DNA from: Anatilimnocola aggregata
GTDB taxonomy: Bacteria > Planctomycetota > Planctomycetia > Pirellulales > Pirellulaceae
DNA length: 64,000 nt
Direction: 5' to 3'
NCBI RefSeq assembly: GCF_007747655.1
Contig: NZ_CP036274.1
Span: 7,254,001 to 7,318,000, forward strand
Shown in pieces: positions 1 to 64,000 of the stretch. Position 1 is the first letter of the stretch, and the number at the start of each line of letters is the position of its first letter. A program made the position numbers and the translations under genes. The notes below the pieces were generated by a model that was not told where the DNA came from, did no database searches, and saw nothing but the letters and a program-made list of their open reading frames with translations.

Positions 1-1112
1 CCGGCCAGGATGAACGAGAATTCGCCGATTTGCGCCAGGGCGACGGCGACGGAAAGGCCAATTCGTAGCGGATAGCGCAGCAGAATGACAATTGCCAGGG
101 CGGCCAGCGGTTTGCCCAACAGCACGATGCCCAAGGTAGCGGCAATCAGCCCTGGCGACGTGATCAGCTGATTGGGGTCAAACAGCATACCGACGGAAAC
201 AAAGAACAACACGGCAAACGCATCGCGCATGGGAAGGGCTTCGCTGGCTGCCCGGGAACTGAAGTCGGAGCGACCGACGACCATTCCGGCCAGGAACGCG
301 CCGAGAGCCATCGAGACGTCAAAAACTTTGGCAGCCCCCACCGCGATGCCGAGCGCTACGACCAGCACCGTCAGTGTGAAGAGTTCGCGCGAACGAGTTT
401 GCGCAATCCGCGCCAGGAACCAGGGGATCGCCTTGCCTCCGACAAACATCACGAAGGCGACGAGCAGCCCGATTTTGATCACGGCAATCAAGATGGCCAG
501 GCCTATATCGGCCAAGGAACTATTGGCCGAGCCGAACAGCACGGGCATGAGCACCAGGACCAGCACGGTAAACAGGTCTTCGACCACCAGCCAGCCGACC
601 GCGATATGACCGGTCGGAGTGTGCAGGTCGTTGTTATCGGAGAGGACGCGCAGCAGCACGACAGTACTGGCGACGGAGATCGCCATGCCAAAGACGAGTC
701 CCGACGATACAGTCCAACCGAAAAAGTAGGCGACGACCACTCCTAAGCCCGTAGCAATCAGGCTTTGCCCAACCGCACCGGGCACGGCCACGCGGCGCAC
801 GGCCAGCAGCTCTTTGAAGTGGAAGTGGAGTCCGACCCCAAACATCAGCAGGATGACGCCGATTTCGGCCATCTGCTGGGCAAGCTCGACGTTGGCTTCG
901 ACGCCGGGGGTATAAGGACCAACCGCAATGCCAGCTAATAAGTAGCCAACAATCGGCGAGAGCCCCACGCGATGCGTGATGTACCCCATGAACAGCGCCG
1001 CGGCGAGACCGCTGGTCAGCGTGATGATGAGTTCGAGGTGGTCGGAATGCGCAGCGGGAGAGGCGGCCAGCAGGCTCGTTGCGAACGTCGAAAGTGTGTC
1101 GAGCGAGTGCAT
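1..1112 (-). CDS. Cation:proton antiporter, CPA2/Kef-YbaL type (C-terminus cut by window edge)
   Basis: The minus strand reads open from an ATG at 1112 to the window edge, about 370 codons. The product is a chain of hydrophobic segments with the CPA2 exchanger pattern: an early GYLLAGIAVGP segment, an EIGVILLMFGVGLHF segment, a GTN-like AVGWLVVEDLF helix and a late FFVSVGMLFDP helix. Such proteins exchange K+ or Na+ for H+ across the inner membrane. No TrkA-N domain is visible, but it could lie beyond the edge. The ATG at 1120 is out of frame, and 1112 gives a plausible soluble N-terminus before the first helix. Family assignment is firm; ion specificity is unknown. Confidence 0.88.
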   Translation of the reverse strand, partial: MHSLDTLSTFATSLLAASPAAHSDHLELIITLTSGLAAALFMGYITHRVGLSPIVGYLLAGIAVGPYTPGVEANVELAQQMAEIGVILLMFGVGLHFHFKELLAVRRVAVPGAVGQSLIATGLGVVVAYFFGWTVSSGLVFGMAISVASTVVLLRVLSDNNDLHTPTGHIAVGWLVVEDLFTVLVLVLMPVLFGSANSSLADIGLAILIAVIKIGLLVAFVMFVGGKAIPWFLARIAQTRSRELFTLTVLVVALGIAVGAAKVFDVSMALGAFLAGMVVGRSDFSSRAASEALPMRDAFAVLFFVSVGMLFDPNQLITSPGLIAATLGIVLLGKPLAALAIVILLRYPLRIGLSVAVALAQIGEFSFILA

Positions 1113-1822
1113 GGGCCCATCTTACAAAACGAGCCTCGCTTTGGGCGGCGAGAGCCTGTAAATCGGGCCGAAAATGGCCGTATTTCTGAAATACTCACGA
1201 GATCGACGACAGACCGATGTATTACCGAAATCGATGCGATCCCAAGGCGTGGCATTTGGGCCGGAAACCGGTGTCCCGGCAGATTCTTTCCCTTCACGGG
1301 CACCCAATGCTTTGGTGGAAAGCAACGGAGGAGCAGCGCCGGCGTCACCAGGAACAGGAAAAACAGATTTTTCCGCAAAAGCATCGAGTACCGGCAGTTG
1401 AGAGCGCAGTCCTGGCCTATTCTTCTCCGTGTTCACAGCTGCTGGCGAGGCTGAACGATCACCAGAATTCGCGTCTCGTCCGGCTGAAACAGCCAATCGC
1501 TACGACTCCGTTCAGCGGTACACCTTCGCGGTTTACCGCAGGACAAGTCCCGCAGGCGGTACCGTTTATCAGATGCGTCAGGTCCAGCGAACGGCCAAAC
1601 TTTCGGCAATCCGCGTGACAGACGCCCGACTTGTCTTTTTTCCAAGCTATATTGGTGGTCTGAGCCGCCTCGTGCTTCAGGGGATGCTACGTTTTGGGCG
1701 TAGTGGCCTGCTAGGCTTTCAAGTCATTGGTTTCACCCGCACCTCTCCGCGGGACCACGACTTGGGGCCAACCGGATACAGCAGGCAGTCGCACCCACCT
1801 GAGTAGCACGAGGCCCCACCCA
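1113..1822. other. Intergenic region upstream of glgX, no gene seen
   Basis: About 700 bases between the divergent antiporter and glgX genes. Short frames are open on both strands, but none has a Shine-Dalgarno sequence, a recognisable domain or convincing composition. It must contain both promoters. A TATATT box lies at 1648-1653, but I find no well-spaced -35 partner for it. Confidence 0.5.
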
Positions 1823-3919
1823 ATGCTCATGCGACACGTTCACCCAAAACTTCAGTTTACCTACATGATGCCGTACGGCGCCATTCTTCATGAGAATGGC
1901 GTGCAGTTCGTCGTCTATAGCCGCAGCGCGCAAGCCATGCGGTTGTTGTTGTACGACGGAGTCGACGATCGGGAACCAACCGAAATCATCGACTTCGAAC
2001 GGGACACCGACCGCTGGGGCGATATCTGGAGCATTTTTGTTCCAGGTCTGAGCGCTGGCCAGCTCTATCACTTCCAAGCCGACGGACCTTTCGATCCGTC
2101 GCAAGGGCATCGCTTTAACGGGCGCGCTCGGCTGATCGATCCCTATGCCAAGGCTCTCGCGGGCAATTTCCAACTGAGTGAAGACGGCATCGTGCGACCA
2201 CCCAAGTGCGTGGTTGTCGACGACTTCTTCGATTGGGAAGGAGATCGCCACCTGCGCCGTCCGATCAGCGAAACGATCATTTACGAAACGCACGTGGCCG
2301 GGTTCACCAAAGACCCGAGCAGCCAGGTGAAGAAGCCGGGCACTTATGCTGGCCTGATCGAAAAGATTCCGTACCTCAAATCGCTCGGCATCACAGCCGT
2401 CGAGTTGATGCCGATCCATGAGTTTCCCATCGGGGGCATTTATGGGCAAAAGCAGGAACGAGAAAATTACTGGGGCTATGACTCGATGGCGTTCTTCTCG
2501 CCCCATCGAGGCTATGCCCACAACACCGAGCCCGGCGGCCAGGTCGCCGAGTTCAAGCAGATGGTGAAGGCCCTGCATGCAGCTGGCATGGAAGTGATTC
2601 TCGATGTCGTGTTCAATCACACGGCCGAAGGCAATGAAATGGGCCCCACGCTCAGCTTCAAAGGCCTGGAGAACAAGACTTACTACATGCTCGCTAATGG
2701 CGGCAGCCATTACATGAACTACTCGGGTTGCGGTAACACCGTGAACGGGAATCATCCCGTCGTCCGAGAGATGATTTTCCACTGCCTGCGGCATTGGGTT
2801 CACAACTACCACATCGATGGCTTCCGCTTCGATCTGGCGTCGATCCTCAGCCGCGACCGGAACGGGCACCTGGTTCCCAATCCGCCACTCGTTGAGGCAA
2901 TCTCCGAAGATCCGCTCCTCGCGGATACCAAGATCATTGCCGAAGCGTGGGACGCGGCCGGTGCCTATCAAGTTGGTTCGTTCGGCGATCTGCGCTGGGC
3001 AGAGTGGAACGGTCGCTATCGCGACGATGTTCGCCGCTTTTGGCGCGGCGACAAAGGCGTGCTCGGTTCGTTCGTCACGCGACTGGCCGGTTCGAGCGAC
3101 TTGTACGGTCACTCGGGACGTGCCCCGCATGCGAGCATCAACTTCATTACTTCGCACGACGGTTTCACCATGAACGACATGGTGAGCTATCGCGACAAAC
3201 ACAACGAAGCGAATGGTGAAGGAAATCGCGACGGCGATAACAATAACTACAGCGACAACTACGGTGTCGAAGGGCCTACGACCCGGCCGGAAATCGAAAA
3301 TCTGCGAGTTCGGCAGATCAAGAATTTCCTCAGCACCCTGCTGATGAGCCAAGGCGTGCCGATGCTGGTGATGGGTGATGAATGCCGCCGCACGCAGCGG
3401 GGGAATAACAACGCCTATTGCCAGGACAACAACATCAGCTGGTTCGACTGGAGCAAGGTCAACCAACATAAGGACCTGCTACGGTTCTCGCAAGGGTTGA
3501 TCAAGTTCCGGCGCGTGCAACCGACTGTACGTCGCGAGACGTTCCTCTCCGGCCAGGCGCCGGTCGACGGAGCGCTCCCTGACGTCAGCTGGTACAGCGC
3601 CCTCGGAACAGCTGTCGATTGGCATGGTGAAGACAACACGCTCATCTGCCTGCTCAAGGCGGAAGACCTGGTCGAGAAACATCCCGAAGCTCGCGATGTC
3701 CTCATCCTGATCAACGCCACCAGCGAACCGCGGGAGTTCATCCTGCCGCCGGTCGCGAAGGGAACCAAGTGGCGGCTGTTCATCGACACTGCCGCAGCCA
3801 CTCCCTATGACATCTACCCCGACTTCGATGGTCCTCCACCTCCTCGATCGCGGAGACTTACGCTGTCGTATCGTTCCACCTGCGTCTTCGTTGCAGAAGA
3901 CCCACCGCGGCTCCCCTAA
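1823..3919 (+). CDS. glgX: Glycogen debranching enzyme GlgX
   Basis: A 698-residue GH13 isoamylase-type enzyme that hydrolyses alpha-1,6 branches of limit dextrins during cytoplasmic glycogen breakdown. An N-terminal CBM48-like domain (about residues 10-110) precedes the TIM barrel. The catalytic motifs are readable: DVVFNHT, DGFRFDLAS (nucleophile Asp), IIAEAWD (acid Glu) and TSHDGFTMND (transition-state Asp). A C-terminal beta domain ends the protein. I place the start at the ATG at 1823, which has a weak CGAGG upstream; the frame is open further upstream without a better site. A strong hairpin terminator follows at 4075. Length and motifs are normal for GlgX. Confidence 0.95.
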   Translation: MLMRHVHPKLQFTYMMPYGAILHENGVQFVVYSRSAQAMRLLLYDGVDDREPTEIIDFERDTDRWGDIWSIFVPGLSAGQLYHFQADGPFDPSQGHRFNGRARLIDPYAKALAGNFQLSEDGIVRPPKCVVVDDFFDWEGDRHLRRPISETIIYETHVAGFTKDPSSQVKKPGTYAGLIEKIPYLKSLGITAVELMPIHEFPIGGIYGQKQERENYWGYDSMAFFSPHRGYAHNTEPGGQVAEFKQMVKALHAAGMEVILDVVFNHTAEGNEMGPTLSFKGLENKTYYMLANGGSHYMNYSGCGNTVNGNHPVVREMIFHCLRHWVHNYHIDGFRFDLASILSRDRNGHLVPNPPLVEAISEDPLLADTKIIAEAWDAAGAYQVGSFGDLRWAEWNGRYRDDVRRFWRGDKGVLGSFVTRLAGSSDLYGHSGRAPHASINFITSHDGFTMNDMVSYRDKHNEANGEGNRDGDNNNYSDNYGVEGPTTRPEIENLRVRQIKNFLSTLLMSQGVPMLVMGDECRRTQRGNNNAYCQDNNISWFDWSKVNQHKDLLRFSQGLIKFRRVQPTVRRETFLSGQAPVDGALPDVSWYSALGTAVDWHGEDNTLICLLKAEDLVEKHPEARDVLILINATSEPREFILPPVAKGTKWRLFIDTAAATPYDIYPDFDGPPPPRSRRLTLSYRSTCVFVAEDPPRLP

Positions 3920-4074
3920 GCCGCTGATTGTCACCGCTGGGAGGATAGCCACTTGTAGCTAGATCCCGGCCCGTCGAGCAGCAGTCACCACCGCGAGTTT
4001 GGGTTCGTCGCCCCCACTCGCGCCAGCACTCCTCGCTCGAATCAACTCCCGCGTGCGATCTGCCTCCGCACACC

Positions 4075-4107
4075 AAAAGCCCTCTCCGGCCGAGAGGGCT
4101 TTTTTTG
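4075..4107 (+). terminator. Rho-independent terminator
   Basis: AAAAGCCCTCTC, a short loop and GAGAGGGCTTTT form a 12-bp stem followed by a run of T. It lies 155 bases past glgX and 43 bases before the next start, so it separates the two transcription units. The A-run on the left arm would also give a T-tract on the other strand. Confidence 0.85.
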
Positions 4108-4149
4108 TTGATCGATGAGCCTGCTTGATAGTTCTCATTTGCAATAGGA

Positions 4150-4824
4150 ATGCTTACACTTTGGCATTCACTTCTAGCTGCCCCAATCCTCGGCGACCCA
4201 AACGTGCAGCCCAATATTGCCAGCTCTGACCGTCATTGGTTCATCGTCTCGCGGTGGCAAGAGTTCTCCGGCGAAGCGCGGGCGAACATGTTGCGAGTCC
4301 TCGCGATTATCGTGTTTTATGCAATTCAACTCATTCAGCGGCCGGGGACAGCGCATGGCACCTCGCTGGAGTTCCATCGCCAGGTAACTTTCATCGCCGT
4401 CGCCTGGTCGCTGATCGCGCTAGCAGTGCTTTTGTGTCTGCAGCGGCGCATCTTCCCGGCAATCTTGAAGTATGTGGTCACCACGTTCGATGTGGCGCTC
4501 CTCACCATCCTGGCCATGCTCGCAGGCGGACCTTCCTCGCCGGTGACGAATGTTTACTATCTCATTCTGGCCCTGGCAGCGCTCCGCGCGAGCGTCGGAA
4601 TGACGTGGTACACCACCATCGCCTGCCTGCTCGGCTACTTGACGCTCGTGGCGGAGGCCGATCCGGTGTGGTTCGATGCCGAACATGCCACACCGATCGT
4701 GAATCAACTGATGATGCTCGCCTGTCTGGCAATCACGGGCATCGTGATTGGGCAGGTCGTTCGCCAACAGCGCAGCCTGGCGGTCGCATATGCCGAGCGC
4801 CAAGCGGTGGGAGTGGCGAAATGA
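4150..4824 (+). CDS. Polytopic membrane protein of unknown function
   Basis: A 224-residue protein with about six hydrophobic segments from residue 50 to 205, and short charged ends. The helix layout resembles the membrane sensor half of some histidine kinases, but no kinase, HAMP or cyclase domain follows: the frame stops after a short basic tail. Its TGA overlaps the ATG of the next gene (ATGA, 4821-4824), so the two are translationally coupled. It is the first gene of a run of five that ends with the Lgt-like gene, placed right after the glgX terminator. I do not recognise a family. Confidence 0.75.
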   Translation: MLTLWHSLLAAPILGDPNVQPNIASSDRHWFIVSRWQEFSGEARANMLRVLAIIVFYAIQLIQRPGTAHGTSLEFHRQVTFIAVAWSLIALAVLLCLQRRIFPAILKYVVTTFDVALLTILAMLAGGPSSPVTNVYYLILALAALRASVGMTWYTTIACLLGYLTLVAEADPVWFDAEHATPIVNQLMMLACLAITGIVIGQVVRQQRSLAVAYAERQAVGVAK

Positions 4825-5288
4825 GCAATGCTCTTCCAGTCCACCAAGCGCCACACTGCCCAGAGTGTGGTGCCGAAGTACAAGGATTCGGCGATTGTTG
4901 GCTCTGCCACCGTCGCAACGCAAACCTGCAAGGCGTGCAACCTCCGCCGATTGCTTATCAATCCCCCGCAGCACCGCAAAACAACAGCGTGTATTACACG
5001 CTCAAGGGGCTGTCGATCGCCGCGTTCTTGATGGTCGCCCTAATCGGCCTCGGGCTGCTAAATAGCGATACGTCGTTCGGCATCCTGTTCTGGATTGTCG
5101 TCCTTCCGGCCCTTGTCTCCATGGCGGTCGTGGCCTGCCAGTTCAATCCGGCCCAGCGTGCCGCACCCGGTGCGATGAACGTAATTGCTAAAGTCGTTAT
5201 GGCCATCGGCCTCACGCTGGGGATGATCGTGGTTTGTGTGACAGTCGCCGTGGGAGCCCTGTTCATTATCTGCACCAGTATGATGTAA
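4821..5288 (+). CDS. Zinc-ribbon membrane protein, paralogue 1
   Basis: A 155-residue protein. It opens with a double CxxC zinc ribbon (HCPECGAEVQGFGDCWLCHRR, about residues 9-29) and a short Pro/Ala linker, then has three to four hydrophobic segments. It starts in the ATGA overlap with the preceding gene. The next gene encodes the same architecture with the same CPECGAE...G.CWLC spacing, so the two are tandem paralogues. A membrane-anchored metal-binding or protein-interaction role is possible, but nothing fixes the function. Confidence 0.75.
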   Translation: MSNALPVHQAPHCPECGAEVQGFGDCWLCHRRNANLQGVQPPPIAYQSPAAPQNNSVYYTLKGLSIAAFLMVALIGLGLLNSDTSFGILFWIVVLPALVSMAVVACQFNPAQRAAPGAMNVIAKVVMAIGLTLGMIVVCVTVAVGALFIICTSMM

Positions 5289-5324
5289 CGCGTCGCGAGC
5301 AGAGTGTCGCCCGGAACGACGCCC

Positions 5325-5819
5325 ATGAACCAACCCCAATTCTCCACCAAGCCCCTATTACAGTGCCCCGAATGTGGCGCCGAAATCGACGGCGTGGGAA
5401 CTTGCTGGCTGTGCAATGCACACGTGACCGAACCTCGACTGCTGAGTGCGGCAAAGTTCGCGAGTGAAGGAACCTCGCCATTCGCACCCACCGCCAATCG
5501 GCGACAGCAGCAATGGCTAATTGCCATTGCGGCGTTTGTCATGGCGACCTTGGTCGGAATTGGTACGTATGTTTATGAACCAATCCTCGGTGTGCTTTAT
5601 TTGATTGTGGTCACCCCGGCGATGGTGGCTGTGGCCGTGTCGATCCTCACTTATCGCGAGTCGCCACATTCCAGCAATTCGCTCCTCGCCCGCGTGGTCG
5701 CGGTGCTGGCCACGTTTTTGGCAACTGTCGTCATAATTCTGGCGATTGGTGCCATCCTGATTGTCGTGGCCATCATCGCTTTGGTCGTCCTGTGCTTTCG
5801 TCTGATTGGCGGAAACTAA
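5325..5819 (+). CDS. Zinc-ribbon membrane protein, paralogue 2
   Basis: A 164-residue protein with CPECGAEIDG...CWLCNA near residues 13-33, then a polar linker and three hydrophobic segments ending in a Val/Ile-rich helix. It is a diverged duplicate of the gene just upstream. I start it at the ATG at 5325; the GTG at 5304 in the same frame is less likely. It sits 36 bases after paralogue 1 and 22 bases before the radical SAM gene, consistent with one operon. Confidence 0.75.
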   Translation: MNQPQFSTKPLLQCPECGAEIDGVGTCWLCNAHVTEPRLLSAAKFASEGTSPFAPTANRRQQQWLIAIAAFVMATLVGIGTYVYEPILGVLYLIVVTPAMVAVAVSILTYRESPHSSNSLLARVVAVLATFLATVVIILAIGAILIVVAIIALVVLCFRLIGGN

Positions 5820-5841
5820 CTCTTAACTGACTGACTCGCTC

Positions 5842-7332
5842 ATGCCTGCTCATCGCGATTACACCTTTCTCGGCACCACGCAAAGCCTTTGTCCCGAATG
5901 CCTGGGACTGGTGCCAACGAAGATCATCACCCGCGGAAAGCGCGTCTACTTTCGCAAAACCTGTCCCACGCATGGACTGCGCGAGGACTTCGTTTGCAGC
6001 GATGTCGCCTATTACGATCGGCACGAATTCAGTGTGCCGGCAAAGTTGCCCGAGGTGGTCGGCGTCGAACCCGATAAGGGCTGTCCCTTCGATTGCGGAC
6101 TGTGCACCGAACACGAACAGCACACGTGTGTCGGCCTCGTCGAAATCACCGGCAATTGCAATCTCACTTGCCCGATGTGCTACGCCAGTAGTGCTCCGGG
6201 AGGCAAGCACCTCTCGTTTGCGCAAGTGACTGCAGCCATCGACCGCTTAGTGCAAGTCGAAGGTCGCGCCGAGGTCTTGCAACTCTCGGGTGGTGAACCC
6301 ACCGTTCATCCCGAGTTCGAGCGCATTGTCGAATACGCACTCGCTCAACCAATCGATTATGTGCAGATCAACACCAACGGCATTCGTCTGGCCAGCGATC
6401 CGGAACTCGTCAAGCGTTTGGCGGAGCATCGCGACCGGCTGGAGATCTTTTTGCAGTTCGACGGCTTGAACGACAGCGTGTACGAACAATTGCGCGGCGA
6501 ACCGCTCCTCGCCCTGAAATTGCGCGCGGTAGAGATCCTCGGCGAGCACGATCTGCACATCACGCTGGCCGCCACGTTGCAAGCGGGTGTGAACGACGAC
6601 CAGTGGGGACCGATTGTCGAGTTCGCATTAGCCCATCCGTGGATCACGGGCTTGAACCTGCAGCCCGCAACTTATTCCGGCCGCTATTACCTGCCTGCCG
6701 AGATTGAGCGACGGATCACGTTCCCCCAAGTTATTGAAGAACTCAGCGAACAAACCGGCGGACTATTGCAGCCCAACGATTTCATGCCCCTGCCGTGCGC
6801 GCATCCCAATTGTCATAGCCTGGCGATGATTTTCCGCTCGGAATCGGCCGGCAATATTCCCGTGAATCGCTTTTTCGACGTGAAGCAGAATTACGACCTG
6901 CTGGCCAACGGAATTAGCTTTACGCGGGCCAAGTCGCGCGAACTGGCAATGCAGTATTTGTCGCGCCAATCGTGCTGCGCGGGAGGTTGTGCTCCGGCGA
7001 CAGAAGAAAGGACTAGTGGCCTGCCGATGTTCGGCAGTTCACCCGAGCCTCAACTTGATGCCGACATGCTGAAAAACCTGTCGCCAGCCGCGCTGGAGTT
7101 TTTTGGTCGCGTGCTGAATGAACAAATGGGAGCCCGCGATTTGTTTCGCATCACGATCACTTCGTTTCTGGATGCCTACAATTTTGATGTCCGCCGCGTG
7201 ATGAAGTGCTGCACGCATCATGTGCTGCCGAGCGGCCACGTGATTCCGTTCTGTGCCTACAACGTCCTCTATCGTCCCGGGCACGTGGCGCTGCCGCCTC
7301 TCACGATTCAGCAACTGGTGCGTACCCCCTGA
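5842..7332 (+). CDS. Radical SAM protein of the Tes / MJ0619 (COG1964) type
   Basis: A 496-residue protein. The N-terminus has a zinc-ribbon-like CPEC...CPTHG segment (residues 17-45) and then a DKGCPFDCGLC...HT motif (79-95), both typical of COG1964 proteins. The radical SAM cluster is C106-x3-C110-x2-C113 (CNLTCPMC), followed by the SGGEPT motif and INTNGIRLA. More Cys motifs lie near the end (SCCAGGC; MKCCTHH...FCAYN), as expected for extra Fe-S clusters. Characterised relatives are the archaeal tetraether lipid synthase Tes and MJ0619, linked to methylation of the methanopterin precursor. Which reaction applies here is not fixed. The stop overlaps the start of the Lgt-like gene (TGATG). 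Confidence 0.85.
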   Translation: MPAHRDYTFLGTTQSLCPECLGLVPTKIITRGKRVYFRKTCPTHGLREDFVCSDVAYYDRHEFSVPAKLPEVVGVEPDKGCPFDCGLCTEHEQHTCVGLVEITGNCNLTCPMCYASSAPGGKHLSFAQVTAAIDRLVQVEGRAEVLQLSGGEPTVHPEFERIVEYALAQPIDYVQINTNGIRLASDPELVKRLAEHRDRLEIFLQFDGLNDSVYEQLRGEPLLALKLRAVEILGEHDLHITLAATLQAGVNDDQWGPIVEFALAHPWITGLNLQPATYSGRYYLPAEIERRITFPQVIEELSEQTGGLLQPNDFMPLPCAHPNCHSLAMIFRSESAGNIPVNRFFDVKQNYDLLANGISFTRAKSRELAMQYLSRQSCCAGGCAPATEERTSGLPMFGSSPEPQLDADMLKNLSPAALEFFGRVLNEQMGARDLFRITITSFLDAYNFDVRRVMKCCTHHVLPSGHVIPFCAYNVLYRPGHVALPPLTIQQLVRTP

Positions 7333-8072
7333 TGCCACCGAACCTGGCCTATTCAGCGATGATGTTGCTGTCACTCTTGGTTGGGGCAATCCTGCTGCGC
7401 CGTTGGCAGTCGGGCCTGTCACTCCTGTGGTGGCAAAAACTGGGCATTGGCTTCGGTGCCTTCTGCGGCGCATTCCTCGGAGCCAAGCTGCCGTTCGCCC
7501 TGTACGATTGGGCGAATACGAACGTCGCGAATCCCTGGCTTGGCGACGGCAAGACCATCATGTTCGGCGTCGTTGGCGGCTACCTGGGCGTGGAAGTCGC
7601 CAAGTGGTCGCTCGAAATCCGCCAGCGCACCGGCGACTCGTACGCGGTGCCGGTGGCCGTGGCCGTCGCCCTTGGTCGCCTGGCTTGTTTCATTGGGGGT
7701 TGCTGTTTTGGCACGCCAACGACCTTGCCCTGGGGCGTGGTCTTCACTGCGCAAGGCCCCCTGCCGCGCCATCCCACGCAGCTCTACGAGTTCGCGTTTC
7801 ACATCACGGCTGCGGCGCTCCTCTGGTATTTTCATTCGCGAGGTTGGTTTCGCTATCAACTCATCAAGCTCTATATCCTCAGCTATCTCGTCTTCCGTTT
7901 TGTCACCGAGTTCATTCGCCCCGAACCCGAGTTCTACGGCCTCTCGGCTTATCAATGGATCGCGCTGGCCCTCTTTCCGATCTTCATCGGCCTGTGGGTG
8001 CAGACGGATTGGCAAGTGCGCAAAGAGAATGTGCTATCGAATGTGACCGAAAAGCCGCCGCATGGAGCGTGA
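7332..8072 (+). CDS. Lgt-like (prolipoprotein diacylglyceryl transferase family) membrane protein
   Basis: A 246-residue polytopic membrane protein. The family signature is clear: GRLACFIGGCCFG at about 115-127, then PRHPTQLYEF at 146-154, and a late RFVTEFIRPEP segment. The CC-containing glycine loop differs from the GRIGNFINGE of true Lgt, so this is a family relative that may act on another lipid or acceptor. The start overlaps the radical SAM stop by one base, so the two are coupled. The pairing with a Tes-like radical SAM enzyme makes a joint lipid-modifying role an attractive but unproven idea. Confidence 0.82.
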   Translation: MPPNLAYSAMMLLSLLVGAILLRRWQSGLSLLWWQKLGIGFGAFCGAFLGAKLPFALYDWANTNVANPWLGDGKTIMFGVVGGYLGVEVAKWSLEIRQRTGDSYAVPVAVAVALGRLACFIGGCCFGTPTTLPWGVVFTAQGPLPRHPTQLYEFAFHITAAALLWYFHSRGWFRYQLIKLYILSYLVFRFVTEFIRPEPEFYGLSAYQWIALALFPIFIGLWVQTDWQVRKENVLSNVTEKPPHGA

Positions 8073-8175
8073 AGAGTACGACCAATTGAATTGCAATCGC
8101 CAGCGAACTCACCGATACTGAATGGGCTAAAGTTACTCACCTTCCTTTCCCTTCCCACCTCCGCACGGCCAGCCA

Positions 8176-10455
8176 ATGGATGCCCTGTTGTCAGCGATGA
8201 ATAACTGCTGCCGTCAGCTGCCAATCGCTGCGATTGTGATGCTGAAAATTGCGGCGGCTTTGGTGGGCATGGCGTCACCCGCTCAGGCAACGGAAGGCCA
8301 GGTGAACGTAGCCCCGTCGTTCAATCGCGACGTGATGGCGGTCCTCTCGCGGTCGGGTTGCAACATGGGAGCTTGCCACGGCAATCTAAACGGCAAGGGT
8401 GGCCTCAAGCTATCGTTGCGAGGCGAAGATCCCGCGCTCGATCACCGCACGCTGGTGCGCGAACTCGAACAGCGCCGCGTCAACCTGCACGATCCGGCCG
8501 TAAGCCTGCTGTTGCAAAAGCCAGCCGGGCAAGTGGTGCATCAGGGGGGCCTGCGTTTCAGCTCGCACTCGCACGAATACCAGGTGATTCACGATTGGAT
8601 TGCCGCCGGTGCGCCCGGACCAAAGTCCAAAGAGGCGAAGCTGGTAAAGTTGGAAGTCGAGCCCAGCGAAACGGTCGTAGTTGCGCCGCAAGAGAAGCTA
8701 CAGCTTGAAGTCACCGCTGTCTTTGCCGATGGCAAACGCCGCGATGTCCGAAATCTGGCCGTGTATGAACTGACCGACAACCTGGCAGAAGTAAATAGCG
8801 ACGGACTCGTGCAACGGTTATCGCTCGGCGAGACGACAATCCTCGTTCGCTATCTGAATCTGCAAACCCCGGTTCGCATTGCGTTTCTTCCTTCGTCTCC
8901 CGCCATCACCTGGCAAGCTCCGTTGCCAGAAAACCGCATCGACGAGCATGTCTTCGCCCGACTCAAGACGCTGCAACTTGCACCGTCGCAACCCTGCGAT
9001 GACGCAACGTATTTGCGCCGTGCATATCTCGATTTGCTCGGCATTTTGCCAACCCCAGCAGAGGGTCAGGTATTTCTCGCCGATCAGTCCCCCGACAAGC
9101 GCGAGCAGTTGATTGACCGGTTGCTAACGCGGCCCGAATTTGCCGAGCAATGGGCGCTCAAGTGGTCCGACTTGTTGCGCAACGAAGAAAAAGTGCTCGA
9201 TATCAAGGGAGTCGATCTGTTTTACGAGTGGCTCCGCAAGTCGTTTGCGCACGGCCTGCCCCTGAGTGACTTGGTGCAGGAACTGGTGACCGCCGACGGT
9301 GGCACGTACGAGAATCCGCCCGCTAACTATTACCGGGCGATGCGAGATCCGTTTGTCCGCGGCGAGACCACCGCGAGGTTGTTTCTCGGCGTGCGACTGC
9401 AATGTGCCCGCTGCCACAATCATCCGTACGACACCTGGACTCAGGACGACTACTACAACTGGGCCGGCGTCTTCGCGCGGATCGACTATGAAATTCCCGA
9501 TAACAAGCGCAAGGACAAATTCGACAAGAACGAATTCATTGGCCAGCAGATCGTCAAAATTAAGAGTGAAGGGGAAGTGAAAAATGCTCGCACCGGCAAA
9601 GACGCACGGCCGCAACTACTAGGCGCAAAGAAACCTGTCGACACGAAGAGCGAACGGCTCGATGCCTTGGGCGAATGGCTGACATCGGCAGACAACAAGC
9701 GATTTGCTGAGAATCAGGCCAATCTGGTGTGGTATCACTTGCTCGGTCGCGGTCTGGTGGAACCGATCGACGATTTCCGGGCCACTAACCCCGCCGTTCA
9801 CCCTCAACTGCTCGATCAGTTGGCGAGCGACCTGATCGCGGCCGACTACGATCTTCGCTCCTTGATTCGGCAGATCATGAGCAGCCAGATTTATCAGCTG
9901 GCCAGTTCGCCCAATTTGAGCAACGGGCAGGACGTACGAAACTTCTCGCGCACGGTACCGCAGCGACTATCGGCCGAAAAGCTGCTCGATGCCTGGTGCC
10001 AGGTGCTAGACATGCCCATTGAGTACGCGGGCTATCCCCTGGGAACTCGCGCGGGTCAAATTCGCGGTGTTGAGCGAGTGCGTTCGCGCGAGAAGCCGCC
10101 AACCACGGCCGACCGTTTTCTCAAGACCTTCGGCAAGCCAGACCGGCTGCTCGCTTGCGAATGCGAACGCTCGGGCGAAACCACGCTCAAGCAGGCGTTC
10201 GTACTGCTGGGCGATGCGGGACTCGATGCGCTACTCTCCCAAGACGAAAACCGCCTGGCCAAGCTCGCGGCTTCCGATCGTAGCAACGAGCAAGTCGTGG
10301 CCGAGTTGTACTTCGTCGCACTCCTGCGGCAGCCTACGTCGGCCGAACTCGAAGCCGCCATGGAACTTCTTACTCAGCACGAGAAACGCCTCAACGGACT
10401 GCAAGATCTTGCCTGGGCTTTGCTGAATAGCAAAGAGTTCGTCTTCCGGCACTAA
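8176..10455 (+). CDS. DUF1549/DUF1553 (PSCyt2/PSD1) secreted cytochrome-like protein
   Basis: A 759-residue protein of a type hugely expanded in Planctomycetes. A hydrophobic N-terminal segment ending in ASPAQATE acts as a signal peptide. Next come a cytochrome-like motif C62-x4-C67-H68 (GCNMGACHG), a Big-2-like beta domain (about 155-240), DUF1549 with a CARCHN motif near residue 410, and DUF1553 to the end. Members are thought to be periplasmic or surface-associated electron-transfer or binding proteins, often paired with a DUF1501 gene. No DUF1501 partner is present: the next gene is convergent and overlaps the stop by four bases. Confidence 0.9.
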   Translation: MDALLSAMNNCCRQLPIAAIVMLKIAAALVGMASPAQATEGQVNVAPSFNRDVMAVLSRSGCNMGACHGNLNGKGGLKLSLRGEDPALDHRTLVRELEQRRVNLHDPAVSLLLQKPAGQVVHQGGLRFSSHSHEYQVIHDWIAAGAPGPKSKEAKLVKLEVEPSETVVVAPQEKLQLEVTAVFADGKRRDVRNLAVYELTDNLAEVNSDGLVQRLSLGETTILVRYLNLQTPVRIAFLPSSPAITWQAPLPENRIDEHVFARLKTLQLAPSQPCDDATYLRRAYLDLLGILPTPAEGQVFLADQSPDKREQLIDRLLTRPEFAEQWALKWSDLLRNEEKVLDIKGVDLFYEWLRKSFAHGLPLSDLVQELVTADGGTYENPPANYYRAMRDPFVRGETTARLFLGVRLQCARCHNHPYDTWTQDDYYNWAGVFARIDYEIPDNKRKDKFDKNEFIGQQIVKIKSEGEVKNARTGKDARPQLLGAKKPVDTKSERLDALGEWLTSADNKRFAENQANLVWYHLLGRGLVEPIDDFRATNPAVHPQLLDQLASDLIAADYDLRSLIRQIMSSQIYQLASSPNLSNGQDVRNFSRTVPQRLSAEKLLDAWCQVLDMPIEYAGYPLGTRAGQIRGVERVRSREKPPTTADRFLKTFGKPDRLLACECERSGETTLKQAFVLLGDAGLDALLSQDENRLAKLAASDRSNEQVVAELYFVALLRQPTSAELEAAMELLTQHEKRLNGLQDLAWALLNSKEFVFRH

Positions 10456-11033
10456 GCGCAATTAGCAAGCTGCCGGTTGTGTCTGACCAGCAAACGCAGC
10501 ACGCTTTCGGCTGCAAATAGCCCGGCTGCCCAAACTGCCAGCAAGCTGAGAAGATGAATCTCCAGCGAGGGAATCCATTCACGCGCGAAACCCCAAGTGC
10601 GAAACGCAAAGTTCACGTTCATCGCCGCCGGTGTGAGACAGCGCGAAAGAACAATCAGCAGCAGAATCGCGAGGTAGGCCTTCCACCAATCGCCCTGCAA
10701 TCCCCCCAGCCGTCTCAAGCCCAGGATGCCCACTGTAGTTCCGCCCAGGTGAGTCAGGATCGATGTCGGGTAGAACTCGCCGCCGGTCGCGAGGCCGACG
10801 AGCCACATCGGCACGCCAAAGCCGAGCATGACGAGCCCCGTCGCCGTGATGGCTCGCGAAGCAAGCACCAGACCAAGGCCAACTGCCAGATCGGCCAGGT
10901 GACAGGCCCAGAGCAGGTTTTCGAGTCGACCATGCAGCTGTTGATAGAGCGCATGGATTAGAAAGAACGCAATCGCTGCCAGCCCAAGTGCGCGGAGGCG
11001 TTGAGAGTCGCTGTCTACATTCGTTTGCGTCAT
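10452..11033 (-). CDS. Six-helix membrane protein of unknown function
   Basis: 193 residues with about five or six hydrophobic segments, including LAAIAFFLIHALYQ and a C-terminal LLSLLAVWAAGLFAAES helix. I use the ATG at 11033 (MTQTNVDSDSQ). The frame stays open upstream, but that part reads as Pro/Arg/Ala repeats that shadow the Ser/Gly repeat of the neighbouring gene. The 3' end overlaps the convergent DUF1549 gene by four bases. No family recognised. Confidence 0.65.
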   Translation of the reverse strand: MTQTNVDSDSQRLRALGLAAIAFFLIHALYQQLHGRLENLLWACHLADLAVGLGLVLASRAITATGLVMLGFGVPMWLVGLATGGEFYPTSILTHLGGTTVGILGLRRLGGLQGDWWKAYLAILLLIVLSRCLTPAAMNVNFAFRTWGFAREWIPSLEIHLLSLLAVWAAGLFAAESVLRLLVRHNRQLANCA

Positions 11034-11094
11034 CGTGGCAGGCGATGATCGCAAAGGTGGAGATGCGGTTTGCATTGGCAGGCGTTTCCCAAAC

Positions 11095-11424
11095 CTACGG
11101 ACAAACCGAACTACCGCCGGAACTGCCACCCGAACTGCCGGAATCGGTGGATTCGCCGGACGAACTGCCCCCCGACGATGAGCTGCCGGACGAACCGCTC
11201 GAGTCGCCCGAACCGCTGCTGCCCGACGATGAGCCGCTGGCACTGCCGAAGCTGCCCACCAGACTGCTCGGATTGCCGACGTTCGACGCGACTTGCGTCA
11301 TCTGCGATTTGCTGGCCGAACCGAGTTGGCTAATGCTGCCGATCACTACCAGGGTGACCGCGCCGAGTACCACGGCAACTTGCACTGCAGTTGCTCCCCG
11401 TCGAAGCGTTGCTTTCAGTTTCAT
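11095..11424 (-). CDS. Small Ser/Gly-rich Flp-pilin-like protein
   Basis: 109 residues. The N-terminus MKLKATLRRGATAVQVAVVLGAVTLVVIGSI has the short basic leader and hydrophobic helix of type IVb (Flp/TadE-like) pilins. The second half, from about residue 55, is nearly pure Ser/Gly/Asp/Glu (GSSSGSSGSGDSSGSS...) and ends in SVCP. The start has a good GGAGGG Shine-Dalgarno sequence seven bases upstream. The tail may be a flexible surface stalk or a glycosylation region. No other pilus gene is near, so a Tad pilus role is only inferred. Confidence 0.7.
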   Translation of the reverse strand: MKLKATLRRGATAVQVAVVLGAVTLVVIGSISQLGSASKSQMTQVASNVGNPSSLVGSFGSASGSSSGSSGSGDSSGSSGSSSSGGSSSGESTDSGSSGGSSGGSSVCP

Positions 11425-11639
11425 TTCAATCCCTCCACAAAACAAACGAGACACGGGACCGAGTTGTCCCGACTTCAGACCGTAGGTTTCTGCGGTAGGG
11501 CAAGATTGGGGACGACGCCCAGAAGTGGTCGTCCAGGACCTGAAAAAATCAATCGACGGACACTTCTGCCGATTACGTCAAAGTGCCAGGAAGTCTCGAC
11601 AAATTGTCGCAGTGCAGCTCGGTACGCTTGCCGACAAAA

Positions 11640-11948
11640 CTAGTTGGCGGCTGGCTCATGGCCATTTTCGTTTAACTCGCCAAAGCCACCTTCGACCAGT
11701 TGCGCCAAGGCTTCGACAGCTTCTTCGGCATCGGCTCCAGTGGCCTGCAATTGCAACTGTGTGCCGTTGCCGGCACCGAGGGTGAGCAGATCGAGAATGC
11801 TCTTGCCGTCGATGACCTGGTTCCCCTTGCGAATCTGCACTTTGCACTTGTAGGACATTGCCAACTTAACGAACAGATGCGCTGGCCGGGCGTGAAAGCC
11901 CTGCGTATTTGCGACAACCACCGTTCGCTGGGCAGACGTTTCAGACAT
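11640..11948 (-). CDS. ptsH: Phosphocarrier protein HPr
   Basis: 102 residues. The active-site motif GFHARPAH places the phosphorylated His at residue 19, and DGKSILDLL places the HPr-kinase-type Ser at about 50. The start is the ATG at 11948. It lies downstream of the EIIA and HPF genes on the same strand with a 195-base gap. Enzyme I, the usual ptsH neighbour, is not in the cluster, and neither is any sugar permease. This suggests regulatory rather than transport use of the phosphorelay, unless these genes lie elsewhere. Confidence 0.9.
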   Translation of the reverse strand: MSETSAQRTVVVANTQGFHARPAHLFVKLAMSYKCKVQIRKGNQVIDGKSILDLLTLGAGNGTQLQLQATGADAEEAVEALAQLVEGGFGELNENGHEPAAN

Positions 11949-12143
11949 AGCGCACGACGCCGAACTGGGGAAAAGGAACCAACTCAAACCACGAACGGGG
12001 CAGGCACGAAACAACGAAGAGATAAGACCTGCCGCTAACGAGAATCAACACACGGGGCGAACATCCATTCACCCGCCGCCAATAACTGCAGCTGGCGAGC
12101 CCGCCACAATCGCCAGCGAAAACCAGCTTCGGCCGCAAATGCC

Positions 12144-12620
12144 TTAGGTGGAGAACTGATTGTGATCGGCTTCGTCCAGCAGTTGACGAATGTCTTGCAC
12201 CGACTGGGCCTGCTTGAGGAACCGACAGAAGGTGTCGTCGCGCAACTGGCGCGAGATGTTCTCGAGTGCTCGCAAATGGTCGCCGGGGCGATCGGGGGGA
12301 GAGACGAGCAGAAAGAACAGGTGGACCTTGTCGCCATCCAAGCTATTGAAGTCGACACCTTCGTGGCTCACGCCGACGGTACCCACCAGCTTTTCGACAC
12401 TGGGGTGCTTGGTGTGAGGAACGGCGACGCCGCGGCCAATCCCGGTGCTGCCGAGCTCTTCGCGCTTAAGAATCGCTGCGATGATGCCTTCTTGATCGCC
12501 GGCCTTGATCGCGCCTGCCGCAGCGAGCGACTCGACCAGTTCGCGAATTACGTCGGGTTTGGCGGTGGCCGTTACGCTCGCTTTGATCGCATCGGTCTGA
12601 ACAAAATCACTGAACTTCAT
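12144..12620 (-). CDS. ptsN: PTS EIIA domain protein, PtsN (Ntr)-like
   Basis: 158 residues of the fructose/nitrogen EIIA fold. The signature GRGVAVPHTKHP places the phosphoryl-accepting His at residue 69, and LRALENISRQLRD is the typical late helix. The start is the ATG at 12620 with AAGGA upstream. The protein stands alone, without permease domains, so a regulatory PtsN-type role fits, fed by the HPr encoded downstream. The upstream HPF gene strengthens this: hpf-ptsN pairs are also found near rpoN in proteobacteria. Confidence 0.88.
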   Translation of the reverse strand: MKFSDFVQTDAIKASVTATAKPDVIRELVESLAAAGAIKAGDQEGIIAAILKREELGSTGIGRGVAVPHTKHPSVEKLVGTVGVSHEGVDFNSLDGDKVHLFFLLVSPPDRPGDHLRALENISRQLRDDTFCRFLKQAQSVQDIRQLLDEADHNQFST

Positions 12621-12742
12621 AACCAGTTTCCTTGCAAGGATGGGGTCCAGCCACGCCAGCGAGTGCGGTGGTCTTAGTCCACAGAGCAGGTATTCCAAGG
12701 GGCAATTATTTGTTTGTTCTACGTTCGCTTTTGGTCCTAGGC

Positions 12743-13120
12743 CTATTCGGCCTCATCTTCAGCGATTTCGGGCAACGGAGCTTCCAGGTGCTTGTGACCC
12801 GTGGCCTTGTGATCCTTCAGTCGTTCTTTGAACTTGCGCACCTGAGCTTCGACCTTGTCGATCACTCCATCGAGTGCGGTCAGCACATTTTCGGCCTTCA
12901 CGGTAGCCACGAACTCATCGTGATGCTCGGCGAGGATTTTGATTTCGACGCTAGGCTCGTCCCGATGCTCCAGATCGACCACGACTTGAATCGCCGTGAT
13001 GCGGTCGAAGAGTCGGCGGATGGATTCAACCTTATCCGAAATCTTCTCCTGGGTGCCAGTACTCAGGTGGCCATGACGTGCCGAGATGTTGATCTGCACC
13101 GAAGATGTCTCCATAGGCAT
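12743..13120 (-). CDS. hpf: Ribosome hibernation promoting factor, short form (HPF/YfiA)
   Basis: 125 residues of the S30AE/RaiA fold: an INISARHGHLS N-terminal strand, a KVESIRRLFDRI helix, and LEHRDEPSVEIKI followed by the KAENVLTALDGVIDKVEAQVRKFKERL helix. It lacks the long-HPF dimerisation domain and has a short acidic tail (PEIAEDEAE). I start at the ATG at 13120; the ATG at 13114 is the alternative. It is the first gene of the hpf-ptsN-ptsH set. Confidence 0.9.
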   Translation of the reverse strand: MPMETSSVQINISARHGHLSTGTQEKISDKVESIRRLFDRITAIQVVVDLEHRDEPSVEIKILAEHHDEFVATVKAENVLTALDGVIDKVEAQVRKFKERLKDHKATGHKHLEAPLPEIAEDEAE

Positions 13121-13467
13121 AAAGGGAAGCCCTCTAGTGTAGCTTCTGCTGTCCGCAGCAACAGGGCAGGGAAACCGCCCCCCACCATCCAGGGCAGGAT
13201 TGCGCCCAGCCGTAAGGCCAGAGGCACCCACGGTTAATGTACCTCTCCTTCTGGCTGGCAGGCTAGAGCCAGAGCCGGCAGTCATCCGTCCCGGATCGGT
13301 CTGTTCTAGGCCCACAACCGGCAATTGTCACAACCGGGAGAATCCATCCATATTGGCTGCCGCGCAAAATGTCTCGCCGGTTTTTGCTTATCATTCCCAC
13401 AGCTTCCTTCTGCAAACTTCGCTCAGCGCCACTAGCCTCCACCGCGGCTCACCGCCACAATATCACC

Positions 13468-13947
13468 ATGACTTTCGACGACCGCTTACGCCAGGCAATT
13501 GAACGGGGCCAACGCCGCGGGGAAGATACCGCGCGCGAAGCTAAAGCCAAGCAGATGACGGAGGAAGAATTCCGTCGTTTGCACTCGCAACATCGGCTGG
13601 CACTTTCCGATTACATCGAAGACTGCGTTCGCCGCCTGCCAAATTTCTTCCCCGGCTTCAACTACGAAACGATGTTCGGCGATCGCGGTTGGGGTGGTGC
13701 TTGCTTTCGAGACGATTTTCAAACCGGCGTCAGCCGCTCCAGCACCTATAGCCGGCTGGAAGTGACCGTCCGTCCTTACTCAAGCCTGCACGTACTCGAT
13801 CTGGCCGCGAAAGGGACAATTCGCAACCGCGAGGTCTTCAATCGCAACTACTTCGAACGGTTGGAAGAAGTCGACATCGATAAATTTCGCACGCTGATCG
13901 ATGCCTGGGTGCTCGAATATGTCGAGCAGTTTGCCACGCGCACGTAA
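13468..13947 (+). CDS. Conserved-looking hypothetical protein
   Basis: 159 residues, soluble and rich in charged and aromatic residues ([34 protein letters not shown]...). It has no signal peptide or membrane segment. I start it at the ATG at 13468, where the compositionally odd upstream extension ends. It precedes comM by 67 bases on the same strand. I do not recognise the family. Confidence 0.65.
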
Positions 13948-14014
13948 GTCGTTCACACGGGTTCGCTTTACCGGTCGCACGCCGCACTTGACTTTCACCA
14001 CTTGCGAACCTGCC

Positions 14015-15130
14015 ATGCTCGCAAAGCTGCAAACCTTCTCGCTCCTCGGCATCGATGCGGTCCCGGTCGAAGTAGAAGTCGACGTATCGCCCGGTGCGCT
14101 GCCGAAGACGATTCTGGTCGGACTGCCTGAAGCGGCCGTCAAAGAAAGTCAGCATCGCATTGACCGCGCCATTGCCAACAGCGGCTTCCTGCGGCCCAAC
14201 GATCGCGTCGTGATCAATTTGGCCCCCGCCGAGCTCGCAAAGTCGGCTGCCTCGTTCGACCTCCCCATCACGCTCGGCATTCTTGCCGGCAGCGGACAGC
14301 TGCAATCGGAACTGCTAGAGCAATATGCCGTCGTGGGCGAGTTGTCGCTCGAAGGCACCACTCGCCCAGTGAAGGGCGCGCTCTCCATGGCAATGGCCAC
14401 TGCCAAACAGCGGGGGCTGCGCGGCTTGATCTTGCCCGCCGAGAACGCGGCCGAAGCGGCCGTTGTGGAACAGATCGAAGTCATCCCCGTCACCAGTTTG
14501 ACGCAAGCCGTCGGTTACTTAAGTGGCGTCGTCGATATCGCTCCGGTCCCATCGCGCGTGGGAGAACTGTTCGACGAATTGGGCCGCTACGATGATGACT
14601 TTGCCGATGTCCGTGGCCAGGAAATGGCCAAGCGGGCCGTCGTGGTGGCTGCTGCCGGATCTCATAATCTATTGATGATCGGCCCGCCCGGATCGGGCAA
14701 AACGATGCTCGCCAAGCGCGTGCCGACAATTCTACCCTCACTCACCGCCAGCGAATCGATCGAAACCACTCGCATCTATAGCTCACTCGGTAAGCTCACG
14801 CCGGGTCAGCCGCTGCTCGCCCGGCGGCCATTTCGTTCGCCGCATCACACCATCAGCGAGGCCGGACTTGTTGGCGGCGGCAACCCACCGGCACCGGGCG
14901 AAATCAGCCAGGCACACAACGGCGTACTCTTTTTGGACGAACTCCCCGAGTTCAATCGCCGCACGCTCGAAGTCATGCGTCAGCCACTCGAAGATGGCAC
15001 CGTCACTATCTCGCGAGCGATGAATAGCACCACCTTCCCCGCCGAGATCATGCTCGTGGCGGCACTCAACCCTTGCCCGTGCGGCTATAAGAACGATCCA
15101 CGCCGCGATTGCAATTGCTCGATCCCTCAA
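14015..15130 (+). pseudogene. comM: comM/yifB, 5' part, split by island insertion
   Basis: The first 372 codons of a Mg-chelatase-like AAA+ protein. An N-terminal LonC-like domain ([31 protein letters not shown]) is followed by Walker [14 protein letters not shown], Walker [12 protein letters not shown] and the zinc-like NPCPCGY...CNC motif. ComM is a hexameric branch-migration helicase used in natural transformation. The frame is intact up to CAA at 15128-15130, then runs into the island and stops at 15289 after 53 foreign codons. The remaining 140 codons lie at 29817-30239. The product made now lacks the C-terminal AAA+ lid and the C-terminal domain, so it is probably inactive. Confidence 0.93.
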
Positions 15131-16862
15131 CCGGAGCTTGATGTACCTTGGCAAGATTTAGGCTCGCCTGCTGCTCACCAAGGCGGTAACTACAGTCAGT
15201 TGCTAGCTGATAATAATTCCGAATTTCTTTTCCCCACTGCTTCTTTTCACAGGTCCAACGTAGGCGCACTTGAGCGCCGAGCTGCCTAAACACTTCGCGG
15301 GTGCCCAGCCGGTCGTGCGAGAAACTGTCCTCGCACCACTTACGCCAGTTCGCCAGTTCGACCAGCAGCTGGTCAGTGATCGGAGCATTGTCCCAATCGA
15401 GCGGCTTGTTCGCATTCTTGGCGTGCAACAGTTGCTCTTCGAGCGCGTCGTATTCAGTGAGCCACTCATTCACAGTGTCGCTGAGTTCGTTGCGAAGCCG
15501 CGCGTGTTTGACTTCCAGCAAAAGGCCCTCTTTCCCGATTCGGATTTTTTCACCGAGTACGCGCAGACTCTGTTCCAGTTCTGAGACGGTGTTATCAACT
15601 GGCTCATCGCTAAAAAATCGCTCGGGCTTCGGTCGGATCAGCTCGGCTTGAGCTTCGTCAATCTCGGCCTTCATTCGCTCCATGAGAAACGGAAGGATTT
15701 TCTCTTCGCGAATCGTGTGATTGCCACACACACTGGCTCCGAATCGTGTTCGGCCCTCGCAGCGGTACTCGGTGTGCCGGAACACTTTTCCGTTGTACTT
15801 CTTCTTCACGTCGACGCCGTACATCCGGTTGCCACAGTGATCGCACACAAGCACGCCGGTCAGCACGAAAGGTGTTTCTCGCGTGCGAAGCCGCGCGCTC
15901 TTTGCAAAGCTTGCAATGCGATCCTGCGCGGCCTGCCAGGTCTTTTGATCGACGAGCGCTTCGTGGGCATCGTGATGACGAATGACGCCGTCTTCAGTCG
16001 GCTTCCAGGCTTGCCGTAGCGGGCCTCTCTCTGGTGCCTCAACTACTTCGCCGTCTTTGTTGAGGATGAAGAACTCGCCGGTCTTTTTCAGGTTGTACGT
16101 GAACGTCCCCTTGTAGACTTCATTCTGCAGGATGTTTTTCACCGTCTGATTCGACCAGTGCTTGCCGCGGGGCGGCTTCACTCCCTGCGAGTTCAATTCG
16201 TTGGCGATATACAACATGCTGTGGAACTCGCACACGAAGCGATTGAAGATCGACTTCACTACCTGAACCTTGGCGGGATCGCCAAGAACGATCGTTCCTG
16301 AATTTTTCTCACCGTTGTTGTAGCCGTACGGTGCGTTGCCGCCCGACCGCTTCCCTTCACTGGCCTTGTTCCGGCGCGTGAGCGCAAGACGACGGCCGAG
16401 CTTGCGCGAGAAGTCGTTTCCGCCGTGAATGTCGATCACGAGTTTCAGAACTCGGCCGATGTCGTTCTGGCCAGCGCCAACCAAGTCGTACTTGCCTTGC
16501 TTGACGCAGTGCAGCGCCACGACGCCACCATTTTTCAGCGTGAGCAAGTCGGTGAAGACGTCCATTACGCCGGCGCGGCTGAACCGGTCGATGTCGTCGC
16601 AGAGGATCACGCGGAAGTCGCCCAGCTCTTTCGCCTCCCGAAGCATGCGATCGAACTGCGGCCGCTTGCCGTCACGCTTCCAACCGCTCACACCTTCGTC
16701 GATGTACCAGCGGATGATGATGTAGCCGTTCGCAGCTGCAAACTGCTCGATTTCCCTCCGCTGCTGCGCTAACGAGTTCTCTTGGCGCTCGGTGCCGTCG
16801 GCGCGTGTTCCCTTCGTCGATTTGCGGAGGTAAGCGACGGCGGGGATGAGCTTTGGTTTCAT
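15066..16862 (-). CDS. Large serine integrase of the island
   Basis: 598 residues as integrated. The N-terminal resolvase domain has catalytic Ser15 in AYLRKSTKG, and the DDIDRFSR and GKYDLVG segments. A recombinase domain follows (about 170-270), then a zinc ribbon ([10 protein letters not shown]...CEG...CGNH, about 330-390) and a coiled-coil region (440-500). The last 20 residues and the stop are coded by host comM sequence past the crossover. In the circular form the same frame would continue for 64 codons and stop at 29620. The gene lies at the attL end and reads outward, as usual for such integrases. It probably acts on comM attB. Confidence 0.93.
15105..15154 (+). other. attL of the satellite island
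   Basis: The left junction. Host comM sequence up to CAA (15128-15130) meets the element arm at 15131-15154. That arm is an inverted copy (20 of 23 bases) of 29791-29813 at the other end. The predicted crossover dinucleotide is AA at 15129-15130. Confidence 0.85.
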
Positions 16863-16885
16863 TGGATCGCTCGCTCTGTTGTGGA

Positions 16886-16913
16886 GATTCGGTAATATAT
16901 ATATTACCGAATC
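16886..16913. repeat. 28-bp perfect palindrome, AT-centred (1 of 4)
   Basis: GATTCGGTAATATA is followed directly by its reverse complement. It lies 24 bases upstream of the integrase start, between it and the divergent AbiEi gene, so it may be an operator of the integrase promoter. Its centre is a TATATATA run, as in the three others in this gap. Confidence 0.85.
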
Positions 16914-17039
16914 CCCTTAAGAACATCCACACGCTTGGAGTCTTGAGCGGAAAGATTTTGGTGCAAATGATTTGAAAATCAGCGGTTGCTGCGAAAAGTG
17001 CGGGTAGCCGGGAGCAAATCTCGCCAGATTTTGGCCCAG

Positions 17040-17065
17040 ACTGTGTAGTATATATACTCCACAGT
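17040..17065. repeat. 26-bp imperfect palindrome, AT-centred (2 of 4)
   Basis: ACTGTGTAGTATA is followed by TATACTCCACAGT, with one mismatched pair. The centre GTATATATAC is shared with copies 3 and 4, while the outer arm sequence differs. Confidence 0.8.
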
Positions 17066-17089
17066 CCACGCAAGACGTTGGGGGTGGTA

Positions 17090-17151
17090 GATCACCAGCT
17101 CAGAGCGAACACGCTGTATATATACAGCGTGTTCGCTCTGAGCTGGTGATC
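17090..17151. repeat. 62-bp perfect palindrome, AT-centred (3 of 4)
   Basis: Two 31-base arms (17090-17120 and 17121-17151) are exact reverse complements with no spacer, centred on GTATATATAC. This is long for a perfect palindrome in a bacterial chromosome and would extrude as a cruciform or form a strong RNA hairpin. There is no T-tract on either side, so it is not a classical terminator. Confidence 0.92.
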
Positions 17152-17331
17152 CAGGGGGGTGCTGGCGTAAACCCTTACAGGAAAGCATCTTGCGGATATA
17201 GACCTGTGTTTGCCGATTTTCCGGCTCGGATGTGCCATGCAAAGACAGCCGTTTTTTTCTCGGAGTGCGTTACTCGTTTCGCAGGAAGAGCTTGCGTGCA
17301 TTGGGCTAGCTCCAGCGGCCTTTACTTGCTG

Positions 17332-17361
17332 GTGTCTAGCAGTATATATACTGCTAGACAC
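17332..17361. repeat. 30-bp perfect palindrome, AT-centred (4 of 4)
   Basis: GTGTCTAGCAGTATA is followed by its exact reverse complement, ending 20 bases before the AbiEi-like start codon. AbiEi antitoxins autoregulate by binding inverted repeats upstream of their own gene, so this is the best placed of the four to be an AbiEi operator. Confidence 0.85.
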
Positions 17362-17381
17362 AGCCTTAACCGGAGTAGAAC

Positions 17382-18260
17382 ATGCCAGTTTCCTATAAAA
17401 GCCGCTTCCTTGTCGCCCGACAGGATATCGAAACCGCACTGGATTCGTTGTCTTCGAGGGTTCTGACAGCTGACGTCGTGACTGATCTGCTGAATCAATT
17501 CCGCGAGAACTGGCGACTGGGCAATATCGCTCCCTTGGCTTTCCTTCGCCTGCTAGAAGAACACTCCCACCTTCACACAGTCAAATTGCGATTTCCGACT
17601 CGCCCCGTAACTCGCCTCGTTTGGAGGGAGGCCAGCGAATTTGAGATTGTGCAGTCTCTAAGCGAGAAGGGGTATTTCAGTCACTACTCGGCGATCTACT
17701 TCAACGGTCTAACGGAACAAGTTCCGAAGATATTCTATTTCAATATCGAGCAAGCCGTTCGCCCCGGTGGCGGAACATTGGTTCAAGAGGCCGTTGATCG
17801 GGTGTTTCGAGGCAAGTGCCGACAATCATCTCGCATCGCTTCGTTGGGTGAGCGATCAGTGTGCATGGTGAACGGCGGAAACACCGACAACCTCGGAGTC
17901 TTCCCAAGGAAACTCGCGGAGTCGACATCTGAGATTCACGTCACCGACATCGAACGGACTCTGATCGATGCGGCCGTCCGCCCTGCGTACTCCGGTGGCG
18001 TTCATCAGGTTCTCGCGGCATACAGGGCCGCGAGCAAGAATGTCTCAGTCAATCGACTCGTATCTTACCTACTTAGAATCAACTACACATATCCATATCA
18101 CCAAGCGATCGGTTTCTATATGGAGCGCGCGGGCTACCGGGCCACACAGATCGAGCTTTTGAACGAGTTCAAAATAGAATTTAACTTCCACCTAGACTAC
18201 GGACTGAAGAACCCCGACTTCAATTCACGTTGGCGATTATTTATTCCAAAGGGGTTCTAA
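17382..18260 (+). CDS. AbiEi-like antitoxin, type IV toxin-antitoxin system
   Basis: 292 residues. An N-terminal part (about 1-110) looks like a winged-helix region. The most telling segment is the AbiEi hallmark TDIERTLIDAAVRPAYSGGV near residue 190. AbiEi proteins repress their own promoter and block the nucleotidyltransferase toxin AbiEii. CGGAG sits seven bases before the ATG. The gene is convergent with the toxin-like gene, overlapping it by 24 bases; known AbiE pairs are usually co-directional with the antitoxin first. Assignment rests on motif and neighbour. Confidence 0.72.
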   Translation: MPVSYKSRFLVARQDIETALDSLSSRVLTADVVTDLLNQFRENWRLGNIAPLAFLRLLEEHSHLHTVKLRFPTRPVTRLVWREASEFEIVQSLSEKGYFSHYSAIYFNGLTEQVPKIFYFNIEQAVRPGGGTLVQEAVDRVFRGKCRQSSRIASLGERSVCMVNGGNTDNLGVFPRKLAESTSEIHVTDIERTLIDAAVRPAYSGGVHQVLAAYRAASKNVSVNRLVSYLLRINYTYPYHQAIGFYMERAGYRATQIELLNEFKIEFNFHLDYGLKNPDFNSRWRLFIPKGF

Positions 18261-19160
18261 CTGTCGGCACTTCTCTACAACGAAAGCGAAATAGAGTTCA
18301 AAGTCGTTGGAGGGCAGTTCCACGCCGGGCAATATCGTGTCAAGTACAGATGGAAAAGCCAAAACGTGAACGTCAAATGTGTCTTTGATCTTGCCGATCC
18401 AGTCGAGAGGGACTCGCTTAGCCTCGAACATCTTCTGAACTAAGGAATGAAACTCAGCGGAGCCAAAATCCACTTCCAGGCCGAATTCCGGATGGTTGCA
18501 AATCACATAAATATCTGTGAAGTCTTTCGGCCTAGCTCCCGCTCCACGCGATCGCTTAACAATCAAACCATACTCCGGCATCTGCTGACAGATTGCCCTG
18601 ATCTTTTCGGCGACTAGCGCCGCGGGCGTATAGATTGCGATCTTCAGCCCCTCGAATACTACAAACTTCCGCGATTTGTTGTACTCGTGCTTGCTAATAT
18701 CTATTTCAAATTTAGTAGACCCATTTGAACCAACTTTCTCACACTCTCTCCTTATTTGCTCTTCATTTCCCTTGAGTCTTTCGTAGTCTTCCGCGCTGAT
18801 GATCTTGAAGTCAACTGAGTAGCCGCCCCAAAACTCGATCAGCTCTGGATCTTCTTCGACTCCTCTCGGGACTGCTCGGAAGTTGAAATCGATAACGCGG
18901 TACTTTTCCCGGGCAAAGCCATCTTCGATTGCTCGCTGAATCCTCTCCCTAAATTCATCGTTCGTCTCGAACTGCTCGTCCATCGATAGATCGAGGTCTA
19001 ACGAGGAGCGGGTCGATACGTTTAGACCGAGATCGAGAGCGTTACCGCCCTTTAGCACGAGGTTTTCAAGGATAGTGTCGTCAGAGAACAGCGATTTGAG
19101 CGCGATGCTCTTGATCTTGCGAATGAAGTCCAATTCGCTCGTACTGACCTTCTTAGCCAT
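18237..19160 (-). CDS. AbiEii-like nucleotidyltransferase toxin
   Basis: 307 residues of the AbiEii/DUF1814 nucleotidyltransferase fold. LVLKGGNALDLGLNVSTRSSLDLDLSMD carries the GG (38-39) and DxD (D55, D57) metal-binding motifs; TPAALVAEKIRAI and RPKDFTDIYVI are the later AbiEii motifs. Members transfer nucleotides to cellular targets, some to tRNA acceptor ends, arresting growth during phage infection. It is transcribed toward its presumed antitoxin and overlaps its 3' end. The GC content looks lower than in flanking backbone genes, in line with defence cargo. The start at 19160 has no strong Shine-Dalgarno sequence. Confidence 0.82.
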   Translation of the reverse strand: MAKKVSTSELDFIRKIKSIALKSLFSDDTILENLVLKGGNALDLGLNVSTRSSLDLDLSMDEQFETNDEFRERIQRAIEDGFAREKYRVIDFNFRAVPRGVEEDPELIEFWGGYSVDFKIISAEDYERLKGNEEQIRRECEKVGSNGSTKFEIDISKHEYNKSRKFVVFEGLKIAIYTPAALVAEKIRAICQQMPEYGLIVKRSRGAGARPKDFTDIYVICNHPEFGLEVDFGSAEFHSLVQKMFEAKRVPLDWIGKIKDTFDVHVLAFPSVLDTILPGVELPSNDFELYFAFVVEKCRQLEPLWNK

Positions 19161-19267
19161 TGTAATCTCGCATCGGTTGAAAAGAGCTTGGCATTCTAGT
19201 TGACCGATGAAGCATCGGAAACCATGATCTAACTCGCAATCTGCTAAACAGCTTTGAGAACACTACC

Positions 19268-20071
19268 ATGCGCGTTTTCGTCAGTTGGTCCGGCCCCCGC
19301 AGTCAAAAAGTCGGCGAGGCACTCAGCAAGTTCATTCGTCGCGTACTACAGCGAACCGAGCCGTGGTATTCGAAGAACAGCATCCGCTCGGGGCGTCTTG
19401 CCTACGACGAACTTGTAAAGGCGCTGATCGGAACGAAGTTCGGCATTCTCTGTGTCACCGCGGACAATTGGGAGCGACCGTGGCTGAACTTTGAGGCCGG
19501 CGCATTGCTGCGAAGTGTGGAAGCGACGCAAGTCACGCCGTACCTACTGGATATTAAGCCGAGCCAGTTGCAAGCGCCTCTCAACCTGTTTCAAGCGAGA
19601 GCAGCTAACCAGAGCGACACGCTTGAGCTGTGTAGGGACATTAACACCGCACTAGGTAGCGACTCGCTTCCGCCCAATGAATTGAACGATCATTTTGAAA
19701 AGTGGTGGCCCGAGCTGGAGTCGCAACTTAATGCGATCGAGTCAACCGGCGCTGAGCCGCCGAAAGCTCCTGACGAGAAACAGCTAATACTAGAGATGAG
19801 AGAGATGCTGTCGCTTGCCTTATCGCAGAAGCGGCCTGAACATCCTGTAGTGCTGTTGCCAGACACCGTACCGAAGGTAGCCGAAGAGACTTATCTCAGG
19901 ATGCAAATTCGTCAAAACGAACGCGAACTGAAGAAGCATCAGAATCTACTGAAAGAGGCAACAGATCAAGAAGAAGCTGATCGGGCAAGGAGTAAGATAT
20001 ATCGATCACAGCAAGCAATTGAGCACGCTCAAAATCGACTCAATCTGATTAACAAGGGAACATTAGACTAA
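19268..20071 (+). CDS. TIR-domain protein, putative defence effector
   Basis: 267 residues. Residues 2-140 read as a bacterial TIR domain: MRVFVSWSGPRSQKVGEAL, SGRLAYDELVKALIGTKFGILCVTADNW and then PWLNFEAGAL, where E76 is in the position of the NADase catalytic glutamate. From about 185 the protein is predicted coiled coil, rich in Glu, Gln and Arg. Bacterial TIR proteins degrade NAD+ or make cyclic ADP-ribose signals in anti-phage defence, for example ThsB in Thoeris. No ThsA, CBASS or Argonaute partner is adjacent, so it may act alone or with another island product. It sits next to the AbiE-like pair at the left of the island. Confidence 0.78.
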   Translation: MRVFVSWSGPRSQKVGEALSKFIRRVLQRTEPWYSKNSIRSGRLAYDELVKALIGTKFGILCVTADNWERPWLNFEAGALLRSVEATQVTPYLLDIKPSQLQAPLNLFQARAANQSDTLELCRDINTALGSDSLPPNELNDHFEKWWPELESQLNAIESTGAEPPKAPDEKQLILEMREMLSLALSQKRPEHPVVLLPDTVPKVAEETYLRMQIRQNERELKKHQNLLKEATDQEEADRARSKIYRSQQAIEHAQNRLNLINKGTLD

Positions 20072-20170
20072 CGCGCTCGATTATCCAGATCGCAGCCATC
20101 GCCCTTTTCGATTACGTCGATTTTGCTCATTGCGGCATTGTCGATGCTCACAGTTGCTCGCACCACTGGC

Positions 20171-21028
20171 CTATAGCATTCCGGCCGCGGCCATCAAGTT
20201 GATTAGCTCGGCGTCGTCCTCGTACTCATCCTCCGTGCCTTCCTCAAACGCGCTCTTCGTTGTCGTGAGGCATCGACAATTCACCCGCTGTTGAGCTGGT
20301 AAGCTCCAATGCCCGGGATAGGGAACTAGAAAGCCACCGACGTTGAAGTTCTCGTCCGGCTTCACCGTGACGCCATGCAGGGACAGGTGAGCCGCTCGCA
20401 CGTCTTTGTCGAGCGTCGCCGACCACGTTTTGCCGGTGATGAGTCCAGCATCGCCGAGCGTCTTGTGAACGGCTGCATGCCCCGCATTCATCAGGCCAGT
20501 TGTTTCGGTGCGAGCGATTGCCAGTGCGCGGGCGGCACTCCCCGCGCCCAGCTCTTCGGCAATCAGTTTCGCTAGGTCGCGATTCGTAAGGCCGTCCGCT
20601 ATGCCGCCTGTAATGAGTTCGGTAAGCCGCTTCTCAGTGGAAGCTTGTATCCCGGCCCAGAACGGCTGAGCTTCCAAGTCGTGCAGGTATTCCTTCAGCA
20701 GCTCGAATGCTTCTTTCGGAAGGCCCTTCAGTTTGAGAAGCGATTCTTCGAGTGAGTCATCGGCCTTGTTGCGTTTCTTCGGTTTCGCGTGTCGCCGCAG
20801 CTCGGCGAGAGCGGCCCCAGCGATCGTAGTGGCCATCGGCGTGCGAACCGCCTTCAAAAACGCCAGGTGTTCGACGTCGGCGCGGAAGATGAGCGGCACA
20901 AGCGCCGCGGTAATTGTGCCGTGCTGACGAACTTCGGCCGCGACGCGCCGGGCTTGGCCGGTGAGAAAGAGGCGAATCGGTTTCGCGAGTCGACGCTCAT
21001 TAGTGCCGTGCGTTTTCTCGGCTGACAT
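20171..21028 (-). CDS. Minor head protein, Mu F / SPP1 gp7-like
   Basis: 285 residues. The C-terminal half has the phage head morphogenesis pattern: ARTETTGLMNAGHAA, a Trp and DKDVRAAHLSLHGVTV, then PYPGHWSLPAQQRVNCRCL with the usual conserved NCRC. Such proteins bind the portal and are ejected or help head assembly. It is the last gene of the leftward head operon, ten bases after the portal stop, as in many phages (portal then gpF/gp7). It ends in an acidic tail. Confidence 0.82.
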   Translation of the reverse strand: MSAEKTHGTNERRLAKPIRLFLTGQARRVAAEVRQHGTITAALVPLIFRADVEHLAFLKAVRTPMATTIAGAALAELRRHAKPKKRNKADDSLEESLLKLKGLPKEAFELLKEYLHDLEAQPFWAGIQASTEKRLTELITGGIADGLTNRDLAKLIAEELGAGSAARALAIARTETTGLMNAGHAAVHKTLGDAGLITGKTWSATLDKDVRAAHLSLHGVTVKPDENFNVGGFLVPYPGHWSLPAQQRVNCRCLTTTKSAFEEGTEDEYEDDAELINLMAAAGML

Positions 21029-21038
21029 ATCACACTCG

Positions 21039-22346
21039 CTAGTTGCTGAGACTGGCCAGCGTGTACGGGTCGAAACCCTTCATCGGCTCCAGCGCCTCGC
21101 GCAGTTCGTCGCCCCCGTCGATATTGGGCAAGCTGAGCACGTTCCGCCGATACTCGTTCGGCGTGACGTAGCCGAGCTGTGCGGCGCTCTGCCAGCGCTT
21201 CAGGCTCAACTCCGGATCGTGTGCGACAGCGGGCTCAATCCAAACGGTGAGCCGCTTGTCGTCGGGAGCGAACAGCGGCCCGAGCCATTCAGTCATTGCC
21301 TGTGAAAGCAGGGTGAGCAGCGGGTTCACTTTGTTGCTGACGAAGATTTCATCGGCGACGGTGGCAGACGCTCGATTGGCCCCCTCAACTTCGCCCAGCA
21401 AGATCGGCGAGACGCCGAAGCCTTGCAGAATTTTGGCCTTCGTGAGCTTGGACGAGTTCAAGAAGTCCATTTCAGCGACGCTGCTGGTCAGCTTCGTGAT
21501 ATTGTCGATGAGCCCGTCTAGTATCAGGGGCTCGCCGGCATTCATCGCCCCGCGGTGCATATTGCGAATGGCCGATACCAGTTCGCGGCGTTGCCATGAT
21601 TCGAGAATTGGCCGCTCGCCTTGTTCACCGGTCACAGGATCGGTAGGGAGCCGGCCAGCGTGAAGGATGAGCCCGGGCAGCAATCCATTCTCGAAGGCCG
21701 CACGCTGAGCGGTGCCGATGGATTCATCGGCGAGCACGGCATCAGCAATTCGCTGCAGCGTGGAAATGCAGCCGAACGGGTCGCAGGGGTCCGGATAGAA
21801 ATAGTGGGCGATTTGCTCGCCGGGAATCGGGAAGGATCGAGTCGAACCATCGGGCCGAATGTTCCAAACGGTACGACGCCGATCAGTCGACTCGATCCAA
21901 TGAGTCGGCAAGTGAAAGATGCGATCTTGGCCATTCTCCGACGTCACCCACCACAGCGCCCGGCCGGTCAGTTCTAAGCTCGCGACCGTACAGAACATCA
22001 GCGTCCACTGCGTGTGCAGGTCGCTGGGGTCGCTCAGCACGTTTAGCAGCCGGTGCGAAGAGAGCGGCTCGACCGCGTTGCCACCTTTCCTCACAGGCAG
22101 CGAACCGGCGCGGTAGCCCACATTGATCGCTTGGCCGGCGACGCGAGTGGCAATCAGCCGCACGGCCGCGAACACCCACCCTTTGTTGTGATCGCACAGT
22201 TCGCGCGCACCGCTTGGTGCGGGTCGTGTTTCGCCAATCGTGCCCCCGCTCTGGATGGCGGACAGAGCGGGGGCGACGATGGCAGCTTTTGCATTCGCTC
22301 GCAAGGATTCGAGACGTGCAAAAGCTTTAGCGATTGCGGACGACAT
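21039..22346 (-). CDS. Phage portal protein, HK97 family
   Basis: 435 residues from the ATG at 22346, which has AAGGG eight bases upstream; the in-frame ATG at 22361 is an alternative. Motifs of Phage_portal (PF04860) proteins are visible: NKGWVFAAVRLIATRVAG, the long central region with LPTHWIE, and KLTKAKILQGFGVSPILLGEVEGANRASATVADEIFVSNKVNPLL, the typical C-terminal helix run. The portal forms the dodecameric vertex through which DNA is packaged. The start overlaps the preceding small gene by 20 bases. Confidence 0.88.
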   Translation of the reverse strand: MSSAIAKAFARLESLRANAKAAIVAPALSAIQSGGTIGETRPAPSGARELCDHNKGWVFAAVRLIATRVAGQAINVGYRAGSLPVRKGGNAVEPLSSHRLLNVLSDPSDLHTQWTLMFCTVASLELTGRALWWVTSENGQDRIFHLPTHWIESTDRRRTVWNIRPDGSTRSFPIPGEQIAHYFYPDPCDPFGCISTLQRIADAVLADESIGTAQRAAFENGLLPGLILHAGRLPTDPVTGEQGERPILESWQRRELVSAIRNMHRGAMNAGEPLILDGLIDNITKLTSSVAEMDFLNSSKLTKAKILQGFGVSPILLGEVEGANRASATVADEIFVSNKVNPLLTLLSQAMTEWLGPLFAPDDKRLTVWIEPAVAHDPELSLKRWQSAAQLGYVTPNEYRRNVLSLPNIDGGDELREALEPMKGFDPYTLASLSN

Positions 22347-22590
22347 GGGCGAGCCCTTCATTCTTTGCCGTCTTACGGGCGAACGTAGACGTTTCGGCTT
22401 CGATTCGAGCGCGATCGCGGGCCAAAACAGCGGCCAGCGCCTCGCATTCGGCCTGTGAGACAGAGAGCGTTCGCCGCGTCGCTTCGTGTGCAGCTTGCTC
22501 GTCTGCGAGCTGTTGCCGCGCAGTATCGAGTCGCAGCAGCAAACGACGCTCACGAGCCGAGCCCTTGAATCCAAACAGCAACCACCGCAT
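22327..22590 (-). CDS. Small coiled-coil protein of the head operon
   Basis: 87 residues, almost all helical (RRLLLRLDTARQQLADEQAAHEATRR...), preceded by a hydrophobic MRWLLFGFKG start. It has a clear AAGGAG ten bases before its ATG and overlaps the portal start, so it is translated with the operon. A scaffold or membrane-linked role is possible. No family recognised. Confidence 0.7.
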   Translation of the reverse strand: MRWLLFGFKGSARERRLLLRLDTARQQLADEQAAHEATRRTLSVSQAECEALAAVLARDRARIEAETSTFARKTAKNEGLAHVVRNR

Positions 22591-22595
22591 GGGCG

Positions 22596-23120
22596 TTACT
22601 CCTTAGAGAGCTTGGCCAGGAGAGCCGACATCAGTTCGTTCTGCCGTTCCATCGCAGCGAGAAAGCGATCCTCGCGCGTGTTGTCAGCTGGCTTCGTGAC
22701 GGTGATAAAGCTCTTTTTCACCGGCCCGTCCAGCTTCTTTGGCATCGTTCCCTGCGACACGCGAGCGATGCCGGACTCAACGCCACGATTCAGCCAGAAC
22801 AGCCAAGTCGAAACGTCGACACCGGGAAATGGTCGGCGAGCTGGCGCGATGCTCAGACCGCGGCCTTCGATCCGCTTCCGCGTCGCTACGTGATCGGGCT
22901 CATGCAAGGGCTCGATGATGTAGCCCTCGCCGAATTCCAAATCAACGCCGATGCGTTGACCGGGAACTGGTTCGGGGAAGTCCACGATCTTCATGCGGGC
23001 GAGCGGTTCCGTTTCGCGGTTCAAATCGAACCGGCCGCGGATTGTTTCGCCAATTGGGCGGAAGTGAAAACAGTCGTTTCGCTTTCCGCCCGTAATCTCG
23101 ATTTCAAAAACTTTGGCCAT
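22596..23120 (-). CDS. Unknown protein between major capsid and portal genes
   Basis: 174 residues, mixed alpha/beta, with a beta-rich first half (MAKVFEIEITGGKRNDCFHFRPIGETIRGRFDL) and a basic, helical end. It has GGAG nine bases before the ATG. Its position between capsid and portal is where capsid decoration, head-fibre or adaptor genes occur, but no motif confirms this, and the usual Ser or His protease triads of a prohead protease are not visible. Confidence 0.72.
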   Translation of the reverse strand: MAKVFEIEITGGKRNDCFHFRPIGETIRGRFDLNRETEPLARMKIVDFPEPVPGQRIGVDLEFGEGYIIEPLHEPDHVATRKRIEGRGLSIAPARRPFPGVDVSTWLFWLNRGVESGIARVSQGTMPKKLDGPVKKSFITVTKPADNTREDRFLAAMERQNELMSALLAKLSKE

Positions 23121-23163
23121 CTATCAATCTCCGACTAACGGGAATGGGTAATTAAATTTGGGC

Positions 23164-24519
23164 CTAGCTTTGGCCGTCCGACCACTTGGCGAAGGCATTG
23201 CCATCAGCCACGCGGCCCCCGAAACGGCCCCTGACGATCAGCAGCGCCATGTTCTTCAGCGCCAATTCCTTGCCGCCCATTTCCCAACGAACCTCAAAGC
23301 CCTGCCTCCGGTAAAGCCGGTAGCGCGAGAGAGCGCCGAAGATCGCAGTCGCGTTGGGAATGTCACCATTAATTCGGTGCGGCCAGTCGAGCGTGATGTA
23401 GCTATTGACGGCGTCCAGGCCGAACACCGGGCGCTGGTCGCGAGTCTGAATCGACGGGTCGATCTGGATAGCCCGGCTGCGACGATAACTGACATCATTC
23501 GACAAGAAGGCCGGCCGCATGGCCTTCGAGCGATACTGCTTACCAATTGCGAACATCAGGCCTTCGTAGTCGCTCAACGACGGCGGGCCGCTGCTGCCTT
23601 CATCGGTGTTGACGGTGCCGATGCCGCTCGCATTGGCGATGCCCTGCGGCTCGCTGGTGCCGTTGCCGGCCGCGATAACACGATCCAACTCTGCCGACAG
23701 CCGCTGACCGACATTCTCGACAAGTTGCCGCCCGACGTCTGCCGCGGCATCGACAAGCATATCCTTGCCAACTTCGATAGCGACCGTGACGGCGTGAATC
23801 GAGCTGTTGATGTCGTCGATCAAGTTCGACGTATTGAACACCGAAATCGACGTGCCTTCCGGAGTGCCCCAAATTACTGTCGGATTGCCCACGCTCGCAG
23901 CTTCGACGCTGTTGGCACGTGGAACCGGTCGCAGGTCGACGAACGGGAGCAGCTCGCCGCTGAGCAGTGGGAAGGAAATCAGATTGTCGTCGAACCATTC
24001 CGGCACAATTTCAGCGCCACCGCTCACAGCGTCATTGAGCACGGCCTTGGCGTTCGAGCCCGGGATGCCGGCCAGATAGTGCGAATGGAACTTGCCGGCC
24101 CACGCGTCGCCGTAGCATTCTTCCAGCAGCTCGCGATCGGTTCGGGCGAGCGAGTTGCCGAGCCCGGCCCGCGACGCCAGGTGTTTCAGGAAAGCGCCGG
24201 CCTTGGCGTTTTCGTGTTCGCTCGGCTGCATGGCAATTCGGCCGCGCTCATCCTTCACAGTCTCGCCGGTTTTGTTGTGTCGGCCGACCGCTTTGGTCGT
24301 GTTGAACTTGCCGTCACCCTTGTTGCCACCGTTCATCGAACCGAAGAGGGCATCGGGCGTGAGTTCGTCGCCGTTCAGCAGCTCGGCGAACTTGGCCGGC
24401 GAGAGCTTGCCGCTTTCCACAGCGGACGCGGCTTGAGTTCTCAGGACGTCAGCATCAGCTGCTTCCGAGACGCTGTAGTTCTTAACGAGCCAGTTGCGGA
24501 GTCCATTCGTGATCTTCAT
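23164..24519 (-). CDS. Major capsid protein, HK97 fold
   Basis: 451 residues. The first 110 or so are helical and polar, as in the scaffolding delta domain. The rest follows HK97-type capsid proteins: GGAEIVPEWFDDNLISFPLLSGELLPFVDLRPV, the SSIHAVTVAIEVGKDMLVDAAADVGRQLVENVGQRLSAELDRVIAAGNGTSEPQGIAN spine helix with its GNG..EPQGI turn, and LFGALSRYRLYRRQGFEV near the end. AGAAGGAA precedes the ATG. With TerL and the portal it forms a complete head-building set. Removal of the delta domain would need a protease not seen in the island. Confidence 0.9.
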   Translation of the reverse strand: MKITNGLRNWLVKNYSVSEAADADVLRTQAASAVESGKLSPAKFAELLNGDELTPDALFGSMNGGNKGDGKFNTTKAVGRHNKTGETVKDERGRIAMQPSEHENAKAGAFLKHLASRAGLGNSLARTDRELLEECYGDAWAGKFHSHYLAGIPGSNAKAVLNDAVSGGAEIVPEWFDDNLISFPLLSGELLPFVDLRPVPRANSVEAASVGNPTVIWGTPEGTSISVFNTSNLIDDINSSIHAVTVAIEVGKDMLVDAAADVGRQLVENVGQRLSAELDRVIAAGNGTSEPQGIANASGIGTVNTDEGSSGPPSLSDYEGLMFAIGKQYRSKAMRPAFLSNDVSYRRSRAIQIDPSIQTRDQRPVFGLDAVNSYITLDWPHRINGDIPNATAIFGALSRYRLYRRQGFEVRWEMGGKELALKNMALLIVRGRFGGRVADGNAFAKWSDGQS

Positions 24520-24562
24520 TTGCAGTTCCTTCTGCTATGTGAAGTCAGAGCTAAGCTCTAAC

Positions 24563-26092
24563 TTAGGGATAAAGTACTAAACTTCTATCAACTTTTTTCG
24601 TTGGCGATAGATTGAATTTGCGAGCAGCGTACAAACTGAGCACCAAAGCTTGTGCCGCATCGCCGTGATGAGTGCCACCTTTGGCGGTGCCGCGGTCAGA
24701 TTGCAGCCGGAAGCCATAATTCTTTTCTGCCACCTTCAGCCCGCTCAGATCGGCCAGCAGCTCATCATGCGGATATAGGTCGATCATCCGTTCGCGGAAT
24801 GAGTCGAGAGTGGTCGTTGCCATTGCTTGCAGGTTTTGGCCGGTGAAGTGAATGGCTTGGATCGGCACGCCACGCTTCCGCAGTCGCTGCACCATCAGTT
24901 CGGCCTGCCAGTAATCCGCGGCGACCGCTGAGAGGCGATATCGCTGGTGAGCTTGGACGACAGCCTCTTCGACTTGTTCGAGGTCGATCTTGCGGCCAGG
25001 GCCCGGTTGCCACGTTTGCATATTGAGCAGTCGCAGCCGACCGGTGCCCTCATGGCGAATGAGCTGGTCTTCGCGATGGGGCGCATCGAACACCCCGACG
25101 TCAATCATCGCGGCCATTTGCGGCGATAGGTGTCGCTGAGCTTCCGATTTGACTTCGGTATAGCCCACGTGGGCCCCTACGATTGCGAGCCCGGTAGCGT
25201 CGCGGGTGGTTGAGAGGTCGAGCCCGGCGACTGAGACGTAGCCCTGCGGTGTTGCGCCTGATGGGCCTGTGAGTGTAAGAGCGTCGCGGAGTTCCTGCTC
25301 AGTAAGGGCATCGCCACCGCCACCGGTCCACTGATTGAGCCACAGCCGACGATAGGCGACGAACGGTAGCAGCCGCTCCTGCTCGGCAAGGCGCTCGGGG
25401 GTGATCCATTTCGCTTGCGGGCCATCGAGCGAATGGAAGTACCACGACGCGTCGGTTCGGATCGCTTCGCGGAGTGGCCAGACCCAATGCGTTTGAAAGC
25501 CGGCGTTGAGGATGCAAACGACCACGCAGTTCGGGCGTTTGGCCGCGGCGCTGATGAGTGACTGCCACAGGTCAGGCTTCGACCAGTGGGAGATTTCGTC
25601 GCACACGATGAAGTCGGGTGTGAGCCCGTACGAACTGGCCACGTCGCTGCTGATGATTTCGAGCCGCGATCCGGTGTGCGGGTTCACGATCACGCTGCGC
25701 TGCACTTCGAGGCATTGCAGCAGCCAGGGATTAAGCCGCGTGAGCTTGTCGACTGCCTCACGGACGAGCGTCGCTTGATCGTGGTCACTTGCCGCGACGA
25801 CACCGGTCAGCTTCCGGCGAGCGGCGAAGAGCACCCACGCGGCCGTCACGGCGATGTCATGCGTCTTGCTGTGACCGCGGGGGCGTTCGAGCCATGCCCG
25901 CGTGTGCTGGGGTTCGGTTGCGATGCCTGCCAGTCGTCGCCACGCCGGGTCGAGCGCCGCGAAGTCTTGCAGCTGGTAGGGTTCGAGCACATCGCCGAAC
26001 TTCACCGGTTCATTGCCGGCCGCGTCGATCATCAGGCAGCGTCGGAACTCCGCGGGATCGGCCTGCAGCCTGCGGAGTTGGTCAGTTCGCAC
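24563..26092 (-). CDS. Large terminase subunit (TerL)
   Basis: 509 residues from a GTG start at 26092, with AGGGA upstream. The ATPase motor has the Walker A variant RPRGHSKT (70-77) and Walker B FIVCDE (161-166). The RNase H-like nuclease has GLDLSTTRD (Asp292), VAADYWQ near 390 and HHGDAAQAL near 485 as the metal ligands. TerL pumps DNA into the prohead through the portal and cuts it. The start overlaps the preceding gene by 11 bases. A full-length, apparently intact terminase argues that the island packages its own DNA. Confidence 0.92.
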   Translation of the reverse strand: MRTDQLRRLQADPAEFRRCLMIDAAGNEPVKFGDVLEPYQLQDFAALDPAWRRLAGIATEPQHTRAWLERPRGHSKTHDIAVTAAWVLFAARRKLTGVVAASDHDQATLVREAVDKLTRLNPWLLQCLEVQRSVIVNPHTGSRLEIISSDVASSYGLTPDFIVCDEISHWSKPDLWQSLISAAAKRPNCVVVCILNAGFQTHWVWPLREAIRTDASWYFHSLDGPQAKWITPERLAEQERLLPFVAYRRLWLNQWTGGGGDALTEQELRDALTLTGPSGATPQGYVSVAGLDLSTTRDATGLAIVGAHVGYTEVKSEAQRHLSPQMAAMIDVGVFDAPHREDQLIRHEGTGRLRLLNMQTWQPGPGRKIDLEQVEEAVVQAHQRYRLSAVAADYWQAELMVQRLRKRGVPIQAIHFTGQNLQAMATTTLDSFRERMIDLYPHDELLADLSGLKVAEKNYGFRLQSDRGTAKGGTHHGDAAQALVLSLYAARKFNLSPTKKVDRSLVLYP

Positions 26093-26411
26093 GGAAGCTG
26101 TCCCTTAACCGCTCGTCAATTCGTTCGCGAGTTGCATGCGGATCGTCTCCATGTTCTAGCACTACGTCAAGGATCGCAATTGCCAGCGATTCCTTGGTGA
26201 CAGCTTGGTCTACCCAAAGCGAATTGAACTCAGCCATGAGCAGTTCAAGGTCTTCAAAGGTGACCGCAGCGTCTAGTTTCCCCGTTAGTCGGCAGCACGC
26301 AGTCGCAATCGCTGGCACAAAGTCATCCAGCGGCTCAAATCCCACTGGCAGTAGACTCCGCCCATAGTCTGACTGCCTCACGAACATGACGTACGCTTTT
26401 GACGTGTCCAT
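26082..26411 (-). CDS. Unknown protein between terminase genes
   Basis: 109 residues, acidic and helical (FEDLELLMAEFNSLWVDQAVTKESLAIAILDVVLEHGDDP). It is coupled on both sides: its ATG overlaps the upstream stop (TAATG) and its end overlaps the TerL start. Position suggests a packaging role. No motif recognised. Confidence 0.72.
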   Translation of the reverse strand: MDTSKAYVMFVRQSDYGRSLLPVGFEPLDDFVPAIATACCRLTGKLDAAVTFEDLELLMAEFNSLWVDQAVTKESLAIAILDVVLEHGDDPHATRERIDERLRDSFRAN

Positions 26412-26857
26412 TAGTTGCTCCCAGGAGAAGAAATTGCAGGGGCATCCGAAATAGTGTCCTGCTGCGCCAGTGTGGCCGGTGAAGTGTAGAGGGATGCGAA
26501 GCCCGCGTCCTCAATTTCCAGGTCGAGCAGTTTCAGCACGCGGTCACGTTGGTCGCTTGCGGCCCCTATCTCACGCAGTACCGCCATTCGCTCCAAAAGC
26601 TTGAGCCCGGCTTCACCGTCACGCAGCCACCGCGTAAGGAGCTGCGCGCGGCCTTCATGACGAACCGCGGATTGGATTAGCGCGGCCCTGTAGAGCGTGA
26701 TTGCGCCGTGCTTATCCTTGACAGCATTGGCGACAAACTTCTCGAAAACGCCGAGCTGCCGGCGAATGTACGATGCCCCCTTGGGCAGTGAGCCGATGGC
26801 CAGAAACCCATAGGTTCCGTGCGTCGTTCTGTTCCTATTCCCTTTGGGACCGGGCAT
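26411..26857 (-). CDS. Candidate small terminase subunit (TerS)
   Basis: 148 residues. A basic N-terminus (MPGPKGNRNRTTHGTYGF) is followed by helical segments SYIRRQLGVFEKFVANAV and AALIQSAVRHEGRAQLLTRWL. That is the size and helical make-up of phage TerS proteins, and it is two genes ahead of TerL in a coupled run. No clear HTH signature can be read, so the call is by position and size. It is the first gene of the packaging and head block. Confidence 0.55.
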   Translation of the reverse strand: MPGPKGNRNRTTHGTYGFLAIGSLPKGASYIRRQLGVFEKFVANAVKDKHGAITLYRAALIQSAVRHEGRAQLLTRWLRDGEAGLKLLERMAVLREIGAASDQRDRVLKLLDLEIEDAGFASLYTSPATLAQQDTISDAPAISSPGSN

Positions 26858-26892
26858 TTACGTCGTCATCCGTGACTGGTGGCTAAGGGGTC

Positions 26893-26944
26893 GCGATGGT
26901 CAGGTATCAAGTTCCGTGTGCGGAGCGTGTCACCTGACCATCGC
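26893..26944. repeat. 13-bp inverted repeat ahead of the packaging genes
   Basis: GCGATGGTCAGGT at 26893-26905 is exactly complementary to 26932-26944, with 26 bases between. It lies 36 bases upstream of the TerS candidate. It could be an operator of the head operon, a cos/pac recognition site, or an mRNA hairpin. There is no T-tract. Confidence 0.6.
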
Positions 26945-27004
26945 AGCGGGGGCCGATCCGTCGAACCCCGCGGGCAAGGTCGTTTTTCAAAAACGGGCTT
27001 TCGA

Positions 27005-28972
27005 TTAGTTATTTAATATCTCAGTTAATTCTATATCGATACTAGCAATCGATTCCACAATATCGTCGTCAACTTCAACGTGGTTCCAAGAGAGCACGCG
27101 AATGTAAGCACCGGTGATGTGCCCAAGCTTGTACAGAAACTCGTCATGATCGAATTCCTTGCCTGCATCGAACACGGTGCGAGGGAATCCACCCTTCGCG
27201 GTGTAACATTGAAGCGAGGTAATGACACCCGATTGCCGCAGTTCTTGAAGAGCCAATTCGATCTTCAACCACTCTTGGCGAGTTGGCGTTAGGATCATCT
27301 TCCACTGGCAGACTGGTTTGGGGCGTTTCCAGCCCTGACTGCTCGTGAGAGGCCGATGGCGGTTGGCTCGCATTTCGGGCGTGATCGCGAGAATTTGCTT
27401 CGCAAGCTCACGCTGCGCTTGCTGCAATGTAATCGGCCGCGAACCTTTGAACTCGACCGTCGCGATCAGCGTTGCGCGGCTGGCATCTTCGCTGTGCTCG
27501 ACCGCGACATACTGAATTGCAGCCGAGTCGATTCCTGTGCGATCGGTTGCCCGGTTGATGTACTTCGTGATCGTGGGCAGTGATGCCTTCCGGATATCGG
27601 CGACGTAGAACTTTTCGCCGCCATACTTCGCCTGATGCTCGACAAGGTAAGGCACCGAATCCGGTTCGGTCGCCGCGGCCTGTACGAACTGCGAGACGTA
27701 GCCGGCCTTGTAGTGATCGTGGCAAACCGAGCATCCCGAACATCCGCATGGGTAGAGGCCGAAGAGGCCCTTGTTCGCATTTTTTGACGCGATACCCACG
27801 AAGTAGCCGTGCTTTGGTTCCGGGCATTTCTGTTTGCTTAATCCAGCGTGGAAGTCCGGAAGATTGCCGCTAGCAGCTTGCGAACTTCCCGCCATGTCCG
27901 AGTTTTCAGCAGGGGCCCCAATACCCCTGCTGTTAATTCGGACATCGTTCTGCAAATCCGTGTGTTGTTGAGCTTTAGGGCGATCAATCTGCAGCCCTAA
28001 AAATGCTTTCGCCGCTTTGAAGTCCAGGCCGCGGCGTTCCTGCAGCCATTCGAACACGTCACCCGTTTTGCCGCAGCCGTGACACTTGAACCGCCCCCGC
28101 CCATCACGATTGTCGACGAAGGTCGATAGCGACGGGCTCCGATCATCGTGGAACGGGCAGCACCAGCTATCGCCGCGATGTGGCTGGCCAAGGTCGTGGG
28201 TGATGAGCGAGTGTAGGTTGTCGACACTCAAAGCCCCCTGCAAATCGGCAGGAGCGAAGTACAGGTCATTGGGCGAACTTGCCACCACTCGCTTCGGCCG
28301 GCCTTCCCACGCAGCCAGGGCGTCGCCTGTGAGCGGGACGAACTTCTTAGCGTCAACCAGGGCACGCTCTAAGTGACGCTTGAAAACGACGTGGTTCGGA
28401 TCGCTGCAGTGAAGCGCCGAAACATCTTTCGTTGGAAGTGTGAATGTCCGTACGCCGGCTGTGTGACCGTGTTGCAGCACGAACTGTGGGACATCGACGG
28501 CGAACTTCTCCCCGGCCTTGTCGTGCTCCTGAATGACGAACACAGGAACTCGAATGTGCTGGACGAACTTCTCCAAACACTTGTAGAGGTTGGCACCGGG
28601 AATGCCCAACGACGGGAAGCCATGAAACTTCAGCGTCCAGCAGTCGGTCTCCCCTTCAACGATGATGAGAAAGCCAGCTTTGTGAGCTTCGCTGAGTCTG
28701 TCGAGAAAGTAGGGAACGATCTGAAGTGCTGATTTTTTTGGTAGCAACTTGCCGCTGTCGTCGCGGCCCTTGATTGGTACCAGCCATCGCGACTCGCTAC
28801 CGCTTACACCGTGCCGCACGCGGACGCGGCAGGGGGAGCCGTCCAGCCCCCGATAGAGAATGTGCAGGTGTTGCCCGTTGCGATGTTCGCTTGCGTATTG
28901 CAATATATCTTGCTTAGGAAGACGCTTCGAAATAGACACTTTTTCAGTAAGTGTACTTGCATTAGTAGTCAT
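27005..28972 (-). CDS. Toprim + CHC2 zinc-finger primase/replication protein
   Basis: 655 residues. A Toprim domain comes first (FLIIVEGETDCWTLKFHGFPSLGIPGAN near 100-130, VFVIQEHDKAGEKFA after it). A DnaG-type CHC2 zinc finger follows (CCPFHDDRSPS...FKCHGCGKTGDVFEWL, about 275-315). This is the reverse of the DnaG order. A Cys-rich segment (PCGCSGCSVCHDHY) and a C-terminal region with RPLTSSQGWKRPK, like some replication initiators, make up the rest. No helicase motif is present, so a host helicase would be needed. It lies between the HTH regulator and the packaging genes. No strong Shine-Dalgarno sequence. Confidence 0.82.
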   Translation of the reverse strand: MTTNASTLTEKVSISKRLPKQDILQYASEHRNGQHLHILYRGLDGSPCRVRVRHGVSGSESRWLVPIKGRDDSGKLLPKKSALQIVPYFLDRLSEAHKAGFLIIVEGETDCWTLKFHGFPSLGIPGANLYKCLEKFVQHIRVPVFVIQEHDKAGEKFAVDVPQFVLQHGHTAGVRTFTLPTKDVSALHCSDPNHVVFKRHLERALVDAKKFVPLTGDALAAWEGRPKRVVASSPNDLYFAPADLQGALSVDNLHSLITHDLGQPHRGDSWCCPFHDDRSPSLSTFVDNRDGRGRFKCHGCGKTGDVFEWLQERRGLDFKAAKAFLGLQIDRPKAQQHTDLQNDVRINSRGIGAPAENSDMAGSSQAASGNLPDFHAGLSKQKCPEPKHGYFVGIASKNANKGLFGLYPCGCSGCSVCHDHYKAGYVSQFVQAAATEPDSVPYLVEHQAKYGGEKFYVADIRKASLPTITKYINRATDRTGIDSAAIQYVAVEHSEDASRATLIATVEFKGSRPITLQQAQRELAKQILAITPEMRANRHRPLTSSQGWKRPKPVCQWKMILTPTRQEWLKIELALQELRQSGVITSLQCYTAKGGFPRTVFDAGKEFDHDEFLYKLGHITGAYIRVLSWNHVEVDDDIVESIASIDIELTEILNN

Positions 28973-29059
28973 TGTGTGTTCAATTCATCGGTGGTGTAAA
29001 ACGGTGTTGCGTGCGTGCGGAATCCGCCATAGACTCCGCTCGCATCCGTGATCGAAGGG

Positions 29060-29099
29060 CTCCCCCAGCAGCTATCCTTGCCTGCTGGGGGAGTTTTTT
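29060..29099 (+). terminator. Strong hairpin terminator facing right
   Basis: CTCCCCCAGCAG and CTGCTGGGGGAG form a 12-bp stem around a 10-base loop, followed by six T on the plus strand. The T-tract overlaps the stop codon of the leftward HTH gene. No rightward gene is visible before it in the 87 bases after the primase start, so it may end an antisense or small RNA. Confidence 0.75.
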
Positions 29100-29568
29100 A
29101 TTTCTTGGCAGTGTCTGCCTTCGCGACCGCTGCCGCAGATTTGCCGGCAAAAAGCTTGCTCAGGTTTGAGTAGGCGCGGCTCAGGTCGAACACGCTGAAG
29201 GCCCGCAGCACGTCATTTTGCTTTTGCATGACGTCAGCGAGCTGCTCGCCGCTGATGAGCCAAGCATCGTCGTCGCCCACGAAGAGATAGGGCCGCGATT
29301 CTAGGTCGCAGATCAGTTCTGAGTAGTCCATCGCCTGAATGAAGCGACAAGCACTCTCAGCTGTTTTGTGGCTCGCTCCAGCGCGACGCAGGCCGCTCGC
29401 GACACCCGCGGCTAAAAGATCGTGCTCGCTGCAAAGCACAGCGCCATTGCCGGCACCGTTTGCTTGACGAATAGAGGGAATGAAAACTCTACTCGCGATC
29501 CATGAGGCCAAAGTCTTGGCCGGTGTACCGGTAAAATTTTCGACGTCCGTGATCGTGAATCCATTCAT
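29098..29568 (-). CDS. MerR-like HTH regulator or excision factor of the island
   Basis: 156 residues. The N-terminus MNGFTITDVENFTGTPAKTLASWIASRVFIPS reads as a MerR-type winged helix. Next is an LCSEHDLLAAGVASGLRRAG segment, as in AlpA/MerR regulators, then a helical part and a Lys/Ala-rich tail. The start has AAGGAGCC eight bases upstream. A 25-bp palindrome lies 65 bases upstream. In the circular element this gene would follow the integrase stop by 51 bases on the same strand, a natural position for a recombination directionality factor or satellite master regulator. Confidence 0.7.
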   Translation of the reverse strand: MNGFTITDVENFTGTPAKTLASWIASRVFIPSIRQANGAGNGAVLCSEHDLLAAGVASGLRRAGASHKTAESACRFIQAMDYSELICDLESRPYLFVGDDDAWLISGEQLADVMQKQNDVLRAFSVFDLSRAYSNLSKLFAGKSAAAVAKADTAKK

Positions 29569-29632
29569 GACTGGCTCCTTAGTTTTGCCGGGCCAATCCT
29601 AGGTTCCGCGGATTCCTTGTCAAGTTCGCTGC

Positions 29633-29657
29633 AAAGTGCAATCACTGATTGCACTTT
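29633..29657. promoter_or_regulatory. 25-bp palindrome upstream of the HTH gene, candidate operator
   Basis: AAAGTGCAATCA, one central C and the exact reverse complement. It lies 65 bases upstream of the HTH regulator start and just upstream of the position where the circular-form integrase frame would stop. An autoregulatory operator is the simplest reading. Confidence 0.65.
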
Positions 29658-29790
29658 TGAAAACATTCGCAGTAGTTGAGCAGTTGTCTGCCGGCCTTAA
29701 TGCTGTGTCGAGTCGCGGAAAAGACTTCCTCAGATCAAGCGCCGACCCGTCAAATATGCGAAAAACACGGGAAAACTGCACCTTTAGTCT

Positions 29791-29840
29791 TTGCCAAGGT
29801 ACGTCAACTTCCGCAAATCGAACGCTACATGGCGAAGATC
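29791..29840 (+). other. attR of the satellite island
   Basis: The right junction. Element arm TTGCCAAGGTACGTCAACTTCCG (29791-29813, given here as two blocks TTGCCAAGGTAC and GTCAACTTCCG), then the shared CAA (29814-29816), then comM sequence ATCGAACGCTAC. The predicted crossover dinucleotide is AA at 29815-29816. Confidence 0.85.
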
Positions 29841-30239
29841 TCCGGACCGCTCATCGACCGCATCGACCTGCACATGGAAGTTCCCGCCGTTCCCTACAAA
29901 GAATTATCTGCCGAGCGAGCCGGCACCAGCAGCGCCCAAATGCGTGAGCAGGTTGTAGCGGCCCGGGCCATTCAGGCGACGCGTTTCACTGGCGTCAACA
30001 CCCGCTATAACGCCCACATGAGCAGTAGGCTGATCCGCCAGTTCTGCAAACTCACTCCTCCCTGCCAGGAACTCATCAAGGCCAGCGTGAATGACCTCGG
30101 GCTCTCTGCCCGCGCTCACGACAAAGTCCTCCGCGTTGCCCGCACCATTGCCGACCTCGAAGCCAGCGACGCCATCGACGAAAACCACCTCAGCGAGGCC
30201 ATCAACTACCGGATGCTAGACCGGCAAATGTGGACGTAA
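29817..30239 (+). pseudogene. comM: comM/yifB, 3' part, separated by island insertion
   Basis: The last 140 codons of comM: IERYMAKISGPLIDRIDLHMEVP, the arginine-finger and sensor region, then the Mg_chelatase_C domain (MSSRLIRQFCKLTPPCQELI...LSARAHDKVLRVARTIADLE). Joined to codon 372 at 15130, the sequence reads C-N-C-S-I-P-Q-I-E-R-Y, which is the normal ComM spacing, and gives 512 residues. The fragment has no start of its own, though the frame is open back to an ATG at 29676 inside the island. Confidence 0.92.
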
Positions 30240-30265
30240 GGCAGATTATACGGAGTTGCCTTTTT
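30238..30265 (+). terminator. Weak hairpin terminator after comM
   Basis: AAGGCA and TGCCTT form a 6-bp stem with a 13-base loop, overlapping the comM stop and followed by TTT. The stem is short, so efficiency is uncertain. Confidence 0.4.
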
Positions 30266-30557
30266 CGATTTTTTCAAATCGATCACAAAGCGCTGTGTTC
30301 TGCAGCCAGCTGCCGCGCGATTCAGAATTGACCAAGATATGAGCCCGTGGTGGACGCACCTTCAGCAGTGCTCGATAATTGGTTCCCAGCAGGAATTATT
30401 TCGACACCACATGTCGATCCGAGGCGTATTCAAGCGACTAGGAATGTCGGGGATTCGTCGTTTTATTTGATATGCACACTTCACACCTGTGCATTCACGT
30501 CCGCCGATTCGACTTCTGTCCTCGTGGGGCGGCGAATCGGCACTCATAGGAGGTCTA

Positions 30558-31208
30558 ATGATGAACGTAAGGAATTGTTGCGTCGCGGGAATGTTGGCGG
30601 TTGTCACGGTCGTGGCCGCTGCGAATTTGGCGGTGATTGCCCAAGAAAAGGAACCAAAGCAGGCAGCACAGCCCGATTTCAAGCTGCCACCAGGTTGGAC
30701 TTTAGAGGACCTGCAAAAGTGCATGGCCGCCGGCACTCCTGGCAAAATGCAAGCCCATCTGACAAAGGGCGTTGGTACGTGGAACGGTAAGACCACGATG
30801 TGGATGTTTCCCGATGCACCCCCGATGAAGAGCGATTGCACGAGCAACGTGACTTCGATCCTCGACGGGCGGTTTATCAAGGTGGAAATGAGCGGCGATT
30901 TTCCCGGCATGGGCCCGTATCAAGGGCTGGGAACTTACGGCTTCGACAACATCGGCCAGAAGTTCGTGTCGACCTGGATCGACAATCACAGCACCGGAAT
31001 CATGAGCGGCGAAGGAGAGATTTCAGCCGACGGCAAAACAATGACCTGGAAGTACAAATTCAACTGCCCGCTCACGCAAAAGCCGGCAGTGATGCGCGAA
31101 GTCGAAACGATCACCGGTGAAAACACAAAGACTCTCGAATCGTTCATGACCGACCCGAAGAGCGGCAAGGAGTACCGTATGATGCTCGTCGAGCTGACGA
31201 AGAAATAG
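30558..31208 (+). CDS. Secreted DUF1579 protein
   Basis: 216 residues. A signal peptide (CCVAGMLAVVTVVAAANLAVIAQ) precedes the DUF1579 domain: GTWNGKTTMWMFPDAPPMKSDCTSNVTSILDGRFIKVEMSGDF, GLGTYGFDNIGQKFVSTWIDNHSTGIM. The latter is a lipocalin-like beta pattern common in Planctomycetes, of unknown function. AGGAGG lies just upstream; the ATG at 30561 has better spacing than the one at 30558. Confidence 0.85.
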   Translation: MMNVRNCCVAGMLAVVTVVAAANLAVIAQEKEPKQAAQPDFKLPPGWTLEDLQKCMAAGTPGKMQAHLTKGVGTWNGKTTMWMFPDAPPMKSDCTSNVTSILDGRFIKVEMSGDFPGMGPYQGLGTYGFDNIGQKFVSTWIDNHSTGIMSGEGEISADGKTMTWKYKFNCPLTQKPAVMREVETITGENTKTLESFMTDPKSGKEYRMMLVELTKK

Positions 31209-31428
31209 TTCCTTCGCAGCAAGAATCGTGATTGAGAATGGATGTCGCCCTGTGACGATGCTGGGGTCGCGTCGTCACGGGGAGTGAGCGTGCTAGATGC
31301 TCAAGTTGCACGTCGACACGAAGGCAGAAAGTTAGTGTTCCTGTGCCACCCTTGCGGCAAGCGCGTCGCGAGCCTTCTAATGATGCAGCTGAAATTAATA
31401 GCACCGTTGTTTGGAGTAAGGTTCGCCG

Positions 31429-32337
31429 ATGTCGCAAGCAAAATGGCAGGGTGTGTTTCCCGCAGTGACAACGCAGTTTCATCAGGACTTGTCACTCGAT
31501 CTAGCCGCTACTTCAAAACACATTGAGGCGCTGATTGCCTCGGGCATTAGCGGGTTGATCGTCGCGGGCTCGTTGGGTGAGAATCAAACGCTGGAACCCG
31601 CGGAGAAGCGAGCCTTGGTCGCGGAAGCGGTTAAAGTGGCAGCTGGGCGAATTCCCGTTTTGAGTGGCGTGGCTGAAACCAGCACCGTCGCAGCCTGCCA
31701 GTATGTGCGCGATTGCGAACGTCTGGGGGCCAGCGGTTTCATGGTCATGCCCGCCATGGTTTATAAAGCCGACGGTGCGGAGGCGATGCATCATTTTCGC
31801 CGCGTCGCAGCAGCATCAGAACTGCCTTGGATGCTTTACAACAATCCGGTTGGCTATCCAGTCGATATCAGTCCCGCGCAGTTCGCCGAGTTAGCAGACA
31901 TTCGCAACCTGGTCGCCCTCAAGGAAAGCTCGGCAAATACACGACGAATTACCGAACTGCGAATTGAAGTAGGCAATCGTTACCAGATTTTTGTCGGTGT
32001 CGATGACCTCGCGCTCGAGTCTTCGATTCTGGGAATCGATGGTTGGGTCGCGGGGTCGGGAATTGCGTTTCCCACTGAGAATCAATACTTCTGGGAACTC
32101 ACCCGCGCGCAGAAGTGGGACGAAGCACGAGCCCTCTATCAATGGTTCTATCCGCTGCTCAAACTCGATACGCATGTAAAGTTTGTGCAGTACATCAAGC
32201 TGGCCGTGCAAGAGACCGGCCTGGGAAAAGAATGGGTGCGCGAGCCGCGCTTGGCGCTCACCGGTCAAGAGCGCGAGCGCGTCTTGGCAATCATTCGCCA
32301 TGGCATTGAGAATCGGCCCACGCTGCGAGGTCGCTAA
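31429..32337 (+). CDS. DapA-family aldolase, probable 1-pyrroline-4-hydroxy-2-carboxylate deaminase
   Basis: 302 residues of the DHDPS/NAL TIM barrel. The Schiff-base Lys is in VALKESSANTRR and the catalytic Tyr in MLYNNPVGYP; GSLGENQTLEPAEKR replaces the GTTGE of true DapA. The stop abuts the ATG of the hydroxyproline epimerase gene, which overlaps the FAD dehydrogenase gene. That set matches the bacterial trans-4-hydroxy-L-proline route: epimerase, then D-hydroxyproline dehydrogenase, then a DapA-family deaminase giving alpha-ketoglutarate semialdehyde. The deaminase call is inferred from this context. The semialdehyde dehydrogenase of the last step is not in the cluster. Confidence 0.85.
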   Translation: MSQAKWQGVFPAVTTQFHQDLSLDLAATSKHIEALIASGISGLIVAGSLGENQTLEPAEKRALVAEAVKVAAGRIPVLSGVAETSTVAACQYVRDCERLGASGFMVMPAMVYKADGAEAMHHFRRVAAASELPWMLYNNPVGYPVDISPAQFAELADIRNLVALKESSANTRRITELRIEVGNRYQIFVGVDDLALESSILGIDGWVAGSGIAFPTENQYFWELTRAQKWDEARALYQWFYPLLKLDTHVKFVQYIKLAVQETGLGKEWVREPRLALTGQERERVLAIIRHGIENRPTLRGR

Positions 32338-33276
32338 ATGCAGCGGATTCAGGTCATCGACTCGCATACTGGCGGCGAGCCCACACGCGTCGTTATCAGC
32401 GGAGGACCACAGTTAGGCAGTGGCACGCTCGCGGAGCGACGCGAGCGCTTCCGTGCCGAGTTCGACCACTTCCGCCGCGCGATCATCTGCGAACCACGCG
32501 GCAGCGACGTGATTGTAGGTGCGTTGCTTTGCCCGCCCGTTGATCCCACTTGCGCCGCGGGCGTGATCTTTTTCAACAACGTCGGCTACCTTGGCATGTG
32601 CGGCCACGGCACCATCGGATTGGCAGTGACTCTGGGGCACCTCGGCCGGATCTCAGCAGGCTGTCATCGATTGGAGACTCCTGTCGGGCAGATCCCGTTT
32701 GAGTACGACGGTCGCAACACGGTTTCGCTAGAGAACATCGCCAGCTTTCGGCTGGCCGCAAATGTGCAAGTTGCCGTCGAGGGTCTTGGCGAAGTCAGCG
32801 GAGACATTGCTTGGGGAGGCAATTGGTTTTTCCTGGTGCGCGATTGGCCTGAACCTATTTCGCCCGCAAACGCAGCCAAGCTGACGGATATCGCCCAGAA
32901 GATCAAAGCGGCGCTGCGGCAGCACGGCATTACAGGAACTGGTGGCGCGGAAATTGACCACATCGAACTATTCGGTTTGCCTAGTGAACCTGGGAATCAC
33001 AGCCGCAACTTTGTCCTGTGTCCCGGAGGTGCCTACGATCGTTCTCCCTGTGGCACCGGGACCAGCGCAAAGATTGCTTGCCTGGCCGCGGATGGCAAAC
33101 TTGCACCCGGCAAGGTCTGGCGACAGGAGGGAATTCTCGGCAGCGTGTTTTCTGCTACTTATCGTCTGCACGAAGGGAGCATACTGCCACGGATCGCTGG
33201 CGAGGCCTATCTAACCGCCTCAGCTGAGTTGCTGATTGACGAAGGCGATTCGCTAGCCTGGGGCTTGCGGTCATGA
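32338..33276 (+). CDS. 4-hydroxyproline 2-epimerase (proline racemase family)
   Basis: 312 residues. Both catalytic cysteines are visible: [12 protein letters not shown] and [13 protein letters not shown]. The N-terminus [19 protein letters not shown] is typical of hydroxyproline epimerases. It converts trans-4-hydroxy-L-proline to cis-4-hydroxy-D-proline. Proline racemases have the same fold; the neighbouring D-amino-acid dehydrogenase and DapA-family genes favour the hydroxyproline substrate. It starts directly after the upstream stop and overlaps the next gene by four bases. Confidence 0.9.
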
Positions 33277-34526
33277 GTGCCACGGAGCGAGTGGTGGTGG
33301 TAGGCGGCGGCGTGATTGGTGCCGCCTGTGCCTACTACCTGCGGCAGGCCGGGCGCGACGTCACACTCATCGATCAAGGCGAGTTTGGTCGCGGCTGTTC
33401 GCACGGCAACTGCGGCTACGTCTGCCCCAGTCATGTGCTGCCGCTCGCAGGCCCGGGTGCTTTATGGGGAACGTTGAAAACGCTGCTCGCCCGCAACTCA
33501 CCACTGAAAGTGCGAATGCGGTTCGACCCGGCCATGTGGCGATGGTTCTGGCAATTTGCCCGCAAGTGCAATCAGCGAGACATGCTCGCCGCCGGTCATG
33601 CGATCCAATCACTCTTGACATCGTCACGCAATTTGTACGACGAACTGCTACAGTCCACGCTCGCCGACGTCGAGTGGGAACCGTTAGGCCTGCTCTTCGT
33701 ATTTCGCTCGCAGAGTGGACTAAAGCACTACGAAGAAACAGACAAGTTACTCCGCGGTGAATTCGACTTGGGCGCGACGCGCTACGATGAGCAGTCATTG
33801 TTGCAGCTTGAGCCAGCCCTTAAGCCCGGCTCGGCTGGGGCGTGGCATTACGAAACCGATGGCCATTTGCGCCCCGATAAGTTGATGCGTGCTTGGCGAG
33901 CGGTGCTGGAACGTGGCGGAGTTGAAATACGCGAGCATTGTGAACTACGCGACCTGATTACAGATCGTCGCCAGGCAAAACGCTTGAGTACGAGCCAAGG
34001 TGAATTGGCTGCCGATCAAGTGGTGATCGCGACGGGCGCCTGGACGCCTCAATTGCACCGCCTACTACTTCGGCCCATCGCCATTCAGCCCGGCAAGGGT
34101 TACTCGATAACGATGCCCCGTCCCGAGATCTGTCCGCGGCATTCCATGATCTTCGAAGAACATCGCGTGGCCGTTACTCCCTTGGCAAGTTCCTATCGCA
34201 TCGGCTCCACCATGGAGTTTGCCGGCTACGACAGCAGTATGAATCCCGATCGCATCAACTTGCTGAAGCAAGGTGCGGAAATTTACCTGCGCCAGCCACT
34301 GGCCGAACCAATACTCGAGACCTGGGCCGGTTGGCGGCCGATGACGCCCGACAGCTTGCCATTTTTGGGGCCCGTGCCGAGTTTCGACAACGTGTTTCTC
34401 GCCGCCGGCCATGGCATGCTCGGCGTATCGATGTCGCCGAGTACCGGAAAGTTGATAGCAGAACTGGTTACCAGCCAAACGCCGCACATCGATCCGCAAC
34501 CCTATGCCGTGGACCGTCGGCTTTAA
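33273..34526 (+). CDS. FAD-dependent D-amino-acid / D-hydroxyproline dehydrogenase
   Basis: 417 residues of the DAO/DadA family. The dinucleotide-binding [17 protein letters not shown] lies at the N-terminus, with a [25 protein letters not shown] segment typical of the D-hydroxyproline dehydrogenase branch. The C-terminal flavin motif is [17 protein letters not shown]...[15 protein letters not shown]. It oxidises cis-4-hydroxy-D-proline to the pyrroline, passing electrons to the respiratory chain. ATGA overlap with the epimerase gene shows co-translation. Confidence 0.88.
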
Positions 34527-34646
34527 GGGACGAAAGCACTGCGAAAATAATTCCTCGCATCTGTCGAATCGGTCTCTGAGCCTTCGACTACTGATATCGA
34601 TTCAGTATGACCTTTCGTCGACGGCTGAATTTCCAGGAACTGAAAC

Positions 34647-35120
34647 ATGCAGAAGATCTCGCCCTTTTTGTGGTTCGATGGCAAAGCTGAAGAAGCCATG
34701 AATTTCTATGTGTCGATCTTTAAAAACTCCAAAGTCGGCGACGTGATGCGTTGCGGCGAAGCTGGTCCGGGGCCGAAGGGTTCAGTTCTTGGAGTAACTT
34801 TCTCGCTGGATGGCATCGAGTTTCATGCCATCAATGGCGGGCCGATGTTTCAGTTCTCGCCGGCTATCTCGTTCTATGTGAATTGTGAAACACAGGCGGA
34901 AGTCGACGACTTATGGGATAAGCTCTCTGCAGGAGGCGAGCAACAGCGTTGCGGCTGGCTCAAAGACAATTTTGGTGTCTCCTGGCAAATCATTCCGACA
35001 GTTCTCGGCAAGTTGCTCAGTAACAAAGACCCTAGCAAAGCGGGCCGGGCTATGCAGGCCATGATGCAGATGACCAAGCTCGACATTCTAGGTCTTCAAC
35101 AGGCCGCTGAGCAAAAGTAG
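34647..35120 (+). CDS. VOC / PhnB-like (3-dmu-9-3_mt) protein
   Basis: 157 residues: MQKISPFLWFDGKAEEAMNFYVSIFKNSKV and CGWLKDNFGVSWQIIP are the standard PhnB-like glyoxalase-fold motifs. Function of this group is mostly unknown despite old names as demethylubiquinone methyltransferases. It is followed ten bases later by a DUF1801 gene, a frequent neighbour of this family. Confidence 0.88.
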   Translation: MQKISPFLWFDGKAEEAMNFYVSIFKNSKVGDVMRCGEAGPGPKGSVLGVTFSLDGIEFHAINGGPMFQFSPAISFYVNCETQAEVDDLWDKLSAGGEQQRCGWLKDNFGVSWQIIPTVLGKLLSNKDPSKAGRAMQAMMQMTKLDILGLQQAAEQK

Positions 35121-35130
35121 GATTCTCCTC

Positions 35131-35550
35131 ATGGCTAAAGCAAGAGCTGCATCGCAAGCGAAATCACCTTCGCAGGCACGAATCAAAGCCGCAACGGTCG
35201 ACGAGTACCTCGCCAGCGTAAGTTCCCCCCAGCGCGAGGCGCTCGAGAAACTGGGACGATCGATTCGCTTGGCCGCTCCTCAAGCCGAGGAATGCATCAG
35301 CTACGGAGTACCCGCCTTCAAGCAGAATGGCATGCTCGCCAGCTTTGGTGCCGCAGCAAAGCATTGCTCGTTCTATGTAATGAGTTCGTCGATTCTGGCC
35401 AGTTTTCAAAAGGAACTGGCAGGCTACGATACGAGCACAGGGACAATTCGCTTTACAGCAGAAAAGCCGCTTCCCGCGTCCCTCGTAAAGAAGATCATCA
35501 GAGCCCGGTTGGCCGCGAATGCAGCTCGCCAGGCAAAGGCACGAAAATAA
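35131..35550 (+). CDS. DUF1801 (YdhG-like) protein
   Basis: 139 residues. A basic N-terminal tail precedes the DUF1801 core: VDEYLASVSSPQREALEKLGRSIRLAAPQAEECISYGVPAFKQNG, then HCSFYVMSSSI and IRFTAEKPLPASLVKKIIRARL. The family is small and cytosolic, with an iron-chaperone-like frataxin-related fold; the role is unclear. It lies between VOC and AlkD-like genes on the same strand. Confidence 0.85.
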   Translation: MAKARAASQAKSPSQARIKAATVDEYLASVSSPQREALEKLGRSIRLAAPQAEECISYGVPAFKQNGMLASFGAAAKHCSFYVMSSSILASFQKELAGYDTSTGTIRFTAEKPLPASLVKKIIRARLAANAARQAKARK

Positions 35551-35570
35551 GCAAACCATCGACGACAATC

Positions 35571-36305
35571 ATGTCTGCCAAAAAGCGACAACCCGCGCCA
35601 AAAGCGGCGTCCCCACCAGCGGCCGACGAGGTAATTGCCAAACTCAAGAAGATGGCCAGCGCGAAAGTGCGCGATGGGATGGCTCGCTACGCAATCCCTG
35701 CAGACAACGCGTTTGGAGTTTCAGTTGGTGCGATGCGAAGCTTGGCTAAGAAGTTAGGGCGGAATCACGATCTGGCCGCTGATCTCTGGAAATCGGGCTG
35801 GTACGAGGCTCGCATGCTCGCAACGTTTGTTGACGAGCCAGAGCGAGTGACCTCCCAGCAAATGGACCGCTGGGCAAAAGACTTCGACAGTTGGGCAATT
35901 TGTGATACCGCCTGCTTCGCGCTCTTCGATCGCAGTCCATTCGCCTGGAAGAAGGTGGACCAGTGGGCTCCGAAGCGGGAGGAGTTTGTCAAACGGAGCG
36001 CGTTTGCGCTACTCGCCAGTCTGACAGTTCACGACAAGTTGGCCGAAGACGATAAGTTCGCGCATGGCCTGGAACTGATTGAGCAAGCGGCCTGCGATGA
36101 GCGGAACTTTGTCAAAAAAGCGGTGAATTGGGCCCTCCGCTCCATTGGCAAACGAAGCTTGCTGCTGCACTCTTTGGCGATTGCGTCGGCACAAAAGCTG
36201 GCCGCCTCGACGGATCCTACTGAACGCTGGGTCGGCAAAGATGCGTTACGCGAACTAACGAGCCCCGCGGTCGTGAAGCGATTGGCCAAGCGACGGAACA
36301 AATAG
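35571..36305 (+). CDS. DNA alkylation repair protein, AlkD-like
   Basis: 244 residues. HEAT-like helical repeats of the AlkD family: FGVSVGAMRSLAKKLGRNHDLAADLWKSGWYEARMLATFVDEP, DSWAICDTACFALFDR, and RNFVKKAVNWALRSIGKRS. AlkD removes bulky or cationic N3/N7-alkyl purines without base flipping. Basic N- and C-termini (MSAKKRQPAPKAA; KRLAKRRNK) may bind DNA. The frame is open upstream of 35571, but that part lies inside the DUF1801 gene in another frame. Confidence 0.85.
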   Translation: MSAKKRQPAPKAASPPAADEVIAKLKKMASAKVRDGMARYAIPADNAFGVSVGAMRSLAKKLGRNHDLAADLWKSGWYEARMLATFVDEPERVTSQQMDRWAKDFDSWAICDTACFALFDRSPFAWKKVDQWAPKREEFVKRSAFALLASLTVHDKLAEDDKFAHGLELIEQAACDERNFVKKAVNWALRSIGKRSLLLHSLAIASAQKLAASTDPTERWVGKDALRELTSPAVVKRLAKRRNK

Positions 36306-36494
36306 CCTGCTCTCGATCCCGCCGACTGATGATCGGTCACAATTGCAGGCTGAAGTCGACTTGCTTTCTGACCTTCAACGCGAGCTAAGAAAACGGTTAG
36401 GATTCAGCAGCGCGACGGCGTACCAGCAGCGAGGCTTTCTAGTTGCACACTCTCTGGCTAGGAGATTGTGCCGCGCACCCTTCAGGAGTGAACG

Positions 36495-37979
36495 ATGAGT
36501 GCACAGGTATTGATTGTGGGCGCAGGCCCGGTTGGCTTGACCCTGGCTGCTGAACTGGCGCGCTATGGGGTGGCTGTTCGGATTGTGGAAAAGAGTGCAC
36601 AGCGAACCGACAAGTCAAAAGCTCTCGTGCTGTGGAGTCGCACCCTGGAATTGCTAGCCCGTGCGGGCTGTAGTGAAACATTCGTTGCCGCAGGTCATAA
36701 GGTACTCGCTGCAAATATCGTCACGGGCAACAAACTGATCGGCCACATCAACATTTCTACGGTTGATAGTCCATTTCCGTATGCTCTGATGTTGCCCCAA
36801 TCCGACACTGAACGACTTTTGGAGGAGCATCTTCTTCGCCAAGGTGTGAGTCTCGAACGTCAAACAGAACTCCTTTCTTTTTCGCAAACGGACCAAAGTG
36901 TTACATCGATCCTGCGTCAAGCAGACGGTTCGGAAGAAACCCTCGCAACAGAATGGCTCGTCGGCTGCGATGGTGCGCACAGCACCGTGCGCCACGGCCT
37001 CGGTCTCTCGTTCTTAGGAGACACACTGCAAAGCAACTGGATACTTGCGGACATTCACGTGAAAGGCTTCCCATTTCCCGATTCAGAGATTGCCACGTAC
37101 TGGCATGAAGATGGAGTGCTCGTCGTGTTCCCAATTCTGCCTGGTCGCTTCCGAGTCATTGCGAACATAGATCTTGCGGCCGGAAGTCAACCAACAGAAC
37201 CATCACTTGAGCAAGTTCAGGCCATCATGGATCGTCGTGGCCCCGGGGGAATGGTTGCTTCTGATCCGATCTGGCTCGCGGGGTTTCGCATCAACGAGCG
37301 CAAGGTGGCCGACTATCGACTGGGCCGCGTATTTGTGGCAGGCGACGCCGCCCACGTGCATAGTCCTGCTGGAGGCCAAGGGATGAATACCGGCATGCAA
37401 GATGCCTTTAATCTCGCGTGGAAGCTGGCGTTGGTTTGTCGCAAGAACTGTGCGGACGGCAAGTTGCTGACTAGCTATAGCAGCGAGCGTAGCGCCATCG
37501 GTGCCCAAGTCCTGGCCGCTGCCGGTCACTTAACCGCTGTCGCGATCATGAAGAATCATGCCGCCCAAACAGTGCGAAACCTGGTCGGGCACTTCATGCT
37601 GGGATTTGCTCCCGTTCGCACTGCAATCGTGAATAACATGACCGAAGTCTCCATAGGCTATGGCCACAGTCCGCTGAATGGACCAAGCGACAGCGGCCTG
37701 GGCGCACCAGTGCCGGGGCAGCGCGTGGCTCCACTTGCCGATCGAGCTCCCGCGGGCTCAGGCAATAGTCCGCGCTTTGTTCTGTTTGCGTCGCCAAGCA
37801 GCGAAGTGCAGCGATTAATCGAGGAATTTCCCACACTGCTCGACTCCCAATTGCGCATGCCCTTCAAACCCGATGGTCTGTGGCTCGTGCGCCCCGATGG
37901 CTACGCGGCCTGCGCCGTCAAGGCTGGCGAGGAACAAGCGATCGCCGAATATTTGGTAAGCATCACTGGCGGCAACTGA
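36495..37979 (+). CDS. FAD-dependent aromatic monooxygenase (PheA/TfdB type)
   Basis: 494 residues. Class A flavoprotein hydroxylase motifs: GxGxxG at the start (LIVGAGPVGLTLAAELARYG), the DG motif VGCDGAHSTVRHGLG, and the second FAD motif RVFVAGDAAHVHSPAGGQGMNTGMQDAFNLAWKL. A C-terminal thioredoxin-like part is present (about 395-494). Such enzymes use NAD(P)H and O2 to hydroxylate phenols or similar rings. The gene stands alone, 190 bases after the AlkD-like gene, so the substrate is unknown. Confidence 0.88.
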   Translation: MSAQVLIVGAGPVGLTLAAELARYGVAVRIVEKSAQRTDKSKALVLWSRTLELLARAGCSETFVAAGHKVLAANIVTGNKLIGHINISTVDSPFPYALMLPQSDTERLLEEHLLRQGVSLERQTELLSFSQTDQSVTSILRQADGSEETLATEWLVGCDGAHSTVRHGLGLSFLGDTLQSNWILADIHVKGFPFPDSEIATYWHEDGVLVVFPILPGRFRVIANIDLAAGSQPTEPSLEQVQAIMDRRGPGGMVASDPIWLAGFRINERKVADYRLGRVFVAGDAAHVHSPAGGQGMNTGMQDAFNLAWKLALVCRKNCADGKLLTSYSSERSAIGAQVLAAAGHLTAVAIMKNHAAQTVRNLVGHFMLGFAPVRTAIVNNMTEVSIGYGHSPLNGPSDSGLGAPVPGQRVAPLADRAPAGSGNSPRFVLFASPSSEVQRLIEEFPTLLDSQLRMPFKPDGLWLVRPDGYAACAVKAGEEQAIAEYLVSITGGN

Positions 37980-38258
37980 GAATGCCATTTAACGCTCGAC
38001 TTCAATAAGGAGGCATTGCTAGACCAAATCCGCGTTCAAGCCACGATCGGTTCACCCGTCCAGGCAAGTGAGTTCTCTAGCAGCGTCGATTTCTCAGCGT
38101 ATGCTGGGTTGATGAAGAGAACGTTTAAAGGACTGCCCAATAACACCTGAGCCCCATTCGTCGGCCACTCAAGTTCGTTGATGGCGGCACAGCGGTTGAG
38201 GAACTGTTTTCATAAGTCGCGAAATTAATCACTTCTCGTTAGCAGAAATGAGTTCTCT

Positions 38259-38900
38259 ATGCTGTTCCTCTCTCGATGTTGTCTGGCGGGGCTTATCTTC
38301 GTGATTGCGTTGAGCACTAGCCGCGGTGCAGATCGTCCGGCCAAGCCCACGCATATACTGCAACCTGTAATGTTGGAAGTTCAGCCGACGCAGCCGAATG
38401 GAAATCCCTGGGATACCGGAATCGGCGCCTTCGCCCGTCCTGATCCGCAAGTCACGATGATGCGCAACGATCCGAAGTTATTGCAAGTTGCTACCGACAT
38501 GCTCATTGATGTGATGGAGCAACGGATGAAGGACCTAGGAAGGCCCGTTCCTCCGCGGTTCCGCGAAGTATTCGCGCGCGGGGCAATGACATCACTCCGC
38601 TGCGGAAAATCACTTGAAGCACTACAAAACCCAGAACTGACGGCGATCCGCGGCAAGTTCGCGAGTGACACTACCGTCGCCAGTGATTCCCTCCTGACAA
38701 AACTTGTCGATGGAGGAATGAAGGTGGCCGTCGACGACAACATCTTGATTTTTGTGAACGATACCGATCTCGCCGCTCACGACCTGATGGGACAAACTGA
38801 ACTGAAAATCACGAAGGATCTGCTTGCCAAAGGCGAGGTCGAGCTGAAATTCAACTCCGTCGATTCGCTGAGGCTCAAGCTGTTACCAATTGCCGACTAG
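38259..38900 (+). CDS. Secreted hypothetical protein, C2-like
   Basis: 213 residues with a signal peptide (LSRCCLAGLIFVIALSTSRGAD). The body has a NPWDTGIGAFARPDPQVTMMRN segment and a late ILIFVNDTDLAAHDLMGQTELKITKDLL segment, which together resemble the strand-loop pattern of C2 domains. A membrane or Ca2+-related role is only a guess. The 280 bases upstream contain no gene. Confidence 0.6.
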   Translation: MLFLSRCCLAGLIFVIALSTSRGADRPAKPTHILQPVMLEVQPTQPNGNPWDTGIGAFARPDPQVTMMRNDPKLLQVATDMLIDVMEQRMKDLGRPVPPRFREVFARGAMTSLRCGKSLEALQNPELTAIRGKFASDTTVASDSLLTKLVDGGMKVAVDDNILIFVNDTDLAAHDLMGQTELKITKDLLAKGEVELKFNSVDSLRLKLLPIAD

Positions 38901-38914
38901 GTGATCGCCTAACG

Positions 38915-38950
38915 AAAAAAGCCCTCGGACAGGTATGCCAAAGGGCTTCA
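38915..38950 (-). terminator. Terminator of the DUF1330-SDR operon
   Basis: AGGGCTT and AAGCCCT pair over a 16-base loop; read on the minus strand the stem is followed by a T-run (complement of 38915-38920). It lies 130 bases past the leftward DUF1330 gene, and next to the end of the rightward gene at 38900. Confidence 0.7.
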
Positions 38951-39079
38951 ATGAGTCGAGATGACAGCACACCAATAGAACTTTTTCTCACCGGGTTGCG
39001 AACCTGGGATGTCGTCTTGCAACGCATTTTCGCGGTGAAATCAATGCAAGTGTGATCCGAACCGGACTGCGTAAGGCAG

Positions 39080-39367
39080 TCACACGCCTTCGACGATCAA
39101 GCCGCGATAGACGGCACCGCGATGCCGGTGTTGGGCTGCCTCCTGGTAGGCAGGACTGTAGTACCAGTCACGGGCTTCTTCCAAGGTCGGGAACTCGGCA
39201 ATGACGACGCCCTCAACCTCCTGACCCTCGAGAGTCAAGTGCTTCCCGTAGGCGGCTAGCGACTTGATCGGGCGGCCGTCAAGCGTCCCCATGACCTTTT
39301 CCCAGTAGGCCTCCAATTCGGATTGGTCGAGTGTCTTTTCACGCATGAACACCATATAAGCGGGCAT
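39080..39367 (-). CDS. DUF1330 protein
   Basis: 95 residues: MPAYMVFMREKTLDQSELEAYWEKV, VVIAEFPTLEEARDWYYSPAYQEAAQHR, the complete DUF1330 dimeric ferredoxin-like fold. The function of the family is not settled. It follows the SDR gene after 33 bases on the same strand. Confidence 0.9.
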   Translation of the reverse strand: MPAYMVFMREKTLDQSELEAYWEKVMGTLDGRPIKSLAAYGKHLTLEGQEVEGVVIAEFPTLEEARDWYYSPAYQEAAQHRHRGAVYRGLIVEGV

Positions 39368-39400
39368 GATCTTTCTCCAGTTAATGAGTGGGAATCGAGA

Positions 39401-40156
39401 CTAGCGCAACCCGCCGGAAGCGAGGATGACTTCGCCGGTCAGCCAGCCGGAATCATCCGAGGCGAGAAATGCAACAACCTTGGCGATGTCCGATGGCCTG
39501 CCCGTTCGCCCCAGCGGGGTCATGGCCACGAGTTGCTTTTCGAAGTCGCTGCCGACTCCGTATAGCCCAGCCTCCTTAGTTCCTTCGCTGAGTGTGGCAC
39601 CGGGATTGACGGAGTTCACCCGAATCCGTCGGGGAGCCAGTTCTCTGGCAAATACACCGGTCACGGCATCAAGGCCTGCCTTGCTTGCGGAGTAGATCGA
39701 GTATCCGGGTGCGTGCGCGCGGGAAGCAACAGAACCGATGTTAATTATGCTCCCGCCATCGGGGCGGAAGTGCTTGAGCGATTCTCGAATGGTCAAAAGA
39801 GGCCCGAGCAGATTGACGTTGATCTGGCGATGAAACTCTTCCTCTGTCAATTCAGCGACAGGCATGGCCTGATAGACTCCGGCATTGTTTACCAGAATGT
39901 CGAGAGCGCCAAAGGCTTCCTTCGCCCGCTCAAAAAGCCGGGCGACGTCAGCGGACTTCGCGACATCTGCCTGAATCGCGATGGCACGGCCACCGGCCGT
40001 GGTAATCGCATCGACGACGGATTGCGCACCGGTTTGGTCCCTCGTGTAGTTCACCACAACTGCCGCACCAACAGCGGCAAGTTCCTTGGCGATTCCGGCT
40101 CCGATGCCTTTGGACGCTCCCGTTACGAGAGCCACTTTGCATTGCAATTTCGACAT
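39401..40156 (-). CDS. Short-chain dehydrogenase/reductase, FabG-like
   Basis: 251 residues of a classical [18 protein letters not shown] cofactor loop, NNAG, catalytic Ser in [18 protein letters not shown] (Tyr/Lys) and the [30 protein letters not shown] end. The basic-free cofactor loop and NYTRD favour NADP(H). The substrate is unknown. GGAGGA lies upstream of the ATG, and the gene leads the two-gene operon with DUF1330. Confidence 0.9.
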
Positions 40157-40222
40157 GACTTGTCCTCCTTACTCCCGTAGACACCACGGGAAGGAGACTG
40201 TGACAAGCGATTTCCAGATTCT

Positions 40223-41104
40223 TCAATTGAGTTGCAGGGCTGTCGCAAAATCGCCTTTGTCGAGCAGTTGTCGCAGCCAGTCGAACTGGTTCTTCGGTTC
40301 GAGAAAGGGGTGCTCGCGGAAGATCGCTGCGTATTGTTCATCCACGGTATTCTCGATGGTCCGCACGATACCCACTGCCGCTTCCGAGATTCGTCGTATG
40401 CGGAGCGGGACAAATTGCAGATGATCGGGATCGACATGCCCCGCGGCGATGAAGCCTTTGGTCTTTTTCGGGCAGCGACACGGATTGTTTGCGTTAACCA
40501 GGCCGCACTGGCCGTGCATGAACTGGTAGAGGTCGCGGCGGGCGCGGGAGAGGCTCTGCCTGAAGTTGTCCGCGCTAATCTCCAGGATCTCGCCACCGAC
40601 CGAATCGCTGGCTTCGAAGATCTCGCCGAGCGTGAAGATCAGCCGTTGCCTACGGTCAAGGCAGAGCAGCATCCCGGTCGTACAAGAGATTTTGGCTTCT
40701 TCGACCAGCAGTGGCACATCCACCGGTACGGTCTGTGGGTCGGGCAGGTCGAGGTCGGGAGTATTGTTGATGGCATCAGCAAAGCTGGAGAACGTCTGGG
40801 ATTCGATTTCCCCGCCGCGGCGCCTCATGTTGAGCACATGGTTGGCCGTGACGCGATATAGCCAAGTGCGGAACTGACTGTCTCCCTGAAAAGTGCTTAG
40901 CCGGGTGATGGCCTTGATCAGCACTTCCTGGGTGACTTCCTCAGCGTCCTCCGGTCGGAAGACCATCCGCACAGCGATATTGTAAATCCATGACTGATGC
41001 CGAAGAACCAACTTTTCCAAAGCCTCACGGCTGCCATGCTTCGCCTGCTTGATCAGGTCTGTATCGGTCGATTCATCAATGACCTCGGCAAAGGGATTGT
41101 GCAT
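40223..41104 (-). CDS. ECF-type sigma factor with Cys-containing C-terminal extension
   Basis: 293 residues. Region 2 is LVLRHQSWIYNIAVRMVFRPEDAEEVTQEVLIKAI..FRTWLYRVTANHVLNMRRR; region 4 is RRQRLIFTLGEIF...ISADNFRQSLSRARRDLYQF. After region 4 comes an extension of about 95 residues beginning CGLVNANNPCRCPKKTKGF, likely to bind metal or redox-sense. No anti-sigma gene is adjacent, and the next genes downstream are the SDR-DUF1330 pair on the same strand. Confidence 0.88.
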   Translation of the reverse strand: MHNPFAEVIDESTDTDLIKQAKHGSREALEKLVLRHQSWIYNIAVRMVFRPEDAEEVTQEVLIKAITRLSTFQGDSQFRTWLYRVTANHVLNMRRRGGEIESQTFSSFADAINNTPDLDLPDPQTVPVDVPLLVEEAKISCTTGMLLCLDRRQRLIFTLGEIFEASDSVGGEILEISADNFRQSLSRARRDLYQFMHGQCGLVNANNPCRCPKKTKGFIAAGHVDPDHLQFVPLRIRRISEAAVGIVRTIENTVDEQYAAIFREHPFLEPKNQFDWLRQLLDKGDFATALQLN

Positions 41105-42073
41105 CGAAGCACTCCTCGTTCAGCGCATCTTATTGTACTGGGATGGACATCAACTCCTTGGACACGTGAGGCAAAGGACTGTGACAATCGCGTCTGAAAT
41201 TGCAGCTTCGGCCCTAAAAGTTCTAATCCCGCCAATAGTCGCTTTCGCAACCACTGACGGGATTTGAGTTTAGGAATCAGTCGGGGTGACTGCCAATCGG
41301 TTGAACCACGGGAGCGGCTGGTCGATTTGTACGTTGAGGCGATGATCGAAGCGTCGGGTGTGCATCTCGACACCGTTGCCGAACTTGCGCGGGAATGCGC
41401 GTAGTCGCTAGCGGATGGCGAGATGCGGGGGTGTGGTGAAAGTCCCTTACGGCACCGCTATTTTCTTCGGCCCTTTCTGGGCCATGTTGCCCGCGGAGTA
41501 ATGCTCCGAATTTCCAGGGACAACTCGTTCGCATTTTGCGGATGTTATTAATAGCAGCCGATGAAACTTTTTTCACATTTCTTGAGATTGATCCCGCTAA
41601 ATCGGCCCGCCGTCCGGTAGGTAAGTAATAGAGGGCTGTAGTCAACGCAGCCGAATTGGTCGCGACAACTCAGCCGCATAAATCACATCCCGTTCGGTGA
41701 TTTTTGTGGTGGGTTCGTCAGTTTGCGCCCCAACCGGGTTCTTAACAAATAGCGGACGACGTTATTTGGCAGAATTTTCGTCAACTCGGCCGGCAACCGG
41801 GTAGGTCATCAGATAGGCGGGCAACTTTGTTCGTGAATTGCGCGCAGGCTCGCATCGTCACGGCATAGATAACCAAGGGGAGGAACGCTTTCGTAAGTTG
41901 CGCGGCAATTCGGTCAGCCTTCCAATTATTGCGGACACCGAGGTCACGGCGAGCATAAGTAACACCTCGCGGCATTTCGTCGACGCCGAATTGCGGACTA
42001 AACGACATTTCCGCGGCATACAAATCCAGGGGAAGTCAAAACATCTTTGCCCGTACACGGAGTCATCCCAGAA
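41105..42073. other. Gene-poor region at the likely left edge of island 2
   Basis: No full gene. On the plus strand a 48-codon frame, about 41260-41406, ends in VEPRERLVDLYVEAMIEASGVHLDTVAELARECA, which looks like a real C-terminus without its gene, possibly a remnant left by an insertion. The rest is AT-richer, with short frames on both strands and no terminator or tRNA that I can see. Confidence 0.4.
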
Positions 42074-42295
42074 ATGTACTTAACCCTCGAAGCGGATCTC
42101 AATTTCCCCATGCCGAGCATCTACCAGATCGCCGCGCAGTTGCGAGCCATGTACGACGGGCGAACTCCGGTCAAGGCAGCGGCACTGGCGAAGTCGTATG
42201 AACTGGCGGAGGGAGCTATCGCCCAAGTGCTGCGACGCGCGGAGCAATTTGAATTGGTGCGCAACATTCCCGGCCAAGGATGGATTCCTCTGTAA
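42074..42295 (+). CDS. Small winged-helix protein
   Basis: 73 residues (MYLTLEADLNFPMPSIYQIAAQLRAMYDGRTPVKAAALAKSYELAEGAIAQVLRRAEQFELVRNIPGQGWIPL in outline): a helix, an HTH-like pair and a C-terminal wing. It lies 50 bases ahead of the primase-helicase gene on the same strand. Small HTH genes of this kind often regulate replication genes of mobile elements. Confidence 0.6.
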   Translation: MYLTLEADLNFPMPSIYQIAAQLRAMYDGRTPVKAAALAKSYELAEGAIAQVLRRAEQFELVRNIPGQGWIPL

Positions 42296-42345
42296 GCCAA
42301 ACCGACTGCCGCTTTCCTTCTATCCCTTCATTGAGGCACCACCAC

Positions 42346-44643
42346 ATGTTGCTCGACCGCTTGGCTCTTCTCGATTGGTTGCTCCCGCACTGCGAGCCAG
42401 GCACCGGGAGCATCATGTATCCGAAGGGAAAGAGCGACGGACCGGGTTGGGCCAACGGCGAAGCGGATGTTGCTCGCGCCGTCGCTGCGTATCGGGCCGG
42501 CACGTTGAGCGCCGAGCAATTTGCATCGATCACCCAGGACGGAAAGCAGTATGCCATCGCCGGCGGCAATCGCCTGGGGCTTGTTCCGCACCGCGACCGA
42601 TTGGTCGCGCGCTTCTGCCTCGACTTTGATGATCACGATGGCGACGGCGGTAATGTGCATCTGGCGCAAGCCATCGGCCGTTTCCTCGGCGCAGAGGCGA
42701 TAAAGTTCACCAGCAAAGGCGGCAAGGGACTGCATTGCTACTACGCGCTGACCGAGCCGATTTCGGTTGAAGCGTTCGTCGAGTGGGCCAAGGCCTGGGG
42801 CTTCAACAAGCGTGGCGACATCGAGTGCTTCCCCAAGACGCCGAAGCGCTCGCAGATGTGGTTGCCGAATGAGCCGAATGAAGATGGTGGCGATGCTTTC
42901 CGTGGTGGCGACTTTGATTCGTGCATAATCAGCGCGCTGCCTGCCGCGCCGTCGCGACGCCTCAACAAGGCGACGCTCGACTTCCTACGCGGATTCGTCG
43001 CCCCTGGCTATCGCAACGACGCGCTCAACAAGGCCGCCTACCAATGTGCCAAGCAGCGAATCGGCGAGACGGAAGCTCGCATACTCTGCCTGCGTGGCGC
43101 GGAACTCTGTGGACTCCTGGCTGACGAACCCGATCAGACGCGAACCACCTTCACCAGCGGTTACCACTCGGGCAGCGAGGAAGTGCGGGCACGACAACTG
43201 AAGGTCACCGAGGATCGCACCGCTGCGCCAGATCTGCTTCGCGGCCTGGGCTGTACCGACTTCGGCAACGCTCAACGCCTCGTGCGCCGGCATGGTCATA
43301 ACTTGCGGTACTGCTACGAGTTCAACCAGTGGCTCGCCTGGACCGGCACGCATTGGTCGTTCGGTCCGGCTGTCGCGGAGCGCCATGCGAAGGACACCGT
43401 CCTCAGCATTTACTCGGAGGTCGGGCAACTGGCGGACGCCAAAGAGCGCGAGATCATGCATCGGCATGCGGTCGTCTCGGAGCAGGCGTCACGGATCGCA
43501 GCCATGTTGTCGCTAGCCCGCAGCGAACCAGGCATTGCCATTCGCCCCGATGACATGGACCGCGATGCCTGGTTGCTGAATTGCACCAACGGCACCGTGG
43601 ATCTGACCACTGGCGAACTGCGTCCGCACCGGCAAGCCGATCTGATCACGCGCTGCCTCAACTTCGGATTCGACGCCGAGGCCGAGTGCCCGCGGTGGGA
43701 AGCGTTCCTGCACCGCATCATGGATGGCAACGCCGATCTGCTCGGGTTCATTCAGCGGGCCGTGGGCTATACGCTCACCGGTTCAACGGCCGAACGCTGC
43801 ATGTTCATCCTCCACGGCGGTGGAAAGAACGGAAAGACGGTCTTCCTCGAGGGGATGCGACTGTTGCTTGGCGACAGTTATGTGGCGCGAACGCCGACGC
43901 AGACGCTCCTGGCCAAGCGGGGCGACACCATCCCCAACGATGTGGCCCGCCTGCGCGGCGTCCGCTTGGTGACCGCCAGCGAAACCGGCGACGGCAACCG
44001 GCTCGACGAAGCGCTCGTGAAGGACATCACCGGCGGCGACCGGATCGTGGCTCGCTTCATGCGAGGCGAATGGTTTGAGTTCACGCCGCACTTCAAGATT
44101 TACTTGAGCACGAATTATCGGCCGCGCATCTCCGGCACCGACGAAGCGATCTGGGATCGTCTGCGGCTCGTGCCGTTTCTGATCCGCATCCCCGAAGACG
44201 AACGCAGGCCGATGGAAACCATGCTGGCCGAGTTCGAAGCGGAATTGCCGGGCATCTTGAATTGGACGATTCGCGGTTGTCTGGATTGGCAGCGTTACGG
44301 CATGGGCGAACCCTCCGAGGTTCGCATCGCGACGACCGAATACCGCGACGACATGGATGTGCTCCGGGATTTCATCTCGGAATGCTGCGTGGTTCATGCC
44401 GACGCGAAAGTTACGAGCCAGGACATCTATGCCGAATACCGGCGGTGGGCGACGGACGCCGGTGAGCGCGTGCTGCCACAGAAGCGCTTCTCGCAGTGGA
44501 TGGAGCATCGTGGAACTCAGGGAGGCTTTTGCAAGCAACACACGAACTCGGGCAAGAAGTGGAAGGGGATCGGGCTGGCGTTCGCGCTGACAACCCAGAC
44601 TTCCGAAACGGAGGAATCAGACGGTGACGGGACGAATTTCTGA
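42346..44643 (+). CDS. P4-type primase-helicase (AEP + D5_N + SF3 helicase)
   Basis: 765 residues from the ATG at 42346 (GAGG upstream; an in-frame ATG at 42280 overlaps the previous gene). An archaeo-eukaryotic primase-like domain has CLDFDDHDGD (DxD metal site, about residue 90) and TSKGGKGLHCYY. A D5_N linker leads to an SF3 helicase with Walker A GGGKNGKTVFLEGM (about 490-503), the Walker B region LRGVRLVTASETGDG and motif C IYLSTNYRPRI. Such proteins start replication of phages, satellites and integrative plasmids. A heptamer array directly downstream is a candidate origin. Confidence 0.92.
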   Translation: MLLDRLALLDWLLPHCEPGTGSIMYPKGKSDGPGWANGEADVARAVAAYRAGTLSAEQFASITQDGKQYAIAGGNRLGLVPHRDRLVARFCLDFDDHDGDGGNVHLAQAIGRFLGAEAIKFTSKGGKGLHCYYALTEPISVEAFVEWAKAWGFNKRGDIECFPKTPKRSQMWLPNEPNEDGGDAFRGGDFDSCIISALPAAPSRRLNKATLDFLRGFVAPGYRNDALNKAAYQCAKQRIGETEARILCLRGAELCGLLADEPDQTRTTFTSGYHSGSEEVRARQLKVTEDRTAAPDLLRGLGCTDFGNAQRLVRRHGHNLRYCYEFNQWLAWTGTHWSFGPAVAERHAKDTVLSIYSEVGQLADAKEREIMHRHAVVSEQASRIAAMLSLARSEPGIAIRPDDMDRDAWLLNCTNGTVDLTTGELRPHRQADLITRCLNFGFDAEAECPRWEAFLHRIMDGNADLLGFIQRAVGYTLTGSTAERCMFILHGGGKNGKTVFLEGMRLLLGDSYVARTPTQTLLAKRGDTIPNDVARLRGVRLVTASETGDGNRLDEALVKDITGGDRIVARFMRGEWFEFTPHFKIYLSTNYRPRISGTDEAIWDRLRLVPFLIRIPEDERRPMETMLAEFEAELPGILNWTIRGCLDWQRYGMGEPSEVRIATTEYRDDMDVLRDFISECCVVHADAKVTSQDIYAEYRRWATDAGERVLPQKRFSQWMEHRGTQGGFCKQHTNSGKKWKGIGLAFALTTQTSETEESDGDGTNF

Positions 44644-44883
44644 TCGGTCACTCCCGTCACTTTGCGCACGGAATTGAACCGGAATGTTGCCGTCACATCC
44701 GTCACGGCGGTGTTTCGAGGCTTCTGAAAAGTGACGGGTGACGGGTAGTGACTGCTTTTTAGGATTAATCGCTCTAAGGCCAAAACATGAACATGAATAC
44801 GCATAACACACTCATGCTCACACGCGAAATGGTCTCTATGGCCCGTTATGCCCCAGCAGCCGTCACTTGCCGTCACCCGTCAC
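44624..44883. repeat. Nine CCGTCAC heptamers: candidate iterons/origin
   Basis: CCGTCAC occurs on the plus strand at 44654, 44690, 44699, 44860, 44870 and 44877, and as its complement GTGACGG at 44624, 44731 and 44738. A gene-free gap of 353 bases holds all but the first complement copy, which lies in the end of the primase-helicase gene. An AT-rich stretch (44750-44820) separates the two clusters. Clustered direct and inverted heptamers next to an AEP/SF3 initiator resemble the origin of P4-like elements. Confidence 0.6.
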
Positions 44884-44996
44884 TTACGCCTACCGAGCGG
44901 TTCCTTACTGGGCATGACGGCAGGTGACGCCAGTGGGAACAAACGCAAGGTTAGGCAGAATTTGTTTTAGTTGTCCGAATTTCTGAAAGCCAATGT

Positions 44997-45770
44997 ATGA
45001 AACAAGTTACGCAACAGAACCCCACTGTGGGCCACCTTGGCGACCACGGTGCCAGCCCGCTGGCCAAGGCCGAAGCGCTCTGCCGCGCCGTAGCTGGTCG
45101 CGACTTTAGCGAGACGCCGTTGTACATCGTGGCGCAGTCCGCCCTGCCTGCCAGTTACTACTCCGGCGACTATCACGGTGCGTTCACGGTGGAGGCGCTC
45201 GACATCTACCTTCGCGACCACATTCCGAACTATCGCGGCCGCGGGCCGTGCATGGTCATTAACGATCTGTCTTTGGCGGAAATGTACGAACCCGAGGACC
45301 AGGAGTATTTGACGCAGCAGTTCGCGTTGCACGAATTAGGACACATCTTGAATCGGCCAGCCCTCTTCGAGGACCGCACTGGCGTCGATCCCGACAAGTT
45401 GCTGTTCGAGTCGCTCGTCGTCGCCGATTGCACCAAGCGCCCGCCGCGCGAGGACATTCCGCTCTACCACGGGCACGAAGTCGACTTCATCCGGATTGCC
45501 TTGCACCTCTGCTATCGCGCCCAACAGGTCGGCTTCGACGCCTATCACGTCGCGATCTGTGCCGGTTACCGCTACGGATTGTCGCACGCCAGTCTCTATC
45601 TGGATGCCCTCGGCGACGAACCAGCCCGCTGCGCCGACATGCTCTTCAGCGACATTCGGGCCACCGAGCCCCCGCAATCGTTTTCGTCCCTGTGGTGCGA
45701 CGACTACATCGCGTACCACCAGAATCCCCGTAACCCAGGAGTCTCGCATGAACGTGACAACGCTCTTTGA
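44997..45770 (+). CDS. Putative zincin metallopeptidase-like protein
   Basis: 257 residues. FALHELGHIL near residue 110 gives the HExxH zinc site, with a candidate third ligand further on (LLFESLVVADC). The upstream GPCMVINDLSLAEMY and downstream regions are not a family I can name. There is no signal peptide, so it is cytosolic. It follows the candidate origin and is overlapped by the next gene. Its role may lie in processing a repressor or conjugation protein, as for ImmA-like zincins, but this is inference. Confidence 0.7.
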   Translation: MKQVTQQNPTVGHLGDHGASPLAKAEALCRAVAGRDFSETPLYIVAQSALPASYYSGDYHGAFTVEALDIYLRDHIPNYRGRGPCMVINDLSLAEMYEPEDQEYLTQQFALHELGHILNRPALFEDRTGVDPDKLLFESLVVADCTKRPPREDIPLYHGHEVDFIRIALHLCYRAQQVGFDAYHVAICAGYRYGLSHASLYLDALGDEPARCADMLFSDIRATEPPQSFSSLWCDDYIAYHQNPRNPGVSHERDNAL

Positions 45771-46455
45771 ACGAATCGCCGGCAAGCAGCACGAACGCCG
45801 GAAGCAGCGCATCGATGGCTACCGCGAGTTGGTCGCAGCCATCGCCACCGGCAAAGAACCTGACGCCGACGAGGTCGAAGCGACGCTCGCTAACGCCGGT
45901 AAGTCGCTCGATGAACTGCGGCAGGCGGTCGCACTGTTTCAGAAGCGAACGGAGCTCAAGGCAAAGGTCGCTGCCATGCCTAAGCTCGAAGCGGAGCAGC
46001 AGGAAGTACAACGCCAGATCGCTCAGGCTGACGACGCTCTGGCTGACGCCGAGCAGCGACATAACGAGGCGACCGCGCCGCTGTATGGCAGGTTGCAGCA
46101 GATCAGGTCCACGCTTTCGGATGCCGAGTCGGCGAAACGCGAGCTATATCACACCTGCGATGATTCGCAGTTCCGCCATCTGCTCGATGAAAATGCGGCC
46201 GAGGCTGAAAAGCTGCGGCAACGATATTCCGACCTGCAGAGCCAGGCGTCCGACCTCGACTATCAAGCGAAGAAGCAGTTGGACCAAGCCGACCGCGAGT
46301 TGGGCTACGCCGATGCCGACCATCGTCGCAAGCAAGCGGCTGTATTCCAAAAACAAGCCGCAGCACTCCGTCGCACCGGGGATGCTGTGGCCCAGGAATT
46401 AAATGCGGTGGGCAAACGCCGCGAACAGATCGAGCAGCAGATGCGCGACTTCTGA
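45748..46455 (+). CDS. Long coiled-coil protein
   Basis: 235 residues. After about 40 residues the protein is almost entirely heptad-like helix (AVALFQKRTELKAKVAAMPKLEAEQQEVQRQIAQADDALADAEQRH...). AGGAG precedes the ATG at 45748. It overlaps the 3' end of the zincin gene by 23 bases, so the two are coupled. No motif gives a function. Confidence 0.75.
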   Translation: MNVTTLFERIAGKQHERRKQRIDGYRELVAAIATGKEPDADEVEATLANAGKSLDELRQAVALFQKRTELKAKVAAMPKLEAEQQEVQRQIAQADDALADAEQRHNEATAPLYGRLQQIRSTLSDAESAKRELYHTCDDSQFRHLLDENAAEAEKLRQRYSDLQSQASDLDYQAKKQLDQADRELGYADADHRRKQAAVFQKQAAALRRTGDAVAQELNAVGKRREQIEQQMRDF

Positions 46456-46566
46456 TCGTGGCCAGCGACAAGCACTCGGCCAGCCCGGCTTCACTCACCG
46501 CGTGGGTCGACCGGACGAGGATGTGCGTCCGCGAATCGCTCTTTGACAATTTGGTTGAACCGTAGT

Positions 46567-46595
46567 GAGCCGTCGGGCTGGCAACCCGACGGCTC
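46567..46595. terminator. GC-rich stem-loop between convergent genes
   Basis: GAGCCGTCGGG and CCCGACGGCTC form an 11-bp perfect stem with a 7-base loop. A wider imperfect pair (GGTTGAACCGT / ACGGTTTAAC) flanks it. It lies between the rightward coiled-coil gene and the leftward AraC gene. No T-tract follows, so termination may be bidirectional but Rho-assisted. Confidence 0.5.
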
Positions 46596-46615
46596 GGCGA
46601 GATGCAAACGACGGT

Positions 46616-47608
46616 TTAACGACGCAACGTCTCCGATGGCAGCTCGCCGAAGCATTCCTTGTAGGCGCGAGAGAAATCGCCAAAGTGCCAGAAGCCCCAT
46701 CCCAGCGCCTCGGCAGTCACGGTCGTCGTACCATGAGTCGCCGCTCGAAGCGATTTACGCACTTGATGTAATCGGAGCCGGGTCAGATAGGCCACCGGGG
46801 TCATCCCCATCAACTCTTTGAAGGCGTATTGCAGGGTCCGCTCGCTCACCCCCGCCGCTTCGCACAGGTCTGTCACATGAAGTCGTTCCGCGGTTTGCGA
46901 CAGCACGAAGTCTTCGGCAATCCGCACGACCCGGCTGTGACCCTGTCGCGACAGGTCGTAAGGCGTTGATACGGTCCGGACAGTTGAGCGGAGGGTCGCC
47001 AAAAGGTTTTCGATCAGCTCGACATTAGCAAAAGTCCGCGTTTGCTGGATGTCGAACACTTCTGGCTGTCTAGTGGCCAAATCAATCAAGCGACGCCCCC
47101 AGCGATATAGTCCGTGAACGTCGGCGGCACTTGGTGTGATTAACTCGATACCGTCGGGAAGGTGAAACTCATCTTCCCGATGGCGGCTCCGAAGATGGGC
47201 CCGGATATCGTCGGGCGGCAATAGGAAGGCTACGCTCTCGTAGCCGGCCGCAACGACGAGTTCCACCTCAATGCCGGGCATGCACGCCAACAACCGGTCG
47301 GGGCTAACCGGCAACCCATTTACGGTGCCAATAGACTTGGGGGCAAAGGCGGTATAAGCCACGAAATCGGTATGCAGGCGGGTGCGCGTGCGAACCGCAA
47401 GGTTCGTGGAATGAAACAGCACGAGTGCATTTCCCAACCGGACGACAACCCTTCGCACCCTGATGGGCTTCGACTCCAGCTGCACGACGTCCTGCTCGAT
47501 CACCTCGATGGACTCGCCGACCGCCGTAGGGTCGCTGATCTCGGCAATCGTGACAGCCGGGTCGTGGCAGGTGGCGGCGGTCTTGGAGGGAAGCTGCACA
47601 GTTTTCAC
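46616..47608 (-). CDS. AraC/XylS-family transcriptional regulator
   Basis: 330 residues. An N-terminal cupin-like effector domain (AraC_binding_2 type; LVLFHSTNLAVRTRTRLHTDFVAY...) precedes the double HTH at about 225-330: HVTDLCEAAGVSERTLQYAFKELMGMTPVAYLTRLRLHQVRKSL and TVTAEALGWGFWHFGDFSRAYKECFGELPS. It is divergent from the sulfatase gene with a 104-base gap, so it very likely controls that cluster. The effector is unknown. Confidence 0.9.
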   Translation of the reverse strand: MKTVQLPSKTAATCHDPAVTIAEISDPTAVGESIEVIEQDVVQLESKPIRVRRVVVRLGNALVLFHSTNLAVRTRTRLHTDFVAYTAFAPKSIGTVNGLPVSPDRLLACMPGIEVELVVAAGYESVAFLLPPDDIRAHLRSRHREDEFHLPDGIELITPSAADVHGLYRWGRRLIDLATRQPEVFDIQQTRTFANVELIENLLATLRSTVRTVSTPYDLSRQGHSRVVRIAEDFVLSQTAERLHVTDLCEAAGVSERTLQYAFKELMGMTPVAYLTRLRLHQVRKSLRAATHGTTTVTAEALGWGFWHFGDFSRAYKECFGELPSETLRR

Positions 47609-47712
47609 GGTTTGCGGAATTTCGATAGACGGCAGCGCCCGCCCAGCGAGATACTGATGGAATGTTTTCCTCCATTTTTCCAGCCTGAGGCGACGAGCCG
47701 GGAGTCACGGAC

Positions 47713-49407
47713 ATGCCACACATTTGGCCGATCGCGTTTGCCATAACTCTAGCAATTGCATTGCCTTGTGGACAATCAACTAGCTTAGCAGCAGACGGCC
47801 CAAGGGACCAGCCGAACGTCCTACTGATCGTCGCCGATGACATGGGCTACTCCGATCTTGGCTGTTTCGGCGGTGAGATCAATACTCCGCACCTCGACGC
47901 GCTCGCCGCGCGGGGGCTGCGGGGAACGAACTTCTACGTCGCCCCCAGTTGTTCCCCGTCGCGCTCGATGTTGCTGAGCGGAACCGACAATCATATCGCC
48001 GGGATCGGCAACATGGCCGAGTGGACCGGCCCGACACAACGAGGGAAACCAGGTTACGAAGGTCATCTAAATAATCGCGTTGTCACCATAGCCTCGCTCT
48101 TACGCGAGGCCGGTTACCACACTTGCATGGCCGCCAAGTGGCACTTGGGTGAGAAACCCGACCAGTGGCCGGCGAAACGAGGATTCGAGCGGGACTTCGC
48201 GCTGCTGCAAGGGGCCGGTACCCACTGGTCCGACATGCTGGGACTGCTTCCTTCGGAACCTAGGGTCACCTTCACTCGCAACGGGGAGAAGGTAAAGGAA
48301 TTGCCAGCCGACTACTACTCGTCGAGGTACTTCACTGATTTCGTCATGCAGAGCATCGACGAGAACAGCCGTGACGGCAAACCGTTCTTCGCCTACCTCG
48401 GCTACCAGGCCCCGCACGGCCCATTGGCGCTGCCGGCCGAGTGGCGCGACAAATACAAGGGCCGGTACGACAAGGGGTACGACGCCATCCGGGCAGAACG
48501 GCTGGACCGGCAGAAGAAACTAGGGATAGTCGGCAAGGATGTGGTCACGTTCCCGCGACTGCCGAACATCCCCGCCTGGGAAAAGCTAACCGACGAACAG
48601 CGACGCCACGCCGCCCGCAAGATGGAACTCTACGCGGCGATGATCGAGTACATGGACGACCAGATCGGACGGTTGATTGAACATTTGAAAAAGTCTGGCA
48701 AGTACGACAACTCGCTGATTGTCTTTCTCTCCGACAATGGCGCGGCCGGCGAGGACATGGCCGAGTTAGTCGCAAAGCTGGCCCCGACGGCAAAGGACTG
48801 GTTCGACAAGACCTTCGACAACCGTCCGGAGAACTGGGGCCATCCGGGTTCGTGCGTGGAATATGGTCCGTCTTGGGCCCAAGTCAGCAGTGTGCCGTTT
48901 CGCCTGTTCAAAGGTGTCGAGGCCGAGGGGGGCATCCGCGCACCTCTCATCGTGAGCGGTCCAGGCGTCAAGCACGCGGGGGCAATCAATCACTCCGTCC
49001 TGCACGTCATGGATATCCTACCGACGCTCCTGGAGTCGGCCGGTGTCGAACATCCGGCAATGAAACAAGGGACCACGGTCGCGCGGCCGCAGGGGAAGTC
49101 GATGTGGCCGCTGCTCGCCGGACGGGAGACAGCCACTCGCTCAGATTCGGACTGGCTCGGTTGGGAGTTGTTCGGCAACCGGGCGATCCGGCAAGGCGAT
49201 TGGAAGCTCCTGTACTTGATGAAAGGGGCCGGCGGTACTGGCGATTGGGAACTGTTCAATCTCCGTGAAGACCCCGCCGAGTTGCATGACCTTTCCGCGA
49301 AGTACCCGGACAAACGCAAGACGCTGCTCAAATTCTGGGATGAGTACGTGACGAGAAACGGCGTGATCGTTTCCGAAGCCGGCCCCTACGCCCAACAAAA
49401 ACCGTAA
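47713..49407 (+). CDS. Secreted FGly sulfatase (arylsulfatase family)
   Basis: 564 residues with a signal peptide (FAITLAIALPCGQSTSLAAD). The alkaline-phosphatase-like fold starts NVLLIVADDMGYSDLG (metal Asp pair). The formylglycine site is C80-S-P-S-R84, followed by SMLLSGTDNH. AAKWHLGE gives the Lys/His pair and VFLSDNGA the late Asp/Asn metal ligands. It cleaves sulfate esters outside the cytoplasm; a maturase (FGE or anSME) must be elsewhere. First gene of the cluster under the divergent AraC regulator. Substrate unknown. Confidence 0.93.
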   Translation: MPHIWPIAFAITLAIALPCGQSTSLAADGPRDQPNVLLIVADDMGYSDLGCFGGEINTPHLDALAARGLRGTNFYVAPSCSPSRSMLLSGTDNHIAGIGNMAEWTGPTQRGKPGYEGHLNNRVVTIASLLREAGYHTCMAAKWHLGEKPDQWPAKRGFERDFALLQGAGTHWSDMLGLLPSEPRVTFTRNGEKVKELPADYYSSRYFTDFVMQSIDENSRDGKPFFAYLGYQAPHGPLALPAEWRDKYKGRYDKGYDAIRAERLDRQKKLGIVGKDVVTFPRLPNIPAWEKLTDEQRRHAARKMELYAAMIEYMDDQIGRLIEHLKKSGKYDNSLIVFLSDNGAAGEDMAELVAKLAPTAKDWFDKTFDNRPENWGHPGSCVEYGPSWAQVSSVPFRLFKGVEAEGGIRAPLIVSGPGVKHAGAINHSVLHVMDILPTLLESAGVEHPAMKQGTTVARPQGKSMWPLLAGRETATRSDSDWLGWELFGNRAIRQGDWKLLYLMKGAGGTGDWELFNLREDPAELHDLSAKYPDKRKTLLKFWDEYVTRNGVIVSEAGPYAQQKP

Positions 49408-49428
49408 TTCTGAGTGGAGACGATCCCC

Positions 49429-50406
49429 ATGAAAATGCATCAAGTCAGCGATCACTGCTTCGCGGTGATTAACGAAAAGAATCGGGTTTGCGACGCCAAT
49501 TCCGGACTCATTAACTGCGGCGGCGGCGTCGTGATCGACACGCAGTCGGACCTGGCACACGCCCGTCAGATGATTGAGATGTTCGGCAAGGTGTGGCCGG
49601 CCATGCCTCAGCGGGTGATCAACACCCATGAAGACGCCGACCACGTGTGGGGCAATCAGCTCTTCAAAGGCGCGGAAATCATCGCTCACCGCTCGGTGCC
49701 TGAGCGCATGAAGCAAGTCGCCGAACCCAAAGAGAGCCAGAAACTACTTCACGGTGTCGGCCGATTTCTGACGCGACTCGTCCTCAAAACTCTGCATCCG
49801 GGTTTGGAGGCTGCCGGAGAGCAATTGCTGGAAGACTACAACTTCGACGGGATTGAACTGGTCCTGCCGACGACCTTGTTCGACACGCGCTATGAGCTGA
49901 ATCTCGAAGGCAAAGAGGTCCACCTGATTTACGTCGGGCCCTGCCATCAGGTTGGCGACACCATCATCCATCTGCTGGAGGAACGTGTCGTGTTTGCCGG
50001 CGACGTGTTGTTTCGGCAGTGCACGCCGATGGGCTGGACCGGCTCTTACGAGAAGTGGTTCCAGTGCCTTGATCTGCTGATCGAACTCGATCCCGAGGTC
50101 ATCGTCCCCGGACACGGCCCGCTGTGTGGGATCGAGGGAGCGATGGAAATGAAGGCGTACCTGCAGTACGTCCGTGACGAATCCCGAAAGTGCTTCGATG
50201 CTGGAATCACATCGCTTGAAGCCGCCAAGAAGATCGAGTTCGGCCCCTATGGTGAATGGCGCGCCCCGGCGCGGCTTTACATGAATGTCGAACGGGCGTA
50301 CCGAGAGTTCCGCAACGAACCCCCTGATGCCCCGTGGGACTCGGCCGCCACGTTCGACGCGATCTACCAGGTGGCGAAGGCCAAAGGGATCGAAGCGGAA
50401 TTCTAA
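49429..50406 (+). CDS. Metallo-beta-lactamase fold hydrolase
   Basis: 325 residues. The metal motif reads NTHEDADHVWG, so H67, D69, D71 and H72, with Asp where the classical HxHxDH has its second His. Later ligands are GPCHQVGD and VFAGDVLF, and PGHGPLCG near 225. A long C-terminal helical part follows. Related proteins with this variant include alkylsulfatase-like and quinoprotein-relay-type MBL members, so the reaction is not fixed. The gene starts 21 bases after the sulfatase stop. A GTG at 49414 would add five residues. Confidence 0.85.
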   Translation: MKMHQVSDHCFAVINEKNRVCDANSGLINCGGGVVIDTQSDLAHARQMIEMFGKVWPAMPQRVINTHEDADHVWGNQLFKGAEIIAHRSVPERMKQVAEPKESQKLLHGVGRFLTRLVLKTLHPGLEAAGEQLLEDYNFDGIELVLPTTLFDTRYELNLEGKEVHLIYVGPCHQVGDTIIHLLEERVVFAGDVLFRQCTPMGWTGSYEKWFQCLDLLIELDPEVIVPGHGPLCGIEGAMEMKAYLQYVRDESRKCFDAGITSLEAAKKIEFGPYGEWRAPARLYMNVERAYREFRNEPPDAPWDSAATFDAIYQVAKAKGIEAEF

Positions 50407-50462
50407 TTTGCCGAGATGCATTCAACGAACTTAGTAGCCACATACCAACGAAGTCACCAGAC

Positions 50463-50831
50463 ATGAAATTCGCCATGATCCATGCGGACGAACGGGGTGA
50501 GACGCACTTCGGCGTCCAGGACATCCCGGAGGGTGAGCTTGCCGTGGGACCACCACCGAACCCCACGGGGCAGATGAGCGATCTCGGGGCGGTCACGACC
50601 ATGTGCGTCATCGCGTTCCGCGCCGGGACGGAGGCACCGGCCCACAACGCCCCTCAGCCGTACGTCTGCATCATTCTGTCCGGCGAGGGAGAGGTGGTGA
50701 CCAGCGACGGCGAAGCGCGACGATTCCACCCCGGCGACCTGCTCTTCTGCAACGACCTCTCCGGCAAGGGGCACGTGACTCGGGCGCTCACTGATTTGGT
50801 CCTGGCGTTCGTCAATCGAGTCAAATCCTGA
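50463..50831 (+). CDS. Cupin-domain protein
   Basis: 122 residues, one cupin barrel: FRAGTEAPAHNAPQPYVCIILSGEGEVVTSDGEARRFHPGDLLFCNDLSGKGHVTRAL. The first motif has a single His at the metal site and the second a PGDLLF...H pattern. It may be a small metal-dependent isomerase, dioxygenase-like enzyme or sugar binder in the pathway. It lies between the MBL and SMP-30 genes with gaps of 56 and 39 bases. Confidence 0.8.
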   Translation: MKFAMIHADERGETHFGVQDIPEGELAVGPPPNPTGQMSDLGAVTTMCVIAFRAGTEAPAHNAPQPYVCIILSGEGEVVTSDGEARRFHPGDLLFCNDLSGKGHVTRALTDLVLAFVNRVKS

Positions 50832-50870
50832 GAGGAAACTCGAACCCAATTACCAACGAGAAATTACGCT

Positions 50871-51737
50871 ATGAAGTCCCCGATTAAAACACTGGCAGAT
50901 GCCACCACCGGCCTCAAGTTCACCGAGAGTCCCCGTTGGCACAAAGATAAGTTGTGGTTCATTGACATCCACGACAAACGGATCAAGACGATGGACCTTT
51001 CCGGTACTGTGGCAACGGTACTCGAGTTGCCGTTCATCCCGAATGGCTTCGGGCTCACTCCCGACGGCGGTGTTGTGGTGGGTGATGCGTTTCAGCGGCG
51101 GATTTACCGCAGCAGCGGAGCTTCCCTGCAACCGTTGGCCGATATCAGTGCACTCACTACGTTCTGCCTGAGCGACGGCATCGTGGATGCCAAGGGCCGA
51201 CTGTACGTGGGAGACATCGGCTACAACTTTGTCGATCCGGCGGCCAAGCCCGTCGAAACCTGCGTGATCGTTCTCGTCGGCCCGGATGGTCGAGCGTCCG
51301 TGGTCGCCGACAAACTCTTCTTCCCGAATGGCATGGTGATCACCCCCGACAGCAAAACGCTCATCGTTGGCGAGACGATTGGCCATCGCCTCACCGCCTT
51401 CGACATCCGGGAGGATGGCTCTCTCGGCAACCGTCGCGTTTGGGCGCAATTGCCCTCGTCCGTTGGCCCTGACGGTATCTGTCTCGACGCCGAGGGAGCC
51501 GTGTGGTGCGCGAATCCGGAAGGCGCGGACAGTGTGGTGCGGGTCCGCGAAGGCGGAGAGATAACGGATCGAATCAGGGTGGACACGCACGCCTATGCGG
51601 TAATGCTGGGCGGGCCCGAGCGACGACACCTCTTCATTAGTACGTCAGCGTCTCACGATCCGGCGGAGATCCAGCGACACCCGAGCGCGAGCTTTCAGGT
51701 TGTCGAGGTGGAGGTTCCAGGTGCGGGAACGCCATGA
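50871..51737 (+). CDS. SMP-30/gluconolactonase family protein
   Basis: 288 residues forming a six-bladed beta-propeller: FTESPRWHKDKLWFIDIHDKRI, GLTPDGGVVVGDAF, FFPNGMVITPDSKTLIVGETIGHRLTAFDI and GPDGICLDAEGAVWCANP. The Glu of FTESPRW and the Asn/Asp of later blades are the usual metal ligands. Such enzymes open lactones. In this cluster with FAH- and CMD-family genes it suggests breakdown of a sugar acid or aromatic-derived lactone. Confidence 0.9.
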   Translation: MKSPIKTLADATTGLKFTESPRWHKDKLWFIDIHDKRIKTMDLSGTVATVLELPFIPNGFGLTPDGGVVVGDAFQRRIYRSSGASLQPLADISALTTFCLSDGIVDAKGRLYVGDIGYNFVDPAAKPVETCVIVLVGPDGRASVVADKLFFPNGMVITPDSKTLIVGETIGHRLTAFDIREDGSLGNRRVWAQLPSSVGPDGICLDAEGAVWCANPEGADSVVRVREGGEITDRIRVDTHAYAVMLGGPERRHLFISTSASHDPAEIQRHPSASFQVVEVEVPGAGTP

Positions 51738-51831
51738 TGGAATGCGTAGCGCGGCTGCTTATGCTTTGGATACGCAGGAAACATTGGCTGCCAAGCCCGT
51801 GAGAAAACAACAATTTTGTGAAACGACGGCA

Positions 51832-52161
51832 ATGACTCAGCTCCAGCATGTCCCTGATTCCGATTTCCAAGCAACTACTGGAGAGCGGGATATGGTTATA
51901 GCCTTGGTGGAAACACAGATGAAGATCGCCAGAGGTCTAACCATGCACGGGCTCATCGCCGGTGTTGCCATCGCTTTGGGCGTACCACTCATCGTCATCA
52001 ACCTCGCACCGATGAACGAATGGATGCCTTGGGTGGTTGTCTGCAGTGCAGCCATTACCGGCGCGGGGATTATTATTACCACGCTAGCCGTAGTGATCGT
52101 CTCTTACCTAAGGACATCGCGCTGTCTCATGAAAATACTGGAACGGAATCGTGCGGCATGA
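51832..52161 (+). CDS. Small two-helix membrane protein
   Basis: 109 residues from the ATG at 51832. Two hydrophobic segments (LIAGVAIALGVPLIVINLA and MPWVVVCSAAITGAGIIITTLAVVIVSYL) with a short polar N-terminus. The frame is open back into the end of the SMP-30 gene, so the start is uncertain. It interrupts an otherwise enzymatic cluster. Function unknown. Confidence 0.55.
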   Translation: MTQLQHVPDSDFQATTGERDMVIALVETQMKIARGLTMHGLIAGVAIALGVPLIVINLAPMNEWMPWVVVCSAAITGAGIIITTLAVVIVSYLRTSRCLMKILERNRAA

Positions 52162-52332
52162 CATCCGATGGGGGAAACTTACCTGTTGATATGCTGCGGA
52201 AACGAGAACATTTCCGACAATCGACGCCGGCAGACTTCTCGTCGTCCTGCGAAAAGCAGATCCAGAAGCCAAAACTAAAGACATTGAAACTGAATTCTTT
52301 TTTGATACGTAATCACCAGAGGGACCACCGTC

Positions 52333-53361
52333 ATGAAACTGATCCGCTTCCTCACCGTCGACTCGCCGAGCCCTGAGTTAGGTGTCATTGTTCGAGACCA
52401 GGCTGTTTCGTTTGCCGCACTCCAGTCCAGAGCGGGGAAAGTGTCCCCTCATTTGGACAACAGCCGATCCTATCTCTCGAATCTTCCCGGCAGTGAGCAA
52501 GTCGCCAAAGAACTATTGGCATGGGGAGAACAGCATTTCGACGAATTCAAGCCAAGAGAACGGTTCCCCCTCGAAGCCGTAAGATTGCTAGAGCCGATCG
52601 AAGTGGTTGCATTATTCGACTTCGGCTTGACGCCTCGGCACTTGAAAAACTCCGGCGAAACGATCGGGAAGTACGAGAAAGACAACCCGCAGACCGCTCC
52701 GCTTTTGCAAGCGTTCGCGAAAGCCGTCATGGCTCCGAAAGCCAAGCCTCCTGCCGGTCAGCCCGAACCGTTGTCCTATTACAAGAGCAACATGAACACC
52801 ATCGTCGGCGACGACGAGACGATTCCGTGGCCAGCATACACGTCGCGGTTGGACGTCGAGCCGGAACTGGCGGTCGTTTACGGGAACGAGCGGCAGCCTG
52901 TGGCGGGATTCTGCATCTTCAACGATATCTCGGCCCGGGACATCCAGGCCACGGAGTTCGTGGGTGGATTCTGCCTGACGAAGGACATGGCTAAAGGGAA
53001 TCAGCTGGGACCGTACTTGGTAACGCTCGATGAGGTCGGTGATCCCTACAACCTCAAGGTGACGGTTCTCGTGAATGGCCAAGTGAAGTACCAGGGTTCC
53101 ACTTCGGAGATCAGCCACAAAGCCGAAGATGTGTTTGCGTGGCTGGGGTTCATCGCTCCGCTTAAGCCCGGTTCCGTAATGGGCTTCGGCACCATCCCGG
53201 ATTGCACCGGCTGTGACCACGACGACTTCATTGATCCCGGTGTCGAAATCCAAATTACGTTCGAGCGCCTGGGCACGCTCCATTGCCGGTTTGCCGAACC
53301 GCAAGGCAAGCTGCTGCCAAGCCGCTGGCCCATCCGGGAGACGTTGAAAAAGTATCACTGA
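52333..53361 (+). CDS. Fumarylacetoacetate hydrolase family protein
   Basis: 342 residues. The FAH core has the metal motif DVEPELAVVYG (E-x-E with the later D), FCIFNDISARDIQATEFVGGFCLTKDMAKGNQLGPYL and a SVMGFGTIPDCTGCDHDDFIDPGVEIQITFERLGTL end. Such enzymes hydrolyse or decarboxylate fumarylpyruvate-like or 2-keto-3-deoxy sugar acid intermediates. A Shine-Dalgarno AGAGGGA sits upstream. It is followed 43 bases later by the CMD gene. Confidence 0.9.
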   Translation: MKLIRFLTVDSPSPELGVIVRDQAVSFAALQSRAGKVSPHLDNSRSYLSNLPGSEQVAKELLAWGEQHFDEFKPRERFPLEAVRLLEPIEVVALFDFGLTPRHLKNSGETIGKYEKDNPQTAPLLQAFAKAVMAPKAKPPAGQPEPLSYYKSNMNTIVGDDETIPWPAYTSRLDVEPELAVVYGNERQPVAGFCIFNDISARDIQATEFVGGFCLTKDMAKGNQLGPYLVTLDEVGDPYNLKVTVLVNGQVKYQGSTSEISHKAEDVFAWLGFIAPLKPGSVMGFGTIPDCTGCDHDDFIDPGVEIQITFERLGTLHCRFAEPQGKLLPSRWPIRETLKKYH

Positions 53362-53404
53362 TTTGTCCTGCGATCCCCGGATCACAACTGCGGAGAGCCT
53401 GAAT

Positions 53405-53797
53405 ATGCAGCCCGAAGAAACTCGCTATGACCGTGGTCTCGCCACGATGCGGAAGATGTTCGGACCAGGGATCGACTCCGCACTGAAGAGTCTGGAAGCG
53501 GCCAGCCCGGATCTGGCGCGCTGTCTGGTCGAGTTTCCGTTCGCCGACGTTTACACGCGTCCTGGACTCGATTTGAAGACGAGGGAAATGCTCACGGTTG
53601 CCGCCTTAACGGTCCTCGGCTATCCGCAGGCCGAGTTGAAAGATCATATCCGAGGTGCCTTGAACGTCGGCTGCACTCCGGATCAGATCCTGGAAATCAT
53701 TTTGCAGATGGCCGTCTATGCCGGATTTCCTGCGGCGCTGGAAGCGGTCAAGACGGCTGCGTCCGTATTCGGGGAATCCGCAGAAGCCAAGAATTGA
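53405..53797 (+). CDS. Carboxymuconolactone decarboxylase family protein
   Basis: 130 residues: GLATMRKMFGPGIDSALKSLEAASPDLARCLVEFPFADVYTRPGLDLKTREMLTVAALTVLGYPQAELKDHIRGALNVGCTPDQILEIILQMAVYAGFPAALEAV, which is the full CMD/AhpD-like fold without the redox CxxC. Likely role: gamma-carboxymuconolactone decarboxylase-type or isomerase activity in the cargo pathway. Last enzyme gene of the cluster. Confidence 0.9.
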   Translation: MQPEETRYDRGLATMRKMFGPGIDSALKSLEAASPDLARCLVEFPFADVYTRPGLDLKTREMLTVAALTVLGYPQAELKDHIRGALNVGCTPDQILEIILQMAVYAGFPAALEAVKTAASVFGESAEAKN

Positions 53798-53917
53798 TCC
53801 GGGTCCGAATCCGAATCATACTCGATGGAATTGGCCTGACACGGTCTGGTGCGATCCGCCCGCACCGATCTGAGTCCGTGAAATCAGCTAGTTTCCTGAG
53901 TGACATCGAGAATCAAT

Positions 53918-55345
53918 ATGTCTGTTGCTGACGAATCGCTTGGGAATACCAAACCGGTAGGAGCAAAGACCGGAACAAGCGCGCCGGTGTTTCGTTCACG
54001 CGACGAACGGATCGCCGCCGGCAAAGCGTTGCGCGACAGCGTGCCGCGTCAAAGTCACGCCAATTGGAAGCCGCCAGCGAACCACCGCGATCCGATCGAG
54101 ATTCTGAAGGGATCCAATCAGGATCGACTAGCCGAACTTGTCCCGATTCGTTACGGGCGCATGCTGCCGAGTCCGTTTACCTTTCTACGCGGTTCTGCAG
54201 GACTAATGGCTTCCGATCTGGCCGGCACCCCAACCACTGGCCTGCGGGTCCAGGCCTGCGGTGATTGCCACCTGCTCAATTTCGGCCTGTTCGCGACCCC
54301 CGAGCGCAATCTGATCTTCGATATCAACGATTTTGACGAAACACTCCCTGCGCCGTGGGAGTGGGATGTCAAACGTCTGGCGGTCAGTTTTGCCGTGGCG
54401 GTGCGTGACATCAAACTCGGCGACAAGCGAGCCCAAGCTGCCGCCATCGAATGCGTTCGCGCATACCGGGAGCGATTGCGGGAATTCTCAAAGATGAGCC
54501 CTCTAGATGTCTGGTATTCCAAATTGGATGCCCAAACCATCATCGACATGGCTCCTGATGCGAAGATCAGAGAGATTCGTGAGGATATCGTCGCCAAGGC
54601 CAAGCATCGTATTAGCGATTATCTTTATCCGCAGATTAGCGAAGAGATCGCGGGACGCCGTCGTCTGATCGACCAACCGCCGGCGATGTTTCATGTTAAC
54701 CAAGAGCAGGAGCCGGAACACGAGACGCTCGTTCGGGAAGCATTGGAACAATACCGATTATCGCTGCCAGACGAGCGCCGCGTCCTCTTAGACCGCTACA
54801 GCCTGGAAGATGTCGTCATCAAAGCGGTGGGCATCGGCAGCGTCGGCACATTCTGCTTTGTCGGATTGTTTTTCTCTGCGGAAAATCACCCACTTTTGCT
54901 TCAATTCAAGCAAGCCTGTCCCTCCGTGCTGGAACCCTACGCGGGCAAAAGCCAGTATGAAAACCACGGTCAACGCGTCGTTGTGGGGCAACGCCTGATG
55001 CAGTCCGCCAGTGACATCTTCCTCGGTTGGACGCGGGGTCGGCGAGGTCGCGATTTCTTCATCCGACAACTCAGAGACATGAAAATGTCGGCTCGCATTG
55101 AAGAAGGTGCATCAGCCCAGCAAACGATGCTGTACGCGGAGTTGTGCGGTCGAACCCTAGCCCACGCCCATGCCAAATCTGGAGATGCGGCGTTGATCAG
55201 CGGCTACCTCGGCAAAGCGGATGTCTTCGACCAGGCCATCGGTGAGTTCGCCTTGGTCTACGCGGATCAGAATGAAAGAGATTACGCAGCGCTCGTGGAA
55301 GCGTTTAAGGCCGGGAAGATCGAAACGATTGTTGAAGAACATTGA
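53918..55345 (+). CDS. DUF2252 protein (kinase-like fold)
   Basis: 475 residues. DUF2252 signatures: RYGRMLPSPFTFLRGSAGLMASDLAGTP, GDCHLLNFGLFATPERNLIFDINDFDETLPAPWEWDVKRLAVSF, SVGTFCFVGLF and the QFKQACPSVLEPYAGK segment. The fold is related to aminoglycoside phosphotransferase-like kinases (the GDCHLLNFG..DINDFDE part mimics their catalytic and metal loops), but activity is unproven. It lies 120 bases after the CMD gene and before the recombinase region. Confidence 0.88.
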   Translation: MSVADESLGNTKPVGAKTGTSAPVFRSRDERIAAGKALRDSVPRQSHANWKPPANHRDPIEILKGSNQDRLAELVPIRYGRMLPSPFTFLRGSAGLMASDLAGTPTTGLRVQACGDCHLLNFGLFATPERNLIFDINDFDETLPAPWEWDVKRLAVSFAVAVRDIKLGDKRAQAAAIECVRAYRERLREFSKMSPLDVWYSKLDAQTIIDMAPDAKIREIREDIVAKAKHRISDYLYPQISEEIAGRRRLIDQPPAMFHVNQEQEPEHETLVREALEQYRLSLPDERRVLLDRYSLEDVVIKAVGIGSVGTFCFVGLFFSAENHPLLLQFKQACPSVLEPYAGKSQYENHGQRVVVGQRLMQSASDIFLGWTRGRRGRDFFIRQLRDMKMSARIEEGASAQQTMLYAELCGRTLAHAHAKSGDAALISGYLGKADVFDQAIGEFALVYADQNERDYAALVEAFKAGKIETIVEEH

Positions 55346-55407
55346 TGAATCTGTAGAAATCGCCGGTCGGCTGCGTTTCTGATCGAAGGCGATGGCCATG
55401 AAGGGAT

Positions 55408-55552
55408 TGGAGCAGCCCAGGCGGCGTGAACCCCGTCGCGACGCTATAAGCCTCGACCCTTCGGGACATCAACGCCAAGGGCAAAGACGCCCGCTTCAAG
55501 AAGACCGACCGGGGCCAGTTCGCCCTGGCCAGCCGCAAGACGAACCCATGGC
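55408..55552 (+). pseudogene. HARE-HTH domain remnant with an in-frame stop
   Basis: Translating from 55408 gives WSSPGGVNPVATL, a TAA at 55447-55449, then ASTLRDINAKGKDARF and KKTDRGQFALASRKTNP. That is the second half of a HARE-HTH domain (ATLYASxLRDIN...RFKKTDRGQFAL), with the usual Tyr codon changed to a stop and the N-terminal half missing. HARE-HTH proteins are common in Planctomycetes. It overlaps the next small gene. Confidence 0.6.
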
Positions 55553-55721
55553 GACGCAGATGCAAGTTGCCGACGCCATCCGCAAGGTGACCGCTGCCAT
55601 GCAGACGGAACTCGAAGCGGGCCGGCGTTCTGCCAATCTCGATGCCCACGATCTGGTCGAGGTGCTTTTGGCGGTCGCGGATGGACTCGCCCCGCCCTTC
55701 TCGGACGACGCCAACGGCTAA
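55548..55721 (+). CDS. Small acidic helical protein
   Basis: 57 residues (MATQMQVADAIRKVTAAMQTELEAGRRSANLDAHDLVEVLLAVADGLAPP...). It is helical and has high-GC third positions. The ATG lies at the very end of the HARE-HTH remnant. No clear Shine-Dalgarno sequence. Probably part of the recombinase-associated set of small genes. Confidence 0.5.
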   Translation: MATQMQVADAIRKVTAAMQTELEAGRRSANLDAHDLVEVLLAVADGLAPPFSDDANG

Positions 55722-55748
55722 CGTCCGTTTGGCCCCTACGTCGCCCAC

Positions 55749-55775
55749 GAGGCCGCACTTCGCGGCCTCTTATTA
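55749..55775 (+). terminator. Hairpin, likely terminator
   Basis: GAGGCCGC and GCGGCCTC form an 8-bp GC-rich stem with a 5-base loop, followed by TTATTA. It lies 27 bases after the small gene ending at 55721. Confidence 0.6.
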
Positions 55776-55937
55776 CGGTAGGACCGTTCTTTCGACCACA
55801 TTCCGAACGCCCCGGTGGCCCACCCACGCGTTCGCGTGACGAGCCGCTGGATGCCTGCGGCGATGTTGAGGTAACTGTGGTGGTTGGCGTGGCGGCGGTC
55901 GCCACGCGGGATTCCCGTTTCATGGAGGGCAAGTTTC

Positions 55938-56192
55938 ATGCAGATGCAAACGACGACCAGCGACTGCGAACGCAGCGGCGAAACGCCATGCGATTCATCA
56001 TCAGCGGTGAGCGTGCGCGCGTTTCATCCCTGGATCACCGACGAATTGTTCGCGGATACGCGGCGTATCTGGTCCAAGGCGTATGGGCGTGTGCTCAGCG
56101 ACGAGGAGGTGGTGGAGATTTTGGGCAATGTTCGGCGGATGGCGGAAGCGATCATGTTTTCTCGACGAAGGAGGTATCAACGATGCATGTGA
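55938..56192 (+). CDS. Small protein coupled to the serine recombinase
   Basis: 84 residues (MQMQTTTSDCERSGETPC...WITDELFADTRRIWSKAYGRVLSDEEVVEILGNVRRMAEAIM...). It has a good GGAGGG Shine-Dalgarno sequence and overlaps the recombinase start by ten bases in another frame, so the two are translated together. The helical second half could be an accessory factor of the recombinase. No family name known to me. Confidence 0.65.
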   Translation: MQMQTTTSDCERSGETPCDSSSAVSVRAFHPWITDELFADTRRIWSKAYGRVLSDEEVVEILGNVRRMAEAIMFSRRRRYQRCM

Positions 56193-57682
56193 TCATCTGG
56201 GCGCGGGTTTCGTCGCGCGAACAACGAGAAGGTTATTCCATCGATGCGCAGCTGCGTGCCAACCGCGAGAGCGCTCAACGCAACGGCTGGACCGTGGTGC
56301 GCGAGTTCGTGGTGGCGGAATCCGCCAAACGCGGTGCCGAGCGGACGGTCTTCAATCAAATGTTCTCGTGGGTCAAAGCCAACGCGAAGCGCGAGAAGAT
56401 CAGGGCGATCCTCAGCCACAAGCTTGACCGCGTGTGCAGGAACATGCGAGACGCCGTTCGCTTGCAGGAGTTGGAAGATGACTGCGGCGTGCGATTGGTG
56501 TTCGTCGAGAATCAGTTCGGTCCTGGCGCGGCGGGGGCATTATCCTTCAACGTCATGGCGGCGGTTGCACAGTATTACAGCGATAACTTGCGAACCGAAG
56601 TTCTCAAGGGGATGGACGAGAAGGTGCGGCAGGGATGGCCGACCGGCCTCGCGCCCTACGGTTACATCAACACCGACGACCGCGAGGCACCGGTGCAGCC
56701 GCATCCGGAGAAGAGCAAGACGGTCCGTCGAATCTTCGATCTCTATTCGTTGGGCAATCACACATTTCGCAGCCTCGCCGAGAAGCTCGAGCGGGAAGGG
56801 CATGTGTTTCGGACAAGCCAGACCAGATTCGGTCGCACGGCCCTGTCGTACATCCTCAACAATCGGTTCTACATTGGTGAGCTTCGCCGCAATGGGACCG
56901 TTTTCGAGGGACGATACGAACGGCTCATCGAGAGCGCGACCTTCGACGCCTGCCAGGACATTCTGCATGGTCGCAATCGCCGCATCAGCACACCTTCCCA
57001 CCCATTGGCCGGCGGCTTGCTGACCTGCGCCTTCTGCGGGCAGGCGATCACCGGCGAGCGCATTCGCCGCAAGCTGCGCGGGGGCGGGGTGCGCGAACAT
57101 CTTTACTATCGCTGCGCCAACAACGAGCCGAGCCCTGACCATCCGATAGTGCGTTGGAAGTCCGATGACTTGGAACGAGCCATCATCGATGACCTGCACT
57201 CGCTCAGGCTACCAAACGTGGAAATGGCGACCTGGTTCCGCTCGACGCTCCAAACCACGCTTGGCGATCTACTCGCGCATCACCAACGGCACGACGCAGC
57301 GTTGAAGAAGCGCCAGTCCGAGGTAGCCACGATGCATGATCGCCTGCTCAACACATATCTCGCGGGTACGATTGATGAGCCGACGTTCAAGGCGAAGTCA
57401 GCCGAACTCAAGAGCGAGAGCTTGCGGATCGAAGAGGCACTCCACAAGGCGGGGGCGGGCGACGCCGAAAGGAACCAGCGGGCGTTGGCCCTCTTCGACT
57501 GGTCGCAAAAAGCCGCCGAAGTCTGGCAGGGTTCAAACAATACCGTCCGGCGGCGAATCTTGGACGCGGTCTGTTTGAACCGTATCCTGAGCGACGTAAC
57601 TCTAGTCACCACAAAGAGAAAGCCGTTCGACCAATTGGCCGAACGGCTCAAAAACGACTTTAGTCGGGATGATAGGATTTGA
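56183..57682 (+). CDS. Large serine recombinase of island 2
   Basis: 499 residues from the ATG at 56183, preceded by AAGGAGG. The resolvase domain starts MHVIIWARVSSREQREGYSID with catalytic Ser10, and continues to AILSHKLDRVCRN and VAQYYSDNLRTEVLKGMDEKV. A recombinase domain (about 160-270), a zinc ribbon (CAFCGQAITG...C) and a coiled coil (380-470) follow. The last codons and the TGA (57680-57682) lie inside a tRNA-Pro 3' fragment, which suggests that its attachment site is that tRNA. It is more diverged from the comM integrase than from typical transposon recombinases. Confidence 0.92.
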   Translation: MHVIIWARVSSREQREGYSIDAQLRANRESAQRNGWTVVREFVVAESAKRGAERTVFNQMFSWVKANAKREKIRAILSHKLDRVCRNMRDAVRLQELEDDCGVRLVFVENQFGPGAAGALSFNVMAAVAQYYSDNLRTEVLKGMDEKVRQGWPTGLAPYGYINTDDREAPVQPHPEKSKTVRRIFDLYSLGNHTFRSLAEKLEREGHVFRTSQTRFGRTALSYILNNRFYIGELRRNGTVFEGRYERLIESATFDACQDILHGRNRRISTPSHPLAGGLLTCAFCGQAITGERIRRKLRGGGVREHLYYRCANNEPSPDHPIVRWKSDDLERAIIDDLHSLRLPNVEMATWFRSTLQTTLGDLLAHHQRHDAALKKRQSEVATMHDRLLNTYLAGTIDEPTFKAKSAELKSESLRIEEALHKAGAGDAERNQRALALFDWSQKAAEVWQGSNNTVRRRILDAVCLNRILSDVTLVTTKRKPFDQLAERLKNDFSRDDRI

Positions 57683-57705
57683 ACCTACGACTTCTTGGTC
57701 CCAAA
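57664..57705 (-). pseudogene. tRNA-Pro(UGG) 3' fragment, likely attachment site
   Basis: On the minus strand the sequence reads TTTGGGA (anticodon loop, UGG), CCAAG (3' anticodon stem), a variable loop, and then the T arm GTCGTAGGTTCAAATCCTAT and acceptor CATCCCGA. The 5' half (acceptor, D arm, anticodon 5' stem) is absent: the bases to the right do not pair. The fragment overlaps the 3' end of the recombinase gene by 19 bases. Confidence 0.75.
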
Positions 57706-58235
57706 CCGTTCAATGCCGACCAAGCAATTCAGCTTCAAGCGCTTACAGCGGTGCAGTTTAGCGTTCTCCAAAGCCTCATCAATACCCCCGCAAATCCGCG
57801 CAAAAAACAAGCGAAAAACGTAGTACTTAGCAGCTTTTGGTAGTACCAGTAGTACCAATCGGCAGCAACGCGAGCGATACTCGGTTGATCAATAACAAGG
57901 TACGAAGCATGCCACCTTGGTCCTCGTTCTCGTCGATCAGTCGGCGGACTTGATCATCGAATTCGCCCGATTGCTAACCAACCTTTTTTCGTTGGTGGGT
58001 TGGAACATGGACTGTCCTCCACTTCGCCGCAAATCCAGGTTCCATCGTGACATCCGTGACGTTCTATCATCTCGCTTATCGGCCCAGCCCGCCCAGGGGA
58101 GACGAGTCACGCCGGGTTGCCTCCTTGGTCTACCGCAAGCACATCGTGCGTGGGACCGGATTCCCTCAGTCATTGTGCGCCTCGTTGTTGACCGCTGAGA
58201 AGGCCGAAACTTCGATTCACCGCGGCCAGGTCAAG
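57706..58235. other. Gap between tRNA fragment and next gene
   Basis: About 530 bases with no gene that I can support. A tandem GTAGTACC pair lies near 57840-57857. A frame in phase with the next gene is open from 58047, but its first 63 codons look non-protein-like. An imperfect hairpin with a T-rich loop sits near 57975-58000. Confidence 0.4.
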
Positions 58236-58895
58236 ATGAAGCCGGTAACTGAAACGTACTACGAACGGACCAAAGGAGGTGAGGTTACGCTCCCGGCTGG
58301 GCTCGGAGATCGTCTGGTCGAAGCACTTGAGAGGGAAGGCTACACGGTACAGCAGTTCAACAAGACGGAGTGGCCCGTACTGAGGTCAGCATGGAGGTTG
58401 CTTCAAAACAGCAAGGCAGAACTCGAATCGGAGGAGGTAGCTCGGAGATCGCTCTTCGCAACCTTACCCAGAACACAGTTCAAGGTCGCCAATACGGATC
58501 AAGCGGCGAGTTTACTAGTTTCAGCGACCAGCACCCACCCAACCGTGACGATTCATGTGATCGCCAACAATCCAAGGACGGCATCGGATTTGGTGAAAGG
58601 GCTGAAAAGGCGGGGTACTACCAAACTCCACGGGCCGGATAGCACTGAAAACTGGCGAAAGGGAGATATCATCGTCAACACGCCGCCCTATCTCCAATCG
58701 GAAGTCACGCGAAATAGCGGAATGGTTGCCTTTGTCGGGGCCGAAGTTTTCAGGAGCGAACAGGTGTTGTCCAACCTTGATTTGCTGAACGACGTAATGC
58801 GGTGCGGAATCCTGATCGGCGAGAAATCCATCAGCGCTCGAGAGCAACTGACGATCGAAGGCCTCGTCGGACGCATGATTCCGATTGAACCATGA
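58236..58895 (+). CDS. Unknown protein convergent with the reverse transcriptase
   Basis: 219 residues from the ATG at 58236. The beginning (YYERTKGGEVTLPAGLGDRLVEALEREGYTV) resembles the N-terminal accessory domain of some phage SF2 helicases. The remainder (VTIHVIANNPRTASDLVKGLKRRGTTKLHGPDSTENWRKGDIIVNTPPYLQ...) looks like a Rossmann-type or helicase-C-like half without Walker motifs. It may be a helicase remnant or a small partner of the RT. It ends eight bases before the RT gene ends on the other strand. Confidence 0.6.
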   Translation: MKPVTETYYERTKGGEVTLPAGLGDRLVEALEREGYTVQQFNKTEWPVLRSAWRLLQNSKAELESEEVARRSLFATLPRTQFKVANTDQAASLLVSATSTHPTVTIHVIANNPRTASDLVKGLKRRGTTKLHGPDSTENWRKGDIIVNTPPYLQSEVTRNSGMVAFVGAEVFRSEQVLSNLDLLNDVMRCGILIGEKSISAREQLTIEGLVGRMIPIEP

Positions 58896-58903
58896 GAATC
58901 AAA

Positions 58904-60235
58904 TCAGAACGGACACTCATCCTGGTCTTGAACGACGATTGCTGGAATTTGCCTCTGTTTCCTGGGCAAAACTAAGCGTGGATTGGGGTCGGTTAATCGC
59001 GACCACCGCCGCTGCGAATTGCGCCAGGCGTCTCGCAGCTCGCGTGTCGGCACGCATCCGTTGCTGCTAACCCTGTCAGCTAGATCTTTCGCGCCGCGGA
59101 GCACTGATGCGCGATCTTCGTGGTCGTAGGTCGGCCCCAAGTAATCGAACCACCCCTTCAACACACTTTTGGCCGAAGATGCACCGTCTTCGGTCGCGCT
59201 GGCACGTTCAAGGCCACGTTCGAGCCGCCGCCATCTCTGCTCGCCAATTCGCACGGAAAGATTGGCCTGCGTTGCAACCGTGAACCCTAGCCAGTCAGCA
59301 GATTCTCCAGCGCCAAGGTTGGAAGTTGCGTCGCGTGCGTTATCGCGGAGCTGAAACCCGGAGGGAGTCAACAAACGGCGGAGCAGCGCGTCAGCCGACT
59401 GTGCTCCTTCGTTATTGCCGACCAGCACCAAGATGTCGTCAGCGTAACGCAGCATCGGCGTTAAGGGGCACTGCAATTGCCACGGCGTATCAAGATGCTT
59501 GGTAAGGTAGAAGTTCAGGAGCAAGGGAGACAGCGCAGACCCTTGGGGAATGCCATGCTTGCGGCCAGTGTCAATCAAACGAGACAGCACCCTGAGCATG
59601 GCGCTCGGCACCCAGGCCAGCAGATCGAGCAAGCGGTTGCGCGGCACTCGATCAAATGCACTGACCAGATCATGGCACAGCCAATGATAGAGGTCATTTC
59701 TCGTTGAGACCCGGACTGCCTCTCTCAACGCGTGCCATGTGCCACGTTGGCTCCGGAATCCGTACGACCTGCGGTAAAAGTTCGGCTCCATCCAAGGCCA
59801 GAGCCATTGATAGGTGGCTCGTGCCACGATGCGATCGATCAAGTTTGCAATCTCAATCGTGCGAAAACCTCGACCGGACAGCTTGGCGATTTCCACTTTG
59901 CGGGGAGGGCTGGGGTCATATTCGCCGTTGATTAGCAACGGTTGAATCTGTCGAAAGACATCAAACCATTCATTGATCGTGTAGTGCTCGGGACGGATAC
60001 CGTCTGGTCCAGGTGATTCACCGCCGCGCTGCTGGATGTGGATGAGGGCGAGCGCCAAGTTCCTTGTGTCGTACCAGTGCTCCAACAAGGGTACGGACTT
60101 TTCCGCCCTTGGAACCTCGAATTGCTTGTGGCAGGCGCGAACGTCTCGTTGGAATCGATGAGCGAAGTCTTCGAGCGTGCCTGCGTGAGCGCCGACCGGA
60201 ATGGGCCGACCGGGCGTGTAGCCAGCTTCGTACAT
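58904..60235 (-). CDS. Reverse transcriptase, group II-like
   Basis: 443 residues from the ATG at 60235 (CGGAG seven bases upstream; the frame is open to a GTG at 60274). RT motifs in order: GPDGIRPEHY (RT1), FRTIEIANLIDRIVARATYQWLWPWMEPNFYRRSYGFRSQRGTWHAL (RT2-RT3), DLVSAFDRVPRNRLLDLL (RT3, catalytic Asp), GIPQGSALSPLLLNFYL (RT4), LRYADDILVLV (RT5, YADD) and SADWLGF (RT7). A thumb-like VLKGWFDYLGPTYDHED follows. There is no endonuclease domain and no visible intron domain V, so it may be a domesticated group II-like RT, for example in defence. Confidence 0.88.
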   Translation of the reverse strand: MYEAGYTPGRPIPVGAHAGTLEDFAHRFQRDVRACHKQFEVPRAEKSVPLLEHWYDTRNLALALIHIQQRGGESPGPDGIRPEHYTINEWFDVFRQIQPLLINGEYDPSPPRKVEIAKLSGRGFRTIEIANLIDRIVARATYQWLWPWMEPNFYRRSYGFRSQRGTWHALREAVRVSTRNDLYHWLCHDLVSAFDRVPRNRLLDLLAWVPSAMLRVLSRLIDTGRKHGIPQGSALSPLLLNFYLTKHLDTPWQLQCPLTPMLRYADDILVLVGNNEGAQSADALLRRLLTPSGFQLRDNARDATSNLGAGESADWLGFTVATQANLSVRIGEQRWRRLERGLERASATEDGASSAKSVLKGWFDYLGPTYDHEDRASVLRGAKDLADRVSSNGCVPTRELRDAWRNSQRRWSRLTDPNPRLVLPRKQRQIPAIVVQDQDECPF

Positions 60236-60274
60236 TGGCATCTCCGTGTGTTGGCTCCGGCAGCTGCGGCCCAC

Positions 60275-60890
60275 TAATCTGCGGGCCGCAGCCTCGGATA
60301 CGATTGCGCTGACCGCGATCGCGATGGCAGGCGGAGCCGCCGGTGCATCCAGTCCTCTGGTCTGTTCGGCCGTATCCCGGGTACGTGTGCCCTTGGGGCT
60401 TGGGTAACCGGTGTTCAGTGCCGCTCAGTTGCTACTGGAGATCTGTCTGTCCTAACGGTCAGAGTAGTCTGCCAGAGCGTCCAGTGGATGTGGGTGATTG
60501 GCCCATCCGCCGTGAGAGCCGTGTCGGCTCGTCCGGCAGCAGGGCCACCGGGGAGCGGGCATCGACTCTGAGTCCGACCATGGCCGTCCTCAGCTATCCA
60601 TTGTTATCGGATCGCGAATCGGTAAGCAACCCACGGTGGCCATATTTGTAAACGTTTACACTTCAGCACAAACGGCTGAGGTGGCGGCCTTTCCCAGCGA
60701 TCAGGGCTTTCTGCCCCTTCAGTTTTTCACCTTGCCCCGGGCCGAATGCTTGCCTTTGCCATTTAGCCGGCTAGTACGTGGAGGCTGAGCCTCCGTAGCC
60801 ATTGAACATCCAGCGTGGACGGACTCCACTGGGCGAGCACTGTTTGTAGTCAAGGCCAGAGCTCGGGTTGTAACGCACGGCATCCAGCAA
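60275..60890. other. Gap upstream of the RT gene
   Basis: About 615 bases. No gene that I can support. It contains one TGTAAACGTTTACA palindrome (60647-60660) and several GC-rich hairpins. I looked for a group II domain V, a retron-type RNA and a DGR template repeat and could not make a case for any of them by eye. If the RT has an RNA partner, it would most likely lie here. Confidence 0.4.
60647..60660. promoter_or_regulatory. TGTAAACGTTTACA palindrome (1 of 4)
   Basis: A perfect 14-bp palindrome of the LacI-family operator type, in a gene-free gap. It is one of four copies in 2.6 kb. Confidence 0.55.
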
Positions 60891-61529
60891 CTAGGAATTC
60901 CGTCGCCCACCGGATTGCACCTTGGCTACTTCGCCAGCCAGCTTTTGCATTGCCAGGGTGACTTCATCGACCCGCTTCCTAAGGTTCTCGGGTAGCTGTG
61001 CGGCGGAGAATGCTCCTGATTCTCTGGCCACATCGAGGTGTCCTACCCACCGATTCCACTGGTCGCACTTCTCCGCCAATTGTCGCAGCGCTTCGTCTGA
61101 GTTTGTCGGCAATCGAGGAATCCTGCCACCCTTTCTGGCCAGCTCGCGTAATCCAACGCGACGCCGAACTTCAGCCTCCACGTCACGGATAGACCAACCG
61201 CTTTCTGCCGCCCGGCGTGCAATTGACGTTCTTCGTTGGCGGTTGGCGACATACATGATCTGGTACGCCACGCTGATGCTGAGCGGGCTACCGCTGGGCG
61301 TTCGCAGCCGCTGAAACTCCTTTAGCTCTTCGGTCGAGTACGTCTGATAGAACTTGATCGCTTTGCGCAGTGACGGTTCCGAGACTCCTCCTTCCGCGGC
61401 AATTCTCGCAACAGCGCCGGCTGAGTATTTTCCGCCAGCCTTTTTGATCTTGGCGACGGCGTGCGCTCCCAGCAAATGGACTCTCAGAACATCCTGTCGG
61501 ATCGCGCGGATCTGGTCACGTTGGGTCAT
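60891..61529 (-). CDS. HTH/DUF1016-N-like DNA-binding protein
   Basis: 212 residues, basic and helical. KIKKAGGKYSAGAVARIAAEGGVSEPSLRKAIKFYQTY resembles the N-terminal helical domain of DUF1016/YhcG nucleases. LSISVAYQIMYVANRQRRTSIARRAAESGWSIRDVEAEVRRRVG looks like a second HTH in which each residue repeat restarts. No nuclease domain follows. It is on the same strand as the RT gene, 656 bases upstream, with a palindrome between them. Regulator of the locus is a guess. Confidence 0.65.
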   Translation of the reverse strand: MTQRDQIRAIRQDVLRVHLLGAHAVAKIKKAGGKYSAGAVARIAAEGGVSEPSLRKAIKFYQTYSTEELKEFQRLRTPSGSPLSISVAYQIMYVANRQRRTSIARRAAESGWSIRDVEAEVRRRVGLRELARKGGRIPRLPTNSDEALRQLAEKCDQWNRWVGHLDVARESGAFSAAQLPENLRKRVDEVTLAMQKLAGEVAKVQSGGRRNS

Positions 61530-61932
61530 GTCGGCTGACTTTCGTTACCAGGGAGTGCGCCGCTGTTCGATTGGGGCTTGGTCGTCCGCATCTTAGCCTC
61601 TGGTGGAGTTCCTTTGCATCATACTCGCTGCCTGGCCGGATTTTAGCTGTTCCCAACGGTGTACATCTGGGCTGCACAGCATGGGCTTTGCAGATAGAAA
61701 CGGCGTTTGGTCCACCGTGCCAGGTCTCGGTTTAACGGCTATAGGACCGGACGACTACATCCGCGAACAACTTCTGAAAGTAACGATCCCTTCTGGAGGC
61801 CGCCGAAGGGTCGCGAAAACGCGTCGGCGTTGCGCAGGAGCGTTGTCCTGCGGAATCCCAGAGAATGTGGTGGCCTAACCGGACTCTGCAGGGCACTCCG
61901 CTGAGACGACCAGGTCCCGGTGTCGTAATATA

Positions 61933-61946
61933 TGTAACCGTTTACA
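61933..61946. promoter_or_regulatory. TGTAACCGTTTACA, imperfect palindrome (2 of 4)
   Basis: The same motif as the one at 60647 with one base changed in the left arm, 404 bases upstream of the leftward HTH gene. Confidence 0.45.
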
Positions 61947-62016
61947 CAACGGCGGTTCGTCACTGCTCAATTACTCACTACCGGTTCTTCCTGCACTTTT
62001 CCTTTGAACGCCCTTT

Positions 62017-62045
62017 CCGACTCCGGACATGATGTCCGGAGTCGG
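62017..62045. repeat. 29-bp palindrome
   Basis: CCGACTCCGGACAT, a central G and the exact reverse complement. It lies in gene-free DNA. There is no T-tract, so the role may be an operator or a hairpin. Confidence 0.7.
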
Positions 62046-62222
62046 TGCCGCAACTTCGGGAACGGTCTTGCAGACTGTCCAGACGCGGGACCAAGCCGCG
62101 GGGCCCCTCCCAGAGGCCCTGGGCGTCGTTCTGGAGCGTTTCTCGGTTCAGGCATGGGCAGGACGCCGCCTCAGCTGGATGAGCCCTCTCCTGGCTCGGC
62201 GAACTGCTTGATCGCACATCAT

Positions 62223-62238
62223 CTGTAAACGTTTACAG
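62223..62238. promoter_or_regulatory. CTGTAAACGTTTACAG palindrome (3 of 4)
   Basis: A perfect 16-bp palindrome carrying the same 14-bp core, in gene-free DNA upstream of the doubtful frame at 62265. Confidence 0.55.
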
Positions 62239-62576
62239 AGCTTGGTTGCCCGAGACTTGATGGATTGCAACGCACCTCGGCGCCAGGTCCGGCGTGGCAA
62301 TCTACAGAGCAATGGGATGGTGTGCTCCGGCAGAACCTTGTGGGAACGGCTGCCCCTCCAAGTATTCAGGTGCGAATTGCGCTGGCTGACTTCGTCTACG
62401 GCAATCAGGGCCGCGACTGGGCCATCGACTTTGCCCTCTTCGATCTCCTCCTCGATTTCAACGGCAACGCCACCACAGGTGACAAGAAAAGCTAACTTCT
62501 TCCTCAGTACCTGCGCGACCAAGACCAATCCTCGCTTGTAAGTGGAAACGCGGCACGCTGCGTCTACCATGGGATT

Positions 62577-62640
62577 GAGCTACCACCAGACATACCTGCC
62601 GTAGCACCGAGCTACCACCAGCCATACCCGCAGTAGCACT
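62577..62640. repeat. 32-bp tandem repeat, two copies
   Basis: Two units, 62577-62608 and 62609-62640, each GAGCTACCACCAG...CCGCAGTAGCAC-like, with inverted ends GCTAC/GTAGC. The unit resembles the 33-bp repeats at 63011 (GAGCTAC...CAGAC...TGCCGTAGC), so the two arrays are probably related. Confidence 0.75.
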
Positions 62641-62741
62641 GAGCAGTCCTTTGTACGTGATCCAAAAGCCTACGGGCTTCGTAGCATGATAGTTCGACGT
62701 GGAACCGTCGAGTTGAGCTGGGGTCACGGAGGGGTTGGGTC

Positions 62742-62850
62742 ATGTTGCATGAGGAAGTGTTTCAGCGATTGGCGGTGAAGCATCCCGAGGCGGTGGTGGT
62801 GCGAGCGACGCTGGAGCATGCGTTGCCACCGTCGTTGGTCAACCCTCCAA
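62742..62850 (+). pseudogene. IS4-like transposase, N-terminal remnant
   Basis: MLHEEVFQRLAVKHPEAV and VVRATLEHALPPSLV match the first 35 residues of IS4-family transposases frequent in Planctomycetes. After 62842 the frame continues with unrelated sequence and stops at 62915. No other part of the transposase is in the window, so this is an end fragment. Confidence 0.55.
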
Positions 62851-62880
62851 TGCCGACGAACGCTCGCGACCCCCGCCAGA

Positions 62881-62910
62881 ACGCCCCAGGCGTCACACAG
62901 GGGCGTTTTT
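62881..62910 (+). terminator. Rho-independent terminator
   Basis: ACGCCCC and GGGGCGT pair over a 12-base loop and are followed by TTTT. It lies in the tail of the transposase remnant, possibly ending whatever gene once stood upstream. Confidence 0.7.
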
Positions 62911-63010
62911 GTTGACAAAATGAACCTGCCTAGCCAGCGGCATTCACAACGCCCTGTGAGTCCTGCAGTCGACTGGTGGTTGTATTGGGTGAGTGCGGTG
63001 GAATGGGCCT

Positions 63011-63200
63011 CCTACAGAACACAGACCCTTGCTGTAGCGGCGACCTACAGAACACAGACCCTTGCTGTAGCGGCGAGCTACAGAACACAGACCCCTGCCG
63101 TAGCGGCGAGCTACAGAACACAGACCCTTGCTGTAGCGGCGAGCTACAGAACACAGACCCTTGCTGTAGCGGCGACCTACAGAACACAGACCCTTCCCGT
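63011..63200. repeat. 33-bp tandem repeat, five full copies and a partial sixth
   Basis: Units at 63011, 63044, 63077, 63110, 63143 and (degenerate) 63176. Each reads [CG]CTACAGAACACAGACCC, then TTGCTGTAGCGGCGA, with inverted ends CTACAG/CTGTAG. The third copy has a C for T change in both the loop and the right arm. As 33 is a multiple of three, several frames stay open across it, which I regard as accidental. There are no spacers, so it is not a CRISPR. Confidence 0.92.
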
Positions 63201-63260
63201 AGAGAACAGCTGCTTTATCGGATGCGTATGCTCTGCAATTCCTCTCGCGTGGTTCCTGCG

Positions 63261-63280
63261 TTTTGTAAACGTTTACAAAA
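63261..63280. promoter_or_regulatory. TTTTGTAAACGTTTACAAAA palindrome (4 of 4)
   Basis: A perfect 20-bp palindrome with the same 14-bp core as those at 60647 and 62223, 60 bases after the 33-bp repeat array. Confidence 0.6.
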
Positions 63281-63982
63281 CACAGAGGCTGTCACGTAAG
63301 TGACTGTAAGCATATCCAGATGGATAGAGCTGGCCGTCGTCGGATCAATGACATAGAACGCGGCGCTATCCGCCTCAACATTCAAATTACGATTGGAGCC
63401 TGTCGTGGATGAATTGTGTGTGCTCGCGTTGGGATTCGTTGCCGTGCTGTGTGTCACGACCTTCTGGAGTTTTCTGCGCGAGTTCTCGCCATTCTAGTCG
63501 AATCGAGGCGGCGATTTCCGGGAGGAAATGATTCAAACCGAAGCGGCCGTGGGCCACGAGTACGATCAGCTCAATATGGTGGTGCTCCAGGGCTGACGCA
63601 CTACAGCGGCATTGGGCAGTTCAGCCGTTCGTGAGGCGCAAACCCAGTTTTGGCCTCTAGCGCCAGCAGCGAGGGCAGGTATGTCGATACCCGCAACTTG
63701 TACCGGTGGGCCTGGGGTGAACGCGGGCACACAGACTGATCTGGGAAGGTGCAGCGCCCAGGAGTCTTCGCTCCGATCCCGGGTTGCCCGGGCAAGGGCG
63801 GGATGTACAGGTTGGCCCTGCAGGCCGCACAGCTTCGGATCGTCAGTTCATAGTGGACGGTGCTACCGCAAGATTCTTAGAGATCCTGTGGCGGGGGATG
63901 CAGTCGATTTGCGGGCTAAGGGTGACGAAGCAACGAACGCTTCGCAACACGAACAAAACCCCTCAGATTTGGAGTCCTGACC
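63281..63982. other. Gene-poor region before the next start
   Basis: About 700 bases. Two tiny frames with ribosome-site-like sequences can be noted: a GTG frame at 63404 coding for about 30 mostly hydrophobic residues (VDELCVLALGFVAVLCVTTF...), and an ATG at 63530 after GGGAGGAA coding for 22 residues. Neither is supported further. Confidence 0.35.
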
Positions 63983-64000
63983 ATGAAACTTGCAACTCTC
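63983..64000 (+). CDS. Possible gene start, cut by window edge
   Basis: ATGAAACTTGCAACTCTC (Met-Lys-Leu-Ala-Thr-Leu) runs to the window edge. GGAG lies nine bases upstream (63971-63974). The MKLATL start would suit a signal peptide, but six codons cannot prove a gene. Confidence 0.35.

Follow-up and report, generated by a model that had tools for sequence, protein, structure and literature searches.

A probable capsid-forming phage satellite in a Pirellulales chromosome and its family of compact relatives

How could an island that carries the head and packaging genes of a phage, and no recognized tail genes, make its way from cell to cell? The question is raised by a 14.7-kb island in the chromosome of Anatilimnocola aggregata, which we analyzed within a window of 64,000 nucleotides (the whole stretch of DNA under study). 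An earlier note on this DNA had likened the island to capsid-forming PICIs (cf-PICIs), which the accessible text of published accounts defines as islands that encode a capsid, portal, and TerL of their own but lack tails (PMC10690885, PMC13230959), with a mean size of 14 kb given in that of PMC10803314. Our analysis places a probability of roughly 0.8 on the island being a capsid-forming phage satellite, intact and integrated, from a head-only family whose members would package their own DNA and rely on the tails of helpers.

The mobile island spans 15131-29816 (14,686 bp), as the earlier note had proposed, and interrupts the comM/yifB gene of the host.

13901-15130, plus strand: N-terminal part of comM/yifB (Mg-chelatase-like AAA), the host target (PF01078, 7.2e-81; PF13541; in-frame rejoin with 29817-30239)
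29817-30239, plus strand: C-terminal part of comM/yifB (PF13335, 6.5e-32)
15128-15130, no strand: attL core CAA (in-frame comM rejoin; attP symmetry centered on the AA of the core)
29814-29816, no strand: attR core CAA (in-frame comM rejoin)

These limits held up, since the two halves rejoin exactly and in frame at the CAA core to give 550 aa. The attP formed from the island ends is near-symmetric about the core, at 15 of 20 positions. A first reading of the core as CCG leaves two extra codons missing from relatives and was rejected; CAA is preferred because of the exact frame and the centered symmetry. Among six genomes queried for comM, four gave a match (G001, G012, G005, and G007), and in these the gene is intact.

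The arms of the island hold the intact serine integrase and the primase that had been claimed for it, both present at their coordinates by Pfam and PHROG matches.

15066-16862, minus strand: serine integrase, its 3' end crossing attL into comM (PF07508, PF00239, PF13408; phrog_95, 1.4e-82)
29620-29816, minus strand: stretch that encodes the integrase C terminus after circularization, with a 53-aa ORF inside it (circle-junction reading)
27005-28972, minus strand: CHC2 zinc-finger DNA primase (PF01807, 1.5e-11; primase PHROGs; homologues in L133 and L143)
29098-29568, minus strand: 156-aa conserved protein (p156), candidate regulator (homologues in L142, L067, L086, L132, L133, and L134)

The integrase measures 598 aa as integrated and 642 aa in the excised circle, when read across the circle junction. 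The 53-aa ORF (29620-29781) was rejected as a gene of its own, as it is the integrase C terminus in the excised circle. p156, for which Pfam and PHROG searches gave no match, may, judging by its sequence, be a regulator.

The head and packaging genes all lie on the minus strand and are given here from the upstream end.

26411-26857, minus strand: 148-aa helical protein (p148), candidate small terminase, kept upstream of TerL in satellites
26082-26411, minus strand: 109-aa protein without an assignment from Pfam and PHROG searches, and with no homologue among the loci compared
24563-26092, minus strand: terminase large subunit, TerL (phrog_9, 1.5e-32)
23164-24519, minus strand: HK97-type major capsid protein (PF05065, 2e-17)
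22596-23120, minus strand: p174, a conserved capsid neighbor in satellites and related phage-type loci (profile matches)
22327-22590, minus strand: h82, a small coiled-coil protein upstream of the portal, kept in relatives and missed in the earlier note
21039-22361, minus strand: portal protein (PF04860, 1.2e-38; start set by h82 overlap and homologue lengths)
20171-21028, minus strand: Mu F-like head protein (PF04233, 4.8e-16)

Pfam or PHROG matches confirmed the TerL, HK97-type capsid, portal, and Mu F-like (MuF) assignments that had been made from the sequence, and, in line with the claim of unbroken frames, we saw none of the window's head genes broken. Within TerL, the TerL_ATPase domain (1.5e-07) scored above its cutoff and the TerL_nuclease domain (0.011) below its own. 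The open frame of the portal reaches back to a TTG at 22574; because the h82 gene lies between p174 and the portal, the portal probably starts near 22361. A profile built from five copies of h82, that of the window included, matched 12 rows from compact loci, 11 of them distinct. The AlphaFold model of p174 has a pLDDT of 88.6, and a fold search with it against PDB and BFVD gave no match at E<=0.001. The model of p148 is helical (mean pLDDT, 74.4), and this protein had no Pfam, PHROG, or PDB fold match (E<=0.001); it is a candidate small terminase by its position and conservation.

PADLOC confirmed the AbiE-like pair and the TIR gene that had been named as defense-like cargo. The AbiEi and AbiEii genes run toward each other and share 24 bp.

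17382-18260, plus strand: AbiEi-like cargo (PADLOC AbiEi, 5.6e-20)
18237-19160, minus strand: AbiEii-like cargo (PF08843, 3.1e-18; PADLOC, 7.7e-14)
19268-20071, plus strand: TIR-domain cargo (PADLOC TIR-TM, 1.9e-52; homologue in L075)

The earlier note had proposed a search for relatives of the capsid as a check, and this search returned the same short set elsewhere, in different genomes and at different sites. The head module occurs in 15 distinct loci, window included, from Pirellulales (Planctomycetota) genomes and metagenomic viral contigs. In 8 of the 15 we found the two att sites, which are comM or tRNA-type repeats and bound elements of 12.7 to 21.5 kb.

Window: 14,686 bp
G426: 14,463 bp
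G087: 14,210 bp
L067 (Lacipirellula limnantheis I41): 15,012 bp
L086: 12,700 bp
G538: 13,693 bp
G796: 17,404 bp
G797: 21,535 bp

All eight bounded elements share p148, TerL, capsid, p174, portal, and MuF, and seven have h82; among the other loci, MuF was not found in L134. None of 11 contigs checked for circularity had an exact terminal repeat, L086 having att repeats instead. A capsid-based profile scan of genome contigs gave no match, and a portal-based scan gave one locus, L067. In these counts, L068 stands outside, since its protein lengths and scores mark it as the element already entered as L132, L069 is counted as L143, and L077 and L071 are counted as L144; by matching lengths and scores, L074 equals L061, L063 and L064 equal L065, L081 equals L080, and L084 equals L083. 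The capsid searches cover 6 of the 22 matching genomes of one search, with ten weak-match genomes of another left outside, and the distant capsid loci L136-L139 were mapped and kept out of the counts.

These relatives bear directly on the alternative that the earlier note had offered, namely a tailless former prophage. Such an element would be a dying prophage, its tail and lysis genes lost not long ago, a reading that fits the clearly phage-derived head genes and the presence of MuF in two frames in G538. However, the same short plan recurs in the 15 distinct loci, eight of them with both att sites, and the capsid of the window is 34 to 50% identical to those in the 11 other aligned rows, while in the window itself the head genes are unbroken and comM rejoins exactly. 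The earlier note had itself named a refuting condition, namely relatives that always carry full tail and lysis modules with this island as the sole short copy. The outcome was the opposite: the closest relatives are compact too, with no recognized tail or lysis module and no recognized tail gene apart from a tape-measure gene in 4 of the 15 loci. A lone decayed prophage was thus rejected on its many short relatives with att sites, and recurring, independently integrated short elements largely refute decay in general, to which we give very little credence.

Gene order speaks against decay as well. Capsid precedes p174, h82 or a tape-measure gene, and portal in 13 of the 13 compact loci showing capsid and portal, whereas the portal comes before the main capsid in all nine phage-type loci with both genes (the phage-type label was given to 12 loci by their gene order and by the size of the locus or contig). 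In L073 the capsid profile matches a second time, more weakly, ahead of the portal, and L137, a distant locus outside the counts, has capsid before portal. In a tree built from the capsids of 15 compact loci and 7 phage-type ones, the two groups are split by one label change with moderate support (73/96), a split seen in 76% of 200 bootstrap trees. Adding three distant phages (L080, L082, and L083) raised this to two label changes; because their branches are very long, the second capsid tree was built without these three. The portal tree required three label changes. As far as gene order and trees can tell, the best reading of the family is a lineage of capsid-forming satellites separate from the phage-type relatives. 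A search of the window capsid against 50,697 phage records gave six matches at E<=0.001, five of them Streptococcus phages and one other.

For the genes that seem to be absent, the power of the search matters. As had been claimed, no tail, lysis, or connector gene was recognized in the window island by Pfam or PHROG, nor was a head maturation protease, and no HNH endonuclease was found in the window by the same searches. The sole tail-named match among the island proteins was that of the MuF protein to phrog_11419 (E, 0.27), which is chance level, and a match to phrog_595, a family named protease, falls on the MuF region of the same protein. We further screened 64 leftover ORFs from six elements (at least 50 codons, unclaimed by our own profiles; the G426 tape-measure gene was claimed and hence lies outside the 64). 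Inspection of all 20 matching Pfam families revealed no tail, lysis, connector, or protease family at E<=0.001. At least two of the 64, one in L086, matched the HNH family phrog_1271, among the matches listed, which cover 25 of 79 PHROG families. Connectors occur in at most two of the eight bounded elements: G797 has one, and the 26 leftover ORFs from G796 and G797 include another match to phrog_5. The claim of missing tail genes stands for the window as far as profiles reach, and what counts against it in the wider family is a short tape-measure gene in 4 of the 15 compact loci, G426 and G796 among them.

As a control, the same PHROG scan was run on 39 of the 44 genes downstream of the capsid in nine phage-type loci, two end-cut genes and three p174 copies being set aside. 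All 18 matching PHROG families were inspected; they were mostly connectors, and tail genes were represented by two weak matches, to a baseplate wedge (4e-4) and a major tail protein (0.0019). Tail genes of this lineage are poorly recognized by profiles, and divergent ones could be missed in the islands. Given this weak control result, the lack of tail matches carries less weight than it seems to, and we have slightly lowered our confidence in the satellite reading and slightly raised that in an element with a hidden tail. One L067 gene matches phrog_22694 (2.3e-4), a family of no assigned function; one of the genes downstream of the capsid in the phage-type loci matches it as well (1e-27).

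An element with a hidden tail would be a small virus complete in itself, its tail or entry device supplied by genes that escaped recognition, whether p174, h82, MuF, or element-specific ones. Besides the weak profiles, the assignment of no function to p174 and h82, the confident p174 model without a PDB match, and many ORFs of no known kind leave room for it. Against this, both p174 and h82 look like head parts, since in related phage-type loci, too, p174 comes after the capsid and the portal has an h82-like gene before it. In L065 and L072, two part-annotated phage-type loci, this capsid-p174 pair is surrounded by genes for a protease and an adaptor. Moreover, outside the profiled genes, no gene is common to more than three of the eight bounded elements except antisense or shadow frames of profiled genes (judged by position), so that a tail would need to differ, unrecognized, in nearly every element. 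We regard a complete small virus as improbable.

A third possibility is that the head genes form a domesticated cluster, or one like a gene-transfer agent, and serve to package host DNA. Head genes without a tail would suit it, as would the TerL-containing clusters without adjoining capsids of f21 planctomycetes. We rejected it on the island's own integrase, att sites, and primase, and the relatives, at scattered sites with repeats, follow the pattern of mobile elements; its chances appear slight in the extreme.

Under the favored reading, that of a capsid-forming satellite, the island would excise and replicate via its own primase and host or helper functions. With a tailed phage growing in the cell, it would build its own small heads, into which its own terminase would package the ~14.7-kb island DNA, and connectors, tails, and lysis would be taken from the helper. 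The particle would then reach a new cell, where the integrase would insert the island again. Borrowing of helper tails is what we infer from the gene content, and the islands probably spread by tails borrowed from other phages. Searches of the host genome with PF05065, PF04860, and PF10145 turned up no helper prophage: its single capsid and single portal are both those of the island, and it has no PF10145 tail protein.

How closely does this match known satellites? Like a cf-PICI, the window element is an integrated island of ~14 kb that encodes a capsid, a portal, and a TerL and shows no recognized tail genes. Of other cf-PICI features, the small terminase subunit has a candidate in p148 and the Stl/AlpA-type regulator one in p156. 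The published accounts, in their accessible text, also list a head maturation protease and head-tail connectors (PMC10690885, PMC13230959). Compared by published description, the window differs in having no recognized protease, connector, or HNH gene, and strict membership fails on the protease and connectors; the capsid-before-portal order is what we observe within our own family. The cf-PICI-like lifestyle proposed in the earlier note is upheld by the short, att-bounded, head-only relatives and qualified by these missing genes, and because a recognizable protease and connectors are absent, "works like a cf-PICI" is better supported than "is a cf-PICI."

As described in the accessible text of PMC10690885, the Streptomyces satellites MulchRoom and MiniFlayer each carry a complete gene set for heads and packaging, the tails of MulchRoom match those of its helper in length, both parasitize virulent phages, and MiniFlayer is apparently nonintegrating. 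The window element, known here from its genes, likewise has head and packaging genes, and unlike MiniFlayer it is integrated. It also differs, being integrated and having a serine integrase, from cf-PISP and PISP, Vibrio satellite-plasmids that the accessible part of PMC13230959 describes as episomal, tailless, and capsid encoding (15.8 and 11.1 kb), cf-PISP with a protease and a head-tail adapter. Three cf-PICI capsid radiations have been published, and tycheposons and VEIMEs are proposed marine satellite families (both from the accessible text of PMC11389934); PMC13230959 speaks of 900 cf-PICI capsid sequences. The family described here is of Pirellulales and metagenomic origin. Some tycheposons and VEIMEs presumably have some head genes.

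cf-PICIs are described as widely distributed across Bacteria (PMC10690885), and planctomycetes are not among the primary hosts named in PMC10803314, for both papers as far as their accessible text goes. The open-access literature searched, by listings and abstract openings and with the original cf-PICI survey outside it, yielded no description of head-making, tail-stealing satellites in Planctomycetota, to which our reading would extend them. A family with no recognized protease, and mostly without connectors, raises the question of the smallest set of head genes with which a satellite can get by.

The lone tape-measure members raise another testable question, that of who sets tail length. One tentative and rather doubtful answer is that the family is an independent lineage of one origin, in which two phage head blocks changed places and the protease, connectors, and tail were lost. 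Its heads would dock on helper necks by the portal only, and the short tape measure of the subset would direct shorter, satellite-specific tails made from helper subunits. If this is true, the subset represents a satellite that steals tail material yet sets its own tail length. One member of the family, L067, resides in a named and sequenced species, Lacipirellula limnantheis, which offers a starting point at the bench.

The Anatilimnocola aggregata genome is a single 9.0-Mb contig, of which the window covers bases 7,254,001 to 7,318,000. A compact island at 15131-29816 splits a comM/yifB-type gene, and rejoining the gene at a CAA core gives a single frame of 550 amino acids, which bears out the island boundaries given in the earlier note.

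13901-15130: N-terminal part of comM/yifB (Mg_chelatase/ChlI match)
29817-30239: C-terminal part of comM/yifB (Mg_chelatase_C match)
15128-15130 and 29814-29816: CAA att core (comM frame restored; attP symmetry)

Joining the island ends yields an attP in which 15 of 20 positions are symmetrical about the core AA; a CCG core was rejected, because that join leaves two codons more than relatives have. By DNA search of six genomes, comM homologues were unbroken in G001 (85% identical), G012, G005, and G007, and two of the six gave no match at that sensitivity. The serine integrase frame crosses the attachment site (15066-15133; 29620-29816), which lies inside the gene's 3' end; the protein has 598 aa when integrated versus 642 aa in the circle, and its C terminus differs between the two forms. 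Because the gene reads across the site, a 53-aa open reading frame (ORF) near the right end is accounted for as part of the 642-aa form. A second serine recombinase in the window (55922-57682; PF00239, 5.3e-20; PF07508, 8.1e-15) possibly marks another mobile element.

On the minus strand, the order of transcription is p156 (a candidate regulator), CHC2 primase, p148 (a candidate small terminase), p109 (109 aa), TerL, capsid, p174, h82, portal, and MuF, with the integrase farther on. The integrase, primase, TerL, capsid, portal, MuF, AbiE pair, and TIR gene listed in the earlier note are all present; its list omitted one small gene, h82.

22327-22590, minus strand: h82, an 87-residue coiled-coil protein overlapping the portal start

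A profile made from five h82 copies, the window's included, matched 12 compact rows (11 distinct loci once the L068/L132 duplicate was dropped), and weak matches lie directly before the portal in two phage-type loci, L072 (1.6e-4) and L070 (0.0026). The abiE genes usually form an operon that runs in one direction; here AbiEi and TIR are on the plus strand, whereas AbiEii, on the minus strand, converges on AbiEi and overlaps it by 24 bp (17382-19160). Cargo elsewhere includes a DNA methyltransferase in G087 and an AAA ATPase (that of G426 by its sequence). Together with the window's AbiE pair and TIR gene, such cargo fits defense against rival phages or stable maintenance.

Of 98 relatives, 4 had a capsid match at E<=0.001; a phylum-wide sample of 392 genomes gave 22 and the order, with 396 genomes, gave 20, the window genome being counted each time. 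The order search gave strong compact-locus matches in eight genomes (G000, G087, G426, G501, G537, G538, G563, and G585), a phage-type locus in G063, a fragment in G093, and weak matches in ten others, while scans of IMG/VR returned 7 capsid, 17 portal, and 3 TerL loci. After removal of duplicates, 15 loci carry the compact, head-only module, so that the same set without recognized tail genes, apart from a tape measure in four loci, does occur at other planctomycete sites, eight of the loci (the window's included) being in Pirellulales.

Compact loci
Pirellulales genomes (8): window, G426/L141, G087/L142, G585/L067, G538/L132, G501/L133, G563/L134, G537/L135
IMG/VR records (7): L060, L061, L075, L085, L086, G796/L143, G797/L144

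The G585 match (G585:C1:1722940-1724310) is the capsid of L067 on NZ_CP036339.1, from Lacipirellula limnantheis (Planctomycetota), which belongs to the window host's order, Pirellulales. Seven relatives are bounded by direct repeats of 38 to 58 bp; the window element, at comM, is the eighth bounded element.

Elements bounded by direct repeats, with ARAGORN calls
L086: 12,700 bp, no gene called, repeat resembles a tRNA 3' end
L067: 15,012 bp, tRNA-Met
G426: 14,463 bp, tRNA-Met
G087: 14,210 bp, tRNA-Phe
G538: 13,693 bp, tRNA-Gln
G796: 17,404 bp, tRNA-Lys
G797: 21,535 bp, tRNA-Ser

G093 has a lone capsid fragment of the same lineage (L037:10069-10398). None of the other profiled head genes lies close by, and the fragment is perhaps a remnant.

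Among the window proteins, no Pfam or PHROG match to a tail, lysis, connector, or protease family stands up, and at this profile level the claim that the island lacks tail and lysis genes held. The MuF protein was rejected both as a head maturation protease (the phrog_595 match spans the MuF region) and as a tail fiber (E 0.27). We also searched 64 leftover ORFs, those of six att-bounded elements that fall outside all of our own profiles. The complete list of 20 Pfam families matched (E<=0.001) holds no tail, lysis, connector, or protease family, and no tail family is among the 25 PHROG families listed of 79 (E<=0.01). The 26 leftover ORFs of G796 and G797 matched 14 PHROG families in all, connectors included (phrog_5 with two members, phrog_442, and phrog_222), with no tail tube, sheath, baseplate, or fiber among them. 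One phrog_5 member is the L144 neck gene, and the other is probably L143:4471-4914, judging by sequence. Topoisomerase and primase-polymerase PHROGs were matched there as well, and G797 (L144/L145), the largest member at 21.5 kb, has adaptor and neck genes.

As a control, we ran the PHROG scan on 39 genes that follow the capsid in nine phage-type loci, several of which stop shortly past it. Among the 18 matching families were phrog_442 adaptors (6 members), phrog_5 necks (3), and other connectors, but only two tail names, a baseplate wedge (4e-4) and a major tail protein (0.0019); connectors of this lineage are thus well recognized and tails poorly. The stronger argument against a hidden tail is comparative. 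In an all-against-all search, p148, TerL, capsid, p174, portal, and MuF were each present in 8/8 bounded elements, h82 in 7/8, p156 in 5/8, and the window-type primase and a tape measure in 2/8 each. Since no unprofiled ORF was shared by more than three of the eight (antisense and shadow frames of core genes set aside), a common hidden tail module is unlikely. A 162-aa gene in L067 (12510-12998) matches phrog_22694 (2.3e-4), a family to which a single gene lying beyond the capsid of one phage-type locus also matches, and this counts against the satellite reading.

Gene order separates the compact loci from those classed as phage-type by gene order and locus or contig size. Capsid, p174, h82 or tape measure, and portal follow one another in 13/13 compact loci showing both capsid and portal, whereas the portal precedes the main capsid in 9/9 phage-type loci showing both. 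The phage-type L073 has an extra, weaker capsid-profile match ahead of its portal, and in L137, a distant locus outside these counts, the capsid comes first. In phage-type L065 and L072, a protease-bearing protein is followed by capsid, p174, and adaptor (with a neck protein also in L065). Judged from these orders, two phage blocks, capsid-p174 and h82-portal-MuF, seem to have been retained in the satellites with their positions exchanged and the protease missing. MuF lies ahead of TerL in L143 and L075 and was not found in L134; in the otherwise intact-looking G538 element it is in two frames (L132:11369-11946), which also counts against a satellite. Four of the 15 loci have a short tape-measure gene and no other recognized tail gene. 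It occupies the h82 slot in G426 and L061 and lies past the portal in L143 and L075; the name comes from PHROGs for L038, L069 (counted as L143), and L075 and from homology for L061.

Tape-measure genes (540-637 aa)
L141:8574-10487
L061:8743-10656
L143:14284-15915
L075:8460-10082

In a tree of capsids from 15 compact loci and 7 phage-type ones, a single change splits the groups (support, 73/96); this split recurred in 76% of 200 bootstrap trees, and 0 of 500 shuffles scored as low. Two changes are needed with three very distant phages added and 12 compact rows, and three on the poorly resolved portal tree. A single origin is favored but unproven. Against 50,697 phage records, the capsid had 6 matches (23-24% identity), the portal 430 (22.8-28.6% among 20 listed), and TerL 71 (23-30% among 12 listed).

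An integration site, an integrase gene, a primase, and head and terminase genes thus occur without recognized tail genes in islands that recur in bounded form, confirming the earlier observation of a compact, tailless head-gene island. Its interpretation as a planctomycete capsid-forming satellite is supported as a way of life, the helper-dependent steps entering by inference. Excision would be spontaneous or triggered by a helper, small heads would assemble and package island DNA, and these would dock to helper connectors and tails, with lysis supplied by the helper. The lack of a recognized protease could reflect a capsid that needs no cleavage, or one that a helper or host protease cleaves. 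No helper was seen in the host genome, where PF05065 and PF04860 match only within the island and the tail-protein family PF10145 has no match, and this weighs against the satellite reading; PF10145 was matched in G426 and G538, and weakly so in G585.

We found no description of planctomycete phage satellites in the literature (titles and abstract openings, mostly without subscription papers). Because PMC10690885 calls capsid-forming PICIs widely distributed across Bacteria, another survey may already include planctomycete examples. The gene set given in PMC10690885 comprises capsid, protease, portal, connectors, terminases, and HNH, whereas the window island has no recognized protease or connector. 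The family is best regarded as a new and probably independent variant of capsid-forming satellites.

TerL relatives were also found at 16 loci (L039-L054) with no capsid-profile match beside them. An upstream neighbor is common to 13 of the 16, eight share a gene that is ParB-like by eye, and L043 and L053 have in common a downstream gene judged portal-like by eye.
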